A stretch of DNA of 64,000 bases. Origin: a virus. Shown piece after piece: positions 1 through 64,000 of the stretch. The stretch is from IMG/VR virus record IMGVR_UViG_3300045110_000158, positions 1 through 64,000 of that record; one strand, written 5' to 3'. The number at the start of each line of letters is the position of its first letter. Positions within the stretch are counted from its first letter, which is position 1. Made by a program: the position numbers and the translations under genes. The notes beneath the pieces were generated by a model. The model was not told the origin of the DNA. It worked only from the letters and a program-made list of their open reading frames with translations, and did not search any database.

Positions 1-661
1 CCTTGGCGCGATCCCACGCACCACCACCGGCGACGTCGAGGTCAACCCCGCGCAGCGCCAGGTACGCCGCCCAGTTCAGGATATCCATGTGATGTTCTTC
101 TGGGACTTCAGGCACAGCGTCCGGCTCACTAACGCTCAGCTTAGTAAGCGGCAAACGCGCGACGCGCATGTTGCCGACAACACCCGCGTACGGCAGTGTC
201 GGTGTCGGATAAAGACGCAAACAAATTGCTCTGTAAGAACCACCTGTTTCCTGAACCACACTTTCATCTGTTGTCCATGCCAGCGGCTTGCCCGGCTCCA
301 TCTGCGTAAGCTGGCTCGGATCAAAAAAGTAGGTGTCCGGCTGGCGGTAATTATCGAGATCAGCATGCCCGGCACGGGCCAAGTCAGCTTTATCGCCTGT
401 CATTCTAATAGACAGCACGCTGACGACATGAGGATCGAGCGTATAGAACGTCTGATCAGCCACTGTCGTGAACTGACAAACCTTCGGCGTCACCGCGTCA
501 CGAAGACACTTGGTCTGCCGGGCAAACCTAGTCTGCCCTTCGTTGATGTAGTGGATCAACCCAGTGTCAGACCACAAATAGTCACTCGCACCAGCAACCT
601 GGTCCGATACATCCCTCAGAATGTGATGCCGCAGTTCAGACAACAGCTCGTCGGTGCGCAT
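1..661 (-). CDS. Connector / tail-tube adaptor-like protein (DUF6682-like), 3' part cut by window edge
   Basis: Reading leftward from the ATG at 661 gives about 220 residues that stay open to the window edge, so the C-terminus is missing. The N-terminus has an amphipathic helix followed by YLWSDTGLIHYINEGQTRF, a pattern I know from short-tailed phage proteins annotated DUF6682 or head-tail connector. A later segment, EEHHMDILNWAAYLALR, resembles the C-terminal helix of the same kind of protein. It follows the preceding minus-strand gene by only a few bases. Its place downstream of capsid and decoration genes fits a role in joining the portal to the tail. The family call is from memory of the pattern, not from a search. 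Confidence 0.6.
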   Translation of the reverse strand, partial: MRTDELLSELRHHILRDVSDQVAGASDYLWSDTGLIHYINEGQTRFARQTKCLRDAVTPKVCQFTTVADQTFYTLDPHVVSVLSIRMTGDKADLARAGHADLDNYRQPDTYFFDPSQLTQMEPGKPLAWTTDESVVQETGGSYRAICLRLYPTPTLPYAGVVGNMRVARLPLTKLSVSEPDAVPEVPEEHHMDILNWAAYLALRGVDLDVAGGGAWDRAK

Positions 662-664
662 GGG

Positions 665-991
665 TCACCTGTCGATACGCCTGTAGGCAAACCTCAACCG
701 TGAACGATAACCCGTCACACGTTGGGTTTGCGGATCAATGACCGGCACCGAAGTCACTGCGTCGTTCAAGACGCTTATCACTTCCGGTGGTACATCCGCT
801 TCAACACCAGCCATCAACAAGTATGGCTTACCATTCGCTGAAATGTACAACCCAGTCGGCGGAATTCCTGGGTCCTCTTCGAGAACGATCTTGATTCGTG
901 CGGCAGTCTTCACCGGAGGTAGCGCATCCGATAGTTTAGACCTTGCATTGCGCGGCGTCGGTTCGTCGTCCTCAGGGAGCACGGTGTTCAT
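665..991 (-). CDS. Hypothetical late protein, 108 aa
   Basis: Unrecognised soluble protein. It has an acidic, proline-rich N-terminus (LPEDDEPTP) and then a compact region with ISANGKPYLLMAGVEADVPPEV, which reads like a small beta domain. Its ATG overlaps the stop of the preceding gene (ATGA) and its own stop lies 3 bases before the next start, so it belongs to the coupled late operon between the repeat-rich protein and the connector-like protein. No transmembrane segment or cysteine motif is visible. A structural or assembly role is inferred from position only. Confidence 0.7.
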   Translation of the reverse strand: MNTVLPEDDEPTPRNARSKLSDALPPVKTAARIKIVLEEDPGIPPTGLYISANGKPYLLMAGVEADVPPEVISVLNDAVTSVPVIDPQTQRVTGYRSRLRFAYRRIDR

Positions 992-1257
992 TTCTTACTC
1001 TCCTCTGCTTTTTCCTCTTCATCACTCTCCTCGACTGCCGCATCGAAACTAGAAGCAAAATCATCCTTCTTAGTCGGTATGATCTTATCGAGGTTCTTGG
1101 TGATGAACGCGATGACCTCAGCCTCATCGTCAAAAACAAACTCCACCTCTGGGTCTAGCCACGGACCATCGGATTTGTTGTTCTTGGCGACGATCGCCGG
1201 GTCGTCCATGCAGACAGTGAAGCCGTTCTGCGCCCGCTCGATGCGTATGCTGTTCAT
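988..1257 (-). CDS. Hypothetical acidic late protein, 89 aa
   Basis: Small protein with an N-terminal half that alternates like a beta sheet (MNSIRIERAQNGFTVCMDDP, then PEVEFVFDDEAEVIAFITKNL) and a charged tail rich in Glu, Asp and Lys. Similar short proteins with a beta-alpha core and acidic tail occur beside connector genes in short-tailed phages, but I cannot name the family. It overlaps the next gene by 4 bases. No membrane segment is seen. Confidence 0.7.
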   Translation of the reverse strand: MNSIRIERAQNGFTVCMDDPAIVAKNNKSDGPWLDPEVEFVFDDEAEVIAFITKNLDKIIPTKKDDFASSFDAAVEESDEEEKAEESKK

Positions 1258-1272
1258 CGTTCAAATCCTTGT

Positions 1273-2700
1273 TCACCCTGACCTTACCAGCCGTCTGGTA
1301 TCGCCACCAGACTGTGAACCACTCCCCTGGAGCACCATACCGCTCCGGCGCCCGTACAGCGACATGATCTGCTTGGGATACGGGACACTAGCGTACGCAT
1401 CGCCGACACCAGCCGCTGAACCGTACGCCTCTGCTGTGTGCGGTGGTTGGCTGAACGCGAGCCCGGCACCGTTGGCCTGCCCGAACGAGAACCGCACCCC
1501 GATGGTTGAGCTAATCGCAGCCGCATCGCCGGTGCTGGGAGCCTGACCAATAAAGCCCGCGCCGGCCGCCAGATCGCCGACACCCGCGGCCGCACCCGCG
1601 GCTTGGACAATCGCCCTTCCAACGCCAGCCGCTGCACCATTTCCTGGAGCCCGTGCAACAACCGCCCCAAAAGCTGCACCAATAGCCCCCCCAGCTGCAA
1701 CGGCAACGCCCACAGACGCAACCACCGGCGAGCTGCTGCCAAGGGCGCTACCGACGCCGCTCGCCACCCCCGAGCCAACCTGTGGCATCGCCGCAACGCC
1801 GTCACCAGAACCGATCGCCCGGCCAGTCGACTCGGCCTCAAAAGCGTACTCTGCAAATGCGTTCCCGAAACCGCTGGCGACCCCAATAGTGGCGTTACCC
1901 GAGACACCATGCGCGCCGCCGGACCCAACAGCGAAGGCCAACACGCCAGACCCAGACACTCCAGCTGCACTGCCAAAGCCAGCAGAGACGGCCGCCACGC
2001 CAGACGCAGACACGCCAGCTGCGCTGCCGAAGCCAGCAGAGACAGCCCCCACGCCAACCGCAGACACTCCAGCCGCGCTGCCAAAGCCGGCAGCGACGCC
2101 CGCCACGCCGGACGCAGACACTGCAACTGCGCTGCCGAACCCCGCCGCGGACGCCGCCACGCCAGACGCAGACACTCCAATTGCGTCGCCAAAGCCACCT
2201 GCGAACGCCCCCACGCCGGACATGGATGGCGCGGATGCGTGGCCCTCACCAGTACCAAAGGCCACACCAGCAGCTTCCGTAGGGGCTGCGACGGAACCCT
2301 CAGCACTTCCATCTCCGCTCGCCGCGGCAAACCCCGCAGACCCCTTGACACTGGTAGCACGAGCCGATCCGACCCCGCTCGCCAGGCCATGCATTTTCCT
2401 CTGCTTGCCGCCGAGAATGGTGCTGAAAGAGGAAGCGACGCCTGTGCCAGAAGCACGGCCGGTGGCTAGTGTCGGGATTGGCGACTGGCCTACAGCGGTG
2501 CCAACACCTGCCGATTGACCGCTCGCAGATAGCGCCACTCCACCTGACGCAATTGCGATACCAAAACCTAGAGCCTGCCCACCCGCTAGAACACTGATCT
2601 GCCCAGGCTGGGTGTTGTTGACGACCATGCCCGAGAGCACGTACCGGCCATCGACGACCGACGTGCGTCCCAAAGCTGACGTGACATAGGTTGCAGCCAC
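1273..2700 (-). CDS. Gly/Ala/Ser/Val-rich repeat protein (silk-like), probable virion fibre or decoration
   Basis: 475 residues starting at a GTG (2700) behind an AGAGGA ribosome binding site. After about 40 ordinary residues the protein is almost entirely Gly, Ala, Ser and Val in quasi-repeats of 16-18 residues built on ASGxGxA. The most regular part has about six tandem 18-residue units of the form SASGVAAVSAGFGSAAGV. The C-terminus returns to normal composition (PKQIMSLYGRRSGMVLQGS). Such low-complexity glycine repeats suggest an extended fibre or polyglycine-helix bundle; no enzyme motif is visible. It lies between small late genes, so it is presumably in the virion. The high-GC repeats create long antisense open frames that are shadows. 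Confidence 0.75.
   Translation of the reverse strand: MAATYVTSALGRTSVVDGRYVLSGMVVNNTQPGQISVLAGGQALGFGIAIASGGVALSASGQSAGVGTAVGQSPIPTLATGRASGTGVASSFSTILGGKQRKMHGLASGVGSARATSVKGSAGFAAASGDGSAEGSVAAPTEAAGVAFGTGEGHASAPSMSGVGAFAGGFGDAIGVSASGVAASAAGFGSAVAVSASGVAGVAAGFGSAAGVSAVGVGAVSAGFGSAAGVSASGVAAVSAGFGSAAGVSGSGVLAFAVGSGGAHGVSGNATIGVASGFGNAFAEYAFEAESTGRAIGSGDGVAAMPQVGSGVASGVGSALGSSSPVVASVGVAVAAGGAIGAAFGAVVARAPGNGAAAGVGRAIVQAAGAAAGVGDLAAGAGFIGQAPSTGDAAAISSTIGVRFSFGQANGAGLAFSQPPHTAEAYGSAAGVGDAYASVPYPKQIMSLYGRRSGMVLQGSGSQSGGDTRRLVRSG
1905..2232 (-). repeat. Tandem 54-bp repeats coding for 18-residue units
   Basis: About six head-to-tail 54-bp units inside the Gly/Ala/Ser/Val-rich gene. They encode SxSGVxAxxAGFGSAxGV with few substitutions; the first and last units are the most diverged. 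Such arrays can change length by recombination, so copy number may differ between related phages. Confidence 0.7.
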
Positions 2701-2704
2701 ATCA

Positions 2705-3145
2705 TCAGTCCTCTACACCACGGCGCGCCTCGTTCATGCGACTCCGAATGCGATCGACATCGGTGACACCGTCCGCGTAACACTCCAGCACCGCGTCGCT
2801 CATCGCCTTCTCGATCGCACGCGCACGCGGCACGCTCGCCGCCGACAGTGCCTTCACGGCGATGCCCACGGCGTTGACCTTATGTGGATAGAGACGATTT
2901 GCCCTTGGCTTCCAGTGATCAGGTAAACCTGACGGAAGCCCGCGCTCGCACAGCCAGGCATGCGAGTAACAACGCAGCCTCAGGGGAATCGACCCAGCCT
3001 GAGTACGTGCATAGTGCATCGTCGCCAGCGCTTCGTCATTGTTCTTTGGCTGAGGCAGATGCGGCGCTACGTGAAACCACAGATCACAAATCCCGACAAC
3101 ATCGAGTTCAATCAGACATCGTCGGAATGCATCTGCATGGTTCAT
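2705..3145 (-). CDS. Hypothetical late protein, 146 aa
   Basis: The start is set at ATG 3145, overlapping the preceding stop (ATGA); a longer frame reaches 3364 but would run inside the upstream gene. The protein begins MNHADAFRRCLIELDV, has a middle region rich in His, Trp and Cys (LWFHVAPHLPQ, CYSHAWLCERGLP), then a helical C-terminus with many Arg and Ala (AIEKAMSDAVLECYADGV). I do not recognise the family. The coupling to its neighbours suggests coordinated expression with virion genes. Confidence 0.65.
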   Translation of the reverse strand: MNHADAFRRCLIELDVVGICDLWFHVAPHLPQPKNNDEALATMHYARTQAGSIPLRLRCYSHAWLCERGLPSGLPDHWKPRANRLYPHKVNAVGIAVKALSAASVPRARAIEKAMSDAVLECYADGVTDVDRIRSRMNEARRGVED

Positions 3146-3579
3146 GACAACGTGATGGTGGTGGCCGTGGTCAGCACAGGCGTGACCCCCGAGCCGCAGG
3201 TGATGTTCGGTGTAACTGTGCCGCTCCAAAGAATCGGTGTCGGGCCGCCGCCGGTTTTGCCTGTACTGAAATTGGTCGCTACGCCCGCGCCGCCCGAACC
3301 GGCCGAGAACGTGATGTTGGAAACAGGCGAGCAGTTCGCAGGACCAACGCCCGTCACTGTCCATCCGCCCACCGTACGCGCGACGCTCGCGCGCGAGTAA
3401 CCGGTATAGGCGACTTCGCTGGTCCCCTGGTTACCACCTGTGCCCGGGTCGGCTGTGTGCAACGCGATCGCGATGTTGGTCTGGGGTGATGCCGCCGCAT
3501 TATCCGCATAGTTCGCCCATGCGGTGGCGTTGTAGATCAGCTGTAAGATCGCCGTCTCAGTCGTGCCAGCAATCGCCAT
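3142..3579 (-). CDS. Phage tail-fibre-type small protein (LHTADPG family), copy 1
   Basis: 145 residues with the hallmark IALHTADPGTGGNQ, then EVAYTGYSRASVAR and a C-terminal TPVLTTATTITLS. Proteins with this ALHTADP(G)...AYTGYxR pattern are widespread in tailed phages and usually annotated tail fibre or virion protein; the biochemical role is not established. A paralogue with the same landmarks lies at 53925-54359 in the other late block. The ribosome binding site (GGAGA) is about 10 bases upstream of ATG 3579, and the 3' end overlaps the next gene by 4 bases. Confidence 0.75.
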   Translation of the reverse strand: MAIAGTTETAILQLIYNATAWANYADNAAASPQTNIAIALHTADPGTGGNQGTSEVAYTGYSRASVARTVGGWTVTGVGPANCSPVSNITFSAGSGGAGVATNFSTGKTGGGPTPILWSGTVTPNITCGSGVTPVLTTATTITLS

Positions 3580-3599
3580 GCTCTCGATCTCCGCACGAA

Positions 3600-3992
3600 T
3601 CAGCCCTGGATGGCGTAGCAGATATTCTTGGCGCTACCGACCATTGCAGCTGACAAAGTCACCGTACCATTACCGGCCAGGTCAGTAGCGACAGTGATCG
3701 CACTGGTCGCGTCGAGCACACAAGCAACCGTGCCCAAGGTCGTCTTGACGCTGTTGATCGCGGGCATACCTACCTGCCAATGCCACATCAGCGCCCCGGT
3801 GACGTCCATGATGTCGACCGACAGCGGCGTGAACCCAACATTGATCTGCACCGCGTTGCCGGCCGAGGTGAAATTCCCGTAAACGTCCTTGCCCTGGGAG
3901 TTCACACTGTTGCCGACCAGATTACCGGGCCCGGTATAAGTTGCCGGGATGGCGGCGACATGCAGCGAGGTATCAATGATCTGGGTCGGCAT
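3600..3992 (-). CDS. Hypothetical beta-rich protein next to capsid genes, 130 aa
   Basis: Begins MPTQIIDTSLHVAAIPATYTG and is rich in Thr, Val, Gly and Ala with alternating hydrophobic residues, typical of an all-beta capsid accessory or decoration protein. A TAGGAG ribosome binding site precedes ATG 3992. It follows the Ig-like protein and major capsid gene in transcription order. There is no catalytic motif or membrane segment. Decoration or capsid-cement function is inferred from location and composition. Confidence 0.65.
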   Translation of the reverse strand: MPTQIIDTSLHVAAIPATYTGPGNLVGNSVNSQGKDVYGNFTSAGNAVQINVGFTPLSVDIMDVTGALMWHWQVGMPAINSVKTTLGTVACVLDATSAITVATDLAGNGTVTLSAAMVGSAKNICYAIQG

Positions 3993-4039
3993 GGATAACT
4001 CCTACGATCGCGCGATGCTTCACCGCTGTCCTTGCGTAA

Positions 4040-4522
4040 CTAGTCCGGCTTTCTTGTCACCGGCGCCTCTGGCGCTGCCGGAGGCTCAACCGTAACCTCG
4101 ATCGTGCCTGCGACTGGTGCGCCAATCTTCTCGATCACCATCAGATCGGTAGATGCTTGCGCCGAACCAGTCTCGGTTTGCCCGATCGCTGTGACAGTCG
4201 CGGGCCCTACCCCTGTCGGAACTACCTTGGCGCTCGTCGGATCATCTTCAACCGGCGTCACCGTCACAGGACCAGTCGCTGACCACTCCGACGATGTAAC
4301 CGCGACGTCACCACCAACCGCATCCTTGAAGCTCACCTTCACAGTCCCGGAGCCGCCCATCTCGATCTGCGGACGAGGAGGTGCGTCTTTAGCTGCCGCT
4401 AGCGTTTCCGCTTGCCTAAGCCGAGCTTCGTGCTGCTCAGGTGTAAGAGCAATCACATATGGAGGGGTCGCGGGATCGACCTTGTGCTGATCAGCCTTGG
4501 GCTGCTCGTGTGCAGGTGCCAC
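4040..4522 (-). CDS. Ig-like (BIG2-type) protein, probable capsid decoration
   Basis: 160 residues from a GTG start (4522) with an AGGAG site upstream. After a charged N-terminal helix (residues about 20-50, EQHEARLRQAETLAAAKD) the rest looks like a bacterial Ig-like fold, with KVSFKDAVGGDV, then ATGPVTVTP and VGPATVTAIGQTETGSA, the strand pattern of BIG2 domains. It lies immediately downstream of the major capsid gene. Ig-like domains on phage heads commonly serve as decoration or weak surface-adhesion modules. The fold call is by pattern; the role is inferred. Confidence 0.65.
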   Translation of the reverse strand: MAPAHEQPKADQHKVDPATPPYVIALTPEQHEARLRQAETLAAAKDAPPRPQIEMGGSGTVKVSFKDAVGGDVAVTSSEWSATGPVTVTPVEDDPTSAKVVPTGVGPATVTAIGQTETGSAQASTDLMVIEKIGAPVAGTIEVTVEPPAAPEAPVTRKPD

Positions 4523-4564
4523 GTGAATTCTCCTCTTACCTCGATCTCGTTCACTGAACGAGAA

Positions 4565-5632
4565 TTACGCCGTCGCGCAGACCTCCAGGCGAGCCATGAA
4601 CGCATCCTGCAGGATCACAGTCCCTTGGTAGAGCTTCCAGCCTACGGTCCCGCGCTGCGCCAGCGGATCGCCGGCTGCCGGCTTGGGGTTGACCACCATG
4701 GGCGTCATCGAGGACTTGCCCTTGAGTGGCACCATACCGAAAGCATCGCGACCAAAGAATAGAACAGGATACACATCCCAGTTGACGCCGTTGGTCGAAC
4801 GGTACGTCGTCCCGCCGCTGGTCGCGGCGCCCGCATTGGGGAACGGTGTGATCACCGTCGAAGACAGGTAGCGGCATTGCTCGACCGAACCGATCTCGCC
4901 CTCAAACGGGGAGGTGTGCGGCCCGTAGCTCGCCACCGGTATGAAGCCTGTCATGTTGCGGATGTCGGTCTCCAGATCGGGATGGACGAGACCGAAGTAC
5001 GCAGCTTCCACCGACTTGGTTTGGAAGTCTGGGTTGGACGCCACGACCTGGGAAATCTTCTTGGAGTTCTGCCGGTTGAGCCCGGTCGACACCCGGCGCT
5101 GGTCAGTCAGACTGAGAACACCGGCAACGTTCGCGCGCCCCGCAACCAGGTTCTGGTACCAGACGTTGGTGCCCGCCTTGAGTACGTTGAACCGCAGTGT
5201 CTCCACCGTCACCGCCGCCTGCTCGCCGAGAATGTCAGTTGCCTGTTGCAGTATCGGATCGGTGTGGGTGTCCTCGATTACGTCAGTGATCGTGATGTAA
5301 TCGCCGTACTGGTATAACTGAACCGTATAATCCTGGTTCGCCAGCATGGAGCCTGCGGGCGTCACGCCCTCGACAAGCGGCGTCAGCGCCAGCGGGATGA
5401 AGAACGGTTGCCCGGCGCCGTTGGTACCTCCAGCATTCGGACCGGCCGTGCCAGTCGCGCCTTGCAGGAAGTAGCGCCGGAATTTGGCGGTCTGCGTCGA
5501 GTTGGTCGGCAGCGGGTAAGTCTGGCCGAACTTCTCGATGTGCAGATAGGGCATCGCCCGCTTGAGCATCCGCACAACGCTGTAGGCCGCCACTGCAGGA
5601 GAGATATCGCCATAACTGGTAACTGCAACCAT
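4565..5632 (-). CDS. Major capsid protein, N4-gp56 family
   Basis: 355 residues. The central motif set VEGVTPAG, then YQYGDYITITDVIEDTHTDPIL, then LGEQAAVTVETLRFNVLKAGT matches the N4-gp56 major capsid family (an HK97-fold protein), and the length is usual for that family. It forms the icosahedral shell and is expected to be the most abundant virion protein. A strong AGGAG site lies about 10 bases upstream of ATG 5632. It follows the scaffold-like gene and precedes two decoration-like genes. The family occurs in many phages besides N4 itself, so it does not by itself make this a Schitovirus. Confidence 0.92.
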   Translation of the reverse strand: MVAVTSYGDISPAVAAYSVVRMLKRAMPYLHIEKFGQTYPLPTNSTQTAKFRRYFLQGATGTAGPNAGGTNGAGQPFFIPLALTPLVEGVTPAGSMLANQDYTVQLYQYGDYITITDVIEDTHTDPILQQATDILGEQAAVTVETLRFNVLKAGTNVWYQNLVAGRANVAGVLSLTDQRRVSTGLNRQNSKKISQVVASNPDFQTKSVEAAYFGLVHPDLETDIRNMTGFIPVASYGPHTSPFEGEIGSVEQCRYLSSTVITPFPNAGAATSGGTTYRSTNGVNWDVYPVLFFGRDAFGMVPLKGKSSMTPMVVNPKPAAGDPLAQRGTVGWKLYQGTVILQDAFMARLEVCATA

Positions 5633-5653
5633 GGAACTACTCCTGGCTTAAGG

Positions 5654-6685
5654 CTATGACGCCCGAGCGAACTCCGCGAAGGCACTGTCAAAGTCAGTTG
5701 GAGGTGCAACTACGTTGGTCCGCTTGGTGCTCACCGGCGCGAGACGCGCCGCGGCTGCAGCCAATGCAGGGTTCACAGGTGCAGGTGCAGGTGCAGGTGC
5801 CGGCGCTGATGCAGGTGCCAGGGCAGCGGCGGCAGGTGCCGGCTGACCCCCTTGTGCTGGCGTGATGGACTGCATGTCCTGCTTGTACCGATTGATGAGA
5901 TCGACGACCTCAGCCGCCGTTCCGGATTTGATAACATGGTCATAAGCTGAGCGCAAATATGCAGGTTGTTTTGCCGTCCAGGAAGTCAGCTGACTTACGA
6001 CGGTTTCGTAGTCCGGTACCTGCCCCTGCAACTCGGACAGCTGCGATCGGTCCGCCAGGGTGTCGACGGTCTGCAGGTAAGGCGCCAGCGACGCAGCCAT
6101 ATCCGCGTACATGCGTCGCGCGGTTTGCGTCATGATGCCCTTGATCATCGTCTCGGTAGCCCGAGCAACATCTGGCCAATCAGTATAAAATTGCTGCAGC
6201 TGAGTTACTTCCTCAGCATTGAAAAGGGGCGGTTCTTGATATTGCTGGGGTTGTGGCTGTGGCTGCGGCTGCAACGGAGGCTGCGGCTGTGCCTCCGCCT
6301 GCGGCGGAGGTTGCGGCGTAGGCGTCGGCGCCGCCGCCGCGGGCGGCTCTACAGGTGGCGACTCGGGCGGCTGCGGTGCAGCCGGCGCCGCCGATTCAGC
6401 GGGTTTTGATGCCGCCTCGGGCGTCGGTGCAGCCGGCGCGGGCGTCTTAAGATTGGCAGCGGAAGCCGGCTCAGTCGGCCCCGCATCCACCTCGGCAGCT
6501 ATGGCCTCGGTGAATGCCGTATCGAACGGATCGGGTACTGAGGATATAGCTACCGGGGATTCAGCTGCCGCGGGCGCAGGCGTGGGCGCTGGCGCAGGTG
6601 CTGCGTCCGCGGGTGCCTGCGCCGCAGGCGCAGGTGCGGGAGCCGGTGCAGGCGGCGCGGCCGCGGCGCGCGGAGCACGTGCCAT
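5654..6685 (-). CDS. Scaffolding-like protein with long Ala/Pro/Gln-rich N-terminal half
   Basis: 343 residues. Roughly the first 150 are low-complexity Ala-Pro with a Gln-Pro stretch; the next 130 are ordered and helical (FNAEEVTQLQQFYTDWPDVA, then DYETVVSQLTSWTAKQPAYL), followed by another Ala/Pro segment and a charged end (FDSAFAEFARAS). Position between portal and major capsid, high charge and helical character are the usual marks of a phage scaffolding protein, which chaperones capsid assembly and leaves or is degraded. No protease motif is seen. AGGAG lies 8 bases upstream of ATG 6685. Confidence 0.7.
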   Translation of the reverse strand: MARAPRAAAAPPAPAPAPAPAAQAPADAAPAPAPTPAPAAAESPVAISSVPDPFDTAFTEAIAAEVDAGPTEPASAANLKTPAPAAPTPEAASKPAESAAPAAPQPPESPPVEPPAAAAPTPTPQPPPQAEAQPQPPLQPQPQPQPQQYQEPPLFNAEEVTQLQQFYTDWPDVARATETMIKGIMTQTARRMYADMAASLAPYLQTVDTLADRSQLSELQGQVPDYETVVSQLTSWTAKQPAYLRSAYDHVIKSGTAAEVVDLINRYKQDMQSITPAQGGQPAPAAAALAPASAPAPAPAPAPVNPALAAAAARLAPVSTKRTNVVAPPTDFDSAFAEFARAS

Positions 6686-6695
6686 GGATCATCTC

Positions 6696-6968
6696 CTACT
6701 CAGTCGTTGTACGTTCACCTGACAGATCATTCAAAAGTTTCTCAATGAAACGTGCCTCACCTTGCAGTAAAGCTACATCATTGAGGGACGCCTTGACTAG
6801 GCGGTTCTGGCATAGGCCCAGGCGGACCGACAGGAGCAGGCGCAGGGCCACCAGCTCCGGGGCCGAGCGCGCCTGCTGCAAGCGCCGCAGCAAGTCCGCC
6901 TCCTGCTGGCGGGCCTTGGGGGGTTGGTGCGGGGGAAGCTCCAGCGGCAGCGGGTCCTGTAAGCTCAT
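6696..6968 (-). CDS. Small helical protein overlapping the portal 3' end
   Basis: 90 residues in another frame of the same strand; it overlaps the last 191 bases of the portal gene and continues past it. The second half (RLLLSVRLGLCQNRLV, then VALLQGEARFIEKLLNDL) resembles short phage proteins with an LQGEAxxLxxLL helix that often lie just after the portal. An AAAGG site 9-13 bases upstream of ATG 6968 supports translation. The N-terminal part (PLPLELPPHQPPKARQQEAD) is low-complexity because it shares DNA with the portal tail. It could still be a chance open frame. Confidence 0.55.
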   Translation of the reverse strand: MSLQDPLPLELPPHQPPKARQQEADLLRRLQQARSAPELVALRLLLSVRLGLCQNRLVKASLNDVALLQGEARFIEKLLNDLSGERTTTE

Positions 6969-9312
6969 CCTGCATACCTTTCTCTAGGATGCCCAGCGCC
7001 GTATCCACCAGCTGCGCGTCTGCATTGGCGGTGTTCTTCTGCCCCTGGGCGATGTTCTTGAATGCATCGGATAGTATCTTGCGCAGGTTGGCTTCGAGGA
7101 GCTTCTTCTGCTGATCCTGCTGATCCTGCTGAGCCTGAGCCTGAGACTGCTGGCGCCGGCTCGCTTCGTCCTCGGTCACCAGGATGTCGTCCATGTCCCT
7201 GGCCCTGACCTGAGCTTCGGTGAGCTTGCGCTCGTCGACGTGGATCATCTGCTCGGGCTTGAGCGTCTGCACCAGCGAATCAGCCTGCATGCCGCGAAGC
7301 TCCTTGGCCATGAGGCTGGTCGCGCCACGGGCAACCACGTCGTAGTCGCCATCGGGCGCCTGGTCCGGATTGAACACCCGATTGAACAGCACCATCGAGT
7401 TGATGAGGCTTTGCGTGAAAGTATCGAACGACCGAATGACATCTTTGAAAGGAAGAGCTTGGTCACCACGAAGCATGCTCGCGCCCGCCGCCGTACGTAG
7501 CGGCTCACTTGGCTGCTTCTCCATATCGCCACCCGTCGCCGGACCGACGAACGTCTCACTATCCGCGAACTTCAATCCCAGTTCGACGATCTTCAGGAGA
7601 CTATCGAGGTGGGCGTCGATCTGAACATTGCGCACTGCTGGCCACTGCGCCTCGGGCCCAGAGCCTTCGCGGTACCAAACTTTGTACGCGGCGATGGCGG
7701 ACAAATCCTGATCGAGACGTAACAAGTCAGTGTTGAGTTCCAGGTTAGGGCCGCACACGACGCTCGCGTTATCGAGCAGCATGCGCACAGCGGCAGCGAC
7801 CATCATTTGTGAGTCGCGTATCGCTTGCGGTAGACCAAAGCCGACTGGGCTGGTGTCGTCCTCATCGAACAAGAACGTGTGGATCATCCGCGGTATCGGT
7901 ATCGAAGGCATCTCCTTGGCGAGTTCCTCCCAAGGATTGAGACGCGCACCAATGACGTTGGCGTCGAGCATCCAGATTTCCGCGTCGATGTAATCGGAAA
8001 GCTTGTCCGCAGAAACCTCTACACCGACCTCCTGGAGCAGCGCGCCGTCCACTGAGCCATGCCACACCATGACCTCGTACTTCATCGTCTCCGTTTTCAT
8101 TTCGTTGACGTTGACCTTGACGCCCATCGCCCGCAGCTCCTGTTCGAACTGCTGCGGACGATAATTGCCTACGGGGTAGCGCGTGAGATAGGAGTCGATG
8201 ACGTTCTGGAAAAAGTCAGGTCTTCCTCCTAACTCCTTCACCTGCGTCTTGCTCATGACAAGGCGCACGAAGTAGCCGTCCATGCCCGTCAACGTCTTGG
8301 CGCTCAGATCAGGGTAGAAATCCCAAACCGGGAGAAATTCAAAATAAGGTTTGAAGACTGTCTGCTTGATCGGCTTGACGATCGGCGTCGGTGTGGGCGG
8401 CGCCGCACCATTCATCTTCGGCGCACCGCCGTTCATTTGCTGCGCACCCGATGTGGGTAACCCTTGGCCAGGCACCCGCATTGTAGGTAATCCCGGCTGA
8501 TTAGGTGGACCGGGCGGCCCAGGCTGTGCTGGGGACAACCCTGTGGGTATACCTGCCGGCGGCTGTATCACTTTCCACGTCACGCTCTCCGACTTGCGCA
8601 CAAAGGGTCCACGCAGGACACCAAGGCCATACATAATCCCGGAGCGGATCACTGCACGGTTCAAGGCGACGTAATCCAGAGCTTGGTGCCCGCCTAACTC
8701 CTGCAACTGGTCGTCGATTAGCCGACCTAATTTATCGGCGCGCAAATCAGCGTAACGCTCAAGTGCCGTCATCACATAGCCGTTGAAGGCGAACGAATCA
8801 GATGGGTCAGGTGAGGGCACACCCGCCATCTGATCCTTCTCTTGAGCCAGCTGGATTGCCTCCCGAACTTCTTTGACAGTGATATCCGGCCACGGCGACG
8901 CATGGATTTCCCAGTTGCGCTCGTTGCCCTGGAACATCAGGTTCATGATTCGCGCGAGCACGCTAATGCACTTTGTTCTTGTGATCTTGGGGTACGCCTT
9001 GGACCGATTGGGCGACATCGCCTTCTCGACCTCGGGATCGTAGATGCCAAGATACTGGCGCTGGTTCGCCAACCACCGCAGCTCGACGATGCGGCGATCG
9101 CTGACGTACTGCATGAATATCTGATTGAAGCGCTGACCTAACGTGCGAAGCACTTCAGAGGAAATCTTCTTGACCGGTGCGTCAGACCCAGGAGGAACAG
9201 ACTTATCCTTGCCGGGAGCAGGCGTAGGAATATCAAGAGCCGGCGGCTTGAGAGCCGGATCAGGATATGCCTTCGCCGTATTCAGCGGCGTCCCTGAAGT
9301 CTCGATCGGCAT
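6778..9312 (-). CDS. Portal protein, 844 aa
   Basis: The dodecameric portal forms the DNA entry/exit vertex and the site of terminase docking. Evidence is context (directly after the large terminase and before scaffold and capsid) plus portal-type features: an N-terminal helical part with RFNQIFMQYVSDRRIVELRW, a wing/stem-like region with DSFAFNGYVMTALERYADLR, and a C-terminal Gln-rich coiled coil (DEASRRQQSQAQAQQDQQDQ). The length is at the upper end for short-tailed phages. There are two Pro/Gly-rich inserts, at about residues 255-310 and in the last 60 residues; the latter shares DNA with another gene. Confidence 0.85.
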   Translation of the reverse strand: MPIETSGTPLNTAKAYPDPALKPPALDIPTPAPGKDKSVPPGSDAPVKKISSEVLRTLGQRFNQIFMQYVSDRRIVELRWLANQRQYLGIYDPEVEKAMSPNRSKAYPKITRTKCISVLARIMNLMFQGNERNWEIHASPWPDITVKEVREAIQLAQEKDQMAGVPSPDPSDSFAFNGYVMTALERYADLRADKLGRLIDDQLQELGGHQALDYVALNRAVIRSGIMYGLGVLRGPFVRKSESVTWKVIQPPAGIPTGLSPAQPGPPGPPNQPGLPTMRVPGQGLPTSGAQQMNGGAPKMNGAAPPTPTPIVKPIKQTVFKPYFEFLPVWDFYPDLSAKTLTGMDGYFVRLVMSKTQVKELGGRPDFFQNVIDSYLTRYPVGNYRPQQFEQELRAMGVKVNVNEMKTETMKYEVMVWHGSVDGALLQEVGVEVSADKLSDYIDAEIWMLDANVIGARLNPWEELAKEMPSIPIPRMIHTFLFDEDDTSPVGFGLPQAIRDSQMMVAAAVRMLLDNASVVCGPNLELNTDLLRLDQDLSAIAAYKVWYREGSGPEAQWPAVRNVQIDAHLDSLLKIVELGLKFADSETFVGPATGGDMEKQPSEPLRTAAGASMLRGDQALPFKDVIRSFDTFTQSLINSMVLFNRVFNPDQAPDGDYDVVARGATSLMAKELRGMQADSLVQTLKPEQMIHVDERKLTEAQVRARDMDDILVTEDEASRRQQSQAQAQQDQQDQQKKLLEANLRKILSDAFKNIAQGQKNTANADAQLVDTALGILEKGMQDELTGPAAAGASPAPTPQGPPAGGGLAAALAAGALGPGAGGPAPAPVGPPGPMPEPPSQGVPQ

Positions 9313-9321
9313 TCTATCTAC

Positions 9322-10878
9322 CTATCGCACATGGTAGCTGTTGCGATCCGGTTGGCGCAGCCATGGCGCACCCTGGCGCTTCGCAGCGAGGCTGCCCGCG
9401 GGTAGACGATAACGTGTCTCGCGCTGGCGGTCACGATGGAAGAACCGGCACATATAGCCAAATGCGTCGCCGGGATGGGAGTAGGGGTTCTTGTCCGGCT
9501 CGTACCCGCGCAGCGTCTCGCGCTTGAGATCGGCGGCGTACCTCCAACCCCCCTTGAGCGCACGGATCAGCATCTGACAGGAAGGGTCAATCTGCAGGGC
9601 CGGGCGACCCTCGATGAGCTGTGAGGTGTAATAGTCGATGGCGTCCAGGCGCAATGGAAAGCGATTGTTGGTCTCCACGTCCACGTCGTAGTGCTGGCGG
9701 AAAACCTTCACCACCGTGCGCTCGTCGGTCTGCGTTCGAGACGACGCCGCCGGGTCAGCCGCAACAATGATGTTCGAGACCTGCGGGAACCGGTTTCGCA
9801 GCAGCGGCTGAAGTCGTTCCTTGATAAGACGTTCGGCCCCCATGCCCTCCTGAGTCAGCTCCGCGAAGACTCTAATGCGTCCGTCGTAGTCCTGCTGCCC
9901 GAGGATCATGGCCGAGCCGGTGATCCCCGGATCGAGGCCAACGATCAGCGGGAAATAAGGATTAGGAATCAAAGTATTGGGAAGGGCAACGTGGAGGTCG
10001 GCGCGAAACCCGGGAACTACTGCTTTGCCGGCGATCGAGAAGCCCCACTCGGCGTCGACGAACTGCCGGACCCAGATTTCACTCTTACCGGCGATCGCGT
10101 CGAGGTAATACTGTTTGCCACCAGGAAGGTTCTCCAGGTTCTCGGCGTCGGGCGATAGCCCTCCGGGCTGGTGGTAGTAGGACGCAATTGGTTCCATGGA
10201 CGTCTGGGAGGGATCGGCGCCGATCCACATCGCCACGGCACCGATCTGATCCGGAACTTGTTGGGGCGACGGGGCACCCGGCGGACGTCGGTATCTGCGA
10301 ACAGCAGGACCGTGCAAATAATCGTACCACCACACGTCCTCCGTACCAGGGTTCGAGCTACCCCACATCCCCCAGATCGTGACAGGGGTCCCATCCGGTT
10401 GGCGGTAACGACCTAGCCGAGCGCTGAGCGCGTCGACGATCGCCTTCGGGATTTCCACGAACTCGTCAATAATAGCGAAGTTGATCTCAAGAGAAAGGAC
10501 GCGCCGCACGTCGTCGGGAGTGTCGAGCGGCCGGAACAGCACGGTGCACTCGACGTCCCCGTAACGAAGTACGAATATCTTGTCGGTCGCGCTCCACTGC
10601 CCTGCGACGCCGTCTTTGAACCAGTACTCCCATGACGCGAGCGTGGTGTCCTTGAGCATCGGCAGAGTGTTACGGACGATGACGGCCTTAGTCCGTTTGA
10701 TCCCGTCAGGAGACGGAGCCTGCTTCATCGCCATGAAGATGAGCTTGAAGAACAACGCAGTGGTCTTGGCGGAGCCCACAGGCCCCACGATCCAGTCATA
10801 GAACAAGCCCTGATCGCGATAGTCGCGAATGAACGCCCGCACCGTAGGCGAGGGTCGATAGTCGATTATGCTGGGCAT
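9322..10878 (-). CDS. terL: Terminase large subunit
   Basis: 518 residues. The ATPase half has a Walker A-like loop VGPVGSAKTT (residues 31-40) and Walker B AIIDEF with the Asp-Glu pair at 138-139. The nuclease half has an RNase H-like first motif IVGLDPGITGSAM (Asp316), a later IIVAADPAASSRTQTDE, and a C-terminal HPGDAFGYMCRF acidic motif. It pumps DNA into the prohead and cuts it, working with the small terminase and the portal encoded next. ATG 10878 follows the preceding stop by one base, so translation is coupled. Confidence is high. Confidence 0.93.
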   Translation of the reverse strand: MPSIIDYRPSPTVRAFIRDYRDQGLFYDWIVGPVGSAKTTALFFKLIFMAMKQAPSPDGIKRTKAVIVRNTLPMLKDTTLASWEYWFKDGVAGQWSATDKIFVLRYGDVECTVLFRPLDTPDDVRRVLSLEINFAIIDEFVEIPKAIVDALSARLGRYRQPDGTPVTIWGMWGSSNPGTEDVWWYDYLHGPAVRRYRRPPGAPSPQQVPDQIGAVAMWIGADPSQTSMEPIASYYHQPGGLSPDAENLENLPGGKQYYLDAIAGKSEIWVRQFVDAEWGFSIAGKAVVPGFRADLHVALPNTLIPNPYFPLIVGLDPGITGSAMILGQQDYDGRIRVFAELTQEGMGAERLIKERLQPLLRNRFPQVSNIIVAADPAASSRTQTDERTVVKVFRQHYDVDVETNNRFPLRLDAIDYYTSQLIEGRPALQIDPSCQMLIRALKGGWRYAADLKRETLRGYEPDKNPYSHPGDAFGYMCRFFHRDRQRETRYRLPAGSLAAKRQGAPWLRQPDRNSYHVR

Positions 10879-10879
10879 C

Positions 10880-11104
10880 TCATGACTTCTTCTCGGCGCA
10901 AGCCGCCATCGCTTTTTCCGTCATCCGCTCCCAAAGTTCCTGGTTCGCAATAAAACGATCACTTTGTTTGACTTGCAGATACGTCGTCATGCCGATGTAG
11001 AACAAGTTGAAAACCACCAGTGCCAGGATCACCGGTGTCGAGGCTAGGCTCTGGATCAGCGTGCGTGCTGTACCGCCCGCCTCTTCGGTCATGCCTGGGT
11101 TCAT
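10880..11104 (-). CDS. Small single-pass membrane protein, 74 aa
   Basis: The start is taken at ATG 11104, which overlaps the preceding stop (TAATG); the longer frame would lie inside the upstream gene. One hydrophobic segment (TPVILALVVFNLFYIGM, about residues 22-40) is followed by a charged helix RFIANQELWERMTEKAM. It resembles the N-terminal part of the 154-residue protein at 13800-14264, with the same order of membrane helix then Phe/Gln/Trp-containing helix. Placed just before the large terminase, it could be a holin or other lysis/ejection membrane protein, but this is not proven. Confidence 0.7.
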   Translation of the reverse strand: MNPGMTEEAGGTARTLIQSLASTPVILALVVFNLFYIGMTTYLQVKQSDRFIANQELWERMTEKAMAACAEKKS

Positions 11105-11298
11105 TAGTCGTCGATGCCCTTGGACGCTGGCGTCTTGTGGAACTCGGAGCGGGTAGCGTCGACACGGGCATCGCGCTCCTCGAACTCCTTGTCGAACTCG
11201 TTGAGATCGCCCGAATAGCAGGGATCGTATTCGCCACCTTGCGGGCAATAGCCGTTGTCTTCAGGAGTTGTCGCGGTCGGGATTTTTGGAGCTGCCAT
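11104..11298 (-). CDS. Hypothetical acidic late protein, 64 aa
   Basis: Short charged protein with CPQGGEYDPCYSGDLNEFDK and a helical EERDARVDATRSEF segment. It is preceded by a GGAG site 6 bases before ATG 11298 and coupled to the downstream membrane protein by a one-base stop/start overlap. The two Cys residues nine apart could bind metal or form a disulphide. The family is unknown. Confidence 0.65.
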   Translation of the reverse strand: MAAPKIPTATTPEDNGYCPQGGEYDPCYSGDLNEFDKEFEERDARVDATRSEFHKTPASKGIDD

Positions 11299-11358
11299 TT
11301 TGTTCTCCTGTTTTAATGTATTATGGATTCTACGTTTGTTCAGCTTCCGCCTTTGTTC

Positions 11359-11535
11359 TTACTTCTTCGCTGGAGGCGCGCCTTTGCGCAAGGGAAGCTT
11401 GGCGAGATCGGCCTTGCTCTTTTTCTTATCCGCCTCGATGAAGTCTTTACCGACACTCGGCGGGATGCCCAAGGTGGATTTTCCCGCTTTGGCAGCGAAC
11501 ATGGCGCCGCGTTGTTTCTTGCTTTCGCTGGGCAT
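11359..11535 (-). CDS. Small basic protein, 58 aa (DUF3008-like)
   Basis: On the minus strand from ATG 11535, translating to [20 protein letters not shown] and ending in Lys/Pro-rich [12 protein letters not shown]. The opening pattern, MPxxSKxQRxxM followed by an Ala/Gly/Lys turn and a helix, is that of the small phage proteins annotated DUF3008. The start overlaps the previous stop (ATGA). It is basic, so nucleic acid binding or packaging help is possible, but no function is established. Confidence 0.7.
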
Positions 11536-11729
11536 CAGTGCAGCCTCTTTATTTGTGTGAGTCTACCCTCCGACGCGCACGCGGTCAGCATGCCGCCGTT
11601 GAGCATCGGGCACAGCACGAACATCGCCTGTTCGATATCATCGGTCAGCATGCTCTCGTCGTCGACCATCTGGAACACGACCAGCGTGCCGTAGTCCGGG
11701 TGCTCGAAGATGATCGGTGCATAGGTCAT
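11535..11729 (-). CDS. Hypothetical late protein, 64 aa
   Basis: [20 protein letters not shown], then acidic residues and a Met/Cys-containing end. The N-terminal half looks like two beta strands with a turn. It is coupled on both sides: its ATG overlaps the fibre gene's stop and its stop overlaps the next ATG. I do not recognise the family. Confidence 0.65.
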
Positions 11730-13540
11730 CGCACTCGTCTTGCCGAGATGTAGCCGGTCGCCGTCGTCGCCGGCCCGAGCGCCACCAGGAACACTGTCGT
11801 GTTAACACTAACATTGAACCGGCACAGGCTGGTGTTGAAGTTCTGCGCCGCCTTGCCGTAGGTCAATGACTGATCGAACAGCGTACCAATGCCGGCCGCC
11901 AGTTGTGCGGGCGTCGGCAACGTGTTCGAGGTGTTGCTGACTGCCACGGCATAGCGCGTTCCGGCCGTAGCCGGCGACACGAAGTTGACGTTGCCGCCCA
12001 CGGTCCAGTCACCGGGCGTCAGCACGAGCTGCCCGATGTTGATGGGCGTGTTGAGCGTGAGGTTTACTGCTGTGGTGATCTGGGCTGACAACTGCTCGCC
12101 GACGTTGCCGGCGGCGGCGTTAGAACCGTCGGTCACTCCCTTGATCGGCGCACGGCTCGTGTCGGTCGGGTGGACGTGATCGCCGCGCGCCCAGCTCGAA
12201 CTGGTGCCCGCGGCTGCGTTGCCATCCATCGCAGGGATGGCAGCGGAGCCGACCGGCACGGCGCCGCCCGTGATGTATCCAGCCGGATTACTGGCGTCGT
12301 ACTTTGTTGGATCGTGCGGGACAAAGATGAGATTGTCGGAGCCGAGAACAGCCTGATTGCCGACGTTGGCGCTGACCGAGCTTGGTCCGGCGGGGCCCGT
12401 GGGCCCGGGAGGGCCCGCCTGTCCTGGCGCGCCTACGATGCCCTGCGGTCCCTGCGGTCCCTGCTGGCCTGCGGGACCTGGGGCGCCTTGCGGTCCTTGT
12501 GGGCCTGCAGAGCCCTGATCGCCTACTGCTCCCGCCGGGCCCGCTGGACCAGGGCTACCATCCTGTCCAGCCGCTCCGGGGACACCATCTTGGCCAGCTG
12601 GTCCAGGTGAGCCTGCTGGACCTGCTGGTCCGACATCACCGGCGGGGCCGGGAACTCCAGGTGAGCCGGCTGGGCCCGGGGGACCAGCATCTCCCGGTGA
12701 GCCAGCGGGGCCAATGGGGCCAGGGGGGCCAATCTCTCCCGCGGGGCCTGCTGGGCCAGCTGGGCCAGCCTCTCCTGCCGGGCCTGCCTCTCCTTGAGAA
12801 CCTGCCTGTCCTGCTGGGCCAGCCGCTCCATCCGCTCCTGCGGGTCCGGGCGTGCCGGGCGTTCCGGCCGGGCCAGTCTGGCCTGGCGGTCCGGGCGGTC
12901 CGGGTGGTCCACCTGGCGCTCCATCTGCTCCTGCGGGGCCGGTCGCTCCGGGTGGCCCCTCGGGGCCGGCCGGGCCGGGCGCTCCGTCTGCGCCGGGCGC
13001 GCCCACTTCACCAGGTAGACCGGGCACACCGGGTGTTCCTGCAGGGCCGGATTGTCCTTGAGGTCCTGCGGGTCCCGCGGGGCCGGGAGGACCATCTTGC
13101 CCTGGACTACCTTGGGGGCCTTCTGGCCCCACGGGACCACTATCTCCACCCACTCCGGGTGGGCCGGGAGGGCCGGCGGGGCCTGGAGGTCCTTCTGGAC
13201 CTGGTGGGCCAACTGTTCCACCTCCTGAGGAGAGTGCGGACCAGGAAGCACTTTGTCGTCCATAAATCTCTCCATCGGTTGGAGCTTCCGGGATGCCTCC
13301 ACCTCCGGCGCCGCCGCTTCCTGCGGGGGTGTCGCTGAAAACCCAGCGGGTCTTTTCACGCTTTGGGTCTGGATAGACAGCAACCAATGACCAGCCTTGC
13401 TGACCCTCGACGTTGAGGTCCGCTTCCGAACCACTCGGTTCACTGGGAGCCCACGGGTGGTCCACTACTCTGTAGTTTACAGGCCCGCTTTGCGGGGTTG
13501 GCTTGGGCTTGTCGGGCTTGCTGGTGGGTGTGTCACTCAT
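11726..13540 (-). CDS. Collagen-like tail fibre / virion fibre
   Basis: 604 residues in three parts. Residues about 20-70 are a small domain ([13 protein letters not shown], then [20 protein letters not shown]), DUF4177-like, also found alone in the next gene upstream. Residues about 111-382 are Gly-X-Y collagen repeats, roughly 90 triplets rich in Pro and Ala, with one visible break (GAPGGPPG). The remaining 220 residues include [16 protein letters not shown], a motif common in phage tail fibres, and an all-beta C-terminal knob. It is likely a trimeric fibre on the virion. The repeats give several long antisense shadow frames. Confidence 0.85.
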
Positions 13541-13803
13541 CGGCTGAAAATCCAGCGGGTCTTTTCGCGCTGCGGGTCCGGATAGATGGCAAGCAACCGC
13601 CAGCCATCCTGGCCGATCTCGGTCAGCGCCGCTTCGGTATTGTCAGGTTCCATAGGGGACCATGGGTGGTCGACCACCTTGTATTCGACTGGCGCGCCAA
13701 CGCTGCGCACCTCGGCGTGCGCGCGCGGGGATGAAGACATCGAGACGCTCGCTGACGATGAGGCTGATACCGATACTTGCCGATTGCCAGGTGTGTCGGT
13801 CAC
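13537..13803 (-). CDS. DUF4177-like small protein, paralogue of the collagen-fibre N-domain
   Basis: 88 residues from GTG 13803, overlapping the preceding stop (GTGA). A Ser-rich N-terminus is followed by [19 protein letters not shown] and [20 protein letters not shown], nearly the same as residues 20-70 of the next protein. It looks like a partial duplication in which one copy was fused to the collagen fibre. It may co-assemble with the fibre or serve as its attachment adaptor; this is inference. Confidence 0.75.
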
Positions 13804-14264
13804 TTGGGCTCCTCGGGCTTGGGGTTAGTCTGCGGTGACGTCGGCGGCGCCGGCTCTTCGGGCTTCGCTTCAGGCTTGAGGTCCAGCGGCGCAGGAGGCT
13901 CCAGCGGCCAGAACCGCAGCGGCGTGATCTTTGGAAAGGAGAACGGCGGCCAGTTCTGAGGCTGTACCCGCGGCGGCAGCTGAAGGAGCTTGATCGCGTC
14001 TTCGGGCAGGATGCAATGCATGGTCTTCTCGGTCAGGAGCTGCTGGTCCTTGACCACGACGGCCCACTGCTTGAAGACGTTATCCTGCGCCACGAAGAGT
14101 TCTTTGACTGTCTTCTCGGCGCGGCTTGCAATGATCGACACATAATAAAAAAGGAAGATCAGAAACGCGATGTTGAGGACGATGTTGGCTAGCGCCAGCG
14201 GGTTGGCGCGCAGCGCGTCGACCACGCCACCGGCAGTCTTGACGCCTTCTTCGAGGACACCCAT
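13800..14264 (-). CDS. Membrane protein with Pro-rich tail, 154 aa (holin/spanin-like candidate)
   Basis: Residues about 25-45 form a membrane helix (LANIVLNIAFLIFLFYYVSI). A helical segment follows (RAEKTVKELFVAQDNVFKQW), then a Pro/Lys/Glu-rich C-terminal third. A GGAGG site precedes ATG 14264. The helix-plus-periplasmic-helix part resembles the 74-residue protein at 10880-11104. The single membrane helix and extended Pro-rich tail are compatible with an inner-membrane spanin or class III holin, but there is no specific signature. Confidence 0.65.
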   Translation of the reverse strand: MGVLEEGVKTAGGVVDALRANPLALANIVLNIAFLIFLFYYVSIIASRAEKTVKELFVAQDNVFKQWAVVVKDQQLLTEKTMHCILPEDAIKLLQLPPRVQPQNWPPFSFPKITPLRFWPLEPPAPLDLKPEAKPEEPAPPTSPQTNPKPEEPK

Positions 14265-14303
14265 CGCAGACCTCCATCTGCTCAGGGTATACCATGATTG
14301 CGT

Positions 14304-14759
14304 TTAGTCACCCAGGTGCAGGTTGATCGTCAGCCCGGCAACCGCCAGCGCCGATGCTTGGGCGTTGGCCCGCGCCTTCTGCTCGACGCTGGCGTCCAGT
14401 CCGGCGCAGCGAACCGTGAACATGATCAGCTGCGCCTTCACTGACGCGGAGACCTGATCCAGGGGTTTGTGGATCAGCGCCCAGGAGGTCTTGAGCAGCT
14501 CCTCGCTTTGGGCGCGCGCCTTGAGCTTGAAGCTGGCGCCGTCTTCCTTGAGGGTCTCGGTGGCTTCGAGCACGGCGCGGCGGAACGCCGGGTCGGCCTT
14601 GAGGCGACCGTACTCGAACTTGTCGATGCCGTAGGCGGCGCAGATATCCCTGACGGGCTGCTGCGCGAGCGCGAGTTCCAGCGGCAAAGAAGGCGGCCAA
14701 CCCAAGGAAGCGGGATCGGCCGTGAGGTCCATGAACTGAGCAGGGAGGTTAGCGCTCAT
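14304..14759 (-). CDS. Terminase small subunit-like protein
   Basis: Start placed at ATG 14759 (MSANLPAQFMDLTADPASLGW); an alternative ATG at 14822 has an AAGG 6 bases upstream and would add 21 residues. The sequence has a helix-turn-helix-like N-domain (VRDICAAYGIDKFEYGRL, ADPAFRRAVLEATETL) and a long helical part (FKLKARAQSEELLKTSWALI), the layout of small terminase or TerS-like proteins of short-tailed phages. It is the first late gene, upstream of portal and large terminase. It would recognise the packaging site. Sequence-based certainty is moderate. Confidence 0.6.
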   Translation of the reverse strand: MSANLPAQFMDLTADPASLGWPPSLPLELALAQQPVRDICAAYGIDKFEYGRLKADPAFRRAVLEATETLKEDGASFKLKARAQSEELLKTSWALIHKPLDQVSASVKAQLIMFTVRCAGLDASVEQKARANAQASALAVAGLTINLHLGD

Positions 14760-14840
14760 GCGGTGATTTATAGCACGCTTCGTTTTGATGGGTAGACACC
14801 CACAAAAATCTTTTCCCGGCATTTGGCCTTGCAGTGTAAG

Positions 14841-14858
14841 CTATATACTGGTGTATAG
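14841..14858. promoter_or_regulatory. Imperfect 18-bp dyad upstream of the late operon
   Basis: CTATATAC-TG-GTGTATAG has 8-base arms with one mismatch. It lies about 20 bases upstream of the alternative start (14822) and 82 bases upstream of the preferred start of the small terminase gene, in the only sizeable gap before the leftward late genes. I found no clear sigma70 -35/-10 pair for the minus strand here, so late transcription may depend on an activator binding this site or another. Confidence 0.35.
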
Positions 14859-14992
14859 GATGATTTAGGGGATTTTCAGGAAAAATATCTGGGCGATGGG
14901 CAAAGGCCCGCAGGCACCCGCGAGCGATCCCCTTGGTGCCCTTGCTCTGCCAGATAAGAATTACTCCATAGGCTAGGGGTAGAGCGGGATGA

Positions 14993-15013
14993 GGTGTAAC
15001 ATCGTGTAACACC
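14993..15013. promoter_or_regulatory. Dispersed 21-bp dyad, copy 1 (one-base variant)
   Basis: GGTGTAACA-TCG-TGTAACACC. It differs from the consensus half-site GGTGTTACA at one base. It ends 5 bases before the -35 box of the promoter at 15019, a position suited to an activator or to a repressor that blocks the -35. Confidence 0.7.
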
Positions 15014-15018
15014 TCGAT

Positions 15019-15047
15019 TTGACACAAGCTATGCACCATGCTATTGT
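15019..15047 (+). promoter_or_regulatory. Sigma70-like promoter for the first plus-strand gene
   Basis: TTGACA, 17-base spacer, TATTGT. The predicted start is about 50 bases before ATG 15105. The 21-bp dyad lies directly upstream. This is probably an early promoter used by host RNA polymerase. Confidence 0.7.
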
Positions 15048-15104
15048 TTGATTGCTGGCACGGAATGCCAGTGCAACAGCCCTGTAGGGCAGAAAGAGTG
15101 ACTT

Positions 15105-15764
15105 ATGACAAACGTTCAATCGATCGTGACTCCCGCGACCAATGGCGCAATCCATGCCAAGACCAATGGCAAGGCTAAGGCCAAGGCCAACGGCTCGACA
15201 TCGCTAACGCCAGCCCAAGCTATCGACATTGCCTTTGAGTATGGGCAGACCATGGCAGGGCAGGACGGCGCCTTGACTAGTGCCTTCGCCACGTTCAAGG
15301 CGAACGATAAGGTAATCGCTGATATGGTCCAAGCTTTGACGGAAGGTTACTTTGTCCGGAAGCTTAGCTATGACCGGGATGAGGCAAAGCGGGTTATTGG
15401 CTTGAAAAAGTACAATCAACTCAACCCTGCTAAGAATACCGATGACAACCGGACGGCGGAGCAAGAACGGGTTATGACGGCCGTTCGCGTCCTAGTCTCC
15501 CGTGCCAAGCGCATGGCAGGGATCACGGAAGCCAAGGCGGACACGGCCGTCAAGGCGGAGCAAGTCAAGGCGGAGAAAGAGGCGCACGAACAGCGCTTGA
15601 TCAAGGCCGATGAGATCATCAATCCTCCGGACGACGTCGACGCTTTCGACGCTCTCAACCGGATGGTGCTTTCGATGAAAGCAATCCAGAAAAAGTATGC
15701 CGCAAAGCTTGTCGGGGATCGCGGCTCGGAATGGCGCGATTGGCTCGCCAACGCTCCGCGCTAA
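15105..15764 (+). CDS. Unknown early protein, 219 aa
   Basis: First gene of the plus-strand arm, with its own promoter and a strong terminator right after it, so it forms a single-gene unit. The first 35 residues are Ala/Lys/Asn-rich (KTNGKAKAKANGS); the rest is helical and charged, with LTPAQAIDIAFEYGQTM and a Lys/Glu-rich middle (AKADTAVKAEQVKAEKEAHE). No known domain is recognised. High lysine content, a single-gene unit and the first position are typical of immediate-early host-takeover or DNA-binding proteins; this is inference. It lies next to the proposed origin. Confidence 0.75.
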   Translation: MTNVQSIVTPATNGAIHAKTNGKAKAKANGSTSLTPAQAIDIAFEYGQTMAGQDGALTSAFATFKANDKVIADMVQALTEGYFVRKLSYDRDEAKRVIGLKKYNQLNPAKNTDDNRTAEQERVMTAVRVLVSRAKRMAGITEAKADTAVKAEQVKAEKEAHEQRLIKADEIINPPDDVDAFDALNRMVLSMKAIQKKYAAKLVGDRGSEWRDWLANAPR

Positions 15765-15782
15765 GCCTAGCCTAGCCTACTG

Positions 15783-15810
15783 CCCCGCGGCGAAAGCCGC
15801 GGGGTTTTTT
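15783..15810 (+). terminator. Rho-independent terminator
   Basis: Perfect 9-bp GC stem CCCCGCGGC / GCCGCGGGG closed by a GAAA tetraloop and followed by six T. It lies 19 bases after the stop of the 219-residue gene. It isolates that gene from the gene-free region downstream. Confidence 0.95.
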
Positions 15811-16358
15811 GCGTTTCGGCGCCATCACCTAATCCAATGCGCTAACACGTGACGCAAAACGACGGTATCTAAATACAAGGAAGTTTACAGTGCACTATAC
15901 TAATAGGTGTTACATGATGTAACACCTGTTTCGTATTAGCATATGCGAACAGATGGTTGATTTTAGCGTTAACGCTTACAACGCGCTACCATATGCGCTC
16001 TTTTTGTGCCGTTGAAAGGCGCAATGTGCCGCACTTTGTGAATCCTTGTGCCGTGAAAAGTTTAATGATTTCAATACCATGTGCCTTTGTGCTGTTTGTG
16101 CCGTTCCAAAACAGGCCCCCCCCCTTTTTTGAGTATCCAAACGGGTTGAGCCGTGAGCCCTGCCAAGTACTATATTTAACTACGTGTAAATAAAATATAA
16201 TATAAGATATAGGATGTAGAGTGATTGTGGCGAAATAAAGATATGGGGGGGGGCTTGTTTTGCACGGCACAGCGGCACAATCGCTCAAACCTAATGATAT
16301 CAATAACTTACGTGGCACAGACTTTTCAATCAACGGAACAATACGCTCAATCAATGAC
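15811..16358. other. Gene-free segment: candidate replication origin with iteron-like repeats
   Basis: About 550 bases with no convincing gene. On the left are forward copies of TGTGCCG(T/C): TTGTGCCGTTGAAA at 16004, TGTGCCGC at 16025, TTGTGCCGTGAAAAG at 16046 and TTGTGCCGTTCCAAAA at 16096. On the right are inverted copies at 16261-16271 and 16272-16280, plus TGGCACAG at 16313. Between them are a C9T6 tract (16116-16130), a very AT-rich stretch (about 16166-16222) and a G9 tract (16245-16253). TAATGAT(T/A)TCAATA occurs at 16063 and 16292. A perfect 12-bp palindrome AGCGTTAACGCT lies at 15965-15976. Copies of the 21-bp dyad stand at both ends. Iterons around an AT-rich core suggest an origin. 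Confidence 0.55.
15906..15926. promoter_or_regulatory. Dispersed 21-bp dyad, copy 2 (perfect)
   Basis: GGTGTTACA-TGA-TGTAACACC with perfect 9-base arms, extended by A and T outside. It lies at the left edge of the proposed origin, 96 bases after the terminator, with no gene start nearby. That argues against a purely ribosome-related role for this copy. Confidence 0.85.
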
Positions 16359-16574
16359 TTAGCGTGTATCACAATCTGGAGGTGTTACATGATGTAACAC
16401 CTTCTGCAGGTAGAGCCGTGCACTGCGCGCCTTGTATCTGTCGTTGCTGTTGAGGATCGCGCGCACCGTACACAGCGCAGCGAGTAGACTATCGATCTCG
16501 CCTTGCCTCGATTGCTGGCCATTGGCGAACGCCGCACGCTCCGCCGCGTTGGTCGCGGCGTAATCCTGATCCAT
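16359..16574 (-). CDS. Hypothetical protein, 71 aa, antisense to the plus-strand arm
   Basis: MDQDYAATNAAERAAFANGQ then a helical EIDSLLAALCTVRAILNSND segment. The frame begins 3 bases after the stop of the upstream membrane peptide, so the two form a small minus-strand pair. Its C-terminal VLHHVTPP comes from reading through the 21-bp dyad. It is probably helical; the family is unknown. It may be real because of the coupled arrangement and a plausible composition, but its 3' end invades the origin-like region. Confidence 0.5.
   Translation of the reverse strand: MDQDYAATNAAERAAFANGQQSRQGEIDSLLAALCTVRAILNSNDRYKARSARLYLQKVLHHVTPPDCDTR
16381..16401. promoter_or_regulatory. Dispersed 21-bp dyad, copy 3 (perfect)
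   Basis: Same as copy 2, including the TGA centre and the flanking A/T. It marks the right edge of the proposed origin and lies inside the 3' end of the small minus-strand gene. Confidence 0.85.
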
Positions 16575-16577
16575 GTA

Positions 16578-16715
16578 CTAGCTCCAATGCCAGAAGCGGC
16601 AGAATGCAAATACGATCAGGCACCACATTGGGATCGCCATCAGGCACCCGTTGCGCAAGCCTACGAAAAATCTCAGCGGATCATCGTCATCCCAGTCTTC
16701 CCAGTTTTTAGGCAT
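16578..16715 (-). CDS. Small membrane peptide with acidic N-terminus, 45 aa
   Basis: Minus strand from ATG 16715: MPKNWEDWDDDDPLRFFVGL, then a hydrophobic helix (LMAIPMWCLIVFAFCRF). A GGGGAG site lies about 9 bases upstream. Phages often carry short DDPLRFF-type membrane peptides, but their function is not known; superinfection exclusion or lysis control are possibilities. It is transcribed against its neighbours and precedes the 71-residue gene. Confidence 0.55.
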   Translation of the reverse strand: MPKNWEDWDDDDPLRFFVGLRNGCLMAIPMWCLIVFAFCRFWHWS

Positions 16716-16764
16716 GGTGAGGTCTCCCCACCTAAGTGAGCCCAGCCCTCGCCCTCAATCTGGT

Positions 16765-16792
16765 TTGACCGTACACCTATCCCCATGATAAT
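16765..16792 (+). promoter_or_regulatory. Sigma70-like promoter for the 16.9-18.1 kb operon
   Basis: TTGACC, 16-base spacer, GATAAT. The expected start falls at about 16799-16800, just at the first base of the strong stem-loop at 16801. It would drive the run of small overlapping genes from 16875. Confidence 0.55.
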
Positions 16793-16800
16793 AAAAATGC

Positions 16801-16834
16801 GGCAAGCCACGAGAGCGTCATCTCGTGGCTTGCC
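16801..16834. other. Perfect 14-bp stem-loop at the predicted transcript 5' end
   Basis: GGCAAGCCACGAGA, six-base loop GCGTCA, TCTCGTGGCTTGCC. On the plus strand it would form the very 5' end of the mRNA and could protect it or be an RNase III site. On the minus strand it is followed by GCATTTTTATT and would work as a terminator for leftward transcription. Either reading, or both, is possible. Confidence 0.7.
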
Positions 16835-16874
16835 TGACCACAATCCGTGCTCCGTATAGGGACAGGCACAGACC

Positions 16875-17258
16875 ATGGCTGAGATTCCCCTAGACCATTT
16901 TTTCAATGTTGTCTGCCGCGAGATCGCTGATGAGCACGATCTCCTCCGCAACGCAATCATCCACTACGTGACAGCCAGCTCCCAGCTTCCACGGCTGCGC
17001 CGGGCAGCACAGGCATGGCAGCCTCGCACACCTATTCACCACAAATATAAGCGCCTGATGCTTGCGAAGGATTTACAGCCTCTCACGCGAGACCAACTCA
17101 CCCCAGAAGTGGTAGCGCTGATGCGAACACTTCAGGACTGGCTGCGCACCAATTGGTATCAGAAGGGTGAGATTATGTTTAACAAACAATTGGCAGCAAG
17201 AGACCCAACACACGCGACATGGGGCAACGCAGCAACAAAGGAGCCGACACATGGCTGA
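16875..17258 (+). CDS. Hypothetical early protein, 127 aa
   Basis: MAEIPLDHFFNVVCREIADE, helical N-terminal half, then a His/Arg-rich middle (WQPRTPIHHKYKRLMLAKDL) and a Trp-containing helix. No domain is recognised. It is the first gene behind the promoter and stem-loop at 16.8 kb and overlaps the next gene by 8 bases. The ribosome binding site is weak. The role is unknown. Confidence 0.65.
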   Translation: MAEIPLDHFFNVVCREIADEHDLLRNAIIHYVTASSQLPRLRRAAQAWQPRTPIHHKYKRLMLAKDLQPLTRDQLTPEVVALMRTLQDWLRTNWYQKGEIMFNKQLAARDPTHATWGNAATKEPTHG

Positions 17259-17490
17259 CCGCGACACACCAATGAGCAAAGTCCTGAGCAACGTCGAGCA
17301 GGAATTACAAAACTTGCCCGCACCTCCGACACGAACACCAAGCCAGAACGTTGAAGCCTTCGCTCCACAGAAGTACCGCGAACGCAGCGACACTATGGAA
17401 CAAATCCAGCAGGACTTCCGCAAGGCAGTCGCTGAGATGGAGCAACGCTTCAAGGCGCTCGCTGACGAACTCAAGCGCATCACGGGTTGA
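17251..17490 (+). CDS. Hypothetical coiled-coil protein, 79 aa
   Basis: Start placed at ATG 17251 (MADRDTPMSKVLSNVEQELQ), overlapping the end of the previous gene; a longer frame would lie inside it. The C-terminal 40 residues (ERSDTMEQIQQDFRKAVAEM, then FKALADELKRITG) form a continuous amphipathic helix. It may oligomerise. No known family. Confidence 0.6.
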   Translation: MADRDTPMSKVLSNVEQELQNLPAPPTRTPSQNVEAFAPQKYRERSDTMEQIQQDFRKAVAEMEQRFKALADELKRITG

Positions 17491-17494
17491 ACCC

Positions 17495-17707
17495 ATGCTC
17501 TGGCCCTTTGGACGAAACAACGTTCGCAAAGCGATCCAGACCACCAAGCTCGCAGCTATCCTAAACCAGCTGCCGGCCGAAACCTGGGTTACCACCAATC
17601 AGGTGGAGAACCTCGTCGTCACCGACAAGGCAGGCGAGGAGCTGGGTTACATCGACTTGGCGGAGGACGTCTACGAGCTGTTCGACAAGAACAAACAAAT
17701 CCAATGA
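17495..17707 (+). CDS. Hypothetical protein, 70 aa
   Basis: Begins MLWPFGRNNVRKAIQTTKLA at 17495; the rest is TWVTTNQVENLVVTDKAGEEL and an acidic C-terminus (DLAEDVYELFDKNKQ). It lies 4 bases after the previous stop and overlaps the next gene by 4 bases (ATGA). It looks like a small soluble alpha/beta protein. Not recognised. Confidence 0.6.
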   Translation: MLWPFGRNNVRKAIQTTKLAAILNQLPAETWVTTNQVENLVVTDKAGEELGYIDLAEDVYELFDKNKQIQ

Positions 17708-17811
17708 CGATCATGTGGTGGATTGGCTTGATCGCAAGCGTCATCGTCGTAGCCACGCTTGGCCTGACCGTCTGGCACCTGTTGTCTGAGCAAGAGTGGG
17801 ATGAGCGATGA
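17704..17811 (+). CDS. Small membrane peptide, 35 aa
   Basis: MTIMWWIGLIASVIVVATLG followed by LTVWHLLSEQEWDER. One hydrophobic helix with an acidic C-terminus. Both ends overlap neighbours by 4 bases (ATGA), which is strong support for translation although the frame is short. Possible holin-like or host-membrane peptide; unproven. Confidence 0.6.
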   Translation: MTIMWWIGLIASVIVVATLGLTVWHLLSEQEWDER

Positions 17812-18011
17812 GCGAACGTGGACACTTCCGAGTGCCGCGGCCCGAGCAGTGGGCTAAGCTGCCACTCAAGCTCAGGCAACGCTGGTGGCGTGAAACCGAC
17901 TACGGCAGCAAAGCACCGAACGATGCGCTAATCAAAGCAATACGAGAAGCAGCAGAAGCACACGATGCACCACGTAACCCCGCCGACCGAACAACAGCAA
18001 CAAAGGATTGA
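17808..18011 (+). CDS. Hypothetical basic protein, 67 aa
   Basis: MSERGHFRVPRPEQWAKLPL with Arg/Trp-rich KLRQRWWRETDYG and a helical Ala-rich C-terminus. Translationally coupled to the membrane peptide upstream. It overlaps the next candidate gene by 47 bases in another frame. No known domain. Confidence 0.6.
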   Translation: MSERGHFRVPRPEQWAKLPLKLRQRWWRETDYGSKAPNDALIKAIREAAEAHDAPRNPADRTTATKD

Positions 18012-18147
18012 TGCCGCTAAAGCGGCAGCAGACATCTATGCTCAAACCATCGACGCATTGATTCCTGATGGACCTCACAAGCGTACAGTCATGCTCAAGC
18101 TGCGAACAGTGGCGTTGGTAATCAACGAAGTAATCACGCATACTTAA
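17965..18147 (+). CDS. Small helical protein, possibly a diverged Acb2/Tad1-type hairpin
   Basis: 60 residues from ATG 17965. After MHHVTPPTEQQQQ comes a helix (RIDAAKAAADIYAQTIDALI), a turn PDGPHKR, and a second helix (TVMLKLRTVALVINEVI). Helix, short Pro-containing loop with charged residues, then helix with a hydrophobic register is the layout of the Acb2/Tad1 hairpin family; compare the clearer member at 20785. The match is weak and the 47-base overlap with the previous gene is unusual. Confidence 0.5.
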   Translation: MHHVTPPTEQQQQRIDAAKAAADIYAQTIDALIPDGPHKRTVMLKLRTVALVINEVITHT

Positions 18148-18158
18148 CAACCTAAAGA

Positions 18159-18179
18159 GGTGTTACACGATGTAACACC
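18159..18179. promoter_or_regulatory. Dispersed 21-bp dyad, copy 4
   Basis: GGTGTTACA-CGA-TGTAACACC. It lies 11 bases after a stop codon and 18 bases before the next ATG (18198), so it sits in the leader of that gene. Perfect arms; the centre differs from copies 2 and 3. Confidence 0.85.
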
Positions 18180-18197
18180 TTGGAGATGGCAGCGACC

Positions 18198-18437
18198 ATG
18201 ACCGCATCAGCCTTCGACCCGGTAAGGGCAGCCAAGGAAGAGCTTGTCGGCTTGAACGAAATGCAGCGTGTGCTCAAGGCTCGCGAGCGCGAATGCGAAG
18301 AAGCAATGAGCAAAGCAGAGCAAGAGCTAAACGCTATACGCAAGATCACCGGCTATGTTAAAGTATCTATGCAGACGATCGCACTGCGCATCGCGGAGCT
18401 GGAAAAACGTGCGAGAGAAACAGGCCAGACGCCTTAG
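18198..18437 (+). CDS. Hypothetical coiled-coil protein, 79 aa
   Basis: Start uncertain: ATG 18198 (MTASAFDPVRAAKEELVGLN) has GGAG 12 bases upstream, while ATG 18186 is in the same frame but abuts that GGAG. The whole protein is a charged helix (RVLKARERECEEAMSKAEQE, RIAELEKRARETGQTP) and should form a coiled coil. It directly follows a copy of the dyad. Unknown function. Confidence 0.65.
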   Translation: MTASAFDPVRAAKEELVGLNEMQRVLKARERECEEAMSKAEQELNAIRKITGYVKVSMQTIALRIAELEKRARETGQTP

Positions 18438-18483
18438 CAAGGCGCGACAGCAACGCGACTATGAACGTGCCAAGGAACGCAAT

Positions 18484-18894
18484 ATGCCCACAGCCAGCAA
18501 ACCGCTTGTCCCGCCCGGGCCACTGACGTTCGCGGAATTGCGGCTTGCCAACCTGACGCGCAAGACAGACCACGGCTTGCCACCGTGGGCGCAAGACATG
18601 GATTTGCTGTATGTGGCGATGATGCTTGCCGATCACACCATCCAGAACGACCGGATCGCCGCTGACGTCGGCATTGACCTCGAAGCCGCCATCCGACTAC
18701 GGTTCGACTATATGGCTGGACGTGTGCAAAGCTCGGAAGACTTGGCGCTGGTGCTGGCGGCAGGAGACACCATCGCTCCGGACAAAGCGCAGGAAGCGCG
18801 AGACATAGCGCCCCTGCTGGCAACAGAACTAGGTTTGGATGTCATCGAAGAAGCTCTAAAGAGGGCGTACCCACATGACCTGGAAAGGAAATGA
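18484..18894 (+). CDS. Hypothetical protein, 136 aa
   Basis: ATG 18484 is chosen because AAGGA lies 7 bases upstream; an in-frame continuation reaches back to 18355 inside the previous gene. The protein begins MPTASKPLVPPGPLTFAELR, has DMDLLYVAMMLADHTIQNDR and a segment GIDLEAAIRLRFDYMAG, then an acidic helical end. It is all-helical; the middle vaguely recalls MazG-type pyrophosphohydrolases but lacks their ExxE signature. It overlaps the endolysin gene by 20 bases. Confidence 0.6.
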   Translation: MPTASKPLVPPGPLTFAELRLANLTRKTDHGLPPWAQDMDLLYVAMMLADHTIQNDRIAADVGIDLEAAIRLRFDYMAGRVQSSEDLALVLAAGDTIAPDKAQEARDIAPLLATELGLDVIEEALKRAYPHDLERK

Positions 18895-19693
18895 TCCGGC
18901 GCTTGAGTTCAAGACCATCGAGGCCGTCGCGGCCTATATCCGCAGCTTGAGCTACAACTCGTGGCGCCCATCCAACTTCGTCGTCCACAACACCGCAAGC
19001 CCTACACTGAAACAATGGTGGGGCTCGACCCCGCCCGCGCAGCGCATGGTCAATCTGCAGAACTACTACGAGAACGACATGGGCTGGAGCGCGGGCCCGC
19101 ATTTTTTCATCGATGGGAAAAGCTGGTGGTGCATGACCCCGCCCAACGTCAAGGGCGTGCACTCCCCGAGCTGGAACGGCACCATGCTGGGATTTGAACA
19201 TGTAGGGGACTACGAGACTGAATCAGCCACGGAAGGCTTAGGCGCCGACGTCCAGCGCATGGGGCACCAACTCAGCGCAGAGTGTTGCGAGTTCTTTGGC
19301 TGGGACCCGTCCCGCCTCAAGTTCCACTACGAGGACCCCAACACCGACCATGCCTGCCCTGGCAGCAACATGAACAAGAACACGTACATAGACTGCGTGC
19401 AGCAAGTCATGGGTGACGGCGGCGACCACAACCCTAACCCGCCAACGCCAGCCGTGCCGCGTCTTGGCACCGTCCACGGCGTCGCCGCCAACGACAAGCT
19501 GAACATCCGTGCCTCCTCCTCATCCTCGTCGCCGATCATCGGCGCCGCCGAGAATGGCGACGTTTTGACGATAGTGGGCGAAGCCATGAACGGCTCGACC
19601 AAGTGGCTGCGCTTCCAGGTCGGCGACCCCGCGGGCGCAGACGTCGCACTGCTTGGCTGGTGCTCCGCCGCCTATGTTAAAATTGAAAGCTAG
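18875..19693 (+). CDS. Endolysin: N-acetylmuramoyl-L-alanine amidase (Amidase_2) with SH3-like domain
   Basis: 272 residues. The N-terminal catalytic domain has FVVHNTAS (His38), WSAGPHFFID and KFHYEDPNTDHACPG (His151 and Cys161); these are the zinc ligands expected for T7-lysozyme/PGRP-type amidases that cut the lactyl-peptide bond of peptidoglycan. After a Pro/Asn linker (about 188-198), residues 205-272 (AANDKLNIRAS, then WLRFQVGDPAGADVALLGWC) form a bacterial SH3-like wall-binding domain. No signal peptide, so release through a holin is expected. It is unusual in being placed in the early arm rather than with late genes. Confidence 0.9.
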   Translation: MTWKGNDPALEFKTIEAVAAYIRSLSYNSWRPSNFVVHNTASPTLKQWWGSTPPAQRMVNLQNYYENDMGWSAGPHFFIDGKSWWCMTPPNVKGVHSPSWNGTMLGFEHVGDYETESATEGLGADVQRMGHQLSAECCEFFGWDPSRLKFHYEDPNTDHACPGSNMNKNTYIDCVQQVMGDGGDHNPNPPTPAVPRLGTVHGVAANDKLNIRASSSSSSPIIGAAENGDVLTIVGEAMNGSTKWLRFQVGDPAGADVALLGWCSAAYVKIES

Positions 19694-19705
19694 GGGTAGA
19701 TAACC

Positions 19706-20176
19706 GTGACATTCGAAGTGCAGCAACAGAACAACAAGCCTATCCTTTGCGTCGACTGGGACGGCGTCGTGCACAGCTACACGTCGGGCTGGAAGGGCGC
19801 GTCCATCATTCCTGACCCGCCAGTGCCGGGTGCCTTGGAATGGCTACTGAGAGCCTCCAAGCTCTTCACCCTCGTGGTCTACTCGTCGCGCTCCAAGGAC
19901 CCCGAAGCGCTCACTGCCATGCGGATGTGGCTGGGTTACCACGCCCATGCCACCCTCCCCGATCTGAAAGCGTCCGAGCTGCTCCAAGTCGTTACTTTCG
20001 CTCATGAGAAGCCCGCGGCCTTCCTGACCATCGACGACCGTGCTATCTGCTTCGACGGCGACTGGTCGAAGCTCGACCCCGAGACCCTGCTCAAGTTCAA
20101 ACCATGGAACCAGCGAGGACGGGTCATCAAGGAAACGATCTCGGACCAAGTAGGTACTCAAGCAAGTGTTACATAA
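19706..20176 (+). CDS. HAD-superfamily phosphatase-like protein
   Basis: 156 residues from GTG 19706 (AGGGG 9 bases upstream). HAD motif I is ILCVDWDGVVHSY (Asp17, Asp19), motif II is LVVYSSRSKD, and a later TIDDRAICFDGDW supplies the motif IV Asp pair. Phages commonly encode such DxDGVxHSY proteins; they are thought to act on nucleotides or polynucleotide 3'-phosphates, but the substrate is not known here. The stop codon lies inside a copy of the 21-bp dyad. It sits between the endolysin and the Acb2-like gene. Confidence 0.8.
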   Translation: MTFEVQQQNNKPILCVDWDGVVHSYTSGWKGASIIPDPPVPGALEWLLRASKLFTLVVYSSRSKDPEALTAMRMWLGYHAHATLPDLKASELLQVVTFAHEKPAAFLTIDDRAICFDGDWSKLDPETLLKFKPWNQRGRVIKETISDQVGTQASVT

Positions 20177-20185
20177 TGCAACACC
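20165..20185. promoter_or_regulatory. Dispersed 21-bp dyad, copy 5 (imperfect)
   Basis: AGTGTTACA-TAA-TGCAACACC; both arms carry one change from consensus. It contains the stop codon of the HAD gene and ends 47 bases before ATG 20233. Confidence 0.7.
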
Positions 20186-20232
20186 TCGTGAACTAACCCC
20201 CTCATCCCACTAACAAATAAAGGAGACTGAGC

Positions 20233-20544
20233 ATGGCCGCAGTACCCGTCGTCATCAACGGCGTCATGATGCCCAAAGGAAAATCCGCCACCGACAAGCC
20301 GGTGCCGGCCGTCTTCATCGGCTATGCCACCATCCCTGGGCTGTCGGTCGGTGGCGGTCCGGTGATCCCGGACACCCCGCCAGATATCCCGGTCGACCCG
20401 CCGACCGAGCAGCCGCCGCCCAGCCTTGCCGTGGTCATCAAGCCCGCCCCGGTGACCGGTGGCTGGGGTCTCGCGACGCAAGGTGACCAGCTGCAATGGT
20501 TCTTCGTTCCCGCCGCTGGCGGCCCGCAGCCCAAGCGACCCTAA
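20233..20544 (+). CDS. Proline-rich hypothetical protein, 103 aa
   Basis: MAAVPVVINGVMMPKGKSAT, then a Pro-rich middle (IPDTPPDIPVDPPTEQPPPS) and a C-terminal WGLATQGDQLQWFFVPAAG. Strong AAGGAG upstream of ATG 20233. The Gly/Pro linker flanked by two short beta segments suggests a surface or periplasmic protein, but no signal peptide is evident. Not recognised. Confidence 0.65.
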   Translation: MAAVPVVINGVMMPKGKSATDKPVPAVFIGYATIPGLSVGGGPVIPDTPPDIPVDPPTEQPPPSLAVVIKPAPVTGGWGLATQGDQLQWFFVPAAGGPQPKRP

Positions 20545-20549
20545 GCGGT

Positions 20550-20690
20550 ATGGCGATCAGGGCAGCGATCGTCGTCTTCGTTGCTGTCCTGATGCTCCTG
20601 TTTGCGCTGGCGGCTCTCGGTTACAGCCGCTGGCAGCCGCTGCCAAATTGCCCCATTGTGCCGCTACCAGACTGCCCCCCTGTAAGGTAG
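20550..20690 (+). CDS. Small membrane protein with NCPIVP motif, 46 aa (copy 1)
   Basis: MAIRAAIVVFVAVLMLLFAL forms one membrane helix, followed by LGYSRWQPLPNCPIVPLPDC. It starts 5 bases after the previous stop. A second 46-residue protein of the same design (membrane helix, then Tyr-x-Arg, NCPIVP and another Cys) is encoded at 28400-28540. The paired Cys and extracytoplasmic tail suggest a secreted or membrane-anchored disulphide peptide; function unknown. Confidence 0.65.
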   Translation: MAIRAAIVVFVAVLMLLFALAALGYSRWQPLPNCPIVPLPDCPPVR

Positions 20691-20704
20691 CGTGCCAAGC
20701 GTAC

Positions 20705-20742
20705 GGAGCCCGCCCAGGCGTTCGCGTAGCAGGGCGGGCTCC
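20705..20742. other. 11-bp GC-rich hairpin before the Acb2-like gene
   Basis: GGAGCCCGCCC / GGGCGGGCTCC with a 16-base loop, followed by a pyrimidine-rich stretch but no T run. It could be a weak terminator, attenuator or mRNA-stability element that sets expression of the next gene apart from the upstream ones. Confidence 0.65.
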
Positions 20743-20784
20743 CGGACTGCCTCTCCTTCGTAAAACGCGCCAGACGGGGTTCCT

Positions 20785-21015
20785 ATGGCCCGCAAGGTTG
20801 ATTCAACGTCGGACGAACGCACCGTCAACAACGTGATGCGGCACGAGTACCGGGTGCTCTCGCCGATCGAGAAGGACCAGATGAAGGCGCTCAAGGACAA
20901 GGGGCTGGAGTTCTGGCAGATGGTCGGCGAGCTGGGTTCCAGCCGGGAGATCAGCCTAGCCCAGACCCGGATCGAGGAAGCCACGATGTGGGCGGTCAAG
21001 CACATCACCAAGTGA
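20785..21015 (+). CDS. acb2: Acb2-like cyclic-nucleotide sponge (anti-CBASS), Acb2/Tad1 hairpin family
   Basis: 76 residues. After a short N-terminus (MARKVDSTSDERTVNNVM), the sequence has HEYRVLSPIEKDQMKALKDK, a helix, then ELGSSREISLAQTRIEEATM and WAVKHITK. The LSxxEK start, the SSREISLAxTxxEEAxMWAVKHIT helix and the length match Acb2-type proteins. These form oligomers that bind cyclic di- and trinucleotides (and in some members gcADPR), and so block CBASS and Thoeris defence signalling. Identification is from sequence pattern; ligand range is not known. The stop overlaps the GTG of the next gene. Confidence 0.75.
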   Translation: MARKVDSTSDERTVNNVMRHEYRVLSPIEKDQMKALKDKGLEFWQMVGELGSSREISLAQTRIEEATMWAVKHITK

Positions 21016-21215
21016 GTGAGCCGCGGCGCCACGATCAGTCGCAGCGCAGCCGGCGCAAGGCCCTGCGCCAGAGCGGGCGCATCCAGGAAGAGCTGGAGTA
21101 CTTGGCTGCCCGGCTGCGGCGGCTCTTGAATCACGTCGAGTACGCCACCAAGAAGGCGGACAAGCTGCGCAACAGACTTAAGGATACGGACCCAGCACGT
21201 CCCAGAGGCCGGTGA
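21012..21215 (+). CDS. Basic coiled-coil protein, 67 aa
   Basis: GTG 21012 overlaps the Acb2-like stop (GTGA), so the two are co-translated. The protein is Arg/Gln-rich at the N-terminus (RRHDQSQRSRRKALRQSG) and then a helix IQEELEYLAARLRRLLNHVE with Lys/Arg-rich C-terminus. It may bind nucleic acid or partner with the sponge protein. It overlaps the 3' end of the minus-strand gene at 21178. Not recognised. Confidence 0.6.
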   Translation: MSEPRRHDQSQRSRRKALRQSGRIQEELEYLAARLRRLLNHVEYATKKADKLRNRLKDTDPARPRGR

Positions 21216-21303
21216 GGTAGCTCCACACAGCCACGCCCAGCAAGAAGCCCAGCATGACGCCGACGCCAATGAGGAAAACCTTCTGGTCCCGATCCAAGCT
21301 CAT
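21178..21303 (-). CDS. Small membrane peptide, 41 aa (minus strand)
   Basis: Minus strand from ATG 21303: MSLDRDQKVFLIGVGVMLGF, then LLGVAVWSYLTGLWDVLG. One long hydrophobic helix after a charged N-terminus. It is the last of three small minus-strand genes (21648 to 21178) embedded in the plus-strand arm. Function unknown; superinfection exclusion or membrane modulation are possible. Confidence 0.5.
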   Translation of the reverse strand: MSLDRDQKVFLIGVGVMLGFLLGVAVWSYLTGLWDVLGPYP

Positions 21304-21319
21304 GCCGGACGTTTAGCAG

Positions 21320-21550
21320 CTATTGTGCACTGCGGCGAGGCGGCGGCCACAGCCGCCACTCGTACAGGCGGACCCGGATCGACGGCGCCGAGATCGCCCG
21401 CACGCACCTGCCACACCGCACATCCTTCCGCATCTGCTCGGCCAGCTGCCGCGACAACAGGCTCGCCGCGTTCCCGATCGGAATCCGGCCCTCCCGCTGG
21501 CGCCGCAGCACTTCGGCAACCAGCCAAGCCTTGGGGGTGTAGGTTCTCAT
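21320..21550 (-). CDS. Hypothetical Arg-rich protein, 76 aa (minus strand)
   Basis: Start at ATG 21550, overlapping the upstream stop (ATGA). MRTYTPKAWLVAEVLRRQRE, RIPIGNAASLLSRQLAEQMR, then CGRCVRAISAPSIRVRLYEW. The Arg-rich, helical first half with a Cys-x-x-Cys pair could be a small DNA-binding protein; no family is recognised. It sits between two membrane peptides. Confidence 0.5.
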   Translation of the reverse strand: MRTYTPKAWLVAEVLRRQREGRIPIGNAASLLSRQLAEQMRKDVRCGRCVRAISAPSIRVRLYEWRLWPPPRRSAQ

Positions 21551-21648
21551 CCCAGCACGTAGGCCAGCAGCGCGACCAGCGCGATCGCGGCGACTGACAC
21601 TCCGATCACCCACCACATCTCTCTGTGGTCGCGCCAGAAGTAGTTCAT
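21547..21648 (-). CDS. Small membrane peptide, 33 aa (minus strand)
   Basis: Minus strand from ATG 21648: MNYFWRDHREMWWVIGVSVA, then AIALVALLAYVLG. A charged, aromatic N-terminus and one membrane helix. Coupled by ATGA to the next minus-strand gene. It is read away from the regulatory region at 21660-21696, which also serves the plus-strand gene at 21716. Confidence 0.5.
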   Translation of the reverse strand: MNYFWRDHREMWWVIGVSVAAIALVALLAYVLG

Positions 21649-21659
21649 GTTTATTTTCC

Positions 21660-21696
21660 TTGACAGCTAGTGATCAGGTATGATCAGATGTGATCT
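21660..21696. promoter_or_regulatory. TTGACA plus three TGATC(A/T) motifs at exact 10-bp spacing
   Basis: TTGACA at 21660-21665. Then TGATCA at 21671, TGATCA at 21681 and TGATCT at 21691, each start 10 bases apart and so on the same helix face. It lies between the divergent minus-strand peptide (start 21648) and plus-strand gene (start 21716). A plus-strand -10 at 18-base spacing would be TCAGAT (weak). It looks like a multi-site operator controlling one or both directions. Confidence 0.5.
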
Positions 21697-21715
21697 CACA
21701 AGGAGAGTACAGCCC

Positions 21716-21934
21716 ATGCAAATCCGCCAATATACCTTCGCCAATGCCGAGATCAGCCTGATTGTAGAGGCGCTGCAGCGCGCAGCCAAGCGTCAGGAGT
21801 CCGAAGCCAAGTGGTACGACAACAGGCTCAACGAAAAGCTCAGCACGGAACATGAGAAGAAGGCGCGCGCCATGCAGCGGCTCATCAACAAGCTGCAGCC
21901 GATGACAGGACTTCACGGTGCGGTGAAGCCATGA
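21716..21934 (+). CDS. Hypothetical helical protein, 72 aa
   Basis: Start set at ATG 21716 with AGGAGA 9 bases upstream. MQIRQYTFANAEISLIVEAL then a charged helix (RQESEAKWYDNRLNEKLSTE). It is first in a chain of five genes that overlap by 1-4 bases (21716-22650). Probably all-helical; not recognised. Confidence 0.7.
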   Translation: MQIRQYTFANAEISLIVEALQRAAKRQESEAKWYDNRLNEKLSTEHEKKARAMQRLINKLQPMTGLHGAVKP

Positions 21935-22152
21935 AGAAAGCCGAGAAGCTCAAAGCCAAGAAGCAGCTCAAGAAGTATTTCAGGAAGCGGGACAAGGAGA
22001 CCAAAAAGACGCAAGTCGTTCGTGAGTTCCTCGAAGAGGTCAACTATCACGCTGAGCAAGTGAGCATCAGCCTGCGCCACTTAGCCAACGCGATCGACAA
22101 TTTGCGGTCCTACCATCTAGGTGAGGAGAAGGAAGGGAAGCCAAAACCATGA
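21931..22152 (+). CDS. Lys-rich hypothetical protein, 73 aa
   Basis: MKKAEKLKAKKQLKKYFRKR is strongly basic; the second half (REFLEEVNYHAEQVSISLRH) is an amphipathic helix. It may bind nucleic acid. ATGA overlaps on both sides. Unknown family. Confidence 0.65.
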   Translation: MKKAEKLKAKKQLKKYFRKRDKETKKTQVVREFLEEVNYHAEQVSISLRHLANAIDNLRSYHLGEEKEGKPKP

Positions 22153-22313
22153 CCGACAAAGAATGGCACGAAGCAATGGCTGAAATCCACAACTTGCGTT
22201 TTCAGCTGTTGCACAACATGGTGCCGGAGACGGAACGTGATGCGTTGCGGATTCGCATGAAAGCCCTGTTGGAGAAACTTGCTCAGGAGTACTCAGAGGA
22301 AGCTACTCCATGA
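22149..22313 (+). CDS. Hypothetical protein, 54 aa
   Basis: MTDKEWHEAMAEIHNLRFQL, then NMVPETERDALRIRMKALLE and an acidic end. A two-helix layout with the ATG overlapping the preceding stop and the stop overlapping the following ATG. Not recognised. Confidence 0.6.
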   Translation: MTDKEWHEAMAEIHNLRFQLLHNMVPETERDALRIRMKALLEKLAQEYSEEATP

Positions 22314-22399
22314 GACCGCCATCAGCACAGATAGTTGTCGTGCTGACGCTGATCCTGGCCATTTTGGTTATCGTGTTGGTGATGATGGGAGTGCGGTGA
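22310..22399 (+). CDS. Very small membrane peptide, 29 aa
   Basis: MRPPSAQIVVVLTLILAILV followed by IVLVMMGVR: one hydrophobic helix with positive ends. It has four-base overlap with the previous gene and one-base overlap with the next (TGATG), which supports translation despite the length. Confidence 0.5.
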   Translation: MRPPSAQIVVVLTLILAILVIVLVMMGVR

Positions 22400-22650
22400 T
22401 GCGCGGCGATTTCAAAGTCATGATCGGCTGTTGCGCGTGGGGCAACTGTTCGCGCTGCCGCGCGGACGGCGACAAGACGCGGCGCAAGTGGCACGCCATC
22501 GCTGACAGACTGGACCAGGAGACAGCGAACAGAGTAGCGACGGCTTGGCGCAACTTCGATGCCTACGTCACGCCCATGGATGAAGCAGACCTCGCGAAAG
22601 CTGGCGTTGTGGCGGCGTGGTTCGCCAAGAACAGGATGCGTCGTGAGTGA
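22399..22650 (+). CDS. Cys-rich hypothetical protein, 83 aa
   Basis: Start at ATG 22399, coupled to the membrane peptide. MRGDFKVMIGCCAWGNCSRC has four Cys in ten residues, a likely zinc knuckle; then a helical region (RLDQETANRVATAWRNFDAY) and a basic end. It converges on the repressor-like gene with only 3 bases between the stops. Function unknown. Confidence 0.6.
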   Translation: MRGDFKVMIGCCAWGNCSRCRADGDKTRRKWHAIADRLDQETANRVATAWRNFDAYVTPMDEADLAKAGVVAAWFAKNRMRRE

Positions 22651-22653
22651 CGT

Positions 22654-22887
22654 CTATCTCCTTCTGGATTTGGCCTCCCTTGCATAGAGGTCTGGACGAA
22701 GCTCTTCACGGGGGATGCCGGTGGCGCGCTCGACGTCGAGCACTCGTTCTGCCGGGATTCGTTTTCTCCAGAACTGGATGGCTTGGAAAGAGATGCCTAT
22801 GGCGCGCGCCAGCGGACGCATCCCGCCGGCCTTGTCGATTGCCGCGTCAATCGGACGGGCCCGTTTGAATTTCGGATTCTTGTTCAT
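22654..22887 (-). CDS. Cro/YdaS-like HTH repressor, 77 aa
   Basis: Start taken at ATG 22887 because MNKNPKFKRARPIDAAIDKA begins the recognisable part; the open frame extends upstream without signals. IDAAIDKAGGMRPLARAIGI, then SFQAIQFWRKRIPAERVLDV and EELRPDLY is the layout of YdaS/Cro-type helix-turn-helix proteins. It is transcribed away from the plus-strand gene at 22993, with three TTGTC/GACAA half-sites between them, so it probably represses one or both promoters. A repressor without a visible integrase may point to defective or plasmid-like lysogeny, or only to early-gene control. Confidence 0.75.
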   Translation of the reverse strand: MNKNPKFKRARPIDAAIDKAGGMRPLARAIGISFQAIQFWRKRIPAERVLDVERATGIPREELRPDLYAREAKSRRR

Positions 22888-22916
22888 TGCCTTATTTAAC
22901 CTGGTACCAAACAAAA

Positions 22917-22947
22917 GACAAGATTTTATTGTCACCGCTGTTGACAA
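22917..22947. promoter_or_regulatory. Operator with three alternating half-sites between divergent regulators
   Basis: GACAA (22917), TTGTC (22929) and TGACAA (22942) alternate in orientation with 7-base gaps, giving two overlapping dyads, GACAA-N7-TTGTC and TTGTCA-N7-TGACAA. The last overlaps the -35 box of the rightward promoter. It is the probable binding site of the HTH protein encoded next to it. Confidence 0.6.
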
Positions 22948-22970
22948 GAGTTCTTTACATAGTTTAGGTT
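22941..22970 (+). promoter_or_regulatory. Rightward promoter overlapping the operator
   Basis: TTGACA, 18-base spacer, TAGGTT. It would start transcription about 17 bases before ATG 22993. The -10 is weak, as expected of a regulated promoter. On the other strand TTGTCT, 16 bases, TTAAAT could serve the repressor gene. Confidence 0.5.
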
Positions 22971-22992
22971 TCAATGAGGGAGGAGGTAAGTG

Positions 22993-23553
22993 ATGATCAA
23001 CATTCTGCATTGCACGGCCTGCGGGATGCAAGGCGAAGTCAAGTGCAGTTGCGCCAAGCCGTATGCACACATTCCGGCGCGCGAGGCTGCTGCCTTGGGA
23101 GTAGCGGCGCATCCGGACTGGTCGGACGTACGAATCGCAAAAGCGTGTGGTGTGAGCGATAAGACGGTAGCCGCAGCTCGTAGCTCAGTCTCGGAAAATT
23201 CCGAGACTGAAAAATCTAAGCGTATCGGTCGGGATGGCAAAAAATACAAGGCGCCTAAAGTGACCAAGTCCAAGAAGCCCAAGAAACCCAAACCCGATAT
23301 CCCTCCTGCTGCCCGTGACCAGAGCTTCACGCCGCAGGAGGAGTGGGAAGCCAGCCTGATTCGGCTCGCGACTTTCATTACCACCATGGACAAGGAGTGG
23401 ACCGCGCACTTCGGCGACTGGAAGCAATTCCAGATGACGGCCTGCACTTACGGTTTGATTTCGCGTGCCGGCGTTACCTGGAAGGAGTTGGTAGATTCTG
23501 CAAGCCCAAAGTTAGTCATTGATAATGAGAAGGGAGTACCTAATGTCGTTTAA
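22993..23553 (+). CDS. HTH DNA-binding protein with Cys motif (ParB/KorB-like HTH), 186 aa
   Basis: ATG 22993 is preferred over GTG 22990 because AGGAGG (22981-22986) is better spaced. The N-terminus has a Cys-rich knuckle (HCTACGMQGEVKCSCAKPYA). Residues about 43-60, SDVRIAKACGVSDKTVAAAR, are a helix-turn-helix of the type seen in ParB/KorB-like phage proteins, followed by RIGRDGKKYKAP, the usual extension. A Lys/Pro linker leads to a helical C-domain (MDKEWTAHFGDWKQFQMT). Opposite the repressor, it is probably a transcription or replication regulator and a candidate binder of the dispersed dyads. Confidence 0.7.
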   Translation: MINILHCTACGMQGEVKCSCAKPYAHIPAREAAALGVAAHPDWSDVRIAKACGVSDKTVAAARSSVSENSETEKSKRIGRDGKKYKAPKVTKSKKPKKPKPDIPPAARDQSFTPQEEWEASLIRLATFITTMDKEWTAHFGDWKQFQMTACTYGLISRAGVTWKELVDSASPKLVIDNEKGVPNVV

Positions 23554-24250
23554 GACCAGCAATGAAGTCAGACAGTATATCTATCAGATATTCGGCAAGG
23601 ACATCGAGATTCGCGATGCCACCTTCCCGCTGCGCCTGCAGCCGACACCGGATGACAAGGAAGGCGCCGATCCTCACGATCCCTCGAACTGTTTCTTTGT
23701 CCACACTGTTCGCCGGATGTACGGCAGTCAGGTCGTGATATTCTGGAAGAGCATTGCCTATGTCGATATGGTCGACAGCGATGGCGTTCGCCGGGTCTAT
23801 CGCTTTATCGTCACCAAGGACGGCACCGCTCGCCTCAGCCGGTTCGACCACGGCGAGCCGTTCCCGCTGGGATCAGCCGTCACGTTGCAGCCGCCGACCA
23901 AGGGCACAACCTTGAAGGCCAATAAGACTCGCCGCCAGGCGGCGAAGAAGCAGTATGTCGACCGCCGCAAGCGGCTGCAGACCAACCTCAAGCGAGCCAC
24001 TACCAAGCTGGAGCAGGAGAAGCAGCGTCTGGCCAAAGCCATGAGCAACGAGAAACAGGACGCCAAGAAACTAGCTGTCATCACCAAGCAGAAGGAGATG
24101 GCGGAAGCTTCGGTCAAGAAAGTACAGGCTGACCTCACGCATATGGATACTGCCAAGACTCAGCGGGCGCCCAAGAAATTTGATCTCACCACCAGAAACG
24201 GCGCCGTTGGTAATTATCATTTTTCCGGATTGACTGCAGCCACCAACTAA
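23543..24250 (+). CDS. Hypothetical protein with beta domain and long coiled coil, 235 aa
   Basis: Start at ATG 23543 with GGGAG upstream; it overlaps the previous gene by 11 bases. Residues 1-120 are beta-rich (RQYIYQIFGKDIEIRDATFP, then GSQVVIFWKSIAYVDMVDSD); residues 130-210 are a Lys/Arg/Gln coiled coil (LQTNLKRATTKLEQEKQRLA); then a short basic end. It is co-transcribed with the HTH protein. The basic coiled coil suggests nucleic acid or self-association. Not recognised. Confidence 0.7.
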   Translation: MSFKTSNEVRQYIYQIFGKDIEIRDATFPLRLQPTPDDKEGADPHDPSNCFFVHTVRRMYGSQVVIFWKSIAYVDMVDSDGVRRVYRFIVTKDGTARLSRFDHGEPFPLGSAVTLQPPTKGTTLKANKTRRQAAKKQYVDRRKRLQTNLKRATTKLEQEKQRLAKAMSNEKQDAKKLAVITKQKEMAEASVKKVQADLTHMDTAKTQRAPKKFDLTTRNGAVGNYHFSGLTAATN

Positions 24251-24272
24251 AGTTCGTTATTCAGGATGCGCA

Positions 24273-24300
24273 AGCCAGCACCTCGTGAGAGGTGCTGGCT
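24273..24300. other. Perfect 12-bp stem-loop without T tract
   Basis: AGCCAGCACCTC, loop GTGA, GAGGTGCTGGCT, followed by AACTTGCGAGGAGG, so the ribosome binding site of the next gene starts about 8 bases after the stem. It is more likely an mRNA processing or stability element than a terminator. Confidence 0.65.
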
Positions 24301-24321
24301 AACTTGCGAGGAGGAGAAGCC

Positions 24322-24501
24322 ATGAACGGTAACCGGCTGGTCGAGATCGCAGCGGAGGTGATTCACGAGACTGAAAAGGCTTATCTGTTGTTCGACGGCG
24401 TGCGCAAAGCGTGGGTGCCCAAGAGCGTGGTCGAAGCGAACCACGACGGCACCAGCTTCCTGATGCCGGAGCGATTGGCACAGGAAAAGGAGTTTATCTG
24501 A
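24322..24501 (+). CDS. Small conserved phage-type protein, 59 aa
   Basis: Start at ATG 24322 with GAGGAGG 8 bases upstream. RLVEIAAEVIHETEKAYLLF, then DGVRKAWVPKSVVEANHDGT resembles many short phage proteins of the form xxEVxxETEKAxLxxxxxxxVWVPKSxVE, a small beta-barrel of unknown role. It lies just before the promoter at 24538. Confidence 0.7.
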   Translation: MNGNRLVEIAAEVIHETEKAYLLFDGVRKAWVPKSVVEANHDGTSFLMPERLAQEKEFI

Positions 24502-24537
24502 GGCTGGAAATTTCGGGATAAATCTCCCAGTAACCCA

Positions 24538-24566
24538 TTGACAAACAACGAGTTTTATGGTACAAT
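24538..24566 (+). promoter_or_regulatory. Strong sigma70-like promoter
   Basis: TTGACA, 17-base spacer, TACAAT. The predicted start, about 24573, lies some 33 bases before the dyad at 24606 and about 80 before ATG 24652. It drives the 24.65-28 kb operon including the MoxR/VWA genes. Confidence 0.85.
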
Positions 24567-24605
24567 GCTTGTTACGGTGGGATCAGATTATCCACCAACG
24601 AAAAA

Positions 24606-24626
24606 GGTGTTACACGATGTAACACC
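24606..24626. promoter_or_regulatory. Dispersed 21-bp dyad, copy 6
   Basis: GGTGTTACA-CGA-TGTAACACC. It lies downstream of the strong promoter's start point and 25 bases before ATG 24652, so it is inside the mRNA leader. A bound protein would act as a roadblock; as RNA it is a 9-bp hairpin near the ribosome binding site. Confidence 0.85.
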
Positions 24627-24651
24627 GATTTACTGAACAAGGAGCTGACCA

Positions 24652-25374
24652 ATGAGACTTCCTGTATTCGACCATTCTATGATGGAGTGGGATAGCTGGC
24701 GCGCGTTCCACATCGAGCATTGCGGGCATAGTAAGTTCGTCCAGTTCGACACCGGCGAGTTAGTTGTGTGTCGTAACGGCTGGCGTCCTGAGAACCGCCA
24801 AGTCTACAAAGAGCTTCATATCCAGATCGTCGCGACCGACGACGACGATTGCCCGAAGCTGTACGTTCCCGGTTCGACCAAGCCCGTCTTCAAGTCGCAT
24901 CTCAACCACAAGGGGCAGCAGACGTTGTTGCTCGATCTCGATCACAAGCGCGCGGTGTCGCTCGATTCCTACTTGGACGAAGACAATGCGCCGCTGGTCC
25001 CGAGACGGTTCACGAACAGCAACTCGCGTTACGTCACTGCTTGGTATGCCGGCCCCGATGCTGTGCCTGTCGCCACGCCGATCATACGGCATTACCCGCA
25101 ACCACTGACGCACGATCAGCGCAACCATATTAAGGAGCTTGTGGATGCGAGCAAGGTGTGGCTGCAGATGCAGCATGGTCTTGATACGCCGCGCAAGCGT
25201 CAACACCCTGACTTGAAGGTCGGGGATTTTGTCGACGTGTCATTCGGTGTGCTGACGACAGAGCATCGCATGGCTATTGCTACGGTTGGGTTCAACACGA
25301 TCGTCAAGGAGGAGCATCCTTGGCTGACGTTCAACGTGGAAGGAGTGACTGAACATGACGACGAGGATAACTAA
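24652..25374 (+). CDS. Hypothetical protein, 240 aa
   Basis: Begins MRLPVFDHSMMEWDSWRAFH behind AAGGAG. Mixed alpha/beta sequence with acidic clusters (TDDDDCPKLYVPG, DEDNAPLVPRR). The region VGDFVDVSFGVLTTEHRMAI near the C-terminus reads like a small SH3- or KOW-type barrel. No catalytic motif is recognised. First gene of the operon leading to the MoxR/VWA pair, it overlaps the next gene by 20 bases. Confidence 0.7.
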   Translation: MRLPVFDHSMMEWDSWRAFHIEHCGHSKFVQFDTGELVVCRNGWRPENRQVYKELHIQIVATDDDDCPKLYVPGSTKPVFKSHLNHKGQQTLLLDLDHKRAVSLDSYLDEDNAPLVPRRFTNSNSRYVTAWYAGPDAVPVATPIIRHYPQPLTHDQRNHIKELVDASKVWLQMQHGLDTPRKRQHPDLKVGDFVDVSFGVLTTEHRMAIATVGFNTIVKEEHPWLTFNVEGVTEHDDEDN

Positions 25375-25546
25375 GGAAGAAATTGCACGGTCGAGCGAGC
25401 TTCGTTATCGCAAAGCCTTCGGCTGGCTGACCATCGAAGAGATACGTGTGATCCAGCACGCTTTAAAAACCTACATCGCACTCGGCCCAGATTCTTCGTG
25501 GCCGATCAAGCTGGCGCGCACCTTGCTGCAAGGAACAACTGAGTAA
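25355..25546 (+). CDS. Hypothetical protein, 63 aa
   Basis: MTTRITKEEIARSSELRYRK then GWLTIEEIRVIQHALKTYIA. All-helical. GGAG followed by TGACTGAAC leads into ATG 25355, the recurrent initiation cassette of this phage arm. It is followed 11 bases after its stop by a copy of the dyad. Not recognised. Confidence 0.65.
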   Translation: MTTRITKEEIARSSELRYRKAFGWLTIEEIRVIQHALKTYIALGPDSSWPIKLARTLLQGTTE

Positions 25547-25557
25547 CCACCCCAACG

Positions 25558-25578
25558 GGTGTTACATGATGTAACACC
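25558..25578. promoter_or_regulatory. Dispersed 21-bp dyad, copy 7 (perfect)
   Basis: GGTGTTACA-TGA-TGTAACACC. It lies 11 bases after a stop and 24 bases before the ATG of the MoxR-like ATPase gene. No promoter is evident next to it. Confidence 0.85.
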
Positions 25579-25602
25579 ATTCACTGAAAAAGGAACTGAA
25601 CA

Positions 25603-26685
25603 ATGAAGAAGCTCTCTATTTCCCAAATCAAGACTGCCGTCAAAGAGATCGTGGTTCGGCTCGACAAGCCGATTATCATCAAGGGCGGCTTCGGCATCGG
25701 CAAGTCTCAGGGCGTCGAGCAGGCTGTCGACGAGCTTGATAATCCGAAGGCGCTGAAGGAATTGCTGGGCAAAGACTGCCCGTACACCGGCACGCTCTTG
25801 GTGGATATCCGCTTGTCCCAGTACGACTCCGTTGATCTCCGCGGCTTCCCGCAGGCCGACAAGAAAACCGGTAGTGCGATCTGGTATCCACCGTCGACGT
25901 TTCCGTTCATCGGCAACGATGCATTCCCGGACGACAAGTTGATCGTTGTATTCTTTGACGAGGGCCCGGACGCCAAGAACGATGTGTTCGCAGTCATGCA
26001 GCAAATCCTGCTCAACAGGTGCTGCGGCGAGCACGTGCTCAAGCCGAACGTGCGCATGCTGTTGGCGGGTAACCGCGACGGCGATCAGGCTCTTGCCAAG
26101 AAATTCCCTATGCCATTGAACAACCGCCTCATCCACTTCGAGGCGATCAATCCATTGGAGGACTTCTGCATCTATGCGCAGAGCCAAGGCGTGCCATCGG
26201 TGTTCATTGCGTTCTGGAATTTCTGCGCCGATCTCGTCAACACCTACGATCCCAAGAAGACCACACCCATCGTGGCGACGCCACGCACATGGTTCTCTGC
26301 GATCGAGCTGTGGCAGGACAAGCGGTTGGACCCGGTGATCAAGGAGGCCGCCATGATCGGCGCCATCGGCGAGGGTCCGGCGGTGCAGTTCCTGGCTTAC
26401 GTCGATGTCTGGCAGAGCCTGCCGAACATCGAGAAGATCAAGAAGGACCCGGACACTTATCCCGTGCCCGAAGAACTCTCGATCAAGTACGCAACGGCCA
26501 TGATGGTGTCCGAGAAGATGACGATGGGCAACGTGGATGCGCTTCATACCTACCTGAAGCGTTTCACTGCGGAGTTCGTCGTCATGGCGTGGCAGCTGGC
26601 GACGGCGCGCGATGCGACACTCTTTGATGCGGATGCGTACATGGATTATGTGAAGCGCTACCGCGAAGTCTATACGTCCAACTGA
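25603..26685 (+). CDS. MoxR-type AAA+ ATPase
   Basis: 360 residues. Walker A is GGFGIGKS (residues 28-35), Walker B LIVVFFDEGPDA (about 112-123), and a sensor-like MLLAGNRDGDQ follows. The C-terminal lid begins near IVATPRTWFSAIELW. MoxR ATPases act with VWA-domain partners as chaperone-like remodelling machines, and such a partner is encoded at 27201. N4-like phages carry a similar pair (gp24/gp25 region), where the role is also unclear. The dyad and a good ribosome binding site lie immediately upstream. Confidence 0.85.
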   Translation: MKKLSISQIKTAVKEIVVRLDKPIIIKGGFGIGKSQGVEQAVDELDNPKALKELLGKDCPYTGTLLVDIRLSQYDSVDLRGFPQADKKTGSAIWYPPSTFPFIGNDAFPDDKLIVVFFDEGPDAKNDVFAVMQQILLNRCCGEHVLKPNVRMLLAGNRDGDQALAKKFPMPLNNRLIHFEAINPLEDFCIYAQSQGVPSVFIAFWNFCADLVNTYDPKKTTPIVATPRTWFSAIELWQDKRLDPVIKEAAMIGAIGEGPAVQFLAYVDVWQSLPNIEKIKKDPDTYPVPEELSIKYATAMMVSEKMTMGNVDALHTYLKRFTAEFVVMAWQLATARDATLFDADAYMDYVKRYREVYTSN

Positions 26686-26705
26686 AAATGAGCAGGAGAC
26701 TAACC

Positions 26706-26879
26706 ATGAGACTTTGCCCCTGTGGCTCAGGTGAGCCGCGCCGCGAGCTGAAAGATGCTCGCGGCATCTTCTGCACGTTCATCTGTGACAAGTGTGAGAA
26801 CGCCAAGCGTGCAGGCTTCCGACCCGACATCTTCATGGATTCGGATTACTGGACTGATGAACCTGTCGAGGAGGAGTAA
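26706..26879 (+). CDS. Zinc-ribbon-like protein, 57 aa
   Basis: ATG 26706 chosen for its AGGAG site; ATG 26688 is in frame but poorly placed. MRLCPCGSGEPRRELKDARG then FCTFICDKCENAKR gives five Cys (4, 6, 23, 27, 30), enough for a zinc site, followed by an acidic tail. It lies between the ATPase and VWA genes and may be part of that module. Confidence 0.65.
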   Translation: MRLCPCGSGEPRRELKDARGIFCTFICDKCENAKRAGFRPDIFMDSDYWTDEPVEEE

Positions 26880-26884
26880 CCACA

Positions 26885-27154
26885 ATGGTCAAGACAACTC
26901 GTAAACAACGTGAAGCTTTGTTCCGTATCTTCCAGCGGGATTTCCCTGGCTGGATCACGGTCACCACGCGCCACGATGGCGTACGCTGTCCGCATTGCGG
27001 CGAGTGGAGCACGCTAGAGACCGTCAAGGTATCGTCACTGCAGTGGCGCCGCTTTCGCAAGACGGTGCAGCCGTTCTTCGGCGATGACTGCGTCATGGTG
27101 CCGTGGGCCGGTATGTGGCTGGGCATCGAGACGGACGGATACACTCACTCATAG
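26885..27154 (+). CDS. Hypothetical zinc-finger-like protein, 89 aa
   Basis: MVKTTRKQREALFRIFQRDF is a basic helix; VRCPHCGEW (Cys35, Cys38) and a later DDC may bind zinc, and the C-terminus is hydrophobic (MVPWAGMWLGIETDG). Phages often encode such RxxLFxIF...CPxC proteins; function unknown. Its stop codon abuts copy 8 of the dyad. Confidence 0.65.
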   Translation: MVKTTRKQREALFRIFQRDFPGWITVTTRHDGVRCPHCGEWSTLETVKVSSLQWRRFRKTVQPFFGDDCVMVPWAGMWLGIETDGYTHS

Positions 27155-27175
27155 GGTGTTACATTATGTAACACC
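27155..27175. promoter_or_regulatory. Dispersed 21-bp dyad, copy 8
   Basis: GGTGTTACA-TTA-TGTAACACC. Its first base follows the last base of a stop codon and it ends 25 bases before ATG 27201 of the VWA gene. Confidence 0.85.
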
Positions 27176-27200
27176 ACTCACTCAAAGAGAGGACTTACTT

Positions 27201-28400
27201 ATGGCACGACATCAAAAGCAACTCACAGTTTTCGAGACGGCGCGCGCCGGTCTCGTCAAGGTCAAGGCGCTGATGTTCTTTGCGTCAGCGTTGCTGCAAA
27301 CCAAGTTCATCGAAGACCCGACGTGTGACACCGCTTGGACCGACATGGTCGTGATCGGGTACAACCCGGAGTTCATCGAAGGACTGGATATCCCGACTGC
27401 CAAGTTCGTAATCATCCACGAGCTGATGCACATCCTGCTCAAGCACGGGCTGCGGCGTGGCTCCCGTGATCCCAAGCGCTGGAACCATGCGTGCGATTAC
27501 GCCATCAACATCATGCTCAAGAAGCTGGGCTTCAGCATTTGGAAATACGCACTGATCGAGCCCACGTATGACGGCATGACCGCGGAGCAAATCTATGCGC
27601 TGCGAGAGAAGGAGCAACAGGGAGGCAAAGGCAAAGGCAAGGGCCCTCCGGGCCAGGGCCAAGGTCAGGGACAGGGACAACCTCAGCCCCGGCCAGGGAC
27701 AAAGCCTGAGCCTGAGCAAGGCGGGCTGGGCGGCGATCTGCGTCCGGTGCCTGTGGCAACGCAGGAGCAAGCTGCGGCGATCGACCACGCGATCAGCAAG
27801 GTGATCGCGCGGGCAACCGCCATTGCCAAGCAGCATGGCGTCATGCCCGGCGAACTCGAAGCGATCGTTGCCGGGACCTACGAGGACCCAGTGCCATGGG
27901 AGCAGGTACTGATAGACTACATGACAGCTTGTGTGGCGCAGGACGAGAACTGGTCCAAGCGCAACAGGCGGTACCACGACGCCATCCTGCCCTCGCATAA
28001 AAGCAACGGCATGGATGAGCTGACCATCGTCGCCGACTCGTCGGGTTCGATGTTCAGCAAGGCGATCTTTGAGCGCGTCGCTGTGGCTGTGAACCACATT
28101 ACGACAGTAATCAAGCCGATGACTGTGCGCGTGGTGTGGGCCGACGACAAGGACTGCCAGAACATCGACGTGTTCGAGGACGGCGCCGAGGTGGTGCTTC
28201 ACCCTAAAGGTGGAGGTGGCACCGACATGCGCAAGCCATTGGTGTTCGCTGAGCAGTACTCGCCGGAGGTGGTTCTCTTGCTGACGGATGGGTACACGCC
28301 GTGGCCCGAGATCGAGACGCCGTTTCCGTTGATCATCGGGTGTACGACTGATGCGCCTTGTCCTGATTGGGCGGGCACAGTGAGGATAGAGGTGCAGTGA
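27201..28400 (+). CDS. VWA-like metallopeptidase-domain protein (DUF2201 type), MoxR partner
   Basis: 399 residues from ATG 27201. The N-terminal half has a zincin helix FVIIHELMHILLKHGLRR (HELMH at 73-77) and CDYAINIMLKKLG. A Gly/Pro/Gln-rich linker follows at about residues 140-185. The C-terminal half is VWA-like: ELTIVADSSGSMFSKAIF is a MIDAS-type DxSGS, then GGGGTDMRKPLVFAEQ and VVLLLTDGYTPW. This fusion of predicted metallopeptidase and VWA-like domains is DUF2201, usually encoded beside a MoxR ATPase as here. Activity in phage growth is not known. Confidence 0.85.
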   Translation: MARHQKQLTVFETARAGLVKVKALMFFASALLQTKFIEDPTCDTAWTDMVVIGYNPEFIEGLDIPTAKFVIIHELMHILLKHGLRRGSRDPKRWNHACDYAINIMLKKLGFSIWKYALIEPTYDGMTAEQIYALREKEQQGGKGKGKGPPGQGQGQGQGQPQPRPGTKPEPEQGGLGGDLRPVPVATQEQAAAIDHAISKVIARATAIAKQHGVMPGELEAIVAGTYEDPVPWEQVLIDYMTACVAQDENWSKRNRRYHDAILPSHKSNGMDELTIVADSSGSMFSKAIFERVAVAVNHITTVIKPMTVRVVWADDKDCQNIDVFEDGAEVVLHPKGGGGTDMRKPLVFAEQYSPEVVLLLTDGYTPWPEIETPFPLIIGCTTDAPCPDWAGTVRIEVQ

Positions 28401-28540
28401 TGAGTAACACAATGATCATCAGCGTTGCTGTTGCCGTCTCGATCCTCGCGCTAGCGACTATCAGCTACAACAGAGGACACGGGCAGGCGAATTGTCCCAT
28501 CGTACCATTCTCTGGCTGTCCAACTTACGGGAGTAACTAA
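28400..28540 (+). CDS. Small membrane protein with NCPIVP motif, 46 aa (copy 2)
   Basis: MSNTMIISVAVAVSILALAT is a membrane helix, followed by ISYNRGHGQANCPIVPFSGC. It has the same length and order of elements as the 46-residue protein at 20550-20690, and both carry NCPIVP and a second Cys. Its ATG overlaps the stop of the VWA gene by one base. Function unknown. Confidence 0.65.
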   Translation: MSNTMIISVAVAVSILALATISYNRGHGQANCPIVPFSGCPTYGSN

Positions 28541-28542
28541 AC

Positions 28543-28713
28543 ATGGAAATCGTTTTGATGACTATCGGTTTTTGGACGGCCATGTGGTTCCTGTGCAAGA
28601 AACTACCGGAAGCATGGAACGCAGCAAATGAGCGACGTATCAATGCGCAGATCGCGATGATGAACGCTAGGTCGAAAGCTCTATCAGATGAGCTACAACA
28701 TAAGGATGACTGA
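28543..28713 (+). CDS. Small membrane-associated protein, 56 aa
   Basis: MEIVLMTIGFWTAMWFLCKK is hydrophobic and aromatic; the rest (LPEAWNAANERRINAQIAMM) is a charged helix. GGAGTAACTAAAC precedes the ATG. It may be an amphipathic membrane anchor. Not recognised. Confidence 0.6.
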   Translation: MEIVLMTIGFWTAMWFLCKKLPEAWNAANERRINAQIAMMNARSKALSDELQHKDD

Positions 28714-28715
28714 AC

Positions 28716-28898
28716 ATGGACCCTGAACAGGCATTGAAAGATGCTCGCGCAGCATGCGAGCATTGGGCGCACGGCGAGCGTGGTGACCACGATCTCGTTG
28801 CGTTCGATGAACTGGTCAACGCATTCGAAGCGTTGGATCAGTGGCTGTCACGTGGTGGTTTCTTGCCGCGTGACTGGCAAAGGAAAACTGTGCTATAG
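28716..28898 (+). CDS. Hypothetical phage-type protein, 60 aa
   Basis: MDPEQALKDARAACEHWAHG, then DHDLVAFDELVNAFEALDQW and LSRGGFLPRDWQ. Short phage proteins ending in LxxGGFLPxxW are common and of unknown role. The GATGACTGAAC cassette precedes the ATG, 2 bases after the previous stop. Confidence 0.7.
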   Translation: MDPEQALKDARAACEHWAHGERGDHDLVAFDELVNAFEALDQWLSRGGFLPRDWQRKTVL

Positions 28899-28946
28899 AA
28901 CTGACAACGCTAACTCAACGAGTAACTGAACATAGGAGTACTGAAA

Positions 28947-29798
28947 ATGAGTCTCGCGACAAAGTGCATGATAGTCGATGTCCGCATGTCCAGGTGGAAC
29001 GGCTACAAGACCGACCCGAAAGCCAGCAGCAAACTCACTCGGGAAGCCAACGCCCAAGCTGGCAGCGCAATCGTTTCCAAGCGCGTCGTGCCCAAGGAGG
29101 CACTCGCCGACGTTACGACGGCGTACAATGCGCTGAAGGCGCACAGAGATCACCACACCCTCCCGTGGTCCGACAAGGGTCCGCGGATCATGACGCGGAA
29201 TATCTTCGAGATATTCATGTCAGGGTTTGGTGAGCTTGAACGAAACTTCAATGCCGCCGTCGAGGAGTTCATCACGGTCAAGTACCCGCCGGTGCGGGAT
29301 CAGGCCGCCTTCCGCTTGGGTGACCTGTTCAACGACAATGACTACCCGCCGCCCGAAGAGCTTCGCAAGAAGTTCAGGGTCGACCTGGATATCGACGGCA
29401 TCACCGAGCCGGAAGATTTCCGCATCGCCTTGCCAGAAAAAGAATTGAACCAACTCAAACAAACGATGGAGGAGTCCATCAATCGCCGGCTTGGTGATGC
29501 CATGCAGGACGTCTGGCTGCGCATCGCCGAGTTGCTCGAACACTACATCGAGAAGATGGACGACGATGAGGCGATCTTCAGGGACTCCACCGTGAACAAC
29601 CTCGTCGACTTGATGAACATCCTGCCGGGCCTTAACGTCACAGGTGATCCGAAACTCAAAGCAATACGTCAGCGGATCATGAACACGATCGGGTCCTACC
29701 AGCCCGACGATCTGCGCAAGGGCGGTGACTTGCGTGCCGCCGCTGCGAAGGAAGCCAGGGAGATCAGGGAGAGCATCGACGAACACATGAAAGGATAG
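28947..29798 (+). CDS. Third gene of the MoxR/VWA module, hypothetical, 283 aa
   Basis: Begins MSLATKCMIVDVRMSRWNGY. Conserved-looking blocks are SKRVVPKEALADVTTAYNAL, HHTLPWSDKGPRIMTRNIFE and an all-helical C-terminus with RRLGDAMQDVWLRIAELLEH. It resembles phage proteins of unknown function that accompany MoxR/VWA genes; I cannot name the family with confidence (DUF3150-like is one possibility). It could be a substrate adaptor of the ATPase module. A long structured leader follows its stop. Confidence 0.65.
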   Translation: MSLATKCMIVDVRMSRWNGYKTDPKASSKLTREANAQAGSAIVSKRVVPKEALADVTTAYNALKAHRDHHTLPWSDKGPRIMTRNIFEIFMSGFGELERNFNAAVEEFITVKYPPVRDQAAFRLGDLFNDNDYPPPEELRKKFRVDLDIDGITEPEDFRIALPEKELNQLKQTMEESINRRLGDAMQDVWLRIAELLEHYIEKMDDDEAIFRDSTVNNLVDLMNILPGLNVTGDPKLKAIRQRIMNTIGSYQPDDLRKGGDLRAAAAKEAREIRESIDEHMKG

Positions 29799-29813
29799 TG
29801 ATCGAGCTAAGGG

Positions 29814-29926
29814 CAGCACTCGGCGAAAGCCGTATGAACCTACATAAGCCCCACCGACAGTGTTGTGGGGACGGCTCCGGGGTAAGGACTGCTAATTCCC
29901 GGAGAGATATGAGGTACTCATCGTGC
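29814..29926 (+). ncRNA. Candidate structured RNA: four consecutive stems in a leader
   Basis: Between the stop at 29798 and ATG 29943 lie CGGC-GAAA-GCCG (29821-29832, a GNRA tetraloop), CCCCAC/GTGGGG (29849-29854 with 29865-29870), CTCCGGG/CCCGGAG (29875-29881 with 29898-29904) and ATGAG/CTCAT (29909-29913 with 29917-29921). GCAC (29816) and GTGC (29923) could close the whole as a multibranch fold. It matches no riboswitch class I can name. It could be a leader controlling the next gene or an independent RNA. Confidence 0.45.
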
Positions 29927-29942
29927 AAAGGAGTAACTGCAA

Positions 29943-30272
29943 ATGTCAATGAAAGAAAAACTACTCACACAACCTGGATTTTCAGGGTCCGACTTTACGA
30001 CGGGCGATCGAGCGAACCTGTTGGAGATTCTCCAGCGCTCGCGCCGCATCGAGACAAGGTTGACTCGGTTGCTGGAGACGGAAGGGATTCAGACCGGCAT
30101 CCAGCGACCATGGTGGATGGACGACCGGGTAATGATCCCGTCGCCCATGACCACGATCGACGCTATTCTCAAGGTCATCCCTGAAGGCTGGCCCAGCCCG
30201 GCGCAGGTCGTCCTTAAGGAGGAGCAACATCACGTAGTGCTGTGCCGCATCTTGCTGTCCAGTACAATCTAA
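29943..30272 (+). CDS. Hypothetical protein, 109 aa
   Basis: MSMKEKLLTQPGFSGSDFTT, then ILQRSRRIETRLTRLLETEG and MDDRVMIPSPMTTIDAILKV. A helical N-half and a small beta end (AQVVLKEEQHHVVLCRILLS). AAGGAG lies 9 bases upstream. It is flanked on both sides by structured non-coding segments. Not recognised. Confidence 0.65.
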   Translation: MSMKEKLLTQPGFSGSDFTTGDRANLLEILQRSRRIETRLTRLLETEGIQTGIQRPWWMDDRVMIPSPMTTIDAILKVIPEGWPSPAQVVLKEEQHHVVLCRILLSSTI

Positions 30273-30277
30273 CTCTA

Positions 30278-30350
30278 GCTGGCGGAAGCACTATAAAGAG
30301 TCGTAAGTTCGTGGTGTAGTGGTCCACGGCGCCAGCACTTTTCAACTTAC
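30278..30350 (+). ncRNA. Candidate RNA pseudoknot in the leader of the next gene
   Basis: Stem A is GCTGGCG (30278-30284) with CGCCAGC (30330-30336). Stem B is GTAAGTT (30303-30309) with AACTTAC (30344-30350). Their order, A5'-B5'-A3'-B3', is that of a pseudoknot. Inside is a local hairpin CGTGG/CCACG (30310-30314 with 30324-30328). Both long stems are 7-bp perfect matches. The 3' arm of B ends 6 bases before the AAGGAG of ATG 30373, so folding could gate translation. It has a tRNA-like outer stem but no T-loop or anticodon arm. Confidence 0.45.
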
Positions 30351-30372
30351 TTAACCCAAGGAGTGACTTACC

Positions 30373-31071
30373 ATGGCTTGGTCCATTCGCTGCAACTTCA
30401 GTCCTATCCACACGTACGCTCAGGCTGTCAAAGCCTGGAAAGCCGCTGTGGTTTTTCCCAGAAGTCCTACAGGCCAGCGCGGGCTGGTCGATAAGCGCAA
30501 GAAACATCTCACGATCGAACGAACAGAGGCAGAAGATATTATTCTGCGGCTGTACGGTCGCCCCATTGTGACTTGGCACAAGGATAACTCGCTTACTATC
30601 GAGTCGTATCCTTCGAAATCGACGGTCACGTTCGCCAATCACTGCACGCCGCCTGAAATACGTATAGCGAAATGGAATAGCTGTTTCGCTGTCACGATTG
30701 ATGGACGCACTTATCAGGTGCAGCGGACTACATTCCGACCACGTGATGATACCTGGAAAGCGGATCAGATCACACCGTGGTCTGTCCCTGTCGTCAACCG
30801 TGAGCGTGCCAAGCAAGCGTTTCAGGAAACCGGCTACAACGAATTCAGGCAATGGCTCATTGTCTATTCGCAGATGACTATGGAACGACCTGATCCGACT
30901 GGGTTCGCCACCAAGGTTGCGGTTATCACCATGCTGCGTGATCGCAGGTGGCGCGAGCTGGTCGCACATTTTCCAAGACGAACAGTTGATGCGATGCTGT
31001 CTGAGGTACGGCAGGCGATCTACCACGAGTATAACTGCATCGACCAGAAGTCCGTACCCTTTCTAGGATAA
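30373..31071 (+). CDS. Hypothetical protein, 232 aa
   Basis: MAWSIRCNFSPIHTYAQAVK; the N-terminal 150 residues are beta-rich (EDIILRLYGRPIVTWHKDNS, then FAVTIDGRTYQVQRTTFRPR) and the last 80 helical. AAGGAG upstream. It stands immediately before the DNA polymerase gene, so a replication role is possible. No domain is recognised. Its leader carries the pseudoknot candidate. Confidence 0.65.
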   Translation: MAWSIRCNFSPIHTYAQAVKAWKAAVVFPRSPTGQRGLVDKRKKHLTIERTEAEDIILRLYGRPIVTWHKDNSLTIESYPSKSTVTFANHCTPPEIRIAKWNSCFAVTIDGRTYQVQRTTFRPRDDTWKADQITPWSVPVVNRERAKQAFQETGYNEFRQWLIVYSQMTMERPDPTGFATKVAVITMLRDRRWRELVAHFPRRTVDAMLSEVRQAIYHEYNCIDQKSVPFLG

Positions 31072-31076
31072 CTCAC

Positions 31077-32951
31077 ATGAAGATCGCAGCTTTCGACGTC
31101 GAGACCAGCGGCGAGTTGCCGGAGTACGCGCTGCAGCCTTGGCGACTTCGCCAGGGCAAGGCGTGGCTCACGTCGCTTGCCTGGGTATGGCGTCAGGATG
31201 GTGAGACCCAGCATGCTGGCAAGCTCCACCCGAGAATAGAAACGATTCGTGAGATGCTGACATGGGCAGTCGAGACTAACCACATCCTGGTGGGGTGGAA
31301 CGTCATCTTTGATATCGCGTGGCTCTATGCGTACGCGGAGCGGAAGCCGACGATCTTCAAGCTCCTTGATCAGGTTCGCTTTCTTGATGCGATGCTGCTG
31401 TGGCGTCACCTGGATATCGAGCCGGAGTACGACCACAAACAAGGGCGGAGCTATAGCCTCAAGGCAGCGGTGCCGATCTTCTTTCCGAAGTACGCCGGCT
31501 ACGAAGCCGACGTCGACTACCACGGCACTGATCCGATTAAGCTTCAACAGTTACACCAGTACAATATTAAAGATTGTTTCTTCACTCTCCGGCTGGCCAA
31601 GAAATTCTGGAGTGGCCTGAGCCGGTCTCAGCAAACCGTGGCGATCATCGAGGCCGCCTCGTTCAAGATGATCGCTCGCGCCAACCTGGAAGGGATGCTC
31701 GTGGATACGTGCGAAGCACGTAATCTCTCCGCCTGCCTCAAACAAACCGCGGCTACCAAGCTCGCTCATTTGGCGCCTCATGGCATCACTGAGAAAATCG
31801 TGCGCTCGCCGAAGCAGCTTGGTGCTGTGCTCTACGATCAGTGGGATTTACCTGTGTTCAACTTTACTGCCACTGGTGCGCGCTCGACCGACAAGGCGGT
31901 ACTGTACAAGCTGGCGTTACGCGACAAGCGTGTACGCGAGATCAAGGAGTATCGTGAAGCGTTGAACAACAACACCAAGTTCGCCGTGGCGCCACTTACG
32001 GCTTGTGCCTACAACGGAGATCGACGTGCGCATCCTCAGGCCCGGGTGTTCGGGACTTACAGCGGACGCATGACGTTCTCTTCCAAGCAGGGCAAGAACA
32101 AAGGCGAGCGGCAGACAGGCTTCGCCTTACATCAGATGAAGCGCGATCCATTATTCCGCCGGATCATCGTGCCGCCGCCAGGGTTCACGCTGATGGAGTT
32201 CGACGCCGCCGGTCAGGAGTATCGCTGGATGGCGATCGTGTCAGGGGACAAGACCATGCTCATGCTCTGTACACCGGGGCATGACCCGCACTCTTACATG
32301 GCTTCGCGAATCGACTCGCGTTATCCGTATCAGCAGGTCATGGCCAACGCCAAGAACGTGGACTCACGTGAAGCTCACTTGCGCCAGTGTGGCAAGGTGC
32401 TGAACCTGTCGTGCCAGTATCGTGTCGGATATAAAAAACTTCATCAGGTTGCTGTGGTTGACCACGGCATTTCGATCTCACTCGAAGAGGCGCAGCGCAT
32501 CCATAAAATTTACCTAATCACTTACCCGGGAGTTCCGGAATATTGGGTCCGTCAAGTCCAGTCAGCACAAAGCAAGGGGTACGTGGAGACTATTGCAGGC
32601 CGACGTGTTCGCGTCACCGGTCAGTGGGGTGGCGACATGAGTTGGCAGATGGAGGGCACGGCTATCAACTATCCTGTGCAAGGAACAGGCGCCGAGCAAA
32701 AGTATCTTGCCCTGCGATGTGTGCGCGAATATGTCAACGAGATCGGCGCGCGCTTTGCGTGGGACTTGCACGATGGATTGTACTTCTACGTACCCACGCC
32801 AAAGGTGCCGGACGCTGCACGCCACATCAAAGACATCCTGGATAACCTTCCGTACGAAGCTACGTGGGGGTTCAAGCCGCCGATCCCTCTTCCGTGGGAT
32901 GTCAAGGTGGGTCCTAGCTGGGGCGATCTAAAGCCGTTCGAGTTCAAGTGA
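31077..32951 (+). CDS. DNA polymerase, family A, with 3'-5' exonuclease domain
   Basis: 624 residues. Exonuclease motifs: AAFDVETSG (residues 4-12), GWNVIFDIAW (73-82) and YNIKDCFFT (Tyr162, Asp166). Polymerase motifs: A, MEFDAAGQEYRW (about 372-383); B, RQCGKVLNLSCQYRVGYKK; C, WDLHDGLYFY (about 561-570). Motif C has His-Asp-Gly where most family A enzymes have His-Asp-Glu. It replicates the phage genome with the primase-helicase and SSB-like protein encoded downstream. No 5' nuclease domain is present, as is usual in phages. Confidence 0.9.
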   Translation: MKIAAFDVETSGELPEYALQPWRLRQGKAWLTSLAWVWRQDGETQHAGKLHPRIETIREMLTWAVETNHILVGWNVIFDIAWLYAYAERKPTIFKLLDQVRFLDAMLLWRHLDIEPEYDHKQGRSYSLKAAVPIFFPKYAGYEADVDYHGTDPIKLQQLHQYNIKDCFFTLRLAKKFWSGLSRSQQTVAIIEAASFKMIARANLEGMLVDTCEARNLSACLKQTAATKLAHLAPHGITEKIVRSPKQLGAVLYDQWDLPVFNFTATGARSTDKAVLYKLALRDKRVREIKEYREALNNNTKFAVAPLTACAYNGDRRAHPQARVFGTYSGRMTFSSKQGKNKGERQTGFALHQMKRDPLFRRIIVPPPGFTLMEFDAAGQEYRWMAIVSGDKTMLMLCTPGHDPHSYMASRIDSRYPYQQVMANAKNVDSREAHLRQCGKVLNLSCQYRVGYKKLHQVAVVDHGISISLEEAQRIHKIYLITYPGVPEYWVRQVQSAQSKGYVETIAGRRVRVTGQWGGDMSWQMEGTAINYPVQGTGAEQKYLALRCVREYVNEIGARFAWDLHDGLYFYVPTPKVPDAARHIKDILDNLPYEATWGFKPPIPLPWDVKVGPSWGDLKPFEFK

Positions 32952-32975
32952 CTAACAAACAGGAGACAAACAATC

Positions 32976-33515
32976 ATGAGTAAAGACGATGGAGAACGAG
33001 GCAAACGTACAGGTATGGACCAGGCGGAGGAAGCGGCTAATGCTCATTGGTGGCGATGCATGCTGGAGTGCGGCAAGATTATAGCTAAGCGTAAACCTCA
33101 TTTTATAACCGATGACATAGTCCTCCTATGTCGATCACGACATCCCAATGCTCGCACTCATGAGAAGCGCGCTATTGGTCCGTTAATGCGGGAGCTTTGC
33201 AACCTTGGTTTTTGTGTAACCACAAACAGCTGGATAAAAAGCACACAAGCACAATGCCATCGACGGCCGATGATGCTCTGGCAAAGCTTAATATCCAATG
33301 CGACATACCGAAAAAATGGGGTGACCACCATGACTGGCTACTTAGTTAACACACGAACAAAAAGAAAGTTCGAGATCATCAAGATCGATCGCGACAAGAA
33401 TTTGTTAACCCTTAAGGGTGAGACTGGCGGAGTGTTCGACGAACCATACGACAAACCCAGGCTCAAGGAGCTTGGCTATCAGTACGTACAAAACAGCGAG
33501 CAACAAGATGCCTGA
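32976..33515 (+). CDS. Two-part replication-module protein, 179 aa
   Basis: Residues 1-110 (AHWWRCMLECGKIIAKRKPH, then CRSRHPNARTHEKRAIGPLM and HRRPMMLWQSLIS) resemble a small phage domain seen in replication modules with THExRAxGPxM and CHxRPxxxWxS. Residues 118-179 (MTGYLVNTRTKRKFEIIKID) look like a separate small beta protein that could start at an internal ATG near 33330. It may be a natural fusion or two genes joined. It overlaps the next gene by 8 bases. Confidence 0.65.
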   Translation: MSKDDGERGKRTGMDQAEEAANAHWWRCMLECGKIIAKRKPHFITDDIVLLCRSRHPNARTHEKRAIGPLMRELCNLGFCVTTNSWIKSTQAQCHRRPMMLWQSLISNATYRKNGVTTMTGYLVNTRTKRKFEIIKIDRDKNLLTLKGETGGVFDEPYDKPRLKELGYQYVQNSEQQDA

Positions 33516-33780
33516 CGGAAAAGAGTTACAAAATGTAACACCATCGCAGCCCGGGTCCAACGGACAGGACCATGGGATCGATCCGAAGATCGTCAAGATG
33601 GTTGACTTTCTCGAACGGGCCGTAAGAACGCAGAACCCAACCGTTGGCACATTCATTGCCGCGGTCGGCCTCATGCTGGGGAAGAGAGGCTTGGACCCTC
33701 AGAACCTCGAACGTGTGATCTTCGACGTGAACTCCGCCATCCGTGTTGGTTTCTATCTCCACTACATCAAAGGAAAATAA
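33508..33780 (+). CDS. Hypothetical protein, 90 aa
   Basis: Start at ATG 33508, overlapping the previous stop; the longer frame is inside the upstream gene. MPDGKELQNVTPSQPGSNGQ includes residues read from a degenerate dyad; then VKMVDFLERAVRTQNPTVGT and a helical end with YLHYIKGK. Not recognised. Confidence 0.65.
   Translation: MPDGKELQNVTPSQPGSNGQDHGIDPKIVKMVDFLERAVRTQNPTVGTFIAAVGLMLGKRGLDPQNLERVIFDVNSAIRVGFYLHYIKGK
33522..33542. promoter_or_regulatory. Dispersed 21-bp dyad, copy 9 (degenerate, inside a coding region)
   Basis: AGAGTTACA-AAA-TGTAACACC. The right half is perfect and the left keeps GTTACA. It starts 12 bases after ATG 33508, so it overlaps coding sequence, unlike most copies. 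It may be a weaker site. Confidence 0.5.
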
Positions 33781-33781
33781 A

Positions 33782-34342
33782 ATGTTGAACCATGTAATGC
33801 TTGATCTGGAGACCTGGGGAGTCTCTCCCTATTCCACCATCATCGCGATCGGGGCTTGCGCGTTCGATCCTTACACCGACCAGCAAGATAAGATCATCAC
33901 GGACCGTTTCGAGGTCGCGATCGCTCCGGTCAATGCCGGGCTGCGTGTTGATGCCGATACCCTGATGTGGTGGATGAACGCCGAGCGTGACGCTGCGCGC
34001 AGCGTGTGGCTGAAGATGCCCAAGGTCTCGACACACGTGGCGCTGGACGGTTTCAGTAACTGGCTTCGTTCGTTGAACAGCGGCAGCGAGAGCAGGGACC
34101 TTCGCATTTGGGGCAACGGCGCCGGCTTCGACAACGTACTCTTGAGGCAGGCGTACGAGATGGCTTCTCGTGAGGTGCCATGGAGCTTCTGGCATGATCG
34201 CTGCTTCCGCACGTTGCGCGCCTTGCTGACTCTCGAAGAAGGTCAGTACCTGGGCACGCAGCATACCGCGCTCGCTGACGCCGAGAACCAGGCGATCCGC
34301 GCTAATCAAATCGTTCGCCGACTTGGGATCAAGCTCACATGA
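33782..34342 (+). CDS. 3'-5' exonuclease (DnaQ-like, Rv2179c-type)
   Basis: 186 residues from ATG 33782. Motif I is MLDLETWG (Asp8, Glu10), motif II LRIWGNGAGFDNVLLRQAYE, and motif III GTQHTALADAENQAIRA gives the His-x4-Asp. This is the DEDDh exonuclease pattern; many phages carry it beside repair genes. Probable substrate is single-stranded DNA or RNA. It heads the coupled repair operon (33782-36037). Confidence 0.85.
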   Translation: MLNHVMLDLETWGVSPYSTIIAIGACAFDPYTDQQDKIITDRFEVAIAPVNAGLRVDADTLMWWMNAERDAARSVWLKMPKVSTHVALDGFSNWLRSLNSGSESRDLRIWGNGAGFDNVLLRQAYEMASREVPWSFWHDRCFRTLRALLTLEEGQYLGTQHTALADAENQAIRANQIVRRLGIKLT

Positions 34343-35001
34343 AATCGTCCATCCATACGACGTGGCTTGGCGACTATGGTGTGAACTCGTACGTGCCTAA
34401 TGCGTGGATCAACCAGGGCTTCAGCGTCATCTACGCAGACCCACCGTGGTCGTTTAAGACGTTCTCGGCCAAGGGTACCGGCCGCAGTGCGATCTCGCAT
34501 TTCGACACGATGAGTCTTGAACAGCTGCGATCGTTGCCAGTCGGTGCTTTCGCCGCAAGGGATTGTGCACTGTTGTTGTGGGTTGTTCGATGGCTGCCGT
34601 CGCGCGCCATCGCCGATCTGTTGGACAGCTGGGACTTTGTCGAGAAGGGTAACGCTTTCACCTATGTCAAGACCACCAAGGACGGTAAGCGTTTCCCGAT
34701 CGGTTGCGGTTACTCCACTCGCGCCAACCCGGAGCGCTGCATCCTGGCGACGCGCGGCAAACCGAAAGTGCTAGACCATGGTGTTCCGGAGTTGATCATT
34801 GCGCCGCGCCGCGAACATTCGCGTAAGCCGGAGATTGCCTACGAGTATATCGAACGACTCTATGCTGGGCCTTATCTCGAATTGTTCAGCCGCAACACTC
34901 GCAAAGGCTGGGCTAGCTGGGGCAACGAGACCGACTTGTTCGACAACGGCCCGGTCAAGACCAGACGTCAACCATCCGACTTAACAGGACTACGTACATG
35001 A
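34339..35001 (+). CDS. MT-A70-type DNA N6-adenine methyltransferase
   Basis: 220 residues. FSVIYADPPWSFKTFSAKGT has the catalytic DPPW at about 34-37. HFDTMSLEQLRSLPV, ALLLWVVRWLPSRAI and a C-terminal YLELFSRNTRKGWASWGNE complete the MT-A70 pattern. It transfers methyl from S-adenosylmethionine to adenine N6, often to shield phage DNA from restriction. It overlaps both neighbours by 4 bases (ATGA). Confidence 0.9.
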   Translation: MKSSIHTTWLGDYGVNSYVPNAWINQGFSVIYADPPWSFKTFSAKGTGRSAISHFDTMSLEQLRSLPVGAFAARDCALLLWVVRWLPSRAIADLLDSWDFVEKGNAFTYVKTTKDGKRFPIGCGYSTRANPERCILATRGKPKVLDHGVPELIIAPRREHSRKPEIAYEYIERLYAGPYLELFSRNTRKGWASWGNETDLFDNGPVKTRRQPSDLTGLRT

Positions 35002-35672
35002 AGCCTCTTCCTTGGAGCCCGAGCGCGCTGGATACTTTCAAGAACTGCCCGGAGCAGTACCACCATCGCTATGTGCTCAAGGACCTGCCGCCCGAAGAGC
35101 GGAGCGCGGAGCAAGTCTACGGCGAGCGTGTGCACGAGGCGTTCGCCGATAGGCAGAGACCGAAGCGTGCAAAGCTGCCGTCCGATCTCGCAGCACACGA
35201 ACCGTTCATGCAGGTCCTGGCTGCGCAAGCCGGCAATGCGTACATCGAACACAAGGCGGCGCTGGCGAAGAACCTGGAGACTTGCGAATGGGGCGACAAG
35301 AACGTGTGGTGTCGGATGATCATCGACTACCTGAAGATCGATGCACGCGAACGCCACGGGTGGATCGTGGACTACAAGACTGGCAAGCCGCACACGAAGT
35401 TCAACCAGCTGGTCATTTATGCACTATGGGCGTTCCAGGAGTTTGGCTACTTCGACACGATCGACGTGATGTTTTACTGGACCAAGGATCGCACCACATC
35501 CGTCAGAAGATGGCACCGCGATCAGGTGCCCGAGCTATGGGGCGAACTCACTGGCGATCTGCGTCAGTACAAAGAAGCGTTCAGGACTGACACGTGGCAG
35601 CTGCGCCAATCCGGACTCTGCAACGGTTGGTGCCCTGTGATCCGCTGTAAGTACTGGAGACCGAAGCGATGA
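34998..35672 (+). CDS. Cas4/RecB-like PD-(D/E)XK nuclease with likely Fe-S cluster
   Basis: 224 residues. Begins LPWSPSALDTFKNCPEQYHH (Cys17), has YGERVHEAFADR (His motif), RMIIDYLKI and GWIVDYKTGK (the Asp...(D/E)xK pair near 110 and 124-126), then QLVIYALWAFQEF. The end is CNGWCPVIRCKYW, with Cys208, Cys212 and Cys217. One N-terminal and three C-terminal Cys is the Cas4/AddB iron-sulphur arrangement. It probably acts in recombination or replication-end processing with the VRR-NUC protein encoded next. Confidence 0.85.
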   Translation: MKPLPWSPSALDTFKNCPEQYHHRYVLKDLPPEERSAEQVYGERVHEAFADRQRPKRAKLPSDLAAHEPFMQVLAAQAGNAYIEHKAALAKNLETCEWGDKNVWCRMIIDYLKIDARERHGWIVDYKTGKPHTKFNQLVIYALWAFQEFGYFDTIDVMFYWTKDRTTSVRRWHRDQVPELWGELTGDLRQYKEAFRTDTWQLRQSGLCNGWCPVIRCKYWRPKR

Positions 35673-36037
35673 GGAAACCTAAGGCCAGCGACCGGAGTGA
35701 GTGGTGGGTCAAGAAACAAGTTAAGCTAATTCTCAAAGACACCGGATGGGAATCCTGGATGCCAAACTCCGGTATGTTTGGTCGGGTCGGTGTGAGTGAC
35801 TTCCTTGCCGTGAAGAAGCCCGCGCTATTCATGGCAATCGAGACCAAGTACGACGACGTACCAACGCAGCTACAACTCGCGTTTCTTAAAATGATCCACG
35901 ACGCCGGGCACTATGCTTTCCTGGTGGACGAAACTAATGTCGACCAGTTACGTGCGCTACTTACAAACGATCATGATCTATCTAGTTACCCAGTTGGTAC
36001 TCTCAGAAAATGGCAAGAAAACTTGACAAACACCTAA
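35669..36037 (+). CDS. VRR-NUC domain nuclease
   Basis: 122 residues. EWWVKKQVKLILKDTGWESW, then GRVGVSDFLAV, FMAIETKYD and PTQLQLAFLKMIHDAGHYAF contain the Asp, Glu-x-Lys and Gln residues of VRR-NUC endonucleases, which are commonly found with SNF2 helicases in phages and are thought to cut branched or flap DNA. Usual length for a stand-alone VRR-NUC. The promoter for the helicase lies inside its 3' end. Confidence 0.9.
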   Translation: MRKPKASDRSEWWVKKQVKLILKDTGWESWMPNSGMFGRVGVSDFLAVKKPALFMAIETKYDDVPTQLQLAFLKMIHDAGHYAFLVDETNVDQLRALLTNDHDLSSYPVGTLRKWQENLTNT

Positions 36038-36051
36038 TAAGATGATACACT
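36023..36051 (+). promoter_or_regulatory. Sigma70-like promoter for the helicase operon
   Basis: TTGACA, 17-base spacer, TACACT. It begins inside the last codons of the VRR-NUC gene and would start transcription about 15 bases before ATG 36074. Confidence 0.75.
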
Positions 36052-36073
36052 TATAAGTAGAAAGTGACTGAAC

Positions 36074-37627
36074 ATGTTGATACACAAACCAACCAAGAGC
36101 GTCGTGCTCAAGCTACGCGATCCGTCGCGTGTGCTTACATTTTTTCCCAGACAGAGTCGCTTGATCACTGCTGCCGAAGGCAACGTCCAGATCAAGCACA
36201 CGCTGGAGACCACGCTCAGACTCAATGAGCTTGGGATCAACGTGCCGTCTCCTGTTGACTACCAGTATGATTGGCCGGGTAAGTACACGCCGTTCGCACA
36301 TCAGCGACCGATGGCGGACTTCCACGTTCGCAATCTCAAGTGTCTCAATCTTTCGGAGATGGGAGTTGGTAAGAGCTTCTCGGCGCTGTGGGCTGCGGAC
36401 TATCTCATGTCAGTCGGCGAGGTGAGGAAGGCGCTTATTCTTTCGCCGCTGTCCATTCTGGAAACTGTCTGGCAGCAAGACATCTTTGATGTGTTGATGC
36501 ATCGGTCGAGCGTGGTCACTCATGGTGATCGCGAGTACCGGCTCAACGCTTTCGGCATGGACGTGGATTTCTATATTGCCAACCATGACATGATTAGAGA
36601 TCAGGAGATCGCCAAGCTGGTGCGCAAGCGAAAAGACATCGACCTCATCATCCTCGACGAGGCGAGCTTCTTTCGCAACAGCCGCAACATCTCGTACAAG
36701 TATTTTGCGTGGGCTACTGAGAACAAGAAGCGAGTGTGGCTGCTGACTGGCACACCATGTCCCAATGCGCCGACCGATGCCTGGGCGCTGGCACGGCTCG
36801 TCTGTCCGGCGCGGGTGCCCAAGTTCTTCGGCACGTTCCAGCGCATGACCATGCGGCAAGTGGGTCAGTACAAGTGGCGCCCGGTGAACGGCCACGAACA
36901 GATTGTATTCGATGCGCTGCAGCCAGCATGGCGCATCAAGAAGAAGGACTGCATAAGCCTGCCACCGCTGACTGTTGCCAACCGGCGCACGAAGCTCACG
37001 GCGGAACAGGAGAAAGCATACAAGCTCATGCGGGATTACATGATCCTGCAAGCCAAGACCACGAGGATCACCGCAGTCAACGCCGCGGATGCGCTCATCA
37101 AGCTCCGGCAAATCTGCTGCGGGGCAGTAAAGAATGGAGAGGATGTTTACGAGACTATTGACCATTCGGCCCGGCTCAACGAATTGATCGATACAATCAA
37201 TGAGGCTTCGGCCAAGGTGATCGTGATCGTTCCGTTCAAGGGAATCATTCGTGCACTGGAGACTGAACTCGCGAAGCATTTTAGCCTTGCGGTGATGAAC
37301 GGCGATGTTAGCATCGGCGCACGGAATCGGATTATTCGCGCTTTCAAATCCGGACCCGATCCGCGGATACTACTGTGCCACCCCAAGGTGATGGCTCATG
37401 GACTCAATCTGACAGAAGCCGACACGACCATCTTCTATGCGCCGATCTATTCGCACGACGAGTACGCGCAAGTAATCGAACGATTTAATCGCACGGGGCA
37501 GACCCGTAAGATGACTGTCGTTCGTATCACCGCCTGTTCATTCGAGCAAGACATCTACAGCTTGCTCGATGGCCGGGCACTGAATCAGGACAGCATCCTG
37601 AAATTGTACGAGAGGGTTATCCAATGA
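36074..37627 (+). CDS. SNF2/DEAD-type DNA helicase
   Basis: 517 residues. Motif I is LSEMGVGKSFSALW (about 93-106), motif II LIILDEASFF (about 191-200), motif III VWLLTGTPCPN. The second RecA-like domain has IVIVPFKGIIRAL and VIERFNRTGQTRKMTVVRI (motif VI). This is the superfamily 2 SNF2-type layout found in many phages next to VRR-NUC. It probably remodels recombination intermediates. It ends by overlapping the next frame's possible ATG 37624. Confidence 0.9.
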   Translation: MLIHKPTKSVVLKLRDPSRVLTFFPRQSRLITAAEGNVQIKHTLETTLRLNELGINVPSPVDYQYDWPGKYTPFAHQRPMADFHVRNLKCLNLSEMGVGKSFSALWAADYLMSVGEVRKALILSPLSILETVWQQDIFDVLMHRSSVVTHGDREYRLNAFGMDVDFYIANHDMIRDQEIAKLVRKRKDIDLIILDEASFFRNSRNISYKYFAWATENKKRVWLLTGTPCPNAPTDAWALARLVCPARVPKFFGTFQRMTMRQVGQYKWRPVNGHEQIVFDALQPAWRIKKKDCISLPPLTVANRRTKLTAEQEKAYKLMRDYMILQAKTTRITAVNAADALIKLRQICCGAVKNGEDVYETIDHSARLNELIDTINEASAKVIVIVPFKGIIRALETELAKHFSLAVMNGDVSIGARNRIIRAFKSGPDPRILLCHPKVMAHGLNLTEADTTIFYAPIYSHDEYAQVIERFNRTGQTRKMTVVRITACSFEQDIYSLLDGRALNQDSILKLYERVIQ

Positions 37628-37662
37628 CTGACCAACTGAAAATCTTACTGAAAGGAAAGCCG

Positions 37663-38061
37663 ATGACTGAGCAAGAGGTGAAGCTCGACAAGGTCGCCGC
37701 GACCTATGTCAAGATCAGGGATAAGCGGTCCGAGCTGAAGAAAACGTGGGAGGTCGAAGACCTCAAGCTGAAGGACCAGCTCGATACCATCGAGAGCTTT
37801 TTCCTGGAGACACTGCAGGCGTTGGGTGTCGAGAACGCGCGCACAAAGCACGGAACGATATACCGTACTCTTGATGTCAAACCCAGTTGCGAGGACTGGA
37901 ATGCGTTCTATGCCTGGATCGCCGAGAATGAGGCGTTCGATGCACTCGAACGTCGCGTCAAGAAATCCTTCATCACGCAATTCATGGAGGATAACAAGGA
38001 CGAACTCCCGCCCGGGATCACCGTGGTGAAAGAGTACATCGCCAAGGTCCTCCGCAAATAA
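37663..38061 (+). CDS. Hypothetical phage protein, 132 aa (Gp157/Gam-like helix)
   Basis: Two starts are possible: ATG 37663 (GAAAGGAAAG upstream, preferred) or ATG 37624, overlapping the helicase stop, which would add 13 residues. A long helix (YVKIRDKRSELKKTWEVEDL) is followed by TKHGTIYRTLDVKPSCEDWN and ENKDELPPGITVVKEYIA. This LxxxGVENxRTKHGTxYRT pattern is common in phage recombination modules near SSB genes; function unknown. The stop codon overlaps a dyad. Confidence 0.75.
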   Translation: MTEQEVKLDKVAATYVKIRDKRSELKKTWEVEDLKLKDQLDTIESFFLETLQALGVENARTKHGTIYRTLDVKPSCEDWNAFYAWIAENEAFDALERRVKKSFITQFMEDNKDELPPGITVVKEYIAKVLRK

Positions 38062-38081
38062 GTGTTACATCATGTAACACC
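38061..38081. promoter_or_regulatory. Dispersed 21-bp dyad, copy 10
   Basis: AGTGTTACA-TCA-TGTAACACC. Its first base is the last base of a TAA stop. It is followed directly by a 9-bp hairpin and lies 65 bases before the SSB-like start. Confidence 0.8.
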
Positions 38082-38110
38082 GGGTCCTGGACATGTTCCA
38101 GCCAGGACCC
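38082..38110. other. 9-bp hairpin directly after dyad copy 10
   Basis: GGGTCCTGG (38082-38090) and CCAGGACCC (38102-38110) with an 11-base loop, then GCTTTGATC. The T stretch is short, so termination would be weak. Together with the dyad it forms two adjacent stems in the leader of the SSB-like gene. Confidence 0.6.
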
Positions 38111-38146
38111 GCTTTGATCTGGAACGCAAACTAAGGACATACTGAA

Positions 38147-39289
38147 ATGGCTAACAACAACCCCATGGCAATCTTCGACCCAACCGCTCAGGTGCCGGCA
38201 CACGTCAAGGCCGCGCAAGACGCTGGCACTTCCAACATCGTAACCCGGAGTCAGGTCAACGCTCTGACCTTCCCCGGCAAGGTGTTCACTGTCATCATCG
38301 ACGGCGCCAAGCGTCCATTGATGCGCACCAACGCAGATGGCGAGGAAGAGCTGATCCAAACTTTCGACGCCATCATCATCGCCTACAACGAGAACCGTGG
38401 GCGTGCGTACTACGGCGGGCGCCCTTACGATCCGAACCAGGAGAACGCGCCGGTCTGCTGGTCCAACGACGGGGTCACGTCGAGCCCGAACTCGTCCGAG
38501 CGGCAGTCGGAAAAGTGCAACGTCTGCCCGCAGGCAGTCAAAGGCTCCAGACAAACAGACCAGGGCAAGTCTGCCATGGCATGTGCCGTGCACCGCAACC
38601 TTGCGATCGTTCCGAAGAGCCGCGACCTCACCGCGGCGCCGGTGCTGCGTCTCAAGATTCCGCAGACCTCTGACTTCGATGGGCTCAACAAGGAAGCGCA
38701 GGCCAAGGGAATGTTCGCGTTCACGAACTACCTCAACTTCCTCAAGTCGAAGGGTGTGCCGTTCACCTACTCGCTGACCACCAAGATCAGGTTCGACAAC
38801 ACCAAGAGCTACCCGAAGCTGTGGTTCTCGCCTGGCCGCTGGTTGACCGAAGAGGAGATGGCAACGTGCGCGGAGATCGCTGAGTCACCCACTCTCGATG
38901 ATCTGCTCAAGACTGACTTTACCGGCTTCGCCGGTACACGCCCGCCGGGCATCACTGAGGCGGACGAAGAGGAAACTGACGAGGACGAATCTCCGTTGGA
39001 GATTGCACCGGCTGCCAAGAAGGCTGCTGCACCTAAGCCTGCACCGACGCCCGCACCTGCGCCCGCTGCAGCTGCACCTGCAAACGGGAAGGGTAAGGCC
39101 CAGAAGAAGGCCGAAGCGGCTGCGGCTGCCGCCGCGGCGCGCAAGAACGCTGTGCTCGACGATGACGATGAAGATGAGCCCGTCACTACTACGAAGCCGA
39201 GTCGGGCTCCTGCCTCTGCTCCTGCTCCTGGTATATCGGGAGCATCGCCCGCTCTCGATACCATCCTCAAGGACTGGGACGACGACTGA
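38147..39289 (+). CDS. Single-stranded DNA-binding-like protein, 380 aa
   Basis: Residues 1-230 form the likely core: IVTRSQVNALTFPGKVFTVI, AYNENRGRAYYGGRPY, then KCNVCPQAVKGS and MACAVHRNLAIVPKS with Cys/His that may bind zinc. This resembles phage SSB/T4 gp32-like proteins. Residues 270-350 are acidic and then Ala/Pro/Lys low complexity, and the protein ends DTILKDWDDD, an acidic tip typical of SSBs that recruits partners. It precedes the primase-helicase gene. A terminator follows. Confidence 0.65.
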   Translation: MANNNPMAIFDPTAQVPAHVKAAQDAGTSNIVTRSQVNALTFPGKVFTVIIDGAKRPLMRTNADGEEELIQTFDAIIIAYNENRGRAYYGGRPYDPNQENAPVCWSNDGVTSSPNSSERQSEKCNVCPQAVKGSRQTDQGKSAMACAVHRNLAIVPKSRDLTAAPVLRLKIPQTSDFDGLNKEAQAKGMFAFTNYLNFLKSKGVPFTYSLTTKIRFDNTKSYPKLWFSPGRWLTEEEMATCAEIAESPTLDDLLKTDFTGFAGTRPPGITEADEEETDEDESPLEIAPAAKKAAAPKPAPTPAPAPAAAAPANGKGKAQKKAEAAAAAAAARKNAVLDDDDEDEPVTTTKPSRAPASAPAPGISGASPALDTILKDWDDD

Positions 39290-39324
39290 TCTAAAACTCT
39301 GACACCAAACTTTACCCGTTACTC

Positions 39325-39357
39325 ACACCCCCCGCTCTAGCCACGAGCGGGGGGTGT
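39325..39357 (+). terminator. Strong 13-bp hairpin terminator after the SSB-like gene
   Basis: ACACCCCCCGCTC / GAGCGGGGGGTGT, perfect, with a 7-base loop, then TGTACTCTC. The stem is very strong although the T tract is poor. It separates the SSB-like gene from the primase-helicase gene. Confidence 0.75.
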
Positions 39358-39387
39358 TGTACTCTCTAGCACCGGGGTAACCACATC

Positions 39388-39453
39388 ATGATTGACCAAC
39401 TCGCTTACGACAAGCCGATCGCGAAAACCTGGGGACAGGAGCGCGACTCATGA
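39388..39453 (+). CDS. Possible 21-residue leader ORF
   Basis: ATG 39388 reads MIDQLAYDKPIAKTWGQERD then Ser and a TGA that overlaps the ATG of the primase-helicase (ATGA). The upstream GGGG is a weak ribosome binding site. It could be a short coupled leader peptide or chance. Confidence 0.35.
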   Translation: MIDQLAYDKPIAKTWGQERDS

Positions 39454-42362
39454 ACACCCGCAAATTCTTAGAGCTGGTATGGCCGCAGCGCGGTCCCTAC
39501 TGCATCGCCACTCCGTGGGTGAGACCTGATGGCGAAACGGTCATGGCGCACCGTGGCTGTGAGACGCTCGATGATGTGATCGCCTATGTCCTGACAAAGA
39601 AACAATCGAAGGATTTATATTTTGCGGCGCACACGCTGAAGGTCGTGCGTGAGGAGAACCCGAAGACTGGGAAGTTTCAAACGTTCCGAACGCACGCGAA
39701 CATGAAAGAAGCTTGCGTCTTCTTTTTTGATATCGACGCCGGAGGCCCAAAGGATCACTACGCCACCGTGCAGGAAATATTTGATGCACTGGAAAAATTT
39801 TTGTTCAAGACCGGCCTGCCATCCCCGTTCGTCGTAAACTCAGGATACGGTATACATGTCTACTGGATAATCGACACGCCGATCGAATCCGTGGCTTGGA
39901 AAGAGCCAGCTGCCAGACTCTTCTGGTTGGCTCAGCAGCACGAGCTGCACGTCGACCCTTCCCGCACCACGGACCAGAGCAGCGTGCTGCGCGTTCCCGG
40001 CACGTTCAACTACAAGGACCCCGCTAACCCCCGCAAAGTAGAGGTCCTGTTTGAGTCGACATCTACCGATAAGTTCTTGGATCAGCTCAACATTTTGACC
40101 GTCGACTACGTCCGCACTGAAGCGGTTCGCTGCATATCGGGCGATATAAAGGGGATTGACACGCTCTCCGTTGCCTGGGACGGGCGGCGCCCGCCGGCCG
40201 ACGAGGTGGCCGACGTCTGCGAGCACATGCGGAACTTCCGGGACAGCGAGGGGAACGTGTCCGAGCCGCAGTGGCATGCCGGCATCGGCACGATCAAGCA
40301 CTGCGACGACGGCGAGGAGAAGGCCCACGAGTGGTCGAGCGGCTATCCCAAGTACACTGAGGCGGAGACTCAAGCTAAGCTCGATGCTTGGGTCCTGCCG
40401 CCGCCGGGCTGCGAGAAGATCGACCACAACAGCGGCGACCCCGCGATCTGCGCGCGCTGCCCGCACAAAGACTTGGCGAAGAACCCGCTCCTGATTGCCA
40501 ACCTGGTTTACCAGCAAACGCACCAGCCCGCGCCTGGGCCCGCGTTCGTGGCCTCTACGAATGGGGCGGACCCAACGCCACCATGCCTCCCACCGACGCC
40601 CTACAAGCTGGACATGACCTATGGGATCACGGAGAAAAAGAAGGGGTTGATTTGTGACTGTCCGATGTTCCCCATACAGTGGGTCACCGCAACCTCCAAT
40701 GAGAGCTGCCTCTCGCGCTGGTACGTCAAGTCTCCACGCAATGGCTGGAGGATAGTCGAGATCATGAACGACGATCTGAATATACAAAGCCTTGGGGCGG
40801 CGCTTCGCAACAAGGACGTCATCATCTCGCCGAAACACTTCAAGGCAATGCAGGCATTCCTGCCGGCGTATCTCAAAGAGCTACGAAGGCATGTGGATGA
40901 TCTTGAGCAGTTTGACTGGCTTGGGTGGAAAGTACCCAAGCAGGAATCAACCGAGATCGAGAAGCCGGTAGAGTTCGGAACTCCGGAATGGTTCATCCTG
41001 TACGGCCGGAAAATCTCAGTCGCGGATGGTTCGGTTGTTCCCTGCGTGATGACACAGAATACACAACTCGATTGCATGGGCCGCATGGGTACGTTGGCTC
41101 AGCAGACTGCGCTCATGGATTTCTATGACCACCCAGCGTACATGGCTCAGCAGTTTGCCATCGGCGCATCCTTGGCGACTCCGTTCTTCAGGTTCTCCGG
41201 TTTACACGGCATGCTGATTTGTCTGTTCGGAGAGACTGGCGCGTCAAAGAGCACGGGTCTCTACACTGCCGCCAGCATCTGGGGGCATCCGGAGCTTTAC
41301 CCCATCTGCGGTTTGCGTTCGACTGGCACCGACAAGGGGCGTTTCGAATACAGCATGCTCCATCGCAACCTGCCTTTTATGTGCGATGAGATCACAAGGT
41401 TTGATCCTGAGACGGCGCACGAGATCGCTCTTGCGGCGACTCAGCCTGGGACATGGAAGGGCCTGAGGTCGGATCGCAGCTTTCGTCATCCTCGTGGCGG
41501 GCGCAAATCTAACCTGACTATCTGCACCAGCAACAAGTCACTGGTGCAGATGGTTAACAATGACAGCTCCGGCGGTCAGGCCGGCATCATGCGCGTGTTC
41601 GAGATCAAGGTGGATCAGAACACGATTCATACCAAGGCTGAAGCCGACGCATTCAAGAGATTACTTGTTCAGAATTACGGCTGGATCGGCGAAGACTTCC
41701 TGTGTCGTTGCTTGCCGCATACCGAAGCGATCGGCAAGAAGTTCCTGGAAATCCTGGAAGAGTTCGAGAGGGACATCAACGCCAGCCAGGAAGAACGCTA
41801 CATGACCGCCGCTGTAGCTACTGCCTTACTGGGGATCAAGCTGGGCTACAAGCTGGGGTATTGGCGCTTCGACTACAAGGTTATGAGAGAGTGGTTGATC
41901 AACGTGCAGATACCGGCCATGCGCGCCGCGGCCAAGCTCGAACGCGAACACACAACACCAGACGCCATCCTCAACGAGTACCTGGAAGAGATCAATCCGA
42001 GCATGTGCCGCGTTGATCGAAACACCAGGGGTGAAGTTGAGGTGCTGTACATGCCACCTCACTTCGAGATCAAGGCACGGTACGAAATCAACAAGACAGA
42101 AGTATACGTGCGCATCGGGCCATTCCGGGAATACTGCAACAAACATAACCACGATTACAGCGGCATACTTAATCGCCTCAAAATGAACGGGCTCATCACG
42201 CACACATCCACTAAAAAGCGAATGCGCGCAGAGCCGCGGAATTTCAGCAACCCGATCGCTTGCTTTGTGATCCCGGTAAAGACGACGTCGCCGATCGCCG
42301 TTCCCAACGTACCCGGACCTGACGATGCCAGGAGGATCGTCGAGTTCAAACCTAAGACGTAG
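39450..42362 (+). CDS. Primase-helicase (AEP-type primase N-domain, DUF927/SF3-like helicase)
   Basis: 970 residues. The N-terminal part has ACVFFFDIDAGGPKDH (about 88-103), PFVVNSGYGIHVYWIID and VLRVPGTFNYKDP, the pattern of archaeo-eukaryotic-type primases and RepB-like primases. A zinc-like stretch CARCPHKD follows near residue 340. The C-terminal half has LICLFGETGASKSTGLYT (Walker A about 594-602), PFMCDEITRFDPE (Walker B) and SNLTICTSN (sensor), the DUF927 helicase pattern. It would unwind and prime DNA for the family A polymerase. It converges with the next gene with an 11-base overlap. Confidence 0.85.
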   Translation: MNTRKFLELVWPQRGPYCIATPWVRPDGETVMAHRGCETLDDVIAYVLTKKQSKDLYFAAHTLKVVREENPKTGKFQTFRTHANMKEACVFFFDIDAGGPKDHYATVQEIFDALEKFLFKTGLPSPFVVNSGYGIHVYWIIDTPIESVAWKEPAARLFWLAQQHELHVDPSRTTDQSSVLRVPGTFNYKDPANPRKVEVLFESTSTDKFLDQLNILTVDYVRTEAVRCISGDIKGIDTLSVAWDGRRPPADEVADVCEHMRNFRDSEGNVSEPQWHAGIGTIKHCDDGEEKAHEWSSGYPKYTEAETQAKLDAWVLPPPGCEKIDHNSGDPAICARCPHKDLAKNPLLIANLVYQQTHQPAPGPAFVASTNGADPTPPCLPPTPYKLDMTYGITEKKKGLICDCPMFPIQWVTATSNESCLSRWYVKSPRNGWRIVEIMNDDLNIQSLGAALRNKDVIISPKHFKAMQAFLPAYLKELRRHVDDLEQFDWLGWKVPKQESTEIEKPVEFGTPEWFILYGRKISVADGSVVPCVMTQNTQLDCMGRMGTLAQQTALMDFYDHPAYMAQQFAIGASLATPFFRFSGLHGMLICLFGETGASKSTGLYTAASIWGHPELYPICGLRSTGTDKGRFEYSMLHRNLPFMCDEITRFDPETAHEIALAATQPGTWKGLRSDRSFRHPRGGRKSNLTICTSNKSLVQMVNNDSSGGQAGIMRVFEIKVDQNTIHTKAEADAFKRLLVQNYGWIGEDFLCRCLPHTEAIGKKFLEILEEFERDINASQEERYMTAAVATALLGIKLGYKLGYWRFDYKVMREWLINVQIPAMRAAAKLEREHTTPDAILNEYLEEINPSMCRVDRNTRGEVEVLYMPPHFEIKARYEINKTEVYVRIGPFREYCNKHNHDYSGILNRLKMNGLITHTSTKKRMRAEPRNFSNPIACFVIPVKTTSPIAVPNVPGPDDARRIVEFKPKT

Positions 42363-44646
42363 CGCCGCGGCCCATCCCCATTTGCTTCACTCCCTGGGCA
42401 TTCAGCGCCGCGATGAGACCTCGCCCCAGTATGTCGGCAGCTGCCTTGTTGAGCACCGCCTCGTGCGGTGCCAGCATTGCCGGTACTGTGTCAGTCTTCC
42501 CAGTGCCCTGCCCCGGTACTTCGTTCGCACCGAACATGTAGCCGGCGCCGAACGGATAGTTCGGCATCTGCTGCACGCTGGGTGAACCCCTGGCAAGCTC
42601 CTGAGTCGCCAATGCTGGTGGTGATGCGCGTTCCTGATCGTAGGGTGATGTCCCCAGTGGTTGTGCCGCTGCCGGATTGCCGGGCATAATTCGAGAAGCA
42701 CCCGCGTCATTCCACATAGCTGCACCTTGTTGCGGGCCATAAGGTAGTGGTACTGCCGGTGCAGCTGGAAGAGAGCCAGGGCCTGTATTAGGAGTAGTGT
42801 CAGGCATCGGAGGTACCGTTCCGCCTGCCGCATATCCCCGCACATTCGACATACCGCGCGCGAAGCCGGGCGGCGCGGCAGCACCCGGTGCCATGGCTGG
42901 GGGAAGACCTGGACCCGCTTGCGGACCAACAGCGCCGCCGCCCTTCGCTGCCATCATGAGCGCCGGCAGTATCGCCTCAAGCCCCTCAGGCGGCTGGTCA
43001 TCGGACTTGCTCCCCTTACTCCCTTTGCCCTTGACGTTGGCAGAGCCTTTCTTGAGACCCTTGGCGCCCTTGGCGCCCTTGACGTTGGCCGAACCTTTCC
43101 TCATCCCCGGGGTCAGCGGCGGACCTGCTGGCGGACCTGCCGGCGGTCCACCGGCGCCGCCGCCCTGCATCGCAGCCAGGAGTGGCAGTATCGCTTCAAG
43201 CCCCTTGGGTGGGCCACCAGCCTTGCCGCCTTTACCTTTGACGTTTGCGGTGCCTTTCCGAAGTTCCTCCGGTGGCTCAGCAGCACCAAGTCCGCCGCCA
43301 CTAAACGATGGCGCTGCTGGCGCTGCTGGCGCTGCCTGCGCTGGCGCTGCGGACGCTCCCCCCATGAGGTTGCTTATCATGTCGCTAATGCTGCCCACGA
43401 TGCCGCCGCTGGTACCCGGGATTTGGTTGAGGCCGGCCTGGTCTGCCAGACTACCTGGAGCGGCGCGATCGCCAGCTACTGTCCTCCAGATATCGGAAGC
43501 GAGTGCTTGGCCGCCCCCAGTAATTTGGTTGCCGATATTGCTGGCAATGCTACTCACACTATTCGGATTATAAGTTTCGCCGCGGCGATCCTCGATGTTT
43601 TCCGAAGGACGGAAGCTCTTAAGCGCCTCGTTGAACTTCTCCGGGTTGACCATCCGGAGAGTCGCATCAACGATTCCACCAAGATTTTCTATGCCGTACC
43701 CCGCATTTGGATTGTAGGGCGTACCAACCCCGGGGCCAGCAAGCTCGGGCGGGGGCCCGGCCATGGGCCCAGGCATGGGCGCAGGCGCAGGCGCAGGCGC
43801 AGGCGCTGGCATTGGCACGGGCATAGGGACAGGCCCACCAGGTGGCAGCGCACCACCGGGCGCGCCAGCGCCGCCTACGCCACCGCGTGCGGGCGCAGCA
43901 CCAAACAACGGACGCCGCAGCAGAACGTCTGCGTCTCCCTCCGCGTAGCCCTGCGGCTTGACGTCGGGAATACCTCTTCGGAAGCCTGTGCTGTAAAGCG
44001 GACTCGCCGCCGGTGCTTTGGTTGTAGTAACCGAAGTCGGTCTCAGCAATGACGGCTGCCGAGCTTGTGCTGCAGCTAATCTTCGCTGCGCTTCTGATCC
44101 TGCTGGTGCTGATGGTCCTTGCACTCCCTGCGGCGTTGCTGCAGTTTTCGACCACGTCGCCAACTCTTCCGGTGACATGTTCTCTAGCGACTCTGGTGAC
44201 AGAACGCTCGCAGGTTGGGCTGTATCTGCAGCCGATGCTGCTGCAGCTGTCGGAGATACGACTGGTTGTGCTGCTGCTGCTGAACCCGGCATCGTTTGAA
44301 ACACTATCGGCGGGGGTCCTGCTGTTGCACCGGGCGCTCCTGTACCGGGTGTTCCTGCATTGGCCCCGCCTAGGCCAGGTAGCCGCCCAGAGTCAAACAA
44401 CTGGCCCAGCAAATCAGGGTCCATGTACCGCTTCGCAGCCAGGGTAGCCGCTTGCTCAAGATTAAGCTGGCCCGCCCCGCGAGCATGGTAACCCAAGTCT
44501 GCCCGATACTGCGGCAACGACTTGGCGTCAGTCTCGGCTCGCATATAGTCGGCACTGGCTGACTTGGTTCTAGCCGCAGCTTCCTCGGCAAGGATGTCGT
44601 ACTTGCGATTCAGCTTCGCTTCAAAGCTGGGATCGTAATAGGGCAT
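42352..44646 (-). CDS. Low-complexity Ala/Gly/Pro-rich virion protein, 764 aa
   Basis: The N-terminal 80 residues are helical (EAKLNRKYDILAEEAAARTK, GQLNLEQAATLAAKRYMDPD). The middle is Ala/Gly/Pro with several copies of GSANVKGxKGxKG and PPxGLEAILPxLxAM(Q/K)GGG. The C-terminus has GKTDTVPAMLAPHEAVLNKA then LGRGLIAALNAQG, a motif found at the ends of many phage tail or virion proteins. Last gene of the late run. It is probably a tail or internal component; low complexity prevents more. Several antisense frames are shadows. Confidence 0.7.
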   Translation of the reverse strand: MPYYDPSFEAKLNRKYDILAEEAAARTKSASADYMRAETDAKSLPQYRADLGYHARGAGQLNLEQAATLAAKRYMDPDLLGQLFDSGRLPGLGGANAGTPGTGAPGATAGPPPIVFQTMPGSAAAAQPVVSPTAAAASAADTAQPASVLSPESLENMSPEELATWSKTAATPQGVQGPSAPAGSEAQRRLAAAQARQPSLLRPTSVTTTKAPAASPLYSTGFRRGIPDVKPQGYAEGDADVLLRRPLFGAAPARGGVGGAGAPGGALPPGGPVPMPVPMPAPAPAPAPAPMPGPMAGPPPELAGPGVGTPYNPNAGYGIENLGGIVDATLRMVNPEKFNEALKSFRPSENIEDRRGETYNPNSVSSIASNIGNQITGGGQALASDIWRTVAGDRAAPGSLADQAGLNQIPGTSGGIVGSISDMISNLMGGASAAPAQAAPAAPAAPSFSGGGLGAAEPPEELRKGTANVKGKGGKAGGPPKGLEAILPLLAAMQGGGAGGPPAGPPAGPPLTPGMRKGSANVKGAKGAKGLKKGSANVKGKGSKGSKSDDQPPEGLEAILPALMMAAKGGGAVGPQAGPGLPPAMAPGAAAPPGFARGMSNVRGYAAGGTVPPMPDTTPNTGPGSLPAAPAVPLPYGPQQGAAMWNDAGASRIMPGNPAAAQPLGTSPYDQERASPPALATQELARGSPSVQQMPNYPFGAGYMFGANEVPGQGTGKTDTVPAMLAPHEAVLNKAAADILGRGLIAALNAQGVKQMGMGRGATS

Positions 44647-44657
44647 GGCAGTCGTCC

Positions 44658-46898
44658 CTACACGCTTGAGTTCATGTTGGTGTTGGTGTTGGTGGACGTC
44701 GAAGTAATATTACTAGTCACATTGCTGTTCGAATTCGAGTTGACGTTGCTGTTCGAATTCGTGTTCGAGTTGACGTTGCTGTTCGCGTTTGTGTTCGAGT
44801 TGATGTTGCTGTTCGTGTTCGAGTTGACGTTGCTGTTCGAATTAGTATTGGAGTTGATGTTACTATTTGCGTTCGTGTTCGAGTTGATGTTGCTGTTCGA
44901 GTTGGTGTTCGAGTTGCTGTTAACGTTGCTGTTCGAGTTCGTGTTGCTATTTACGTTGCTGTTGGAATTGGAATTGGAGTTGCTCTCGACGTTGCTGTTG
45001 CTCGTGCTTACGTTATCGTTGAAGTTTTGGTTCGAGCTTGTGGTGTGGCTGTTGCCGGTGTTGGTGTTGTAGTTGGTATTGTAGCCGGTGTTGGTGTTGA
45101 TGTTGTTGCCATCGGTCGTCTGCATGTTCGACGACCACTGCGAGCTGTTGTGCCAGCTGATCGCCCCGAGTGCGGCAGCACCAAGCTGCGCGCAAACCTG
45201 CGCGCCCACCTTGGAAGCATCGAGTGAGAGCCCACGCGCCGCGATGTAGAGATCGCCGTTGGCCTTGGCAGTAGACACGCCAAGCTGCGTGATCTGCACC
45301 TGCTCGTTTATGATCGCTTCCCATTGCTTGGTCAGCACCTCATTGTAACTCTGCATCGCCGCGACCTGGGCCTTGAACACCTCCGCTTCGGCAGTGTTGA
45401 ACGCAGCCGCAGCCTGGGCCTGACCAACCATGCCTTTGATGGCGGAGTCGTAGCCGGAGAGCTGCGCCTGGAAAGCTTCCACCTGGCCATGAAATACCTG
45501 CACCCGGGCGTTGATCTGCGCCACACCAGCGTTGACCTCGGCAGTGTACGCATCGACCGAAGTTTTATACGCTTGCTCGATCGTTGCCTGCGCTTCCACG
45601 CTGGCCTTGTAGCCTTCGACCTCGGCCGTGTAGGCGTTGATCCGACCGACGAACGCCTTGATCTCCTCGCCGTAAATCTCGACCTTGATCTTCTCGACCT
45701 GTGCCTGGGTCTGAATGATCTCGACCTGCGTCTTGTAAATCTGCAAGACCGCCATCTGAGCCTGGACTTCGACCTCGTACTGGTGCACCAGCGCGGTGTT
45801 GATCTCAGCCTTGGTCTTCTCGTATTCGATCTGCGCCTGGGTGATCTGGACCTGTGCCATGATCGCCTTGATCTGGGTGTCGTAGACCAGCGCCTGAGTC
45901 TTGTATCCCTCCAGCGAGGCTTTGTAGCTCTCGACCTTCGCATTGTAGAGCGCGATGCCGGCCTCGGTCGCGTACTTGGCAGCATCGAACGCGCGCTGTG
46001 CGCTCTGGTTGGCGTACTGGATCAGCTGGCCTTCCAGGGTGGTTGCGTTCTCGCGGGCCTTGACGATGTTGGCGAGCTGCAGCTCGGCCTGCTTCGTCAT
46101 GATGTCGCGGGACAAGCCGGCGATCGTATAATTTGTCTCAGTCTGTATCTTGATCCTGGCGTCGACGAACGCGCCGGGCGGGAAGGCGTAGCCCAGCACT
46201 TCCATCCTGTTCAGCTCGTTGAGCGCCGCGGCCTGCTGCTTGTACTCGCGCTCGCGGCCGGCGTCCCACAGCGCCTGCTGGGCTTGCTTGTTGAGATGCG
46301 TGTACTCCCCGGCGGTGATCGCGAGGTCGAGGTCTTCTTCGAGGTCCTCCAGAAGCTGCGAAGTATAGGGCGCGCCAGGGATGTAGTTGAACGGCCCCGG
46401 CTCCACGGCGGTGAGCTTCGGCACGTCCGCGTTGAAGGTCGGTATCACGATCTGCGGAAAGTTCACCGTGTCGAGCGTCATCAATGCCGGCGGGGTTGGC
46501 ATCGTCACCGAGACGGTTGGGTAGGTGAAATCTAGATTGGTGACCGGCGCGTCGGGCACGGTGCCCGCGAACGGCACGGGGGCAGCGCCGAAACTGAGCG
46601 TCGGCGCTTGGCCCGTAAATGGCGGGATGGTGATGCCCGACAAATCCACCTGCCCGCTGAACGGCGGGGGTGCGGTCGGGACGGTCCAGGTCACCTCCTG
46701 CAGGGGCGGCGGAACCGCGAGCCCGGGGAACGGGGGTGTGGTGACGGTCGGGAAGTTCACATTGATCGAGGGAGGCACGAGCTGACCGGCCTGCGCCGAA
46801 AGCGACTGGATGTACGCCTCGGCGAGGCCCACCAGCTGCGCAGACGTGGAGAACATGTACGACGGGTCGCCCCATACGATGGGTGCTACGTACGGCAT
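44658..46898 (-). CDS. Virion protein: coiled coil plus Asn/Ser hexapeptide tail, 746 aa
   Basis: Residues 1-180 contain Pro/Thr/Val beta-like repeats (TPPFPGLAVPPPLQEV, PFSGQVDLSGITIPPFTG). About 190-580 is a long helical region of Ala/Gln/Val heptads (YNAKVESYKASLEGYKTQAL, then TAEVEGYKASVEAQATIEQA) able to form a long coiled coil. The last 150 residues are nearly all Asn, Ser, Thr and Val in SNxNSN-type repeats, ending TNMNSSV. The shape suggests a rod with a polar disordered or cross-beta tip. It is a virion-associated late protein; no known family is assigned. Confidence 0.7.
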   Translation of the reverse strand: MPYVAPIVWGDPSYMFSTSAQLVGLAEAYIQSLSAQAGQLVPPSINVNFPTVTTPPFPGLAVPPPLQEVTWTVPTAPPPFSGQVDLSGITIPPFTGQAPTLSFGAAPVPFAGTVPDAPVTNLDFTYPTVSVTMPTPPALMTLDTVNFPQIVIPTFNADVPKLTAVEPGPFNYIPGAPYTSQLLEDLEEDLDLAITAGEYTHLNKQAQQALWDAGREREYKQQAAALNELNRMEVLGYAFPPGAFVDARIKIQTETNYTIAGLSRDIMTKQAELQLANIVKARENATTLEGQLIQYANQSAQRAFDAAKYATEAGIALYNAKVESYKASLEGYKTQALVYDTQIKAIMAQVQITQAQIEYEKTKAEINTALVHQYEVEVQAQMAVLQIYKTQVEIIQTQAQVEKIKVEIYGEEIKAFVGRINAYTAEVEGYKASVEAQATIEQAYKTSVDAYTAEVNAGVAQINARVQVFHGQVEAFQAQLSGYDSAIKGMVGQAQAAAAFNTAEAEVFKAQVAAMQSYNEVLTKQWEAIINEQVQITQLGVSTAKANGDLYIAARGLSLDASKVGAQVCAQLGAAALGAISWHNSSQWSSNMQTTDGNNINTNTGYNTNYNTNTGNSHTTSSNQNFNDNVSTSNSNVESNSNSNSNSNVNSNTNSNSNVNSNSNTNSNSNINSNTNANSNINSNTNSNSNVNSNTNSNINSNTNANSNVNSNTNSNSNVNSNSNSNVTSNITSTSTNTNTNMNSSV
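44670..45010 (-). repeat. Asn/Ser-coding tandem repeats
   Basis: Repeats built from AAC/AGC-type codons, seen on the plus strand as GTTGCTGTTCGA and GTGTTCGAGTTGAC blocks of 18-30 bases in varied order. They encode the SNxNSN tail of the coiled-coil virion protein. Length polymorphism is likely. Confidence 0.75.
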
Positions 46899-46901
46899 GG
46901 G

Positions 46902-48452
46902 CTAGCCTCCAGGCTGTACCTTAGGCGATTCATCCTTCGGGGGAACCAGCCCCTTGATTTTCCCCGTCTTGGTAACGTGGCTGTCGTTTGTACCAATATT
47001 TCGACCCATCTGCCAGTTGAACTGGCACTTCGTAAAGTCGATGTCCGCCGTGCCCAGTCCCTTGATCGCGGTAGGCCAGGCGCTGGGGTCGAACAACGGA
47101 GGGGCGTAGACGGGGTCGTCAGCACCGGGCTCCCAGGTTGCAGGATCACCAATGGCGTATTTGAAAAACGGTATGTAGAGCGGCTGCGTGTTGGTTGGGT
47201 GCTGGAATCCGTCCTTGAGCACATTGGTGATGAAGTGACGACGGTTCCCTTCTACGCCGGTGTCGAGAGTTTTGCCTGTCCACATCAAGAACTCGGCCAT
47301 CTGGACACCATAGATGTTGTTGACGTACTTGGTAGTCGCTGGAAGCCCGACAGGCCCTGCCGGCACGGATGAATCCTCTAGCGTATATTTAGGTATGGGT
47401 TCGTCTTCGCCCGCCTCTTCCCCCGCTACCTCGTATGCACCATCGGAGACAACATCGTTGTCTCCTTTTCCCTCGGCCCAATCGTCCGACAGTTTGTCCT
47501 TGATGTAGTTTTTGTCGTCCAAGGCAATGAAGAGTTGCGACGCACTGTCGATATAGTCGCCAATCGGCCCATCAGCACTTTCACCGCTCGCGACACCATG
47601 TGATGCGAGTGGTTTAAGATCGACGGAAATCAGCACGTGATGCCAGGCATCTGCCGCAACGTCGATCACATCACTACGGATCGCACTGGTTCCGTCTAAG
47701 ATACCCGGTGTGTTCGTATGATTTTCCTTTGGCGGGTAGCCTGGGTCTGTGTACCCGGATGGAGGTGGCGATGGTGTTGTGTTGTCTTCTCCATCGCCGT
47801 TATCTGCGTCGTTGGAGCATTCAATGATCAAACAAAAACAACACAAGACATCGCAGCCAAAAGACTTAGTTCCACCGAAACATTGTCCGACGATACCTCC
47901 GGTACCACCTTGTCCCGGTGTGATGCTTGATACTTCCGTAAAGTAATTTTCCGTCTTAGGTACTTTGGCGGATTCAAAATTGACAACCAGCTTGCCATCT
48001 CTATCCACTCCAATGAACGAGGGGTCTGTTGTTGGTTGTTCTCCATCAGGAACTGTAGTGTACGTAGTGCCGTTGTATTGAGCCTCACCCCCGGAAGTGT
48101 GACTGGTGCACTCGTAGGTGAACGTAATCAAAGATGTCAGACAACAAGACCCGGCTATGCCGTCGGTACTGGTGCACTCTGCACTGATATCTGTGAGACC
48201 ACCGTGGTAGAAGGTTCCGCTGCCACTTGTCCCTGTGTAGACATGTTCGTTTTTTGTCGTCTTGTATTTGTTGTCTCCTTTGCCCTCCTGCCCGAAGACC
48301 ACGAGCGGCACGATCCCGTTGAGCGGCGGTGCAGGATCAGCGTCGCTATAATTCTCTTTCGCTTTGTCGATTGCTTTCTGCGGCACCTTGAACCACAACG
48401 AGATCACCGCCTGCTTGAACTCATCCAGGTTCTCTACACTCAGGTAGCTCAT
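46902..48452 (-). CDS. Tail-associated protein with LamG/lectin-like part and Cys cluster, 516 aa
   Basis: Begins MSYLSVENLDEFKQAVISLW, with FKVPQKAIDKAKENY. A central Cys-rich stretch (IVGQCFGGTKSFGCDVLCCF, then CLIIECSND) follows. AWHHVLISVDLKPLASHG resembles the core strand of concanavalin/LamG domains, where WHHV is typical. The C-terminal part (YGVQMAEFLMWTGKTLDTGV, NRRHFITNVLKDG) is like tail proteins that display receptor-binding lectin folds. ATG overlaps the previous stop. Receptor binding is inferred. Confidence 0.6.
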   Translation of the reverse strand: MSYLSVENLDEFKQAVISLWFKVPQKAIDKAKENYSDADPAPPLNGIVPLVVFGQEGKGDNKYKTTKNEHVYTGTSGSGTFYHGGLTDISAECTSTDGIAGSCCLTSLITFTYECTSHTSGGEAQYNGTTYTTVPDGEQPTTDPSFIGVDRDGKLVVNFESAKVPKTENYFTEVSSITPGQGGTGGIVGQCFGGTKSFGCDVLCCFCLIIECSNDADNGDGEDNTTPSPPPSGYTDPGYPPKENHTNTPGILDGTSAIRSDVIDVAADAWHHVLISVDLKPLASHGVASGESADGPIGDYIDSASQLFIALDDKNYIKDKLSDDWAEGKGDNDVVSDGAYEVAGEEAGEDEPIPKYTLEDSSVPAGPVGLPATTKYVNNIYGVQMAEFLMWTGKTLDTGVEGNRRHFITNVLKDGFQHPTNTQPLYIPFFKYAIGDPATWEPGADDPVYAPPLFDPSAWPTAIKGLGTADIDFTKCQFNWQMGRNIGTNDSHVTKTGKIKGLVPPKDESPKVQPGG

Positions 48453-48655
48453 GACGCCTCCCCATCTTGAGGCGGCTTAGGCGGTTCAACTATTTTTTGT
48501 TTGAACACGATCGCCTGTAATTTCGAGATATCTCCGATAGCGCTCCCAAATACTTCCTTCAGAAGACGCCCAGCCTCAGCACGATCGCCACGATTGAGTG
48601 CGTCTCTAGCTTCCTTCAGCAACTTGCCGCGTTCTTCGCAGTTAGTACAAGCCAT
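48449..48655 (-). CDS. Small CxxC protein, 68 aa
   Basis: MACTNCEERGKLLKEARDAL then NRGDRAEAGRLLKEVFGSAI: an N-terminal Cys-x-x-Cys followed by a two-helix repeat. AGGAA precedes ATG 48655. It overlaps the downstream lectin-like gene by 4 bases, so it may be a chaperone or assembly partner. Not recognised. Confidence 0.65.
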   Translation of the reverse strand: MACTNCEERGKLLKEARDALNRGDRAEAGRLLKEVFGSAIGDISKLQAIVFKQKIVEPPKPPQDGEAS

Positions 48656-48667
48656 GATCCAATTCCT

Positions 48668-49303
48668 CTAAGCGTCACCAGCTCCATCGCCAAACTCGAC
48701 CGCCAAGAAGCACGGAATGTCTAGTTCCAGGAACTCTGGCGCTTTCTTCTCTTCCTTCTTCTCCTCTTCCGGCAACTCCTCTTTTGGCGGCTTCTCCTCT
48801 TCCGGCGGCTTTTCCTCTTCCGGCGGCCTCTCCTCTGGCGGCGGTTGATCCTCCGGCACCAGTGGCGGGCCTTCGGGTTCTGGCACCCTCGTCTCTATGT
48901 CTGGTGGCCGTGATACTTCTGGCGGCTCTTCCGGTGTTGGCGGCTTTGGTGTCTCTGGTGCTTCCTCAACTGCTGGTATCTCTGGCGCCGCTTCAGCTTG
49001 CGGAGCGAGATGGTAGTGCATCTTCTCCATCCCCTGCACATAACTGTAGTAGACAGTCATGTCTCTCAGGGGGAGTATGGAGCTGTGGATATCGAGCCCT
49101 CCAACCTCGATCTGTTGCCGCTGAATCGAAACGAATCTGTTGATGACCGGTTGGTTCTGTCTGATTATTTCAGTGGCCAGCTTATTGGCATCTTGCGGCG
49201 GCGGCACATTGCTGGCGTCGACACTCGTGGTGATCGGCATCGGCACCTGACCGACGCCCTGATCAACCGGCACCCATGATGGCGGTCGCTCAACATCCGG
49301 CAT
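48668..49303 (-). CDS. Pro/Glu-rich virion protein, 211 aa
   Basis: Residues 1-95 are ordered (DANKLATEIIRQNQPVINRF, DMTVYYSYVQGMEKMHYHLA). About 96-190 are Pro/Glu repeats of EEKPPEEEKPP type; the end is LDIPCFLAVEFGDGAGDA. No clear ribosome binding site, so translation probably depends on coupling to the gene 7 bases upstream. The Pro/Glu tract would be an extended acidic linker. Not recognised. Confidence 0.6.
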   Translation of the reverse strand: MPDVERPPSWVPVDQGVGQVPMPITTSVDASNVPPPQDANKLATEIIRQNQPVINRFVSIQRQQIEVGGLDIHSSILPLRDMTVYYSYVQGMEKMHYHLAPQAEAAPEIPAVEEAPETPKPPTPEEPPEVSRPPDIETRVPEPEGPPLVPEDQPPPEERPPEEEKPPEEEKPPKEELPEEEKKEEKKAPEFLELDIPCFLAVEFGDGAGDA

Positions 49304-49309
49304 AGCAGA

Positions 49310-49480
49310 TCAGTGTGTACCGAGCAGGCGTCCAACCCCTCCGAAAATCTCAGCCGCAATCCAGAACGCGACCGCCGCCCAGCCAAGATGCCAGCGCGGC
49401 GTAGGCTGCGGGCTCCACACCGATGCCAGCACGGCACACACGAAAGCGAACACCAAAAGCACTAGGCCAACATTACCCAT
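49310..49480 (-). CDS. Small two-helix membrane protein, 56 aa
   Basis: Minus strand from ATG 49480: MGNVGLVLLVFAFVCAVLAS, a loop VWSPQPTPRWH, then LGWAAVAFWIAAEIFGGVGR. Two hydrophobic helices joined by a Pro/Trp loop. ATG overlaps the previous stop (ATGA). Such proteins in late tail regions can be class II holins; a holin role here is plausible but unproven, and the endolysin is far away in the early arm. Confidence 0.65.
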   Translation of the reverse strand: MGNVGLVLLVFAFVCAVLASVWSPQPTPRWHLGWAAVAFWIAAEIFGGVGRLLGTH

Positions 49481-51309
49481 CACACTCTCCTTCCTCTCGT
49501 CATCGGGATGAACTCGATTGAGTCAAGGTCGAAATCCTGGCCCTCGGTTATAAGCTCCCAGGCCATGTAAGTCGTGCTAATGCCTTTTCCCACCTTGACT
49601 TTCGTCGTCATCAGGTTCGGCTGCGCTTTGAGTTCGTAGACGTATTCCCGGCCATCGCCAGCGACCAATTTAAGATAGAACCGGCCGCCGCCGCGGATCG
49701 CGACATACACGCCCTTGATGCCGAACATCTTCTTCTCGTTGAGCTGGAGGTACCCGCCCATCAAATCGGAGATGATCAGCGCGCCATCGTCGGTGTCGCC
49801 GTCCAACTCATAGAGCCCATCGGGGCCAGCTGCGACGTACCGGTTGCCCAGTAACGCAAACGAATTAAAATCATAGTTGAGATACTCGGTGACCGCGGCG
49901 GTCCTGGTGTTCACCGCCCAGGCCGTCGTTGTTCCAGAGGGGCTGATGTAGAGCGCGTCGATCACCACCCCGTCGAGCAGCGGGTCGCCCCTGTAGAGCA
50001 TGTGCACCAGCTGCTCCGGGCTCACCTGGATGTTTCCGACCAGCTTCAGAACCAGCTTGCTGTTGAGCGCCGGGTGAACGGTAAGCAGCTGAGACAGGGC
50101 ACCGCCCGCGATGAACTGCCGACCCAAGGTGTCGTGTACAGTGAACAGCTCCGCCAATATCTCGTTAACAAGATGTTCGAGCGTGTCTCCAAGCCTCACC
50201 CGGCTGTCGAGCATCAAGTGGTAGTGGGACGCTGGCGATGCCGCGGCTGACACCAGAAGCTTCTGCAGCAGCTTCACGCTCATCCCGCCGGTCAACAGCT
50301 GAGACAGGTTGATCTGTTGACTTAAAGTGACAGGGTGTTTGAGCTTGAAACCTTCAGTTTCGATCAGCTTGACCAGCTGCGCCAAGGATGCCTTGTAGGT
50401 CATGTGGGCGGCATAAGGATCGGAGATTTTAAGCACCTCCGTCAGCGCCCGACCCCAGATGAACTTTGGAATTGTAGTCTGACCTACAGTCAGATTCTGC
50501 ACCATGTTATAAACGGCACGAAACTTCGGGATCAGCGTTGCCCCGACATTCATCGGGAAAGTAACGGCGAAATGAAACTGTGAATGCGGCTCCAGGCTGG
50601 GGGTCACCATGATGGCGACTTCACGCATCAACTTTACGAACCTCATCTTGTAGCTGATAGCCTGAGGCAAGCTGATCGCAAAGCTGGAAGACAAGTGGTA
50701 GCGAACCTTTGGCTTCATGACGGCAAGGCTAGCAACACCTTGCGGCAAAGTGACGTTGTACGTCATCTTGGGCGATGTGGTTTGACCGCCGATGACACCA
50801 TCCTGCAGGTACGTATTGAAGTAGTGCGGCGCGGTCGCATCCAGCGAACCGGCACCATCCATCTGGCCAACGGTAGCGCCCTCGACACTGATCGCGATTA
50901 CCGAAGCGACGCCGTCCATCTGGCCACCGCGCCGGCCCAGCGAGGCACTGGCGCCCAGCACATCAGCCAAGCCATCCAGATGACCAGCGCCGCTAGCCAG
51001 CTCGGCGCCATCGGCCATCATGTCGGCGTGACCGTCCATGCTGGCTGCGCCCATGCGGAGAATGGCGCTAGCGGCCAGCATGTCAGACTGACCATCCATC
51101 TGAGCCACGGTCGAAGCTACAGTACGACCAACAGCAGAGACAGCAGCAGCGCCGTCCATCGCAGCCGCGCCTAGCCGCTTGATGAAGCCGGGATCGTAGA
51201 CACCGATATTGGAGACGACAGAAATGATGATCGCGCTGGGATCGGCGACAACGACTGACCCCAGACCCGCCCGCGATGCTGAGAGGACGGTCGTCGACAT
51301 GACCGTCAA
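49480..51309 (-). CDS. Tail protein with 20-residue MDG repeats, 609 aa
   Basis: After a 45-residue hydrophobic N-terminus (TTVLSASRAGLGSVVVADPS), about five tandem units of 20 residues start with MDG or LDG (MDGQSDMLAASAILRMGAAS, then MDGHADMMADGAELASGAGH). The middle has many KLxQxLTVxxxL segments like short beta or helical fibre repeats. The C-terminus (DGLYELDGDTDDGALIISDL, RGGGRFYLKLVAGDGREYVY) is all-beta. It is likely a tail fibre or distal tail component. It is coupled to both neighbours by 4-base overlaps. Confidence 0.7.
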   Translation of the reverse strand: MTVMSTTVLSASRAGLGSVVVADPSAIIISVVSNIGVYDPGFIKRLGAAAMDGAAAVSAVGRTVASTVAQMDGQSDMLAASAILRMGAASMDGHADMMADGAELASGAGHLDGLADVLGASASLGRRGGQMDGVASVIAISVEGATVGQMDGAGSLDATAPHYFNTYLQDGVIGGQTTSPKMTYNVTLPQGVASLAVMKPKVRYHLSSSFAISLPQAISYKMRFVKLMREVAIMVTPSLEPHSQFHFAVTFPMNVGATLIPKFRAVYNMVQNLTVGQTTIPKFIWGRALTEVLKISDPYAAHMTYKASLAQLVKLIETEGFKLKHPVTLSQQINLSQLLTGGMSVKLLQKLLVSAAASPASHYHLMLDSRVRLGDTLEHLVNEILAELFTVHDTLGRQFIAGGALSQLLTVHPALNSKLVLKLVGNIQVSPEQLVHMLYRGDPLLDGVVIDALYISPSGTTTAWAVNTRTAAVTEYLNYDFNSFALLGNRYVAAGPDGLYELDGDTDDGALIISDLMGGYLQLNEKKMFGIKGVYVAIRGGGRFYLKLVAGDGREYVYELKAQPNLMTTKVKVGKGISTTYMAWELITEGQDFDLDSIEFIPMTRGRRV

Positions 51310-53918
51310 CCAATCGTTAGTTGCGGATTAACCCAAGCAGTTGTTGTCTTGCCTAAACGAACCAGCCCGCGCACGCGGCCGGGACGCTGCGGAGTGAAGC
51401 TTGCTTGCAAGAGCTGCTTGACCGGCGTGATTATCGGCGATGAAAAACCTGCGGGAGCTGCGTTGGCAAAACTGGTGGCGCCGAAGTTGACAGTCGCGCC
51501 GTCGATGCCAAACCCTGGTGCGTACATTGGATAGGGCGCGCCAGTCAACGAACTGAAACTGAACCCTCCTACACCAGTAGCAGGATTGGCTGCGCCACTT
51601 CCATTCCAAGTATTCGCGCCGATTCGAATCCAGATCAGTTGATTAGGGACATCAACAGCTATGCCAAAGGCAGTGCCTACAGCGATAGTCCCTGTGAGGG
51701 TCGCTCGAAACGTGTTGTTGGTATATAGGTTGGGGCCGGCAGTGCTGACGTTCGCATACTGTGCTGTTTGTGCTGCTGCCAGTGCCGCCGAAGCTGAGGC
51801 TATGCCGTACGTATTGGTCCCGGACCCAAGCGCGGTAGGCGTGATCTCGAAGTAGTATTTACCAGACCCGAGCGCGGTGTTCGCGCGAACGCCGTTGTTG
51901 CCGCCGGCTTGTGTTGCCGTCAGGTTGCCGTTGCTGAGCGTGAGCCCTCCTGATGCGTCACCAGGATTCCATGTTGTGGGAATCGTTCCCGTCCATGGGT
52001 TGCTCGAACTCGGCAGCGCCGCCACAGGTGTCAGCAGGCTCGGCAGACTGTCGGCAAAACTGGCGATCGGATTTGATGCATCGGTCGGCAACAGGGAGAA
52101 ACCAGATGGCACCACACCAGCCACTGATACTGGGGTAAGAATCCCGGTCTCCCCGTTAAGCATCGCCGTCACAGCTGGGAACAACGTTCCTACCACAGCG
52201 GCGAAACTAACGCCGCCGACGCCAGTCGCCGGATTCGCGGTACCGCTGCCATTCCAGTTCCCTGCTGTCCCGCTTCTGAACCAAGCCAGCTTTGCTCCCA
52301 GGTCGATAGCAACACAGATAGGGTTGCCTAACCCACCCATGTTTTGGACACTCGATCCGTTGACTTGTATCCAACCAGAACTCGGCGCAACCGCAATAGC
52401 GTTAGAATTGAGCGGAGTTGCTGCTAATGCAAAACCGACCCAACCCGACGTACTAACTGTGAACTCGCAATAAAACTTACCGGACGAAACTCCTTGTGTT
52501 GCCCGCACGCCTGTGTTGCTCGATGACGAGGTGGCTAGAAGGTTGCCACTACTAAGCGCGATGGCAGCCGACTTGTCGCTCGGATTCCATGTTGCTGTCG
52601 CCCCGCCCATGTACTCCAGCAACAATCGGATATCGTTGTTGTTGAGCGAGGCAGCAGAAAAAACTTCCACTGTCGCCGTCTTCGATGCACCGACAGCAAT
52701 GCTCTCGATGTCGAAGGAAAAATTATCTAATAGATAGCAGAGAAGATCGCTGCGCAAACTGGATGCCAACTTGAGACTGTAACCGCCTATGTCATCCTGC
52801 GCCCCGGCGCTTAAATACGTACTACGATCAGTGATAAGATCACCTGCGTAGGTGTGACGTTCGTTGAGGACGCTGGTGCCGTTGTAGCAATTGACCAGCT
52901 CGACCTCATCAAGCACGGCGTAACCTGTAGCTGGCGTGGCCAGCAACGTCACTCCTGGCGCAATGCGGCAACTGTCGAGCAGCGCCTTGAATCCGTACCA
53001 GCCAAGCGTGTTGCCAGCAAACAAGGTGCTGGTGAGCGCACTCAGATCAACCCCTCTAAGTGTGATAATCGCTGCACCATTGATTGAAAACAACGAGGTG
53101 GGCAGAGTTGCCGCCACGATAGCCGCTGGCGTGTTGATCCAGGTGAGGTCGAGGAAATAGCCGCTGAAAGCAATTGCCTGAGCGGCATTGCTGAACTGAA
53201 GCGTGACGTTGTCCCAGAGCAGCTTGACCCCGCTATTATTGTAGAACTTCGATGTGGAGGCTGCGCTGGGGCCAAACACAAAAGTACAGTTTTTGAAGAC
53301 GGTGGTTTTAACCGTGCCGTTGTTGAAGTAGAAATTGTTGGCGTTGTTTAGCGTGAACGTGAAGCCTTGCCAGAGCATGGCGCACATGGTGTCGAAAGAT
53401 ATCCCATTGCCGCCAGCTCCCGACGTGATTACTGCTCCGCTCTGAACATCAGCCGCGACCGGCGGCACCGACCCGGCCCGATTAACCGAAGTAATCGACA
53501 CCGAGCCCCAACTTATAGACCCGTTGTTGGCAACCAGGGCCCCCATGTTTCCAGTGCCGATCTCGTTGTGATCGCTGGCAACGAACACCCGATCCCCAAT
53601 CAACGGGCGCCCTTGGGCTTGATTTGACATCAGCGCGTAGACTGATCCAGCAGCTGCACTCCAACCGTAGGTCGATTGTCCGGAAACGTTGGTAAAGGTA
53701 GCCGTACCTTGAGCAACCGTTCCATTGTTAAGAGCAGCAGTACCCCAGCCATTCTCGGTCGCAGCCGACGTACCAGCTGTGGTGCAGCGAAAGACGTAGA
53801 GCGCCCAAACAGCCGAAGGCGTAATAGGTCGCACCAACTGCCCGATCGTGTACGCAGTGTTGACTGCGAACACCGGTATTGCCGCGTAGTTCGCCGATGA
53901 GACGTACCAGTCAGCCAT
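51306..53918 (-). CDS. Tail fibre/spike with beta-helix-like region and two SPRY-like domains, 870 aa
   Basis: The N-terminus (MADWYVSSANYAAIPVFAVN, then YTIGQLVRPITPSAVWALYV) is a carbohydrate-binding-like module. Residues about 80-420 have the short-strand pattern of a right-handed beta-helix (NNANNFYFNNGTVKTTVFKN). Two repeats of a SPRY/B30.2-like domain follow, at about 460-640 and 660-850. Each has WNPxDxSxxxxLSxGNLxAT, GVRA, SGKxYxE, WNGSGxANPATGVGG and a final Phe/Pro-rich strand. It is probably the receptor-binding spike. Start overlap couples it to the next gene. Confidence 0.75.
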   Translation of the reverse strand: MADWYVSSANYAAIPVFAVNTAYTIGQLVRPITPSAVWALYVFRCTTAGTSAATENGWGTAALNNGTVAQGTATFTNVSGQSTYGWSAAAGSVYALMSNQAQGRPLIGDRVFVASDHNEIGTGNMGALVANNGSISWGSVSITSVNRAGSVPPVAADVQSGAVITSGAGGNGISFDTMCAMLWQGFTFTLNNANNFYFNNGTVKTTVFKNCTFVFGPSAASTSKFYNNSGVKLLWDNVTLQFSNAAQAIAFSGYFLDLTWINTPAAIVAATLPTSLFSINGAAIITLRGVDLSALTSTLFAGNTLGWYGFKALLDSCRIAPGVTLLATPATGYAVLDEVELVNCYNGTSVLNERHTYAGDLITDRSTYLSAGAQDDIGGYSLKLASSLRSDLLCYLLDNFSFDIESIAVGASKTATVEVFSAASLNNNDIRLLLEYMGGATATWNPSDKSAAIALSSGNLLATSSSSNTGVRATQGVSSGKFYCEFTVSTSGWVGFALAATPLNSNAIAVAPSSGWIQVNGSSVQNMGGLGNPICVAIDLGAKLAWFRSGTAGNWNGSGTANPATGVGGVSFAAVVGTLFPAVTAMLNGETGILTPVSVAGVVPSGFSLLPTDASNPIASFADSLPSLLTPVAALPSSSNPWTGTIPTTWNPGDASGGLTLSNGNLTATQAGGNNGVRANTALGSGKYYFEITPTALGSGTNTYGIASASAALAAAQTAQYANVSTAGPNLYTNNTFRATLTGTIAVGTAFGIAVDVPNQLIWIRIGANTWNGSGAANPATGVGGFSFSSLTGAPYPMYAPGFGIDGATVNFGATSFANAAPAGFSSPIITPVKQLLQASFTPQRPGRVRGLVRLGKTTTAWVNPQLTIG

Positions 53919-53924
53919 CTACGT

Positions 53925-54359
53925 TTAACTCTCAGTAATAGTCGTCCCGGTCGTGAGCTGTGGCGACACCCCGGATGACACAGCTAGGCTTGGTGTGATC
54001 GGCCCGCGATACAAAATCTTGCCGGCTCCAGTTAGGTTTGTGCCAACTGCGGTCCAAATCTCCGTCTCAGTGCCGCCAGTCGCGGTCGGGAAAATTACCG
54101 ACGCTGCCAATGTGCATGCGTTGCCAGACACCGTGAAGCCCGCCGTCGTGCGCGGCACGGCCATTCGGGTATAGCCTGTATAGGCCGCTTCGCTAACGGT
54201 TTGGCTGCCACCTACGCCAGGATCGGCGGTGTGAAGCGACATGTAGAGATTCGTCAGTGGGGCCGAGGCTGCGTTGTCGGCGATGTTGGCGATCGCGACG
54301 CCGTTAAAGATTAGCTTGAGAAGATCGTTGTCGAACGTACTGCCCTTACCGCCAGCCAT
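53925..54359 (-). CDS. Phage tail-fibre-type small protein (LHTADPG family), copy 2
   Basis: 144 residues with NLYMSLHTADPGVGGSQ, EAAYTGYTRMAVPR, GAGKILYRGPITP and TTGTTITES. It has the same landmarks as the 145-residue protein at 3142-3579. AGGAGG lies 6 bases upstream of ATG 54359. Neighbouring fibre genes support a tail or fibre role. Confidence 0.75.
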   Translation of the reverse strand: MAGGKGSTFDNDLLKLIFNGVAIANIADNAASAPLTNLYMSLHTADPGVGGSQTVSEAAYTGYTRMAVPRTTAGFTVSGNACTLAASVIFPTATGGTETEIWTAVGTNLTGAGKILYRGPITPSLAVSSGVSPQLTTGTTITES

Positions 54360-54371
54360 GGTGGCCTCCTA

Positions 54372-54923
54372 TTATGCGGACGCCGCGGTGAAGGTGTACG
54401 TCAGCTGCAGGATGTCCGAACTGACCACCGCCTTAGGAGAGCCAAACTGTGCACCAGAGAACAGTACGCCGCTGGTGCCGTTGATCGCTGAGGACGAGAT
54501 CAGGAACGCGCCATAGACGTTTATCGTTGCGTTGAATGTAAACGATGCCTGGTTTGCCGCATTGGTGATCGACTGGCTCGCCGGAGGTTGCGACTGCCAG
54601 GACTGCCGGGTCCCGGCTGTGTACTGTGTCACCTCGCCGGCATTCGCCGCGATCGTGGCTGCTGTATCGCTTGCCAGAAGGGTGTAATTATTGGCGAACA
54701 AGGCGATGAACCAGTTGTTCACCACCGACTGAGAGCCAAGCGCAGCCCCCAAGAGGTAGTTAAGTCCCTGGTTGACAACGATGTTTTTACATTCAAACTC
54801 GTCGATCACCCGCTTGTCCCGGATGATTTTCCCAAGGAAGCGTCCGCCGATCATCTGCCGGACAGGTACCAGCAATCGCCGATCGGGAACCAGCAGCGGC
54901 TGCGCGCGAGGAATCGGCAACAT
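54372..54923 (-). CDS. Tail-fibre-type beta protein, 183 aa
   Basis: Start fixed at ATG 54923, which has AGGAGGG just upstream; the longer frame would invade the opposite-strand gene. RDKRVIDEFECKNIVVNQGL, then NYLLGAALGSQS and NWFIALFANNY form the pattern of small phage tail proteins (NxVVNxGLNxLL...WxxxLF). The C-terminal half is beta-rich. Only 24 bases separate it from the divergent plus-strand gene. Confidence 0.7.
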   Translation of the reverse strand: MLPIPRAQPLLVPDRRLLVPVRQMIGGRFLGKIIRDKRVIDEFECKNIVVNQGLNYLLGAALGSQSVVNNWFIALFANNYTLLASDTAATIAANAGEVTQYTAGTRQSWQSQPPASQSITNAANQASFTFNATINVYGAFLISSSAINGTSGVLFSGAQFGSPKAVVSSDILQLTYTFTAASA

Positions 54924-54947
54924 CGGAAACCCTCCTAAGGTTAGACC

Positions 54948-55325
54948 ATGAGCATGTGGCAGAGCGGTACCTTCTACATCGGCGAAACCTGGGTCATCTC
55001 CGGCTACGTCCGGGACGCTAACGGCAATATCGAAGACCTCACCGGAGCCACCATACAATTGCGCGTCACACTGGGCAATTCGGTGATCTTCGACCTGACG
55101 ACGCCGGCCGATGGTGCGATCCTCCAACCTCCCACCGCGGGCGCCTACCTGTTCGAGATCACCCCGGACCAGCAGGCAGGGTTGGCCCTAACCACTTACC
55201 GGTACGAGGCCCGGGCCATCCTTGCCGATGGCTCCATCAGCGTCCAGAACATCGGTGAAATCACCGTCATCCCCTCCAAGTTTGTGAACTTCCCAGTTCC
55301 GCCTAGCATTGTCCTGGTAGCCTAA
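54948..55325 (+). CDS. Plus-strand gene inside the late minus block: beta-sandwich tail protein, 125 aa
   Basis: MSMWQSGTFYIGETWVISGY, then NIEDLTGATIQLRVTLGNSV and AGAYLFEITPDQQAGLALTT. It is an Ig/BppU-like N-terminal beta-sandwich of the sort found on baseplates and tails. AAGG precedes ATG 54948. It is the only convincing plus-strand gene in 42-64 kb. Its start is 24 bases from the divergent gene's ATG, and its 3' end overlaps the lysozyme gene's stop by 4 bases. Its promoter must lie in the neighbouring coding sequence. Confidence 0.75.
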   Translation: MSMWQSGTFYIGETWVISGYVRDANGNIEDLTGATIQLRVTLGNSVIFDLTTPADGAILQPPTAGAYLFEITPDQQAGLALTTYRYEARAILADGSISVQNIGEITVIPSKFVNFPVPPSIVLVA

Positions 55326-56302
55326 GCGACAGCTTCACCGGCAGCCAGAATCTCGTCGATCTCCAGGAACAGCGCCTCGGCCTCGGCTTTGATCTCGACA
55401 TCCATGCGGCCGATCGGACCCCAGTGCTTGCGCAGATTGCGGATGCCGACAGCCGCGCTCTCGACCGCGAAGGCCGGGCAGACCTTGGTCAGCTCCTGGA
55501 ACTGCGCACCCGCGCCGCTGCCGTAGTTGTCCCAATCGTCCTCGCCGCAGCTCACGTCCTGCTCAAATGCCGCCAGCTGGCACTGCGGCTCAGGCTGCTC
55601 CAGCGCATGAAGATACTCGTCAAACAACGTCTCAGCGTCGATCGCGCAGACGCGGTAATTCCAGCTGGTCTGGAACAGCCCGGCCTCGCAGGTGTCACTT
55701 TCATAGTTCGTGGCGCTTTGATCCCGCCCACAGCAATGCTCGCCGGAGCTTTCCCGCATCCCGAGCCCGAGCAGGAACACGAACACATGGCGCAGCGTAT
55801 TGCGACTGGTGACGTTGTTGCTCATGCCGAGCTTCTGGAACTGACTACGGTAGAGCGCCAGCGCATCGTGATCGCTGTCGCCGGTCTCGGCCTTGGCGAT
55901 CTCGTGCGCCGTCATATCGCCGCGCTGGAACTTGCGAACGCACGTAGCGTAGGCCAGCGCCATGCCCTTGACGTACCCCTCGGGCGCCACACCACGATCG
56001 TCCCAGAGTAGATCGGAAACGTCGCTCCCAACTGCGGCCATCTCGATCTCGTGGATGACCGCCTGTGGTAGTGGCTTGAGCATCGGCGTCGGATAGGGCG
56101 GCAGATCGTAAACCTCTTCGAGCTTGGCCCACGTTTCAGAACCGATCATACCGTCGTTGTCGAGATTGTGGTCGTCCTGGAACTTCCTCACCGCCTTCTC
56201 GGTCTCGGGGCCGAACGAGCCATCCACCTCGCACAGCAGGCACTCCTGTACGAGGCGCACCAGCGAGCCGTAGTCGCCATCACCAATCGTAGGTCGGTCC
56301 AT
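55322..56302 (-). CDS. Tail-associated lysozyme: peptidoglycan-binding domain plus transglycosylase/lysozyme-like domain
   Basis: 326 residues. Residues about 10-65 are a PG_binding_1 domain (YGSLVRLVQECLLCEVDGSF then GPETEKAVRKFQDDHNLDND, GMIGSETWAKL). The rest has a lysozyme-like core with FLLGLGMRESSGEHC, where Glu would be catalytic, and SDTCEAGLFQTSWNYR, the GLFQ(T/I)S signature of goose-type and chitosanase-like enzymes. Many Cys suggest disulphides. It probably opens the cell wall during DNA entry or aids lysis. It lies between nozzle-like and fibre genes. Confidence 0.8.
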   Translation of the reverse strand: MDRPTIGDGDYGSLVRLVQECLLCEVDGSFGPETEKAVRKFQDDHNLDNDGMIGSETWAKLEEVYDLPPYPTPMLKPLPQAVIHEIEMAAVGSDVSDLLWDDRGVAPEGYVKGMALAYATCVRKFQRGDMTAHEIAKAETGDSDHDALALYRSQFQKLGMSNNVTSRNTLRHVFVFLLGLGMRESSGEHCCGRDQSATNYESDTCEAGLFQTSWNYRVCAIDAETLFDEYLHALEQPEPQCQLAAFEQDVSCGEDDWDNYGSGAGAQFQELTKVCPAFAVESAAVGIRNLRKHWGPIGRMDVEIKAEAEALFLEIDEILAAGEAVA

Positions 56303-56305
56303 CGT

Positions 56306-57406
56306 TTATGGTCTCCCGTTCGGAAACCCCGAGCCACGGATGATCGTGACGTCGAGGTGATCGCCGATCGCCGCCGACTGCGTCGGCGAGCCTCCATTCT
56401 GCAGTGCAGCAATGTACTGGTTCAGCCCATCCTGCCGGCGGTACATCGCTGCAGCACTGACCGCATCCGGGAAAACGTACTTGGTCTCCGTCATGTTGGC
56501 CGTCTTGCCGCCGTCTAACCCGATACAGACGCCCTTGGTCGTCATGAACATGATCGCCGACTCGACCGGCGTCGTTGCTATAAGCGGCACCTGAGGCGGA
56601 TTTCCAAGCTCACCAGGGATGTACACCATGGAGCCAGGGATCACCTCCGAGTCCATGGCCCACACACGCTTCATCTCGGCGAAGGTCGGCCCGGTCAGGA
56701 ACCACAACCCCTCTTTCGTCCCGACGTAGATGCCGTCAGTCACCGTCCCAAGCATGGTGATGTCGGCCTCGAACAGCTTGTACCCGGACGTCGCGTCGAC
56801 GTAGTTGTAGAGAAAAAGCTCAGTCGCCCACAACGTACGGCCTTGGCCAAGATAGAGTCTACCATTGTAGTAGGTGATGCAGGTCGCGTGCGGTGGCTGC
56901 TTCAGAAGCCGCCCGGCGATCGGTGGTAGCGTCTCTGTCGGGTTGACCACCGGTGAGAGCCAGAGGTCATCCGGATCGCCCCATGGGCCCCAGCTGCGCC
57001 CAGGGATGCTCACCAGGCCACGGTCGATTTCACCCACGTAATAGACCAGATCGCCCACCTGGGCATACGCCAGCGGCAGCATGCCGGCGGCCGGGTCCGT
57101 GCCGATGAACGCCAGCGGCTGGTGAGAGTAATCCGGGTTGATGACACTCAGCTCACTGTCGACCACCCCCAGGACAGTCCCTTGAAACGCCGTAAACAAC
57201 GAGTGCACATTGCCACGGAGCTTCAACGTGTAGCCGCGCCGCCGGGATGGCTGCCCGGTATCATCCAAGACGACATTCCTGGCTCGGACTAAATCTTTGG
57301 GGTCCAGCCGTTCTGGTTGCAGCGTGTTCTTGAGTCCGGTCCAGCTGTTCAGGACCTTGCCAACCTCGGCAATCTGGGCACCGGCTTGTGGGTCAGGTTT
57401 TGCCAT
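56306..57406 (-). CDS. Beta-propeller tail protein, tail-nozzle-like, 366 aa
   Basis: ATG 57406 overlaps the ejection-protein stop (TGATG). NSWTGLKNTLQPERLDPKDL, then RARNVVLDDTGQPSRRRGYT is the opening typical of short-tailed phage tail-tube/nozzle proteins with propeller folds (NxxxGLxNxxxPExL...NVxxDxxGxxxRRxGY). Later blades are YYNGRLYLGQGRTLWATELF and GIYVGTKEGLWFLTGP. It probably forms the distal tail tube. Length is a little short compared with T7 gp12. Confidence 0.75.
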   Translation of the reverse strand: MAKPDPQAGAQIAEVGKVLNSWTGLKNTLQPERLDPKDLVRARNVVLDDTGQPSRRRGYTLKLRGNVHSLFTAFQGTVLGVVDSELSVINPDYSHQPLAFIGTDPAAGMLPLAYAQVGDLVYYVGEIDRGLVSIPGRSWGPWGDPDDLWLSPVVNPTETLPPIAGRLLKQPPHATCITYYNGRLYLGQGRTLWATELFLYNYVDATSGYKLFEADITMLGTVTDGIYVGTKEGLWFLTGPTFAEMKRVWAMDSEVIPGSMVYIPGELGNPPQVPLIATTPVESAIMFMTTKGVCIGLDGGKTANMTETKYVFPDAVSAAAMYRRQDGLNQYIAALQNGGSPTQSAAIGDHLDVTIIRGSGFPNGRP

Positions 57407-60400
57407 CACTGCACCGGTATGTTGCCGTACTGAAGCATCCCGCGACCAGCGATATCCCGCGGCTGTACTCCAATCGGTAGACCTGTCGATCGCGCCTGCG
57501 CGAGCTGCTGCTGGTGCAATTGAAGCGATCGTATGAAGCTAGCCTGCGGCGGCAGCATGCCAGGATGCTCTACCTGCCACCGTTGCGCTTCAGCCATCCA
57601 GGTGTCGAACGACCCTTGGTCACCTTGCGCCACCGCCTGCCTTAGATGCTGGCTGATGTTCGCCGAACTCGCCTGGCGCATGGCGCGCAGTCCAGATTCT
57701 TCCCGAGCCACCTCCTGGTACTCAGCCTGCTTCTGCGGCTTGAGACCCATCGCGGTCAGCGCGTAGTCGAGAGCACTCGGGCTCATCGGCAGCTTCTGCC
57801 CTTGATTGTCGACAAACCCATCACGACCAAGCCTGTAAGCTTTCATCGGTCCGCTAATCAGTCCAGGCATCATCCGGCCCAAGCCTTCGAGGTAGTCACC
57901 ATTCAAGATATCCCCTGCCGCTTTGACCATCTGAAACCCTTGGTCAATTGCCGGACCAACCATAGACTTAGCCCAGTCCTTCTCCACATCTTCCCACTTA
58001 CGCTTCTCGGTGAAGATTTTCAGACTTGCTGTACCGGGTATGATCTCTCCTTCACCCCAATTCGCAAAGTCCACCCCTGCTGCACGCGGCAACCCACGAG
58101 CGATGATCTCGCCCATGTCCTTGCCAAACAGGTTCGACAGGAAACCGCGATACGACGCCGTTATGTCGTGATCATCGCGGCCCGTAACCGAGTTCATGAA
58201 CTTGTCGTAGACTGAAGCCATTACCGACACTGCCGGCAGCCCCAACGTGCCAGCCAACATCGTCGTTGCTGCCACATGACCACCCAGCCACGTAAGAGCA
58301 TCTTTTCGCGCCTGCGGGTCGCCTTTGAATACGTCGTACACCTCATGGTAAAGCTTGTTGGCCAGATTGATATTCCACGTCTGGAATTGCATGGTCATCG
58401 GCGTGTAAGAACCAAGGAAACCACTTCTACCCATCTGCCGTGCGCCAAGAGCCGCACTGTAGTAGCCCTGGCTGTCGCCAATCGCGCGGTCGATAAATTG
58501 TTCTCTCGACAGTGTGGGGTGGCCTTTTGCCGTGTAAAGCTCATCGGCAGCAAGGCCCATGATCACTCTAGGAGCAAGATCGGCATACGTGCCCAGCGTG
58601 TTCGCCGCTTTCAGCGCCGTACCAGTCAATGCTGGATGCTCGCTTACTGACGCAGTGTACGATCCCAACGACCCCCGTAGCTCCATCCCCATGATCGTAT
58701 CGATTTGCGCTGGTGTGAGTGTACTTTTCTCTAGACCCTCGCGTGTGATCCCAGCCGTCAACCCGTCCGGACTTCGAACTGTTGCAGCAAGAGCCTTCAT
58801 AGTCGGCGCCACTGCCCGCGTCATTGCCGCAAGCGCTGGACCGTAACCAGCAAGACCGGAGCCCTGCAGCTTGGCAAGCTCCGGAGCGCCAGTCATCGCC
58901 AGTTGGCTCAACTGCATCGGAACATACGCCGGGCTCATGCCGATATGCAGGAAATTGGTAAACTGACGAAGTCCACTTTTCCAATCTTGAGGTACGTAAG
59001 TCTGCCTGAGCCGCTGCCCACGCATCAACTCGCCTACCGTATCCGCGAGACCCAGCTTTGTGTTCAGATCAACATCAGGATTGCTGTTGGCATTCTCGAC
59101 ATCTTTCAGCATGCCGGCTTCCGCTGCGCTGACCTCATGCGCCAGCGATCGACGAGCAAGACTGAACGCTGAGACGTCTGCTGCGTATCCCTGACTTTTC
59201 AGCATGTCCTTGCTGAAACCCTGCACATTCTGCCGATGCGCCATCAACCTGTTCATTGATGTCTCAGGCGTCATGCTCAAAAGCGTACGCTGTAAATCCT
59301 GCACCGCCGCATAATGCGCCTTGTCCAACTCAGGTTGCAGACTCGCATCTGCTCCTGCAGGAGCTACCGGGCGGTTTGCTCGCAACCGCTCGATGACATC
59401 CTGCGTCGCTTGCGAGGCAACTCTGTTAAAAATATGCGGGTCAAATATCTTGCCGCTCGCTAACCCCTCTGCCGACAGCAGCCCAGCTTTCTGCGCCTCC
59501 TGCATTACTTTCTCTAACGCACCCAACTGGGCAGGAGTCTCCACCCGCGTATAGAACGTACCATGCTGGTTGCCCTGCATGATCGCTACATCGTTGATGC
59601 CGTTCTTTTGCAAATGATCGTAAAACTTGGAAAGCACATCCTGATCGACTACTGGTTTGCCGGGCTTCCCGGTTTCCTCGTCTATCGCGCCCGGCTGCGT
59701 AACCAGCTTACCGGTAGCGAAGAAATCCCCCTTGCGCCCGAGATGGAAATACGGCTCCTTGAGCATTCTCTTTTGTTCGGCTTCTGCCAACTTGATCGCT
59801 TCACCAAGCCGACCAATCTGGGATTCCAACTTGGCTTGCTGATCTACAAGCTCCTTTGGGTAATCTTTTTTGAACTCTATCTCAGAAAGCTGTGTATCTA
59901 TCGCAGCCTTCTGAGTAGTCAGTTGTTTGTTGAATTCCTTGTTAGCTGCGATCCTATCGTTCAATTCCTTCTGCCAGAATTTTTCGCCCTCTTTCGGCTG
60001 GTTGGTCAGATCACTACGACCATCGAACTTCCTGAACGCATCATCCGTTGCTAACCCAACAGCGCGCTCTGATGCCTGCAGATTATGCACGGCGGTCATC
60101 TGTCCCAGCATCGACATGGTCGAGCGCCACGTATTGTACGCCTCTTGAACACCAGGAATTTTGCCAGCCTGGTTCCACAAATCTTTGACAGCCTGGAATT
60201 GCCGCACCCGTGTCGGGTCATCTTTGATGTCGTCAATGTAATCAGCAATTCCACGATCTGGGTGGAACCCGTAGGATGTCGACGCCGCCATGGTCTGCTT
60301 CAAAAGCTCTTTCCCCTCCGCAGGAAGTGCCCTGGATTGCTGGTCGGCAACTATAGCCGCTTTCCCAATCTGCTTTTTTCGAGGGTCCTCTGCATGCAGC

Positions 60401-63400
60401 GAATCAACGTACTCCTGTATATTTTCAGAAAGCTTATTGTACTCCGGGTTTCTGGCGAGCCACTCACCAGGACTCCAACCTTTCGCCGTACGCAGCCATG
60501 ACCTGACGTTAAGTGAGCCGTTAAAAAGCTTCTCACTTAGCGACCTGTCAGCTGCATCAGCAGCAGCTGCTGCAGTGCCTGTTCCTTTGTTCGCCACACG
60601 GGCGTAGCTGTCAGGTCCTAGCCACTCATTTGGATACTCTCTCTGCTCCTTCATCAGATCGTCACCATACGACATGATGCGATCGAAAGCGTTGTACAGC
60701 CTAGGGTCCAAGCCGATAAAACCTCGCACCGTATCGACGATCCGATCCCAGAGGCTGGTACCCTTCACCATCTGGGACTTCAGGAAATCACGATAAGTCG
60801 GATTAGCCATCGCCTCCGACAGCATTTCATGCGCGTCGGTTATGCCGGCATGATCCCCTTTGTCTTTGAGTTGATCGTAGATGCCTCGCATGACTTTTGC
60901 TGCGGGACTGTCACCTTCCAAGGCCCGATGCATTACCGCGTGCACCATCTCGTGGACGGAGGTCACCGCAGCGTTCGCCGCATTGTAGAGCGCTGAGGTC
61001 TTCTGCTTGGTGAAGTACTCGCCTTCTTTATCGGTGACCCCATCCCGGAAAACTGTCTTCGCATCCTCAGGCAAGAATGGCTTGAGCTTCGCTACAATCT
61101 CGGCAGTCTCCGGATCGGGAGTGTGTTCGATAATATGATCGGCAACATCGGTAAGCGGGACACCACGCTGGTGCAGGTCCGTCACATCGGCATCGAGCTG
61201 CGTCACCGGCAGACCATCACGTGAGGCGATCACTCGCGCGCGTGAGTCACTCTGAGCCCGCACCTCCTGCAGCACCTTCTCTTGGGCACCCAGGTACTCG
61301 CTGATCTTAGCCTGCATCGGCTTGCTGATTTGTGTCAGACCTCCAAGATTATCCGCCTCGATATCGGCCTCAGGGTTGGCCGCCAAAGCTTCACGTAGCG
61401 CTTCCGGGCTGTCCGCTTTCCGGATATTAGCCAGCCATTGCTCGTGTTGATCAAGTGCAGCAACTGCGTCCTCACGGCCTCCCAACGCTTTGCGCAAGCT
61501 ACTCAATGCCCGTTGTGCAACCGACAGTCTAGCATCGAGATCACCTGTTGGTGCAGGCTTCGCCTCAGCAGTAGGTGTCGGTGCCAAGTCTGGAGATGCC
61601 TCAGCCTCAGCAGGTCGTTGTGCAGCTGCCTCAACCTGGTTGCGCAGCCGCGTCAACCGGACATTGAGCGACAAAGCCAACCCAGGATTTTTCTCAACAT
61701 TCGGCAGTAACTTCTCTAGCGTTTCAGCCTCATCAGCAGACTTGGTCTTGATCTCTGAATCAGGAAGCGCATCGATATGAGCCGCGATCCCATTAAGCGC
61801 AGCTACACGATCTTCTGCGCTACTGATCGGAGTAGCAGTAGCTGGGGGCGGCGGAGGTTTAGTCCTGGTCTCATCCAGCATCTGTCTTAAATTGTCTAAA
61901 GCCTCCGTAGCCTTGGCAGACTGTTGCTCTCGTTGCGCCGCCCGCTCCGGTGTTTCCCATGTCGGAGGAACCAAGGGTTCAGTCACTGGTGTGGCCGGAG
62001 CCTCTGGCGCTACACCGGGCGGCGTTTCAGGTGGCCGCTCCAAAACTGCCTTCTCTACTTCATCCCAGATATCAAGCCTGTCAGCCCATTTCGCCTGCAG
62101 CTTTGTCGGGTCTTTACCTTCTTTTGCCCGGCTAGCAATCTCGTCGATCAACGGCTGACGCATCGTTGCCTTGGCTTCAGGTGTTGCTGCGTCATACAGT
62201 TCTTTACCTGCTTTGATCGCACCCTTGGTGAAATCCAATACAGGAGGAGGTGCCGCAGGAGCTGCAGGTTCAGCTGCCGCAGGCTCAGCTGCCGCAGCTG
62301 CCGCAGCTGCCGCAGGCTCAGCTGCCGCAGCAGGTTCGGCCTTCGCGGTCTCTTCCATTCGCCGCGAGAATTCCTGCCCCAACAACTCATTAGCTCGTAA
62401 CGCTCTGGGGTCTTCCGGGTTAGTAGCCAACCACTGTTGCACATAGTGAAGCCGACCCATCAGATCGGTGGCACCCATATCCTGCAGCGATGCCCCTTCT
62501 TGGATAATCCCTGGTGGCGACCCTGATTTAGGCGAAGGTGGGGGTAGCTGTTTTGGTTGCTGTCCCAACGCCTCTGTTGCCGCAGCAGCTGCTTCAGCTT
62601 CTTCAGCCGCACGCCGCTGTTGCTCCTGCACAAGCTGCCGAAGTTCTTCGGCTTCTGCCTGTGTCCGCGGTGGCTTCAGAACATCTATACGTCCAGCTAT
62701 CTCACCAGCCGGTATTTCATTTACCGGCCCTCGCATTTCGAGCGGGACAACACCGGGCTGGTACTCTATCTGCCTAGGCAGTTCAGGTATCGCAGGTGCC
62801 GGTTCCATCTCCGCCGATCGTCGCGTGAACTCCTGCCCCAATAACCGGGAAGCATCCAACGCATCAGCGTCTTGCGGATCAATCTTTAGAGACTCTTGCA
62901 CCTTGCTAAATCGCTGCCACAACTCTGTCGGCGATAGTTCCTGCAGCGGCGGACCCCCAGCAACCGGCTCTCCTGGTACCGGTCGCTCTGACAATGGCGT
63001 CGACACTGTACGCGGCGCCGGTAACTGCCGCTCAGGAGGAATGAGCGCCTGGTCAGTACTCTTAGTTAGGTCCTCATCAGTTACGTGCGCCGCTGGCTTT
63101 CCAGTAAGCGCACGCATACCGCCAAACGCACCACCAATGATTCCACCAAGCGCCGCACCGCTCAAAGCCGAGTGCACAACAGCACCTGCCCGATCCGCAA
63201 ATCCGCGATTCGGATCACCCATGAACTGGGTCAGTGCTTCAGTTCCACCACCAGCAATGCCTTGCGCTGCTGCAGAATGCGCAACTCCCGATAAAATCCC
63301 CTCCTTAAAGAACGATGGCAACTTCCCGGGCAACACTCCCTGCAAAGCTGCTTCCGGTATTCCAAGCAACGCAGCCCTGCCTGGATGCTTAAGCTCGCCA

Positions 63401-63948
63401 GTTTCACCGATCTCCCGCTCGACGTTTGCACCAGTCACAAACGGATACGTTGCTGCTGAAGCACCTAGCAGACGAGGCAAAACCGAAGGTGCCACTCTAG
63501 CAGCTAAAGCTGCAGCCCCTGCTCCAGCTGCCCCGACTGCAGCCTCTGGAGCCAATGCTGCTCCAATCGCGCTTCCACCAAGAGCTGTGACCCCCATCGG
63601 CACCATGCGCGCAATGTTGTAGGCAATCCCGGTGGGCGACCAAGGACTAGCTTCCAAATCCGGGCGCGCATACGACTGCTCATCACGGTGGCGCTCTTCA
63701 GCAAATTCAGCAAGGGATTTGGCCATATCAGACGCGCCAGCCATCTGAGCCCCAGCTTGAAGTGCGCGTGCTCCTTCCTTGAGCGCTCCATGAAAGCCAG
63801 ACATGATACCGGAGGTGAACCAGTCACCGGTGCCAGTCGCAGGAACCTCGGCCGGCAGCGTTCGCGTCGGCAACGCCGACGTACCTGGCTCAGACGGCGG
63901 CAGGTAGCTGTCAAACCGCGGAGTATAACTGTCAAACCACCCAGCCAT
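57406..63948 (-). CDS. Giant internal virion / DNA-ejection protein, 2180 aa
   Basis: The N-terminus (MAGWFDSYTPRFDSYLPPSE) is followed by a small-residue membrane-active-like region (ALAPEAAVGAAGAGAAALAA). Next come about 500 residues of Ala/Pro/Glu linkers, and a helix SVHEMVHAVMHRALEGD with a zincin-like HExxH at about 998-1002. The rest is helical, including FHLGRKGDFFATGKLVTQPG and a C-terminal region with LGSYTPMTMQFQTWNINLAN. This mosaic is typical of large polyvalent proteins packaged in short-tailed phage heads that form the trans-envelope channel. No RNA polymerase motifs were found, so it is not an N4-type virion RNA polymerase. Confidence 0.75.
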   Translation of the reverse strand: MAGWFDSYTPRFDSYLPPSEPGTSALPTRTLPAEVPATGTGDWFTSGIMSGFHGALKEGARALQAGAQMAGASDMAKSLAEFAEERHRDEQSYARPDLEASPWSPTGIAYNIARMVPMGVTALGGSAIGAALAPEAAVGAAGAGAAALAARVAPSVLPRLLGASAATYPFVTGANVEREIGETGELKHPGRAALLGIPEAALQGVLPGKLPSFFKEGILSGVAHSAAAQGIAGGGTEALTQFMGDPNRGFADRAGAVVHSALSGAALGGIIGGAFGGMRALTGKPAAHVTDEDLTKSTDQALIPPERQLPAPRTVSTPLSERPVPGEPVAGGPPLQELSPTELWQRFSKVQESLKIDPQDADALDASRLLGQEFTRRSAEMEPAPAIPELPRQIEYQPGVVPLEMRGPVNEIPAGEIAGRIDVLKPPRTQAEAEELRQLVQEQQRRAAEEAEAAAAATEALGQQPKQLPPPSPKSGSPPGIIQEGASLQDMGATDLMGRLHYVQQWLATNPEDPRALRANELLGQEFSRRMEETAKAEPAAAAEPAAAAAAAAAEPAAAEPAAPAAPPPVLDFTKGAIKAGKELYDAATPEAKATMRQPLIDEIASRAKEGKDPTKLQAKWADRLDIWDEVEKAVLERPPETPPGVAPEAPATPVTEPLVPPTWETPERAAQREQQSAKATEALDNLRQMLDETRTKPPPPPATATPISSAEDRVAALNGIAAHIDALPDSEIKTKSADEAETLEKLLPNVEKNPGLALSLNVRLTRLRNQVEAAAQRPAEAEASPDLAPTPTAEAKPAPTGDLDARLSVAQRALSSLRKALGGREDAVAALDQHEQWLANIRKADSPEALREALAANPEADIEADNLGGLTQISKPMQAKISEYLGAQEKVLQEVRAQSDSRARVIASRDGLPVTQLDADVTDLHQRGVPLTDVADHIIEHTPDPETAEIVAKLKPFLPEDAKTVFRDGVTDKEGEYFTKQKTSALYNAANAAVTSVHEMVHAVMHRALEGDSPAAKVMRGIYDQLKDKGDHAGITDAHEMLSEAMANPTYRDFLKSQMVKGTSLWDRIVDTVRGFIGLDPRLYNAFDRIMSYGDDLMKEQREYPNEWLGPDSYARVANKGTGTAAAAADAADRSLSEKLFNGSLNVRSWLRTAKGWSPGEWLARNPEYNKLSENIQEYVDSLHAEDPRKKQIGKAAIVADQQSRALPAEGKELLKQTMAASTSYGFHPDRGIADYIDDIKDDPTRVRQFQAVKDLWNQAGKIPGVQEAYNTWRSTMSMLGQMTAVHNLQASERAVGLATDDAFRKFDGRSDLTNQPKEGEKFWQKELNDRIAANKEFNKQLTTQKAAIDTQLSEIEFKKDYPKELVDQQAKLESQIGRLGEAIKLAEAEQKRMLKEPYFHLGRKGDFFATGKLVTQPGAIDEETGKPGKPVVDQDVLSKFYDHLQKNGINDVAIMQGNQHGTFYTRVETPAQLGALEKVMQEAQKAGLLSAEGLASGKIFDPHIFNRVASQATQDVIERLRANRPVAPAGADASLQPELDKAHYAAVQDLQRTLLSMTPETSMNRLMAHRQNVQGFSKDMLKSQGYAADVSAFSLARRSLAHEVSAAEAGMLKDVENANSNPDVDLNTKLGLADTVGELMRGQRLRQTYVPQDWKSGLRQFTNFLHIGMSPAYVPMQLSQLAMTGAPELAKLQGSGLAGYGPALAAMTRAVAPTMKALAATVRSPDGLTAGITREGLEKSTLTPAQIDTIMGMELRGSLGSYTASVSEHPALTGTALKAANTLGTYADLAPRVIMGLAADELYTAKGHPTLSREQFIDRAIGDSQGYYSAALGARQMGRSGFLGSYTPMTMQFQTWNINLANKLYHEVYDVFKGDPQARKDALTWLGGHVAATTMLAGTLGLPAVSVMASVYDKFMNSVTGRDDHDITASYRGFLSNLFGKDMGEIIARGLPRAAGVDFANWGEGEIIPGTASLKIFTEKRKWEDVEKDWAKSMVGPAIDQGFQMVKAAGDILNGDYLEGLGRMMPGLISGPMKAYRLGRDGFVDNQGQKLPMSPSALDYALTAMGLKPQKQAEYQEVAREESGLRAMRQASSANISQHLRQAVAQGDQGSFDTWMAEAQRWQVEHPGMLPPQASFIRSLQLHQQQLAQARSTGLPIGVQPRDIAGRGMLQYGNIPVQ

Positions 63949-63957
63949 CGTTCTTAC

Positions 63958-64000
63958 CTACTGCTGGCCCGGAACCACATATCCCTTATTAGTTATTCCA
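63958..64000 (-). CDS. C-terminal end of the next late gene, cut by window edge
   Basis: Reading the minus strand, an open frame ends GITNKGYVVPGQQ then TAG at 63958-63960, 9 bases before the ATG of the giant ejection protein. Only 13 codons are visible, so nothing can be said of function, but the coupling distance fits the operon. Confidence 0.35.
   Translation of the reverse strand, partial: GITNKGYVVPGQQ

Follow-up and report, generated by a model that had tools for sequence, protein, structure and literature searches.

A dispersed dyad in the early arm of a phage genome as a putative operator of the first early gene product

The stoperator system of the cluster A mycobacteriophages is that of L5 gp71. 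Stoperators are dispersed sites in short gaps of transcribed genome arms which are bound by a phage protein and silence transcription (PMC4351075). The dyads described here share this dispersal in short gaps of a transcribed arm, and silencing is what we propose for them. They are symmetric, in contrast to the asymmetric stoperators that are oriented with transcription (PMC4351075), the candidate binder belongs to a different family, and a search of eight relatives revealed no tyrosine integrase. The closest precedent is the repeat TGTTCGG-N3-CCGAACA of the Cluster O mycobacteriophage Corndog, a 17-bp element with 7-bp arms in 34 copies, the binder and function of which are not known (PMC4351075). 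Both elements are dispersed palindromes of many copies with a 3-bp centre, occupy intergenic as well as intragenic positions, are denser in one genome arm and have a presumed dimeric binder. The Corndog repeats are absent from the hosts tested, and the dyads studied here occur at chance level in bacterial genomes generally. The elements differ in their arms and in the A/T-rich centre of the Corndog repeat (TTT/AAA), and a candidate binder can here be named by association and covariation. The start-associated sequences of Cluster K are short repeats near start codons (PMC4351075), whereas the dyads are not tied to gene starts. The early hairpin promoters of phage N4 are likewise inverted repeats of the early region with a 3-nt centre (PMC4496689), but the dyad loop is not conserved and searches of Pfam and PHROGs revealed no RNA polymerase of this type.

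The window, that is the whole stretch of 64,000 nucleotides analysed from a 64.6-kb viral record, was checked directly for the element. The ten copies listed in the earlier note were all present at their positions with a centre of 3 bp, compared to 0.02 expected by chance, and none of 100 shuffled sequences reached ten copies. A search for repeated dyads that used no predefined motif ranked the same element at the top, with 10 copies against a maximum of 2 after shuffling. In its full-arm form the element reads GGTGTTACA-N3-TGTAACACC; the 9+9 arm positions are exact in six of the ten window copies, two copies have one mismatch and another two have two. The conserved core is GTGTTACA-N3-TGTAACAC, and conservation is weak at the outermost base pair (G-C in 44 of 76 sites). 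The centre does vary, with fifteen distinct versions among the 76 sites, but it is not free, as CGA, TGA, TCA and TCG account for 53 of them.

All ten window copies are located in the early plus-strand arm. Gene starts in this and all other comparisons are those of our own gene caller, which places the first three dyads in long non-coding stretches. Dyad 1 (14993-15013, one arm mismatch) is separated by 5 bp from the downstream -35 box of a sigma70-type promoter (15019-15047, plus strand, TTGACA-17-TATTGT, 10/12 consensus positions) that precedes the first early gene. Dyads 2 (15906-15926) and 3 (16381-16401) form the left and right flanks of a conserved, AT-rich non-coding region with inverted iterons (15980-16345), a candidate replication origin. 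Dyad 4 (18159-18179) is found 18 nt upstream of the ORF 18198-18437, and dyad 5 (20165-20185, two mismatches) runs across the stop codon that ends the ORF 19706-20176. Dyad 6 (24606-24626) precedes the ORF at 24652 by 25 nt and follows, by about 40 bp, a second sigma70-type promoter (24538-24566, plus strand, TTGACA-17-TACAAT, 11/12), so that it would cover about +33 to +53 from the presumed transcription start. A gap of 24 nt separates dyad 7 (25558-25578) from the ATPase gene that follows (25603-26685), and dyad 8 (27155-27175) abuts a stop codon at 27154 and lies 25 nt before the DUF2201/VWA gene at 27201. Dyad 9 (33522-33542, two mismatches) probably spans codons 5-11 of the ORF 33508-33780, and dyad 10 (38061-38081) overlaps the stop codon of the ORF 37624-38061. 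A placement in gaps between genes therefore holds for most copies only, since the copy at 33522 is inside an ORF and those at 20165 and 38061 extend across stop codons.

Scanning IMG/VR for exact matches yielded multi-copy contigs and many single-copy contigs; the latter were left out because 16 fixed bases give about ten chance matches in a collection of this size by our own estimate. The contigs are unannotated and some are fragmentary. Seven related phages carry about 6-14 copies each. Whole-record scans allowing three mismatches recovered 12 copies in G002, 10 in G007, 12 in G009, 8 in G010, 9 in G011, 6 in G005 and 5 in G020, and looser criteria raised the number for G005 to 14 sites with a GTTACA core, degenerate copies included. 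Most of these dyads occupy equivalent gaps next to orthologous early genes, in agreement with a phage-specific regulon; a lack of dyads at such gaps, which the earlier note had named as a refutation, was not observed. Further copies in the relatives are intragenic: those in polymerase, helicase and primase genes occupy variable linkers or constitute in-frame insertions. The confinement to the early arm, with no copies in the late blocks, holds for the window but is not absolute among the relatives, as a gap of the late block harbours a single copy in each of G009 and G015. In 257 Gb of bacterial genomes five exact matches were obtained, compared to about four expected by our own estimate. Such a chance number argues that the dyads are no host regulon, an interpretation which we rejected on the basis of bacterial genomes in general; an equal frequency in phage and bacterial DNA was not observed. 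No close DNA relative of the window phage was found among GenBank phages, and a comparable dispersed dyad set was absent from the stretches examined of Rollin, StenR_269 and Xp15.

The first early gene (15105-15764, plus strand) most likely encodes the protein that binds the dyads as DNA sites; its product has 219 aa, and dyads lie on both sides of the gene. This gene is present in all five relatives from the clade of the window phage (the W clade) whose contigs span the corresponding place, which sustains its earlier nomination as a candidate binder. In G020 the ORF following the equivalent dyad has no detectable homology to the 15105 protein, and the contig ends there. The genes for the two helix-turn-helix proteins at 22654 and 22993, proposed at the same time, are missing in nearly all dyad-bearing relatives and were rejected as binders. 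Neither Pfam, PHROGs nor NCBIfam contained a significant match for the 219-aa protein. AlphaFold2 models of this protein and of a second group of early proteins, smaller in size and introduced below, had a mean pLDDT of 71 and 77, respectively, which corresponds to moderate confidence, and Foldseek retrieved no fold match in the PDB for either model.

Four to five near-identical dyads are also carried by two contigs, G013 and G016, in which no protein similarity to the window could be detected. In both of them the first early gene is flanked by dyads and encodes a protein of 131-137 aa, and a short motif, KETRVGAAATSWSR in G016 and KETRIDGAARTGWSR in G005, prompted a comparison of the early proteins. 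Searches with the small protein identified 25 loci in which the first early protein has 130-160 aa. In 23 of them a first early gene with the helix motif TRxxAAxxSWxRN is accompanied by 2-6 dyads of the form GTGxxACA-N2-4-TGTyyCAC, amounting to 105 sites versus 1.3 expected from shuffled sequence. In L168 the small protein is present without recognisable dyads, and in L169 it is accompanied by a different dyad, TTGGGAC-N4-GTCCCAA. In the small-protein phages the first dyad is within or immediately behind the regulator gene, and others follow at intervals of 0.3-1.5 kb through some 5 kb of early operon; the rest of the contigs of 50-66 kb contains none. Some phages have 2-4 bp between the half-sites, which is looser than a rigid dimer would lead one to expect. 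Pfam, PHROGs and NCBIfam likewise provided no significant match for the small family, and no homologue of the small protein or of the G005 protein was present among the GenBank phages searched.

The variable dinucleotide of the half-site is TT, AG, CG or GG and, save for single exceptions, uniform within a locus. In an alignment of the small proteins the TT, AG and GG types were fully separated by columns 39-45, 84, 85, 88 and one hypervariable N-terminal column. The separation by columns 39-45 is tautological, since in the AG and GG types these residues are encoded by an intragenic dyad; the position of this dyad within the gene is constant to the codon, and its arms differ according to the type. 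Columns 84, 85 and 88 (numbering of L145) lie on one face of a predicted helix, 81-94. They read V/G/A in the TT type, H/(V,L,M)/Q in the AG type, H/Y/Q in the CG type, and N or Q/(D,E)/(R,T) in the GG type. Helix 81-94 is probably the recognition helix, with residues 84, 85 and 88 meeting the two variable bases of each half-site. Phylogeny is a confounding factor in this covariation of protein and dyad, and the independent changes behind it are few. The joint change of putative recognition residues and dyad middle points to a family of phage regulators, which appears to be undescribed. We give about even chances to a broader interpretation, namely that unrelated phages use an undescribed family of early DNA-binding proteins whose recognition fold is new and whose code can be read from residues 84/85/88 and the variable dinucleotide of GTGxxACA, and that specificity has repeatedly changed jointly in protein and site, even with the operator inside the regulator gene.

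A chain of profile searches suggests that the window protein of 219 aa may be related to the small family. Outside the family, the small-family HMM scored best against the early gene of G005 that lies between dyads (E 0.028 in a set of about 700 proteins), which also ranked first of 4,878 ORFs (E 0.19), and the G005 protein in turn matched the W-clade proteins with an E of about 1e-5. The direct profile comparison between the window protein group and the small family was not significant. The order of elements predicted by the models agrees, with three helices, a strand or loop stretch and a long helix. Taken together, the HMM and profile comparisons are suggestive of homology only.

On balance we lean towards a reading in which the dyads are double-stranded DNA operators bound by the 15105 product, which would damp or end early transcription. 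The first early protein would be made from the sigma70-type promoter with dyad 1 at its upstream edge, and a protein dimer would bind the two inverted half-sites GTGTTACA, both binding and dimerisation being part of the proposal. As the protein accumulates, it would bind its own promoter region or gene, resulting in autoregulation, and would also occupy the dispersed sites, some of them located behind early promoters, others separating early genes or bordering the putative origin on either side. A bound site may then act as operator plus roadblock that lowers or ends early transcription, much like a set of stoperators; the negative sign and the timing are our inference. Sites located downstream of promoters, after stop codons and within genes suit a roadblock. 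The order of promoter and dyad at 24538-24626 is aligned in five phages.

The same binder and DNA sites could instead activate or tune early or middle transcription, or act in antitermination, which we regard as unlikely. The position of dyad 1 upstream of a TTGAC[AT] -35 box, shared by seven of eight aligned genomes (G010 aligns poorly across this stretch), is an activator-like place, and activation from dyad 1 is still a contender. The distance to the -35 box, however, ranges from about 2 to 12 bp in the six genomes where the two are close and is larger in G005, so that helical phase is not kept. Moreover, most dyads have no neighbouring promoter, sigma70-type promoters standing beside two of them, and many are downstream of a promoter or intragenic.

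The reading of the arms in the earlier note, as conserved half-sites around a spacer for a dimeric DNA-binding protein, is supported. The earlier note had also considered mRNA processing sites, and hairpins formed by the early mRNAs, whether bound by a protein as translational operators or cleaved as processing sites, would be in line with several window dyads being 18-25 nt ahead of a start codon. Symmetric arm changes between phages preserve pairing too, loops of 2-4 nt exist, and the loose half-site spacing is the main observation for which a hairpin would offer the easier explanation. The proposed check for covariation of the arms was carried out on the 76 sites, oriented along the early transcripts. 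The changes were mostly uncompensated: 21 affected one arm only, with disruption of the RNA pair in 16 and a G-U pair retained in 5, and only one was compensated. In G005 the two sides of the dyad vary at half-site positions 2 and 3 with little dependence on each other, and within one genome the arms hold their sequence rather than covary. Dyad 1 is upstream of its own conserved promoter, other dyads are found in non-coding, origin-like DNA and deep in genes, and no Rfam family matched in the window. The uncompensated arm changes, the place of dyad 1 and the sites in the inverted-iteron region lead us to favour a reading of the dyads as double-stranded DNA by a protein, and we consider an RNA stem improbable.

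Equally improbable is a function of the dyads in replication, partition or nucleoid organisation, as ParB/SopB-like or origin-handling sites. Such a site family had been suggested earlier, and two dyads do flank the conserved inverted-iteron region. Most dyads, however, are at early genes distant from this region, and in the small-protein phages they are limited to about 5 kb of early operon. Searches of eight relatives identified neither ParB nor ParA nor a tyrosine integrase, on which grounds partition, and lysogeny by way of a tyrosine integrase, were set aside. A role as hairpin promoters for a virion RNA polymerase of the N4 type, hinted at by the 3-nt loop of the N4 early promoters (PMC4496689), by a 2180-aa protein encoded late and by a large protein of a distant phage annotated as virion RNA polymerase, is hardly credible and was rejected, because the loop that is conserved and contacted by the polymerase in N4 (PMC4496689) is variable here, the 2180-aa protein has no RNA polymerase family match in Pfam or PHROGs, and ordinary sigma70-type promoters adjoin two dyads.

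Dispersed palindromes of the Corndog type were known by 2015 at the latest and have had neither a binder nor a function assigned to them; for the dyads described here a binder can be proposed from sequence. The natural specificity variants of the small early proteins offer direct in vitro tests of this candidate. If the proposal is true, the dyads and the first early proteins would represent a new family of phage early regulators together with a natural series of matched protein-operator pairs.

The non-coding region at 15980-16345 is a candidate replication origin. It combines TGTGCCG/CGGCACA inverted iterons and C9/G9 runs with an AT-rich core that contains TATAGGATG, and it is conserved in relatives, with one of the 21-bp dyads at either flank (two dyads). 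A dyad also lies ahead of each gene of a pair retained in all relatives, which encodes an ATPase (phrog_1297, 25603-26685) and a DUF2201 metallopeptidase/VWA protein (27201-28400).

The YdaS/Cro-like HTH gene at 22654-22887, located on the minus strand within the plus arm, is restricted to the window and one contig nearly identical to it. Also encoded on the minus strand is a late protein of 2180 aa (57406-63948) with the HExxH-like stretch SVHEMVHAVMH. This protein had no family match in Pfam or PHROGs; it probably belongs to the virion, either as an internal component or as one that is ejected.

In other phages, the loci L147-L158 share a conserved leader upstream of the small early gene, in which a TATAATA -10 box is followed by a hairpin, e.g. 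CGGTTAGGG-ATTGG-CCCTGACCG, and then by the start codon.

Between dyad 10 and the downstream gene 38147-39289, the window contains a conserved candidate H-type RNA pseudoknot (38083-38130). As judged by eye, base changes in the relatives preserve pairing of its stem, GGTCCTGG/CCAGGACC, and the GTTCC loop pairs with an invariant GGAAC downstream. Since the protein encoded by 38147-39289 has an acidic C-terminal end, the candidate pseudoknot is possibly an SSB-type autoregulated leader of this gene, which may resemble that of T4 gene 32.

Follow-up and report, generated by a model that had tools for sequence, protein, structure and literature searches.

Dispersed palindromes in a phage early region as probable operators of a co-evolving, phage-encoded regulator

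Ten copies of a palindrome, (A)GGTGTTACA-NNN-TGTAACACC(T), are distributed over the early arm of the phage sequence analysed here, and they probably serve as operators of a co-evolving, self-controlled, phage-encoded dimeric DNA-binding regulator of the whole early region. The sequence, hereafter the window, covers 64,000 bases of a single IMG/VR virus record that is 64,643 bases long. All ten copies fall within 14992-38082 (Table 1), counted with at most one of the 16 fixed bases of GTGTTACANNNTGTAACAC mismatched; none lies in the window's late arm, and no copy appeared in 100 dinucleotide shuffles of the window.

The early arm and the late/early divide

The early arm runs rightward from 15.1 to 42.4 kb and encodes DNA polymerase A, a SNF2-type helicase, nucleases, an ATPase (phrog_1297) and a DUF2201/VWA protein. 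It is flanked on both sides by leftward genes, among them those for the major head protein and the terminase large subunit, together with matches to a head-tail adaptor and an endolysin. The gap at 14760-15104, which divides the leftward head, packaging and endolysin genes from the rightward replication genes, had been described in the initial annotation as the only one between late and early genes. This holds for the main arms, whereas two short, weakly supported leftward open reading frames (16359-16715) create a second small divergence in the window. An Rfam search of the window gave no match, and no DNA relatives of the early region were found at megablast level among 50,697 phage records.

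Several other features of the window were recorded. The ATPase gene (25603-26685) and the gene for the DUF2201 metallopeptidase/VWA protein (27201-28400) form an early-arm pair kept in all relatives. An AT-rich non-coding block between copies 2 and 3 (15928-16379), with C10/T6 and G runs and the words TGTGCCG and CGGCACA repeated on both strands, resembles an iteron-containing replication origin. The leftward gene 11726-13540 contains tandem GC-rich repeats (12440-12997), likely a collagen-like repeat of a virion protein, and a short rightward open reading frame at 54948-55325, within the leftward late arm, is 55-93% conserved in seven relatives.

Table 1. Coordinates of the palindrome copies and associated features in the window.
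Feature	Position	Strand	Description
Palindrome copy 1	14992..15014		AGGTGTAACATCGTGTAACACCT = AGGTGTAACA-TCG-TGTAACACCT; 23 bp; one left-arm base off a perfect palindrome; 4 bp upstream of -35
Sigma70-type early promoter	15019..15047	+	-35 TTGACA 15019-15024, spacer 17, -10 TATTGT 15042-15047; TG before -10 (extended -10); kept across relatives
First early gene, 219 aa	15105..15764	+	between copies 1 and 2; leading binding-protein candidate
Intrinsic terminator	15782..15805	+	after gene 15105-15764
Palindrome copy 2	15905..15927		140 bp past stop of 15105-15764; left edge of origin-like non-coding block
Palindrome copy 3	16380..16402		right edge of origin-like block
Palindrome copy 4	18158..18180		about 18 bp before start of 18198-18437
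Palindrome copy 5	20164..20186		one mismatch; about 47 bp before start of 20233-20544
Second early promoter	24538..24566	+	sigma70-like TTGACA-17-TACAAT; kept in relatives
Palindrome copy 6	24605..24627		about 25 bp before start of 24652-25374
Palindrome copy 7	25557..25579		about 24 bp before ATPase gene 25603-26685
Palindrome copy 8	27154..27176		about 25 bp before DUF2201/VWA gene 27201-28400
Palindrome copy 9	33521..33543		one mismatch; just past stop of 33330-33515
Palindrome copy 10	38060..38082		directly past stop of 37624-38061, ahead of terminator-like hairpin (by eye)

At the divide, the palindrome is followed by the promoter and then by the first early gene. The description of the dyad as a one-base variant abutting a sigma70 promoter with a 17-bp spacer was borne out, although the dyad, ending at 15014, stands 4 bases before TTGACA and not 5 as first given. 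Judged by promoter-like scores alone, this region does not exceed chance (4 found versus 3.4 expected); the combination of palindrome and promoter in the divide gap is also present in seven other relatives sequenced across it, and G017 carries a palindrome of different sequence at the same place. Across the relatives, the palindrome lies 2-13 bp upstream of the -35 element, a spread more in keeping with repression or blocking than with activation from a fixed helix face. Taken together, the strong divide promoter and this spread speak against activation, though they do not exclude it.

It had further been proposed that a phage regulator might switch early transcription on or off at this dyad. 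What stands of this proposal is the assignment of copy 1 as the regulator's site at the main early promoter, which is well supported by the retention of palindrome and promoter in the gap and by the concerted change of the sites described below. What probably does not stand is a switch confined to this promoter, since the dyad is one of ten sites, and most of the other nine are inside the early operon. Scans for promoters beside the palindromes found none next to most copies other than those at the divide and at the second early promoter, and control is thus probably more than an on/off switch at one promoter. At the second early promoter, copy 6 would occupy about +32 to +54 relative to the predicted transcription start.

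Three further elements were observed near the promoters. An AAG(T)AATTCTT / AAGAATTCTT-type element precedes the divide palindrome by some 25-45 bp (about 14955-14970 in the window) and occurs at the same place in G001, G003, G004, G005, G007, G012 and G016; it is perhaps part of the leftward late promoter. The stretch separating the second early promoter from copy 6 contains a hairpin, GGTGG...CCACC (about 24574-24596), paired but of different sequence in relatives, which is a possible 5'-end stabiliser of the mRNA. A third consensus-like promoter, TTGACA-17-TACACT (36023-36051), precedes the helicase gene at 36074 and has no palindrome.

Position and sequence of the palindromes among related phages

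A scan of 2.9 million viral contigs with GGTGTTACANNNTGTAACACC returned 24 stretches, the majority from a small group of related 50-66 kb phages; the single matches in G008, G010, G011 and G014 were taken as chance. Over whole records of related 56-66 kb phages, sites with up to two mismatches numbered 12 in G001, 12 in G003, 8 in G004, 10 in G007 and 9 in G012. In 11 phages, 83 of 102 site centres fell between called genes (7-26% expected for random positions over the same span), and for 49 of the 102 sites a start codon followed at 5-45 bp (4-8% expected on the same basis), counts which are descriptive only because the 11 phages are related. Sites recur at homologous places, namely the late/early divide, after gene 15105, before the ATPase gene 25603, before 27201, after 33330, and at the junction between the stop of 37624 and the hairpin; this last position, that of copy 10, is retained in G001, G003, G004, G007, G012 and G015. 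At a roughly matching position, the polA reading frame itself also contains a palindrome in G003 (14928), G013 (2478) and G015 (15519). In the part examined of the polymerase relatives Xp15 and Acinetobacter phage HHU4, no dispersed palindrome was found.

Five types of palindrome were distinguished: GTGTTACA-n3-TGTAACAC, GTGTCACA-n3-TGTGACAC, GATTAAC-n2-GTTAATC, TTTGCGACA-n2-TGTCGCAAA and GTTACGCCGGCGTAAC. G015, whose polymerase is 73% identical to that of the window phage, has GTGTCACA-NNN-TGTGACAC at every copy found, a symmetric change affecting both arms, and its polA-internal palindrome carries the same lineage-specific arms. A version of the GTGTCACA/TGTGACAC palindrome is present at the divide of a further relative, L108. 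The window palindrome is absent from distant relatives (polymerase 45-52%); of these, G017, G018 and G020 have a palindrome type peculiar to each (GATTAAC-2-GTTAATC, TTTGCGACA-2-TGTCGCAAA and GTTACGCC-GGCGTAAC, respectively), situated just upstream of early genes and partly at homologous positions, for example before the ATPase gene. The position of copy 7, before this gene, is occupied in all five types. Positions thus remained fixed while the sequence set was replaced, as predicted for a shared trans-acting binder of shifting specificity.

The candidate binder and a second phage family

The gene 15105-15764 has homologues placed first in the early arm at 46-91% in near relatives, at 25% in G017 and weakly in G019; none was found in G018, and the G020 sequence does not cover the gap. 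The structural model of its product is helical, with a mean pLDDT of 69 that rises to 85-89 for residues 61-130, and contains a helix (68-87), a three-residue turn and a second helix (91-98), an element that we regard with moderate confidence as compatible with a helix-turn-helix. The product had no Pfam match and matched no known protein family; its best PHROG match, a transcriptional regulator over residues 67-107, was not significant (E 0.1), and tblastn against phage records gave no match. A fold search against solved and viral structures gave no match at E<0.001; the best, a designed helical protein (VIA-align Z 6.1), is uninformative for a helical model. For HTH_3, the window phage gave nothing over threshold, and the sole match above the cut-off was in G015, at a different location. 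Residues that are constant across the seven GTGTTACA phages but altered in both GTGTCACA phages showed no significant clustering within the putative recognition helix (p ~0.10). The window gene also showed no significant homology to the gene of a second phage family described below, and reciprocal HMM searches between them were negative. Because family and fold matches, clustering and second-family homology were not significant, the assignment of the window gene as binder rests on gene position and analogy.

The analogy comes from two fragments, G006 and G009, which carry the window's own palindrome and have no protein in common with the window by BLASTP. Their terminase relatives (80 loci), taken as the second family, belong to HTVC023P-like phages. 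Of 78 of these loci, 22 have a dispersed palindrome, whose sequence takes many forms; no such palindrome set was present in the stretches examined of HTVC023P, 023Pt_psg01 and DSL-LC04. A family of 29 genes (from about 130 aa) occupies the first position of the leftward early arm, beside the terminase, and in 20 of the 29 contigs the gene is bracketed by two copies of the contig's own palindrome, a figure that includes several near-duplicates and about nine palindrome types. With a fixed-window control, bracketing was found for 16/29 genes as against 61/5376 random intervals. For 9 genes of this family no bracketing pair was detected; one of the nine, L014, shows a pair by eye. An AlphaFold model of the second-family protein was unusable (mean pLDDT 42).

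Pairs of near-identical genomes were compared within this family. L147 and L172 have terminases 99% identical and bracketed genes 46% identical, and several sites are changed: at about four matching positions near the gene, GGGGACA-2-TGTCCCC in L147 stands against TTGCGACA-2-TGTCGCAA in L172, which has two old-type sites left, farther from the bracketed gene. Other genes have diverged too in this pair. L119 and L122 likewise differ in their palindromes (terminase 100%, bracketed gene 65%), and in L150 and L152 (terminase 99%, bracketed gene 43%) the difference is confined to the site upstream of this gene, a pattern suggestive of recent replacement of the regulator, the remaining sites being still of the old type. 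The palindrome type is identical in L162 and L171, whose bracketed genes are 87% identical. The isolated Planktothrix phage Pag-Yong1 (OL906435) has 15 sites of GTTCA-NNN-TGAAC; its first early gene product, UMO76074.1, belongs to the bracketed-gene family (E 5.8e-6, 15-protein set), and palindromes flank the gene at 7661 and 8352 in locus L192.

On these comparisons we suggest the following mechanism. The product of 15105-15764 would bind the palindromes as a dimer and, at the site beginning at 14992, would repress its own promoter at the divide, a form of negative autoregulation. At the internal sites, in 5' leaders and at gene junctions, it may act as a roadblock to elongating RNA polymerase, and as the protein accumulates early transcription would be damped or shut off. 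Weighing against this reading are the unchanged sites of L150 and L152, the two old-type sites left in L172 and the nine second-family genes with no detected bracketing pair. A broader proposal, which we advance tentatively as somewhat short of an even chance, is that an unnamed class of phage early-gene regulators exists in at least two unrelated tailed-phage families, each regulator being bracketed by, and binding, its own many-site palindrome, with regulator and operators swapped to new specificities between near-identical phages outside lysogeny, as if escaping cross-regulation in co-infection.

Alternative explanations and known systems

The sites might instead be those of a host transcription factor exploited by the phage, the palindrome varying as the hosts vary. 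A host protein could also explain the same palindrome in the window family and in the unrelated G006 and G009, as well as the near-identical palindrome in G018 and the second-family locus L172, and the phage binder is a candidate only. We consider a host factor unlikely, as exact matches in 84,980 bacterial and archaeal species genomes numbered five, scattered and about as many as chance would give (an estimated 3-4), and as the sites change along with one phage gene in near-identical phage pairs. Strict stoperators, at which a prophage repressor silences a temperate phage through dispersed sites, are a quite unlikely account. According to the available text of the reports on Cluster A phages (L5, Bxb1), these resemble the window in combining an operator at the early promoter with many internal sites, and their consensus differs between subclusters together with the repressor, as the lineage-specific palindromes do here (PMC6550527, PMC9283540). 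However, the same text describes Cluster A sites as 13 bp, asymmetric, monomer-bound and oriented with transcription, in temperate phages with a known repressor family (PMC6550527, PMC9283540), whereas the sites described here are palindromic, with arms of 7-11 bp, and their symmetry gives no orientation to transcription. Moreover, the window phage and its near relatives gave no match to a tyrosine (PF00589) or serine (PF00239) integrase or to ParA (PF13614), a tyrosine integrase being present in G017 only.

RNA hairpins in 5' leaders, steering mRNA processing or translation start, would suit arms that are able to pair in RNA and the many copies 15-40 nt before start codons. In this they recall the start-associated sequences of Cluster K (SAS/ESAS), repeats located just upstream of the start codons of non-structural genes, with inverted repeats and a subcluster-specific consensus; in contrast to the window palindromes, the SAS is asymmetric and the ESAS has imperfect 17-bp arms with a variable spacer (PMC3203893). 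Copy 1, however, lies upstream of its abutting promoter, and other copies lie within polA (G003, G013, G015) or past stop codons; the centre varies from 0 to 3 nt between lineages, is free in sequence and is found in both orientations, and arm changes within a genome are one-sided and not compensatory, all of which makes the RNA explanation improbable. Phage N15 has a dispersed centromere, in which a few palindromes are spread over the genome near regulatory genes and require ParA/ParB-type proteins. Dispersed, perfect palindromes are common to N15 and the window, but centromere or genome-organising sites of the N15 or ParB-parS kind appear very improbable here, as no match to ParA (PF13614) or ParB_N (PF02195) was found in 13 phages, with positive controls, and as the sites gather at gene starts of the early arm. 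In their favour, most of the similar sites of Cluster O have no promoter according to the authors who described them (PMC4351075). Least probable of all, and scarcely credible to us, is a mobile palindromic repeat spreading without function: its near-identical copies with unlike flanks are as such a repeat would leave them, but there is one copy per site, the window's late arm has none, and positions are retained while the sequence set is replaced between lineages.

The Cluster O mycobacteriophages (Corndog and others) carry the repeat TGTTCGG-NNN-CCGAACA, a 17-bp palindrome for which the available text of the report predicts a dimeric DNA-binding protein and gives the function as unknown (PMC4351075). 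As far as that text describes them, these repeats share with the window numerous copies of a perfect palindrome whose arms do not vary and whose 3-bp centre is free, no orientation, an enrichment of intergenic copies among non-structural genes, and phages that are not obviously temperate. They differ in numbering 34 in Corndog, several of them in coding regions, and in their arms (TGTTCGG/CCGAACA versus GTGTTACA/TGTAACAC in the window), and the same text reports neither lineage-specific swapping nor a bracketed gene (PMC4351075). Our literature search found no later explanation of the Cluster O palindromes, which were reported in 2015. The palindromes of the window are best filed as a variant of dispersed-operator control, and not as a member of the Cluster A, O or K systems.

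Under the preferred reading, that of operators for a phage-encoded regulator, the bracketed gene provides a named candidate binder, in an isolated phage as well (Pag-Yong1, UMO76074.1). If this is true, concerted operator swapping would take place in phages without detected lysogeny genes, and immunity-like divergence of specificity would not be confined to temperate phages.
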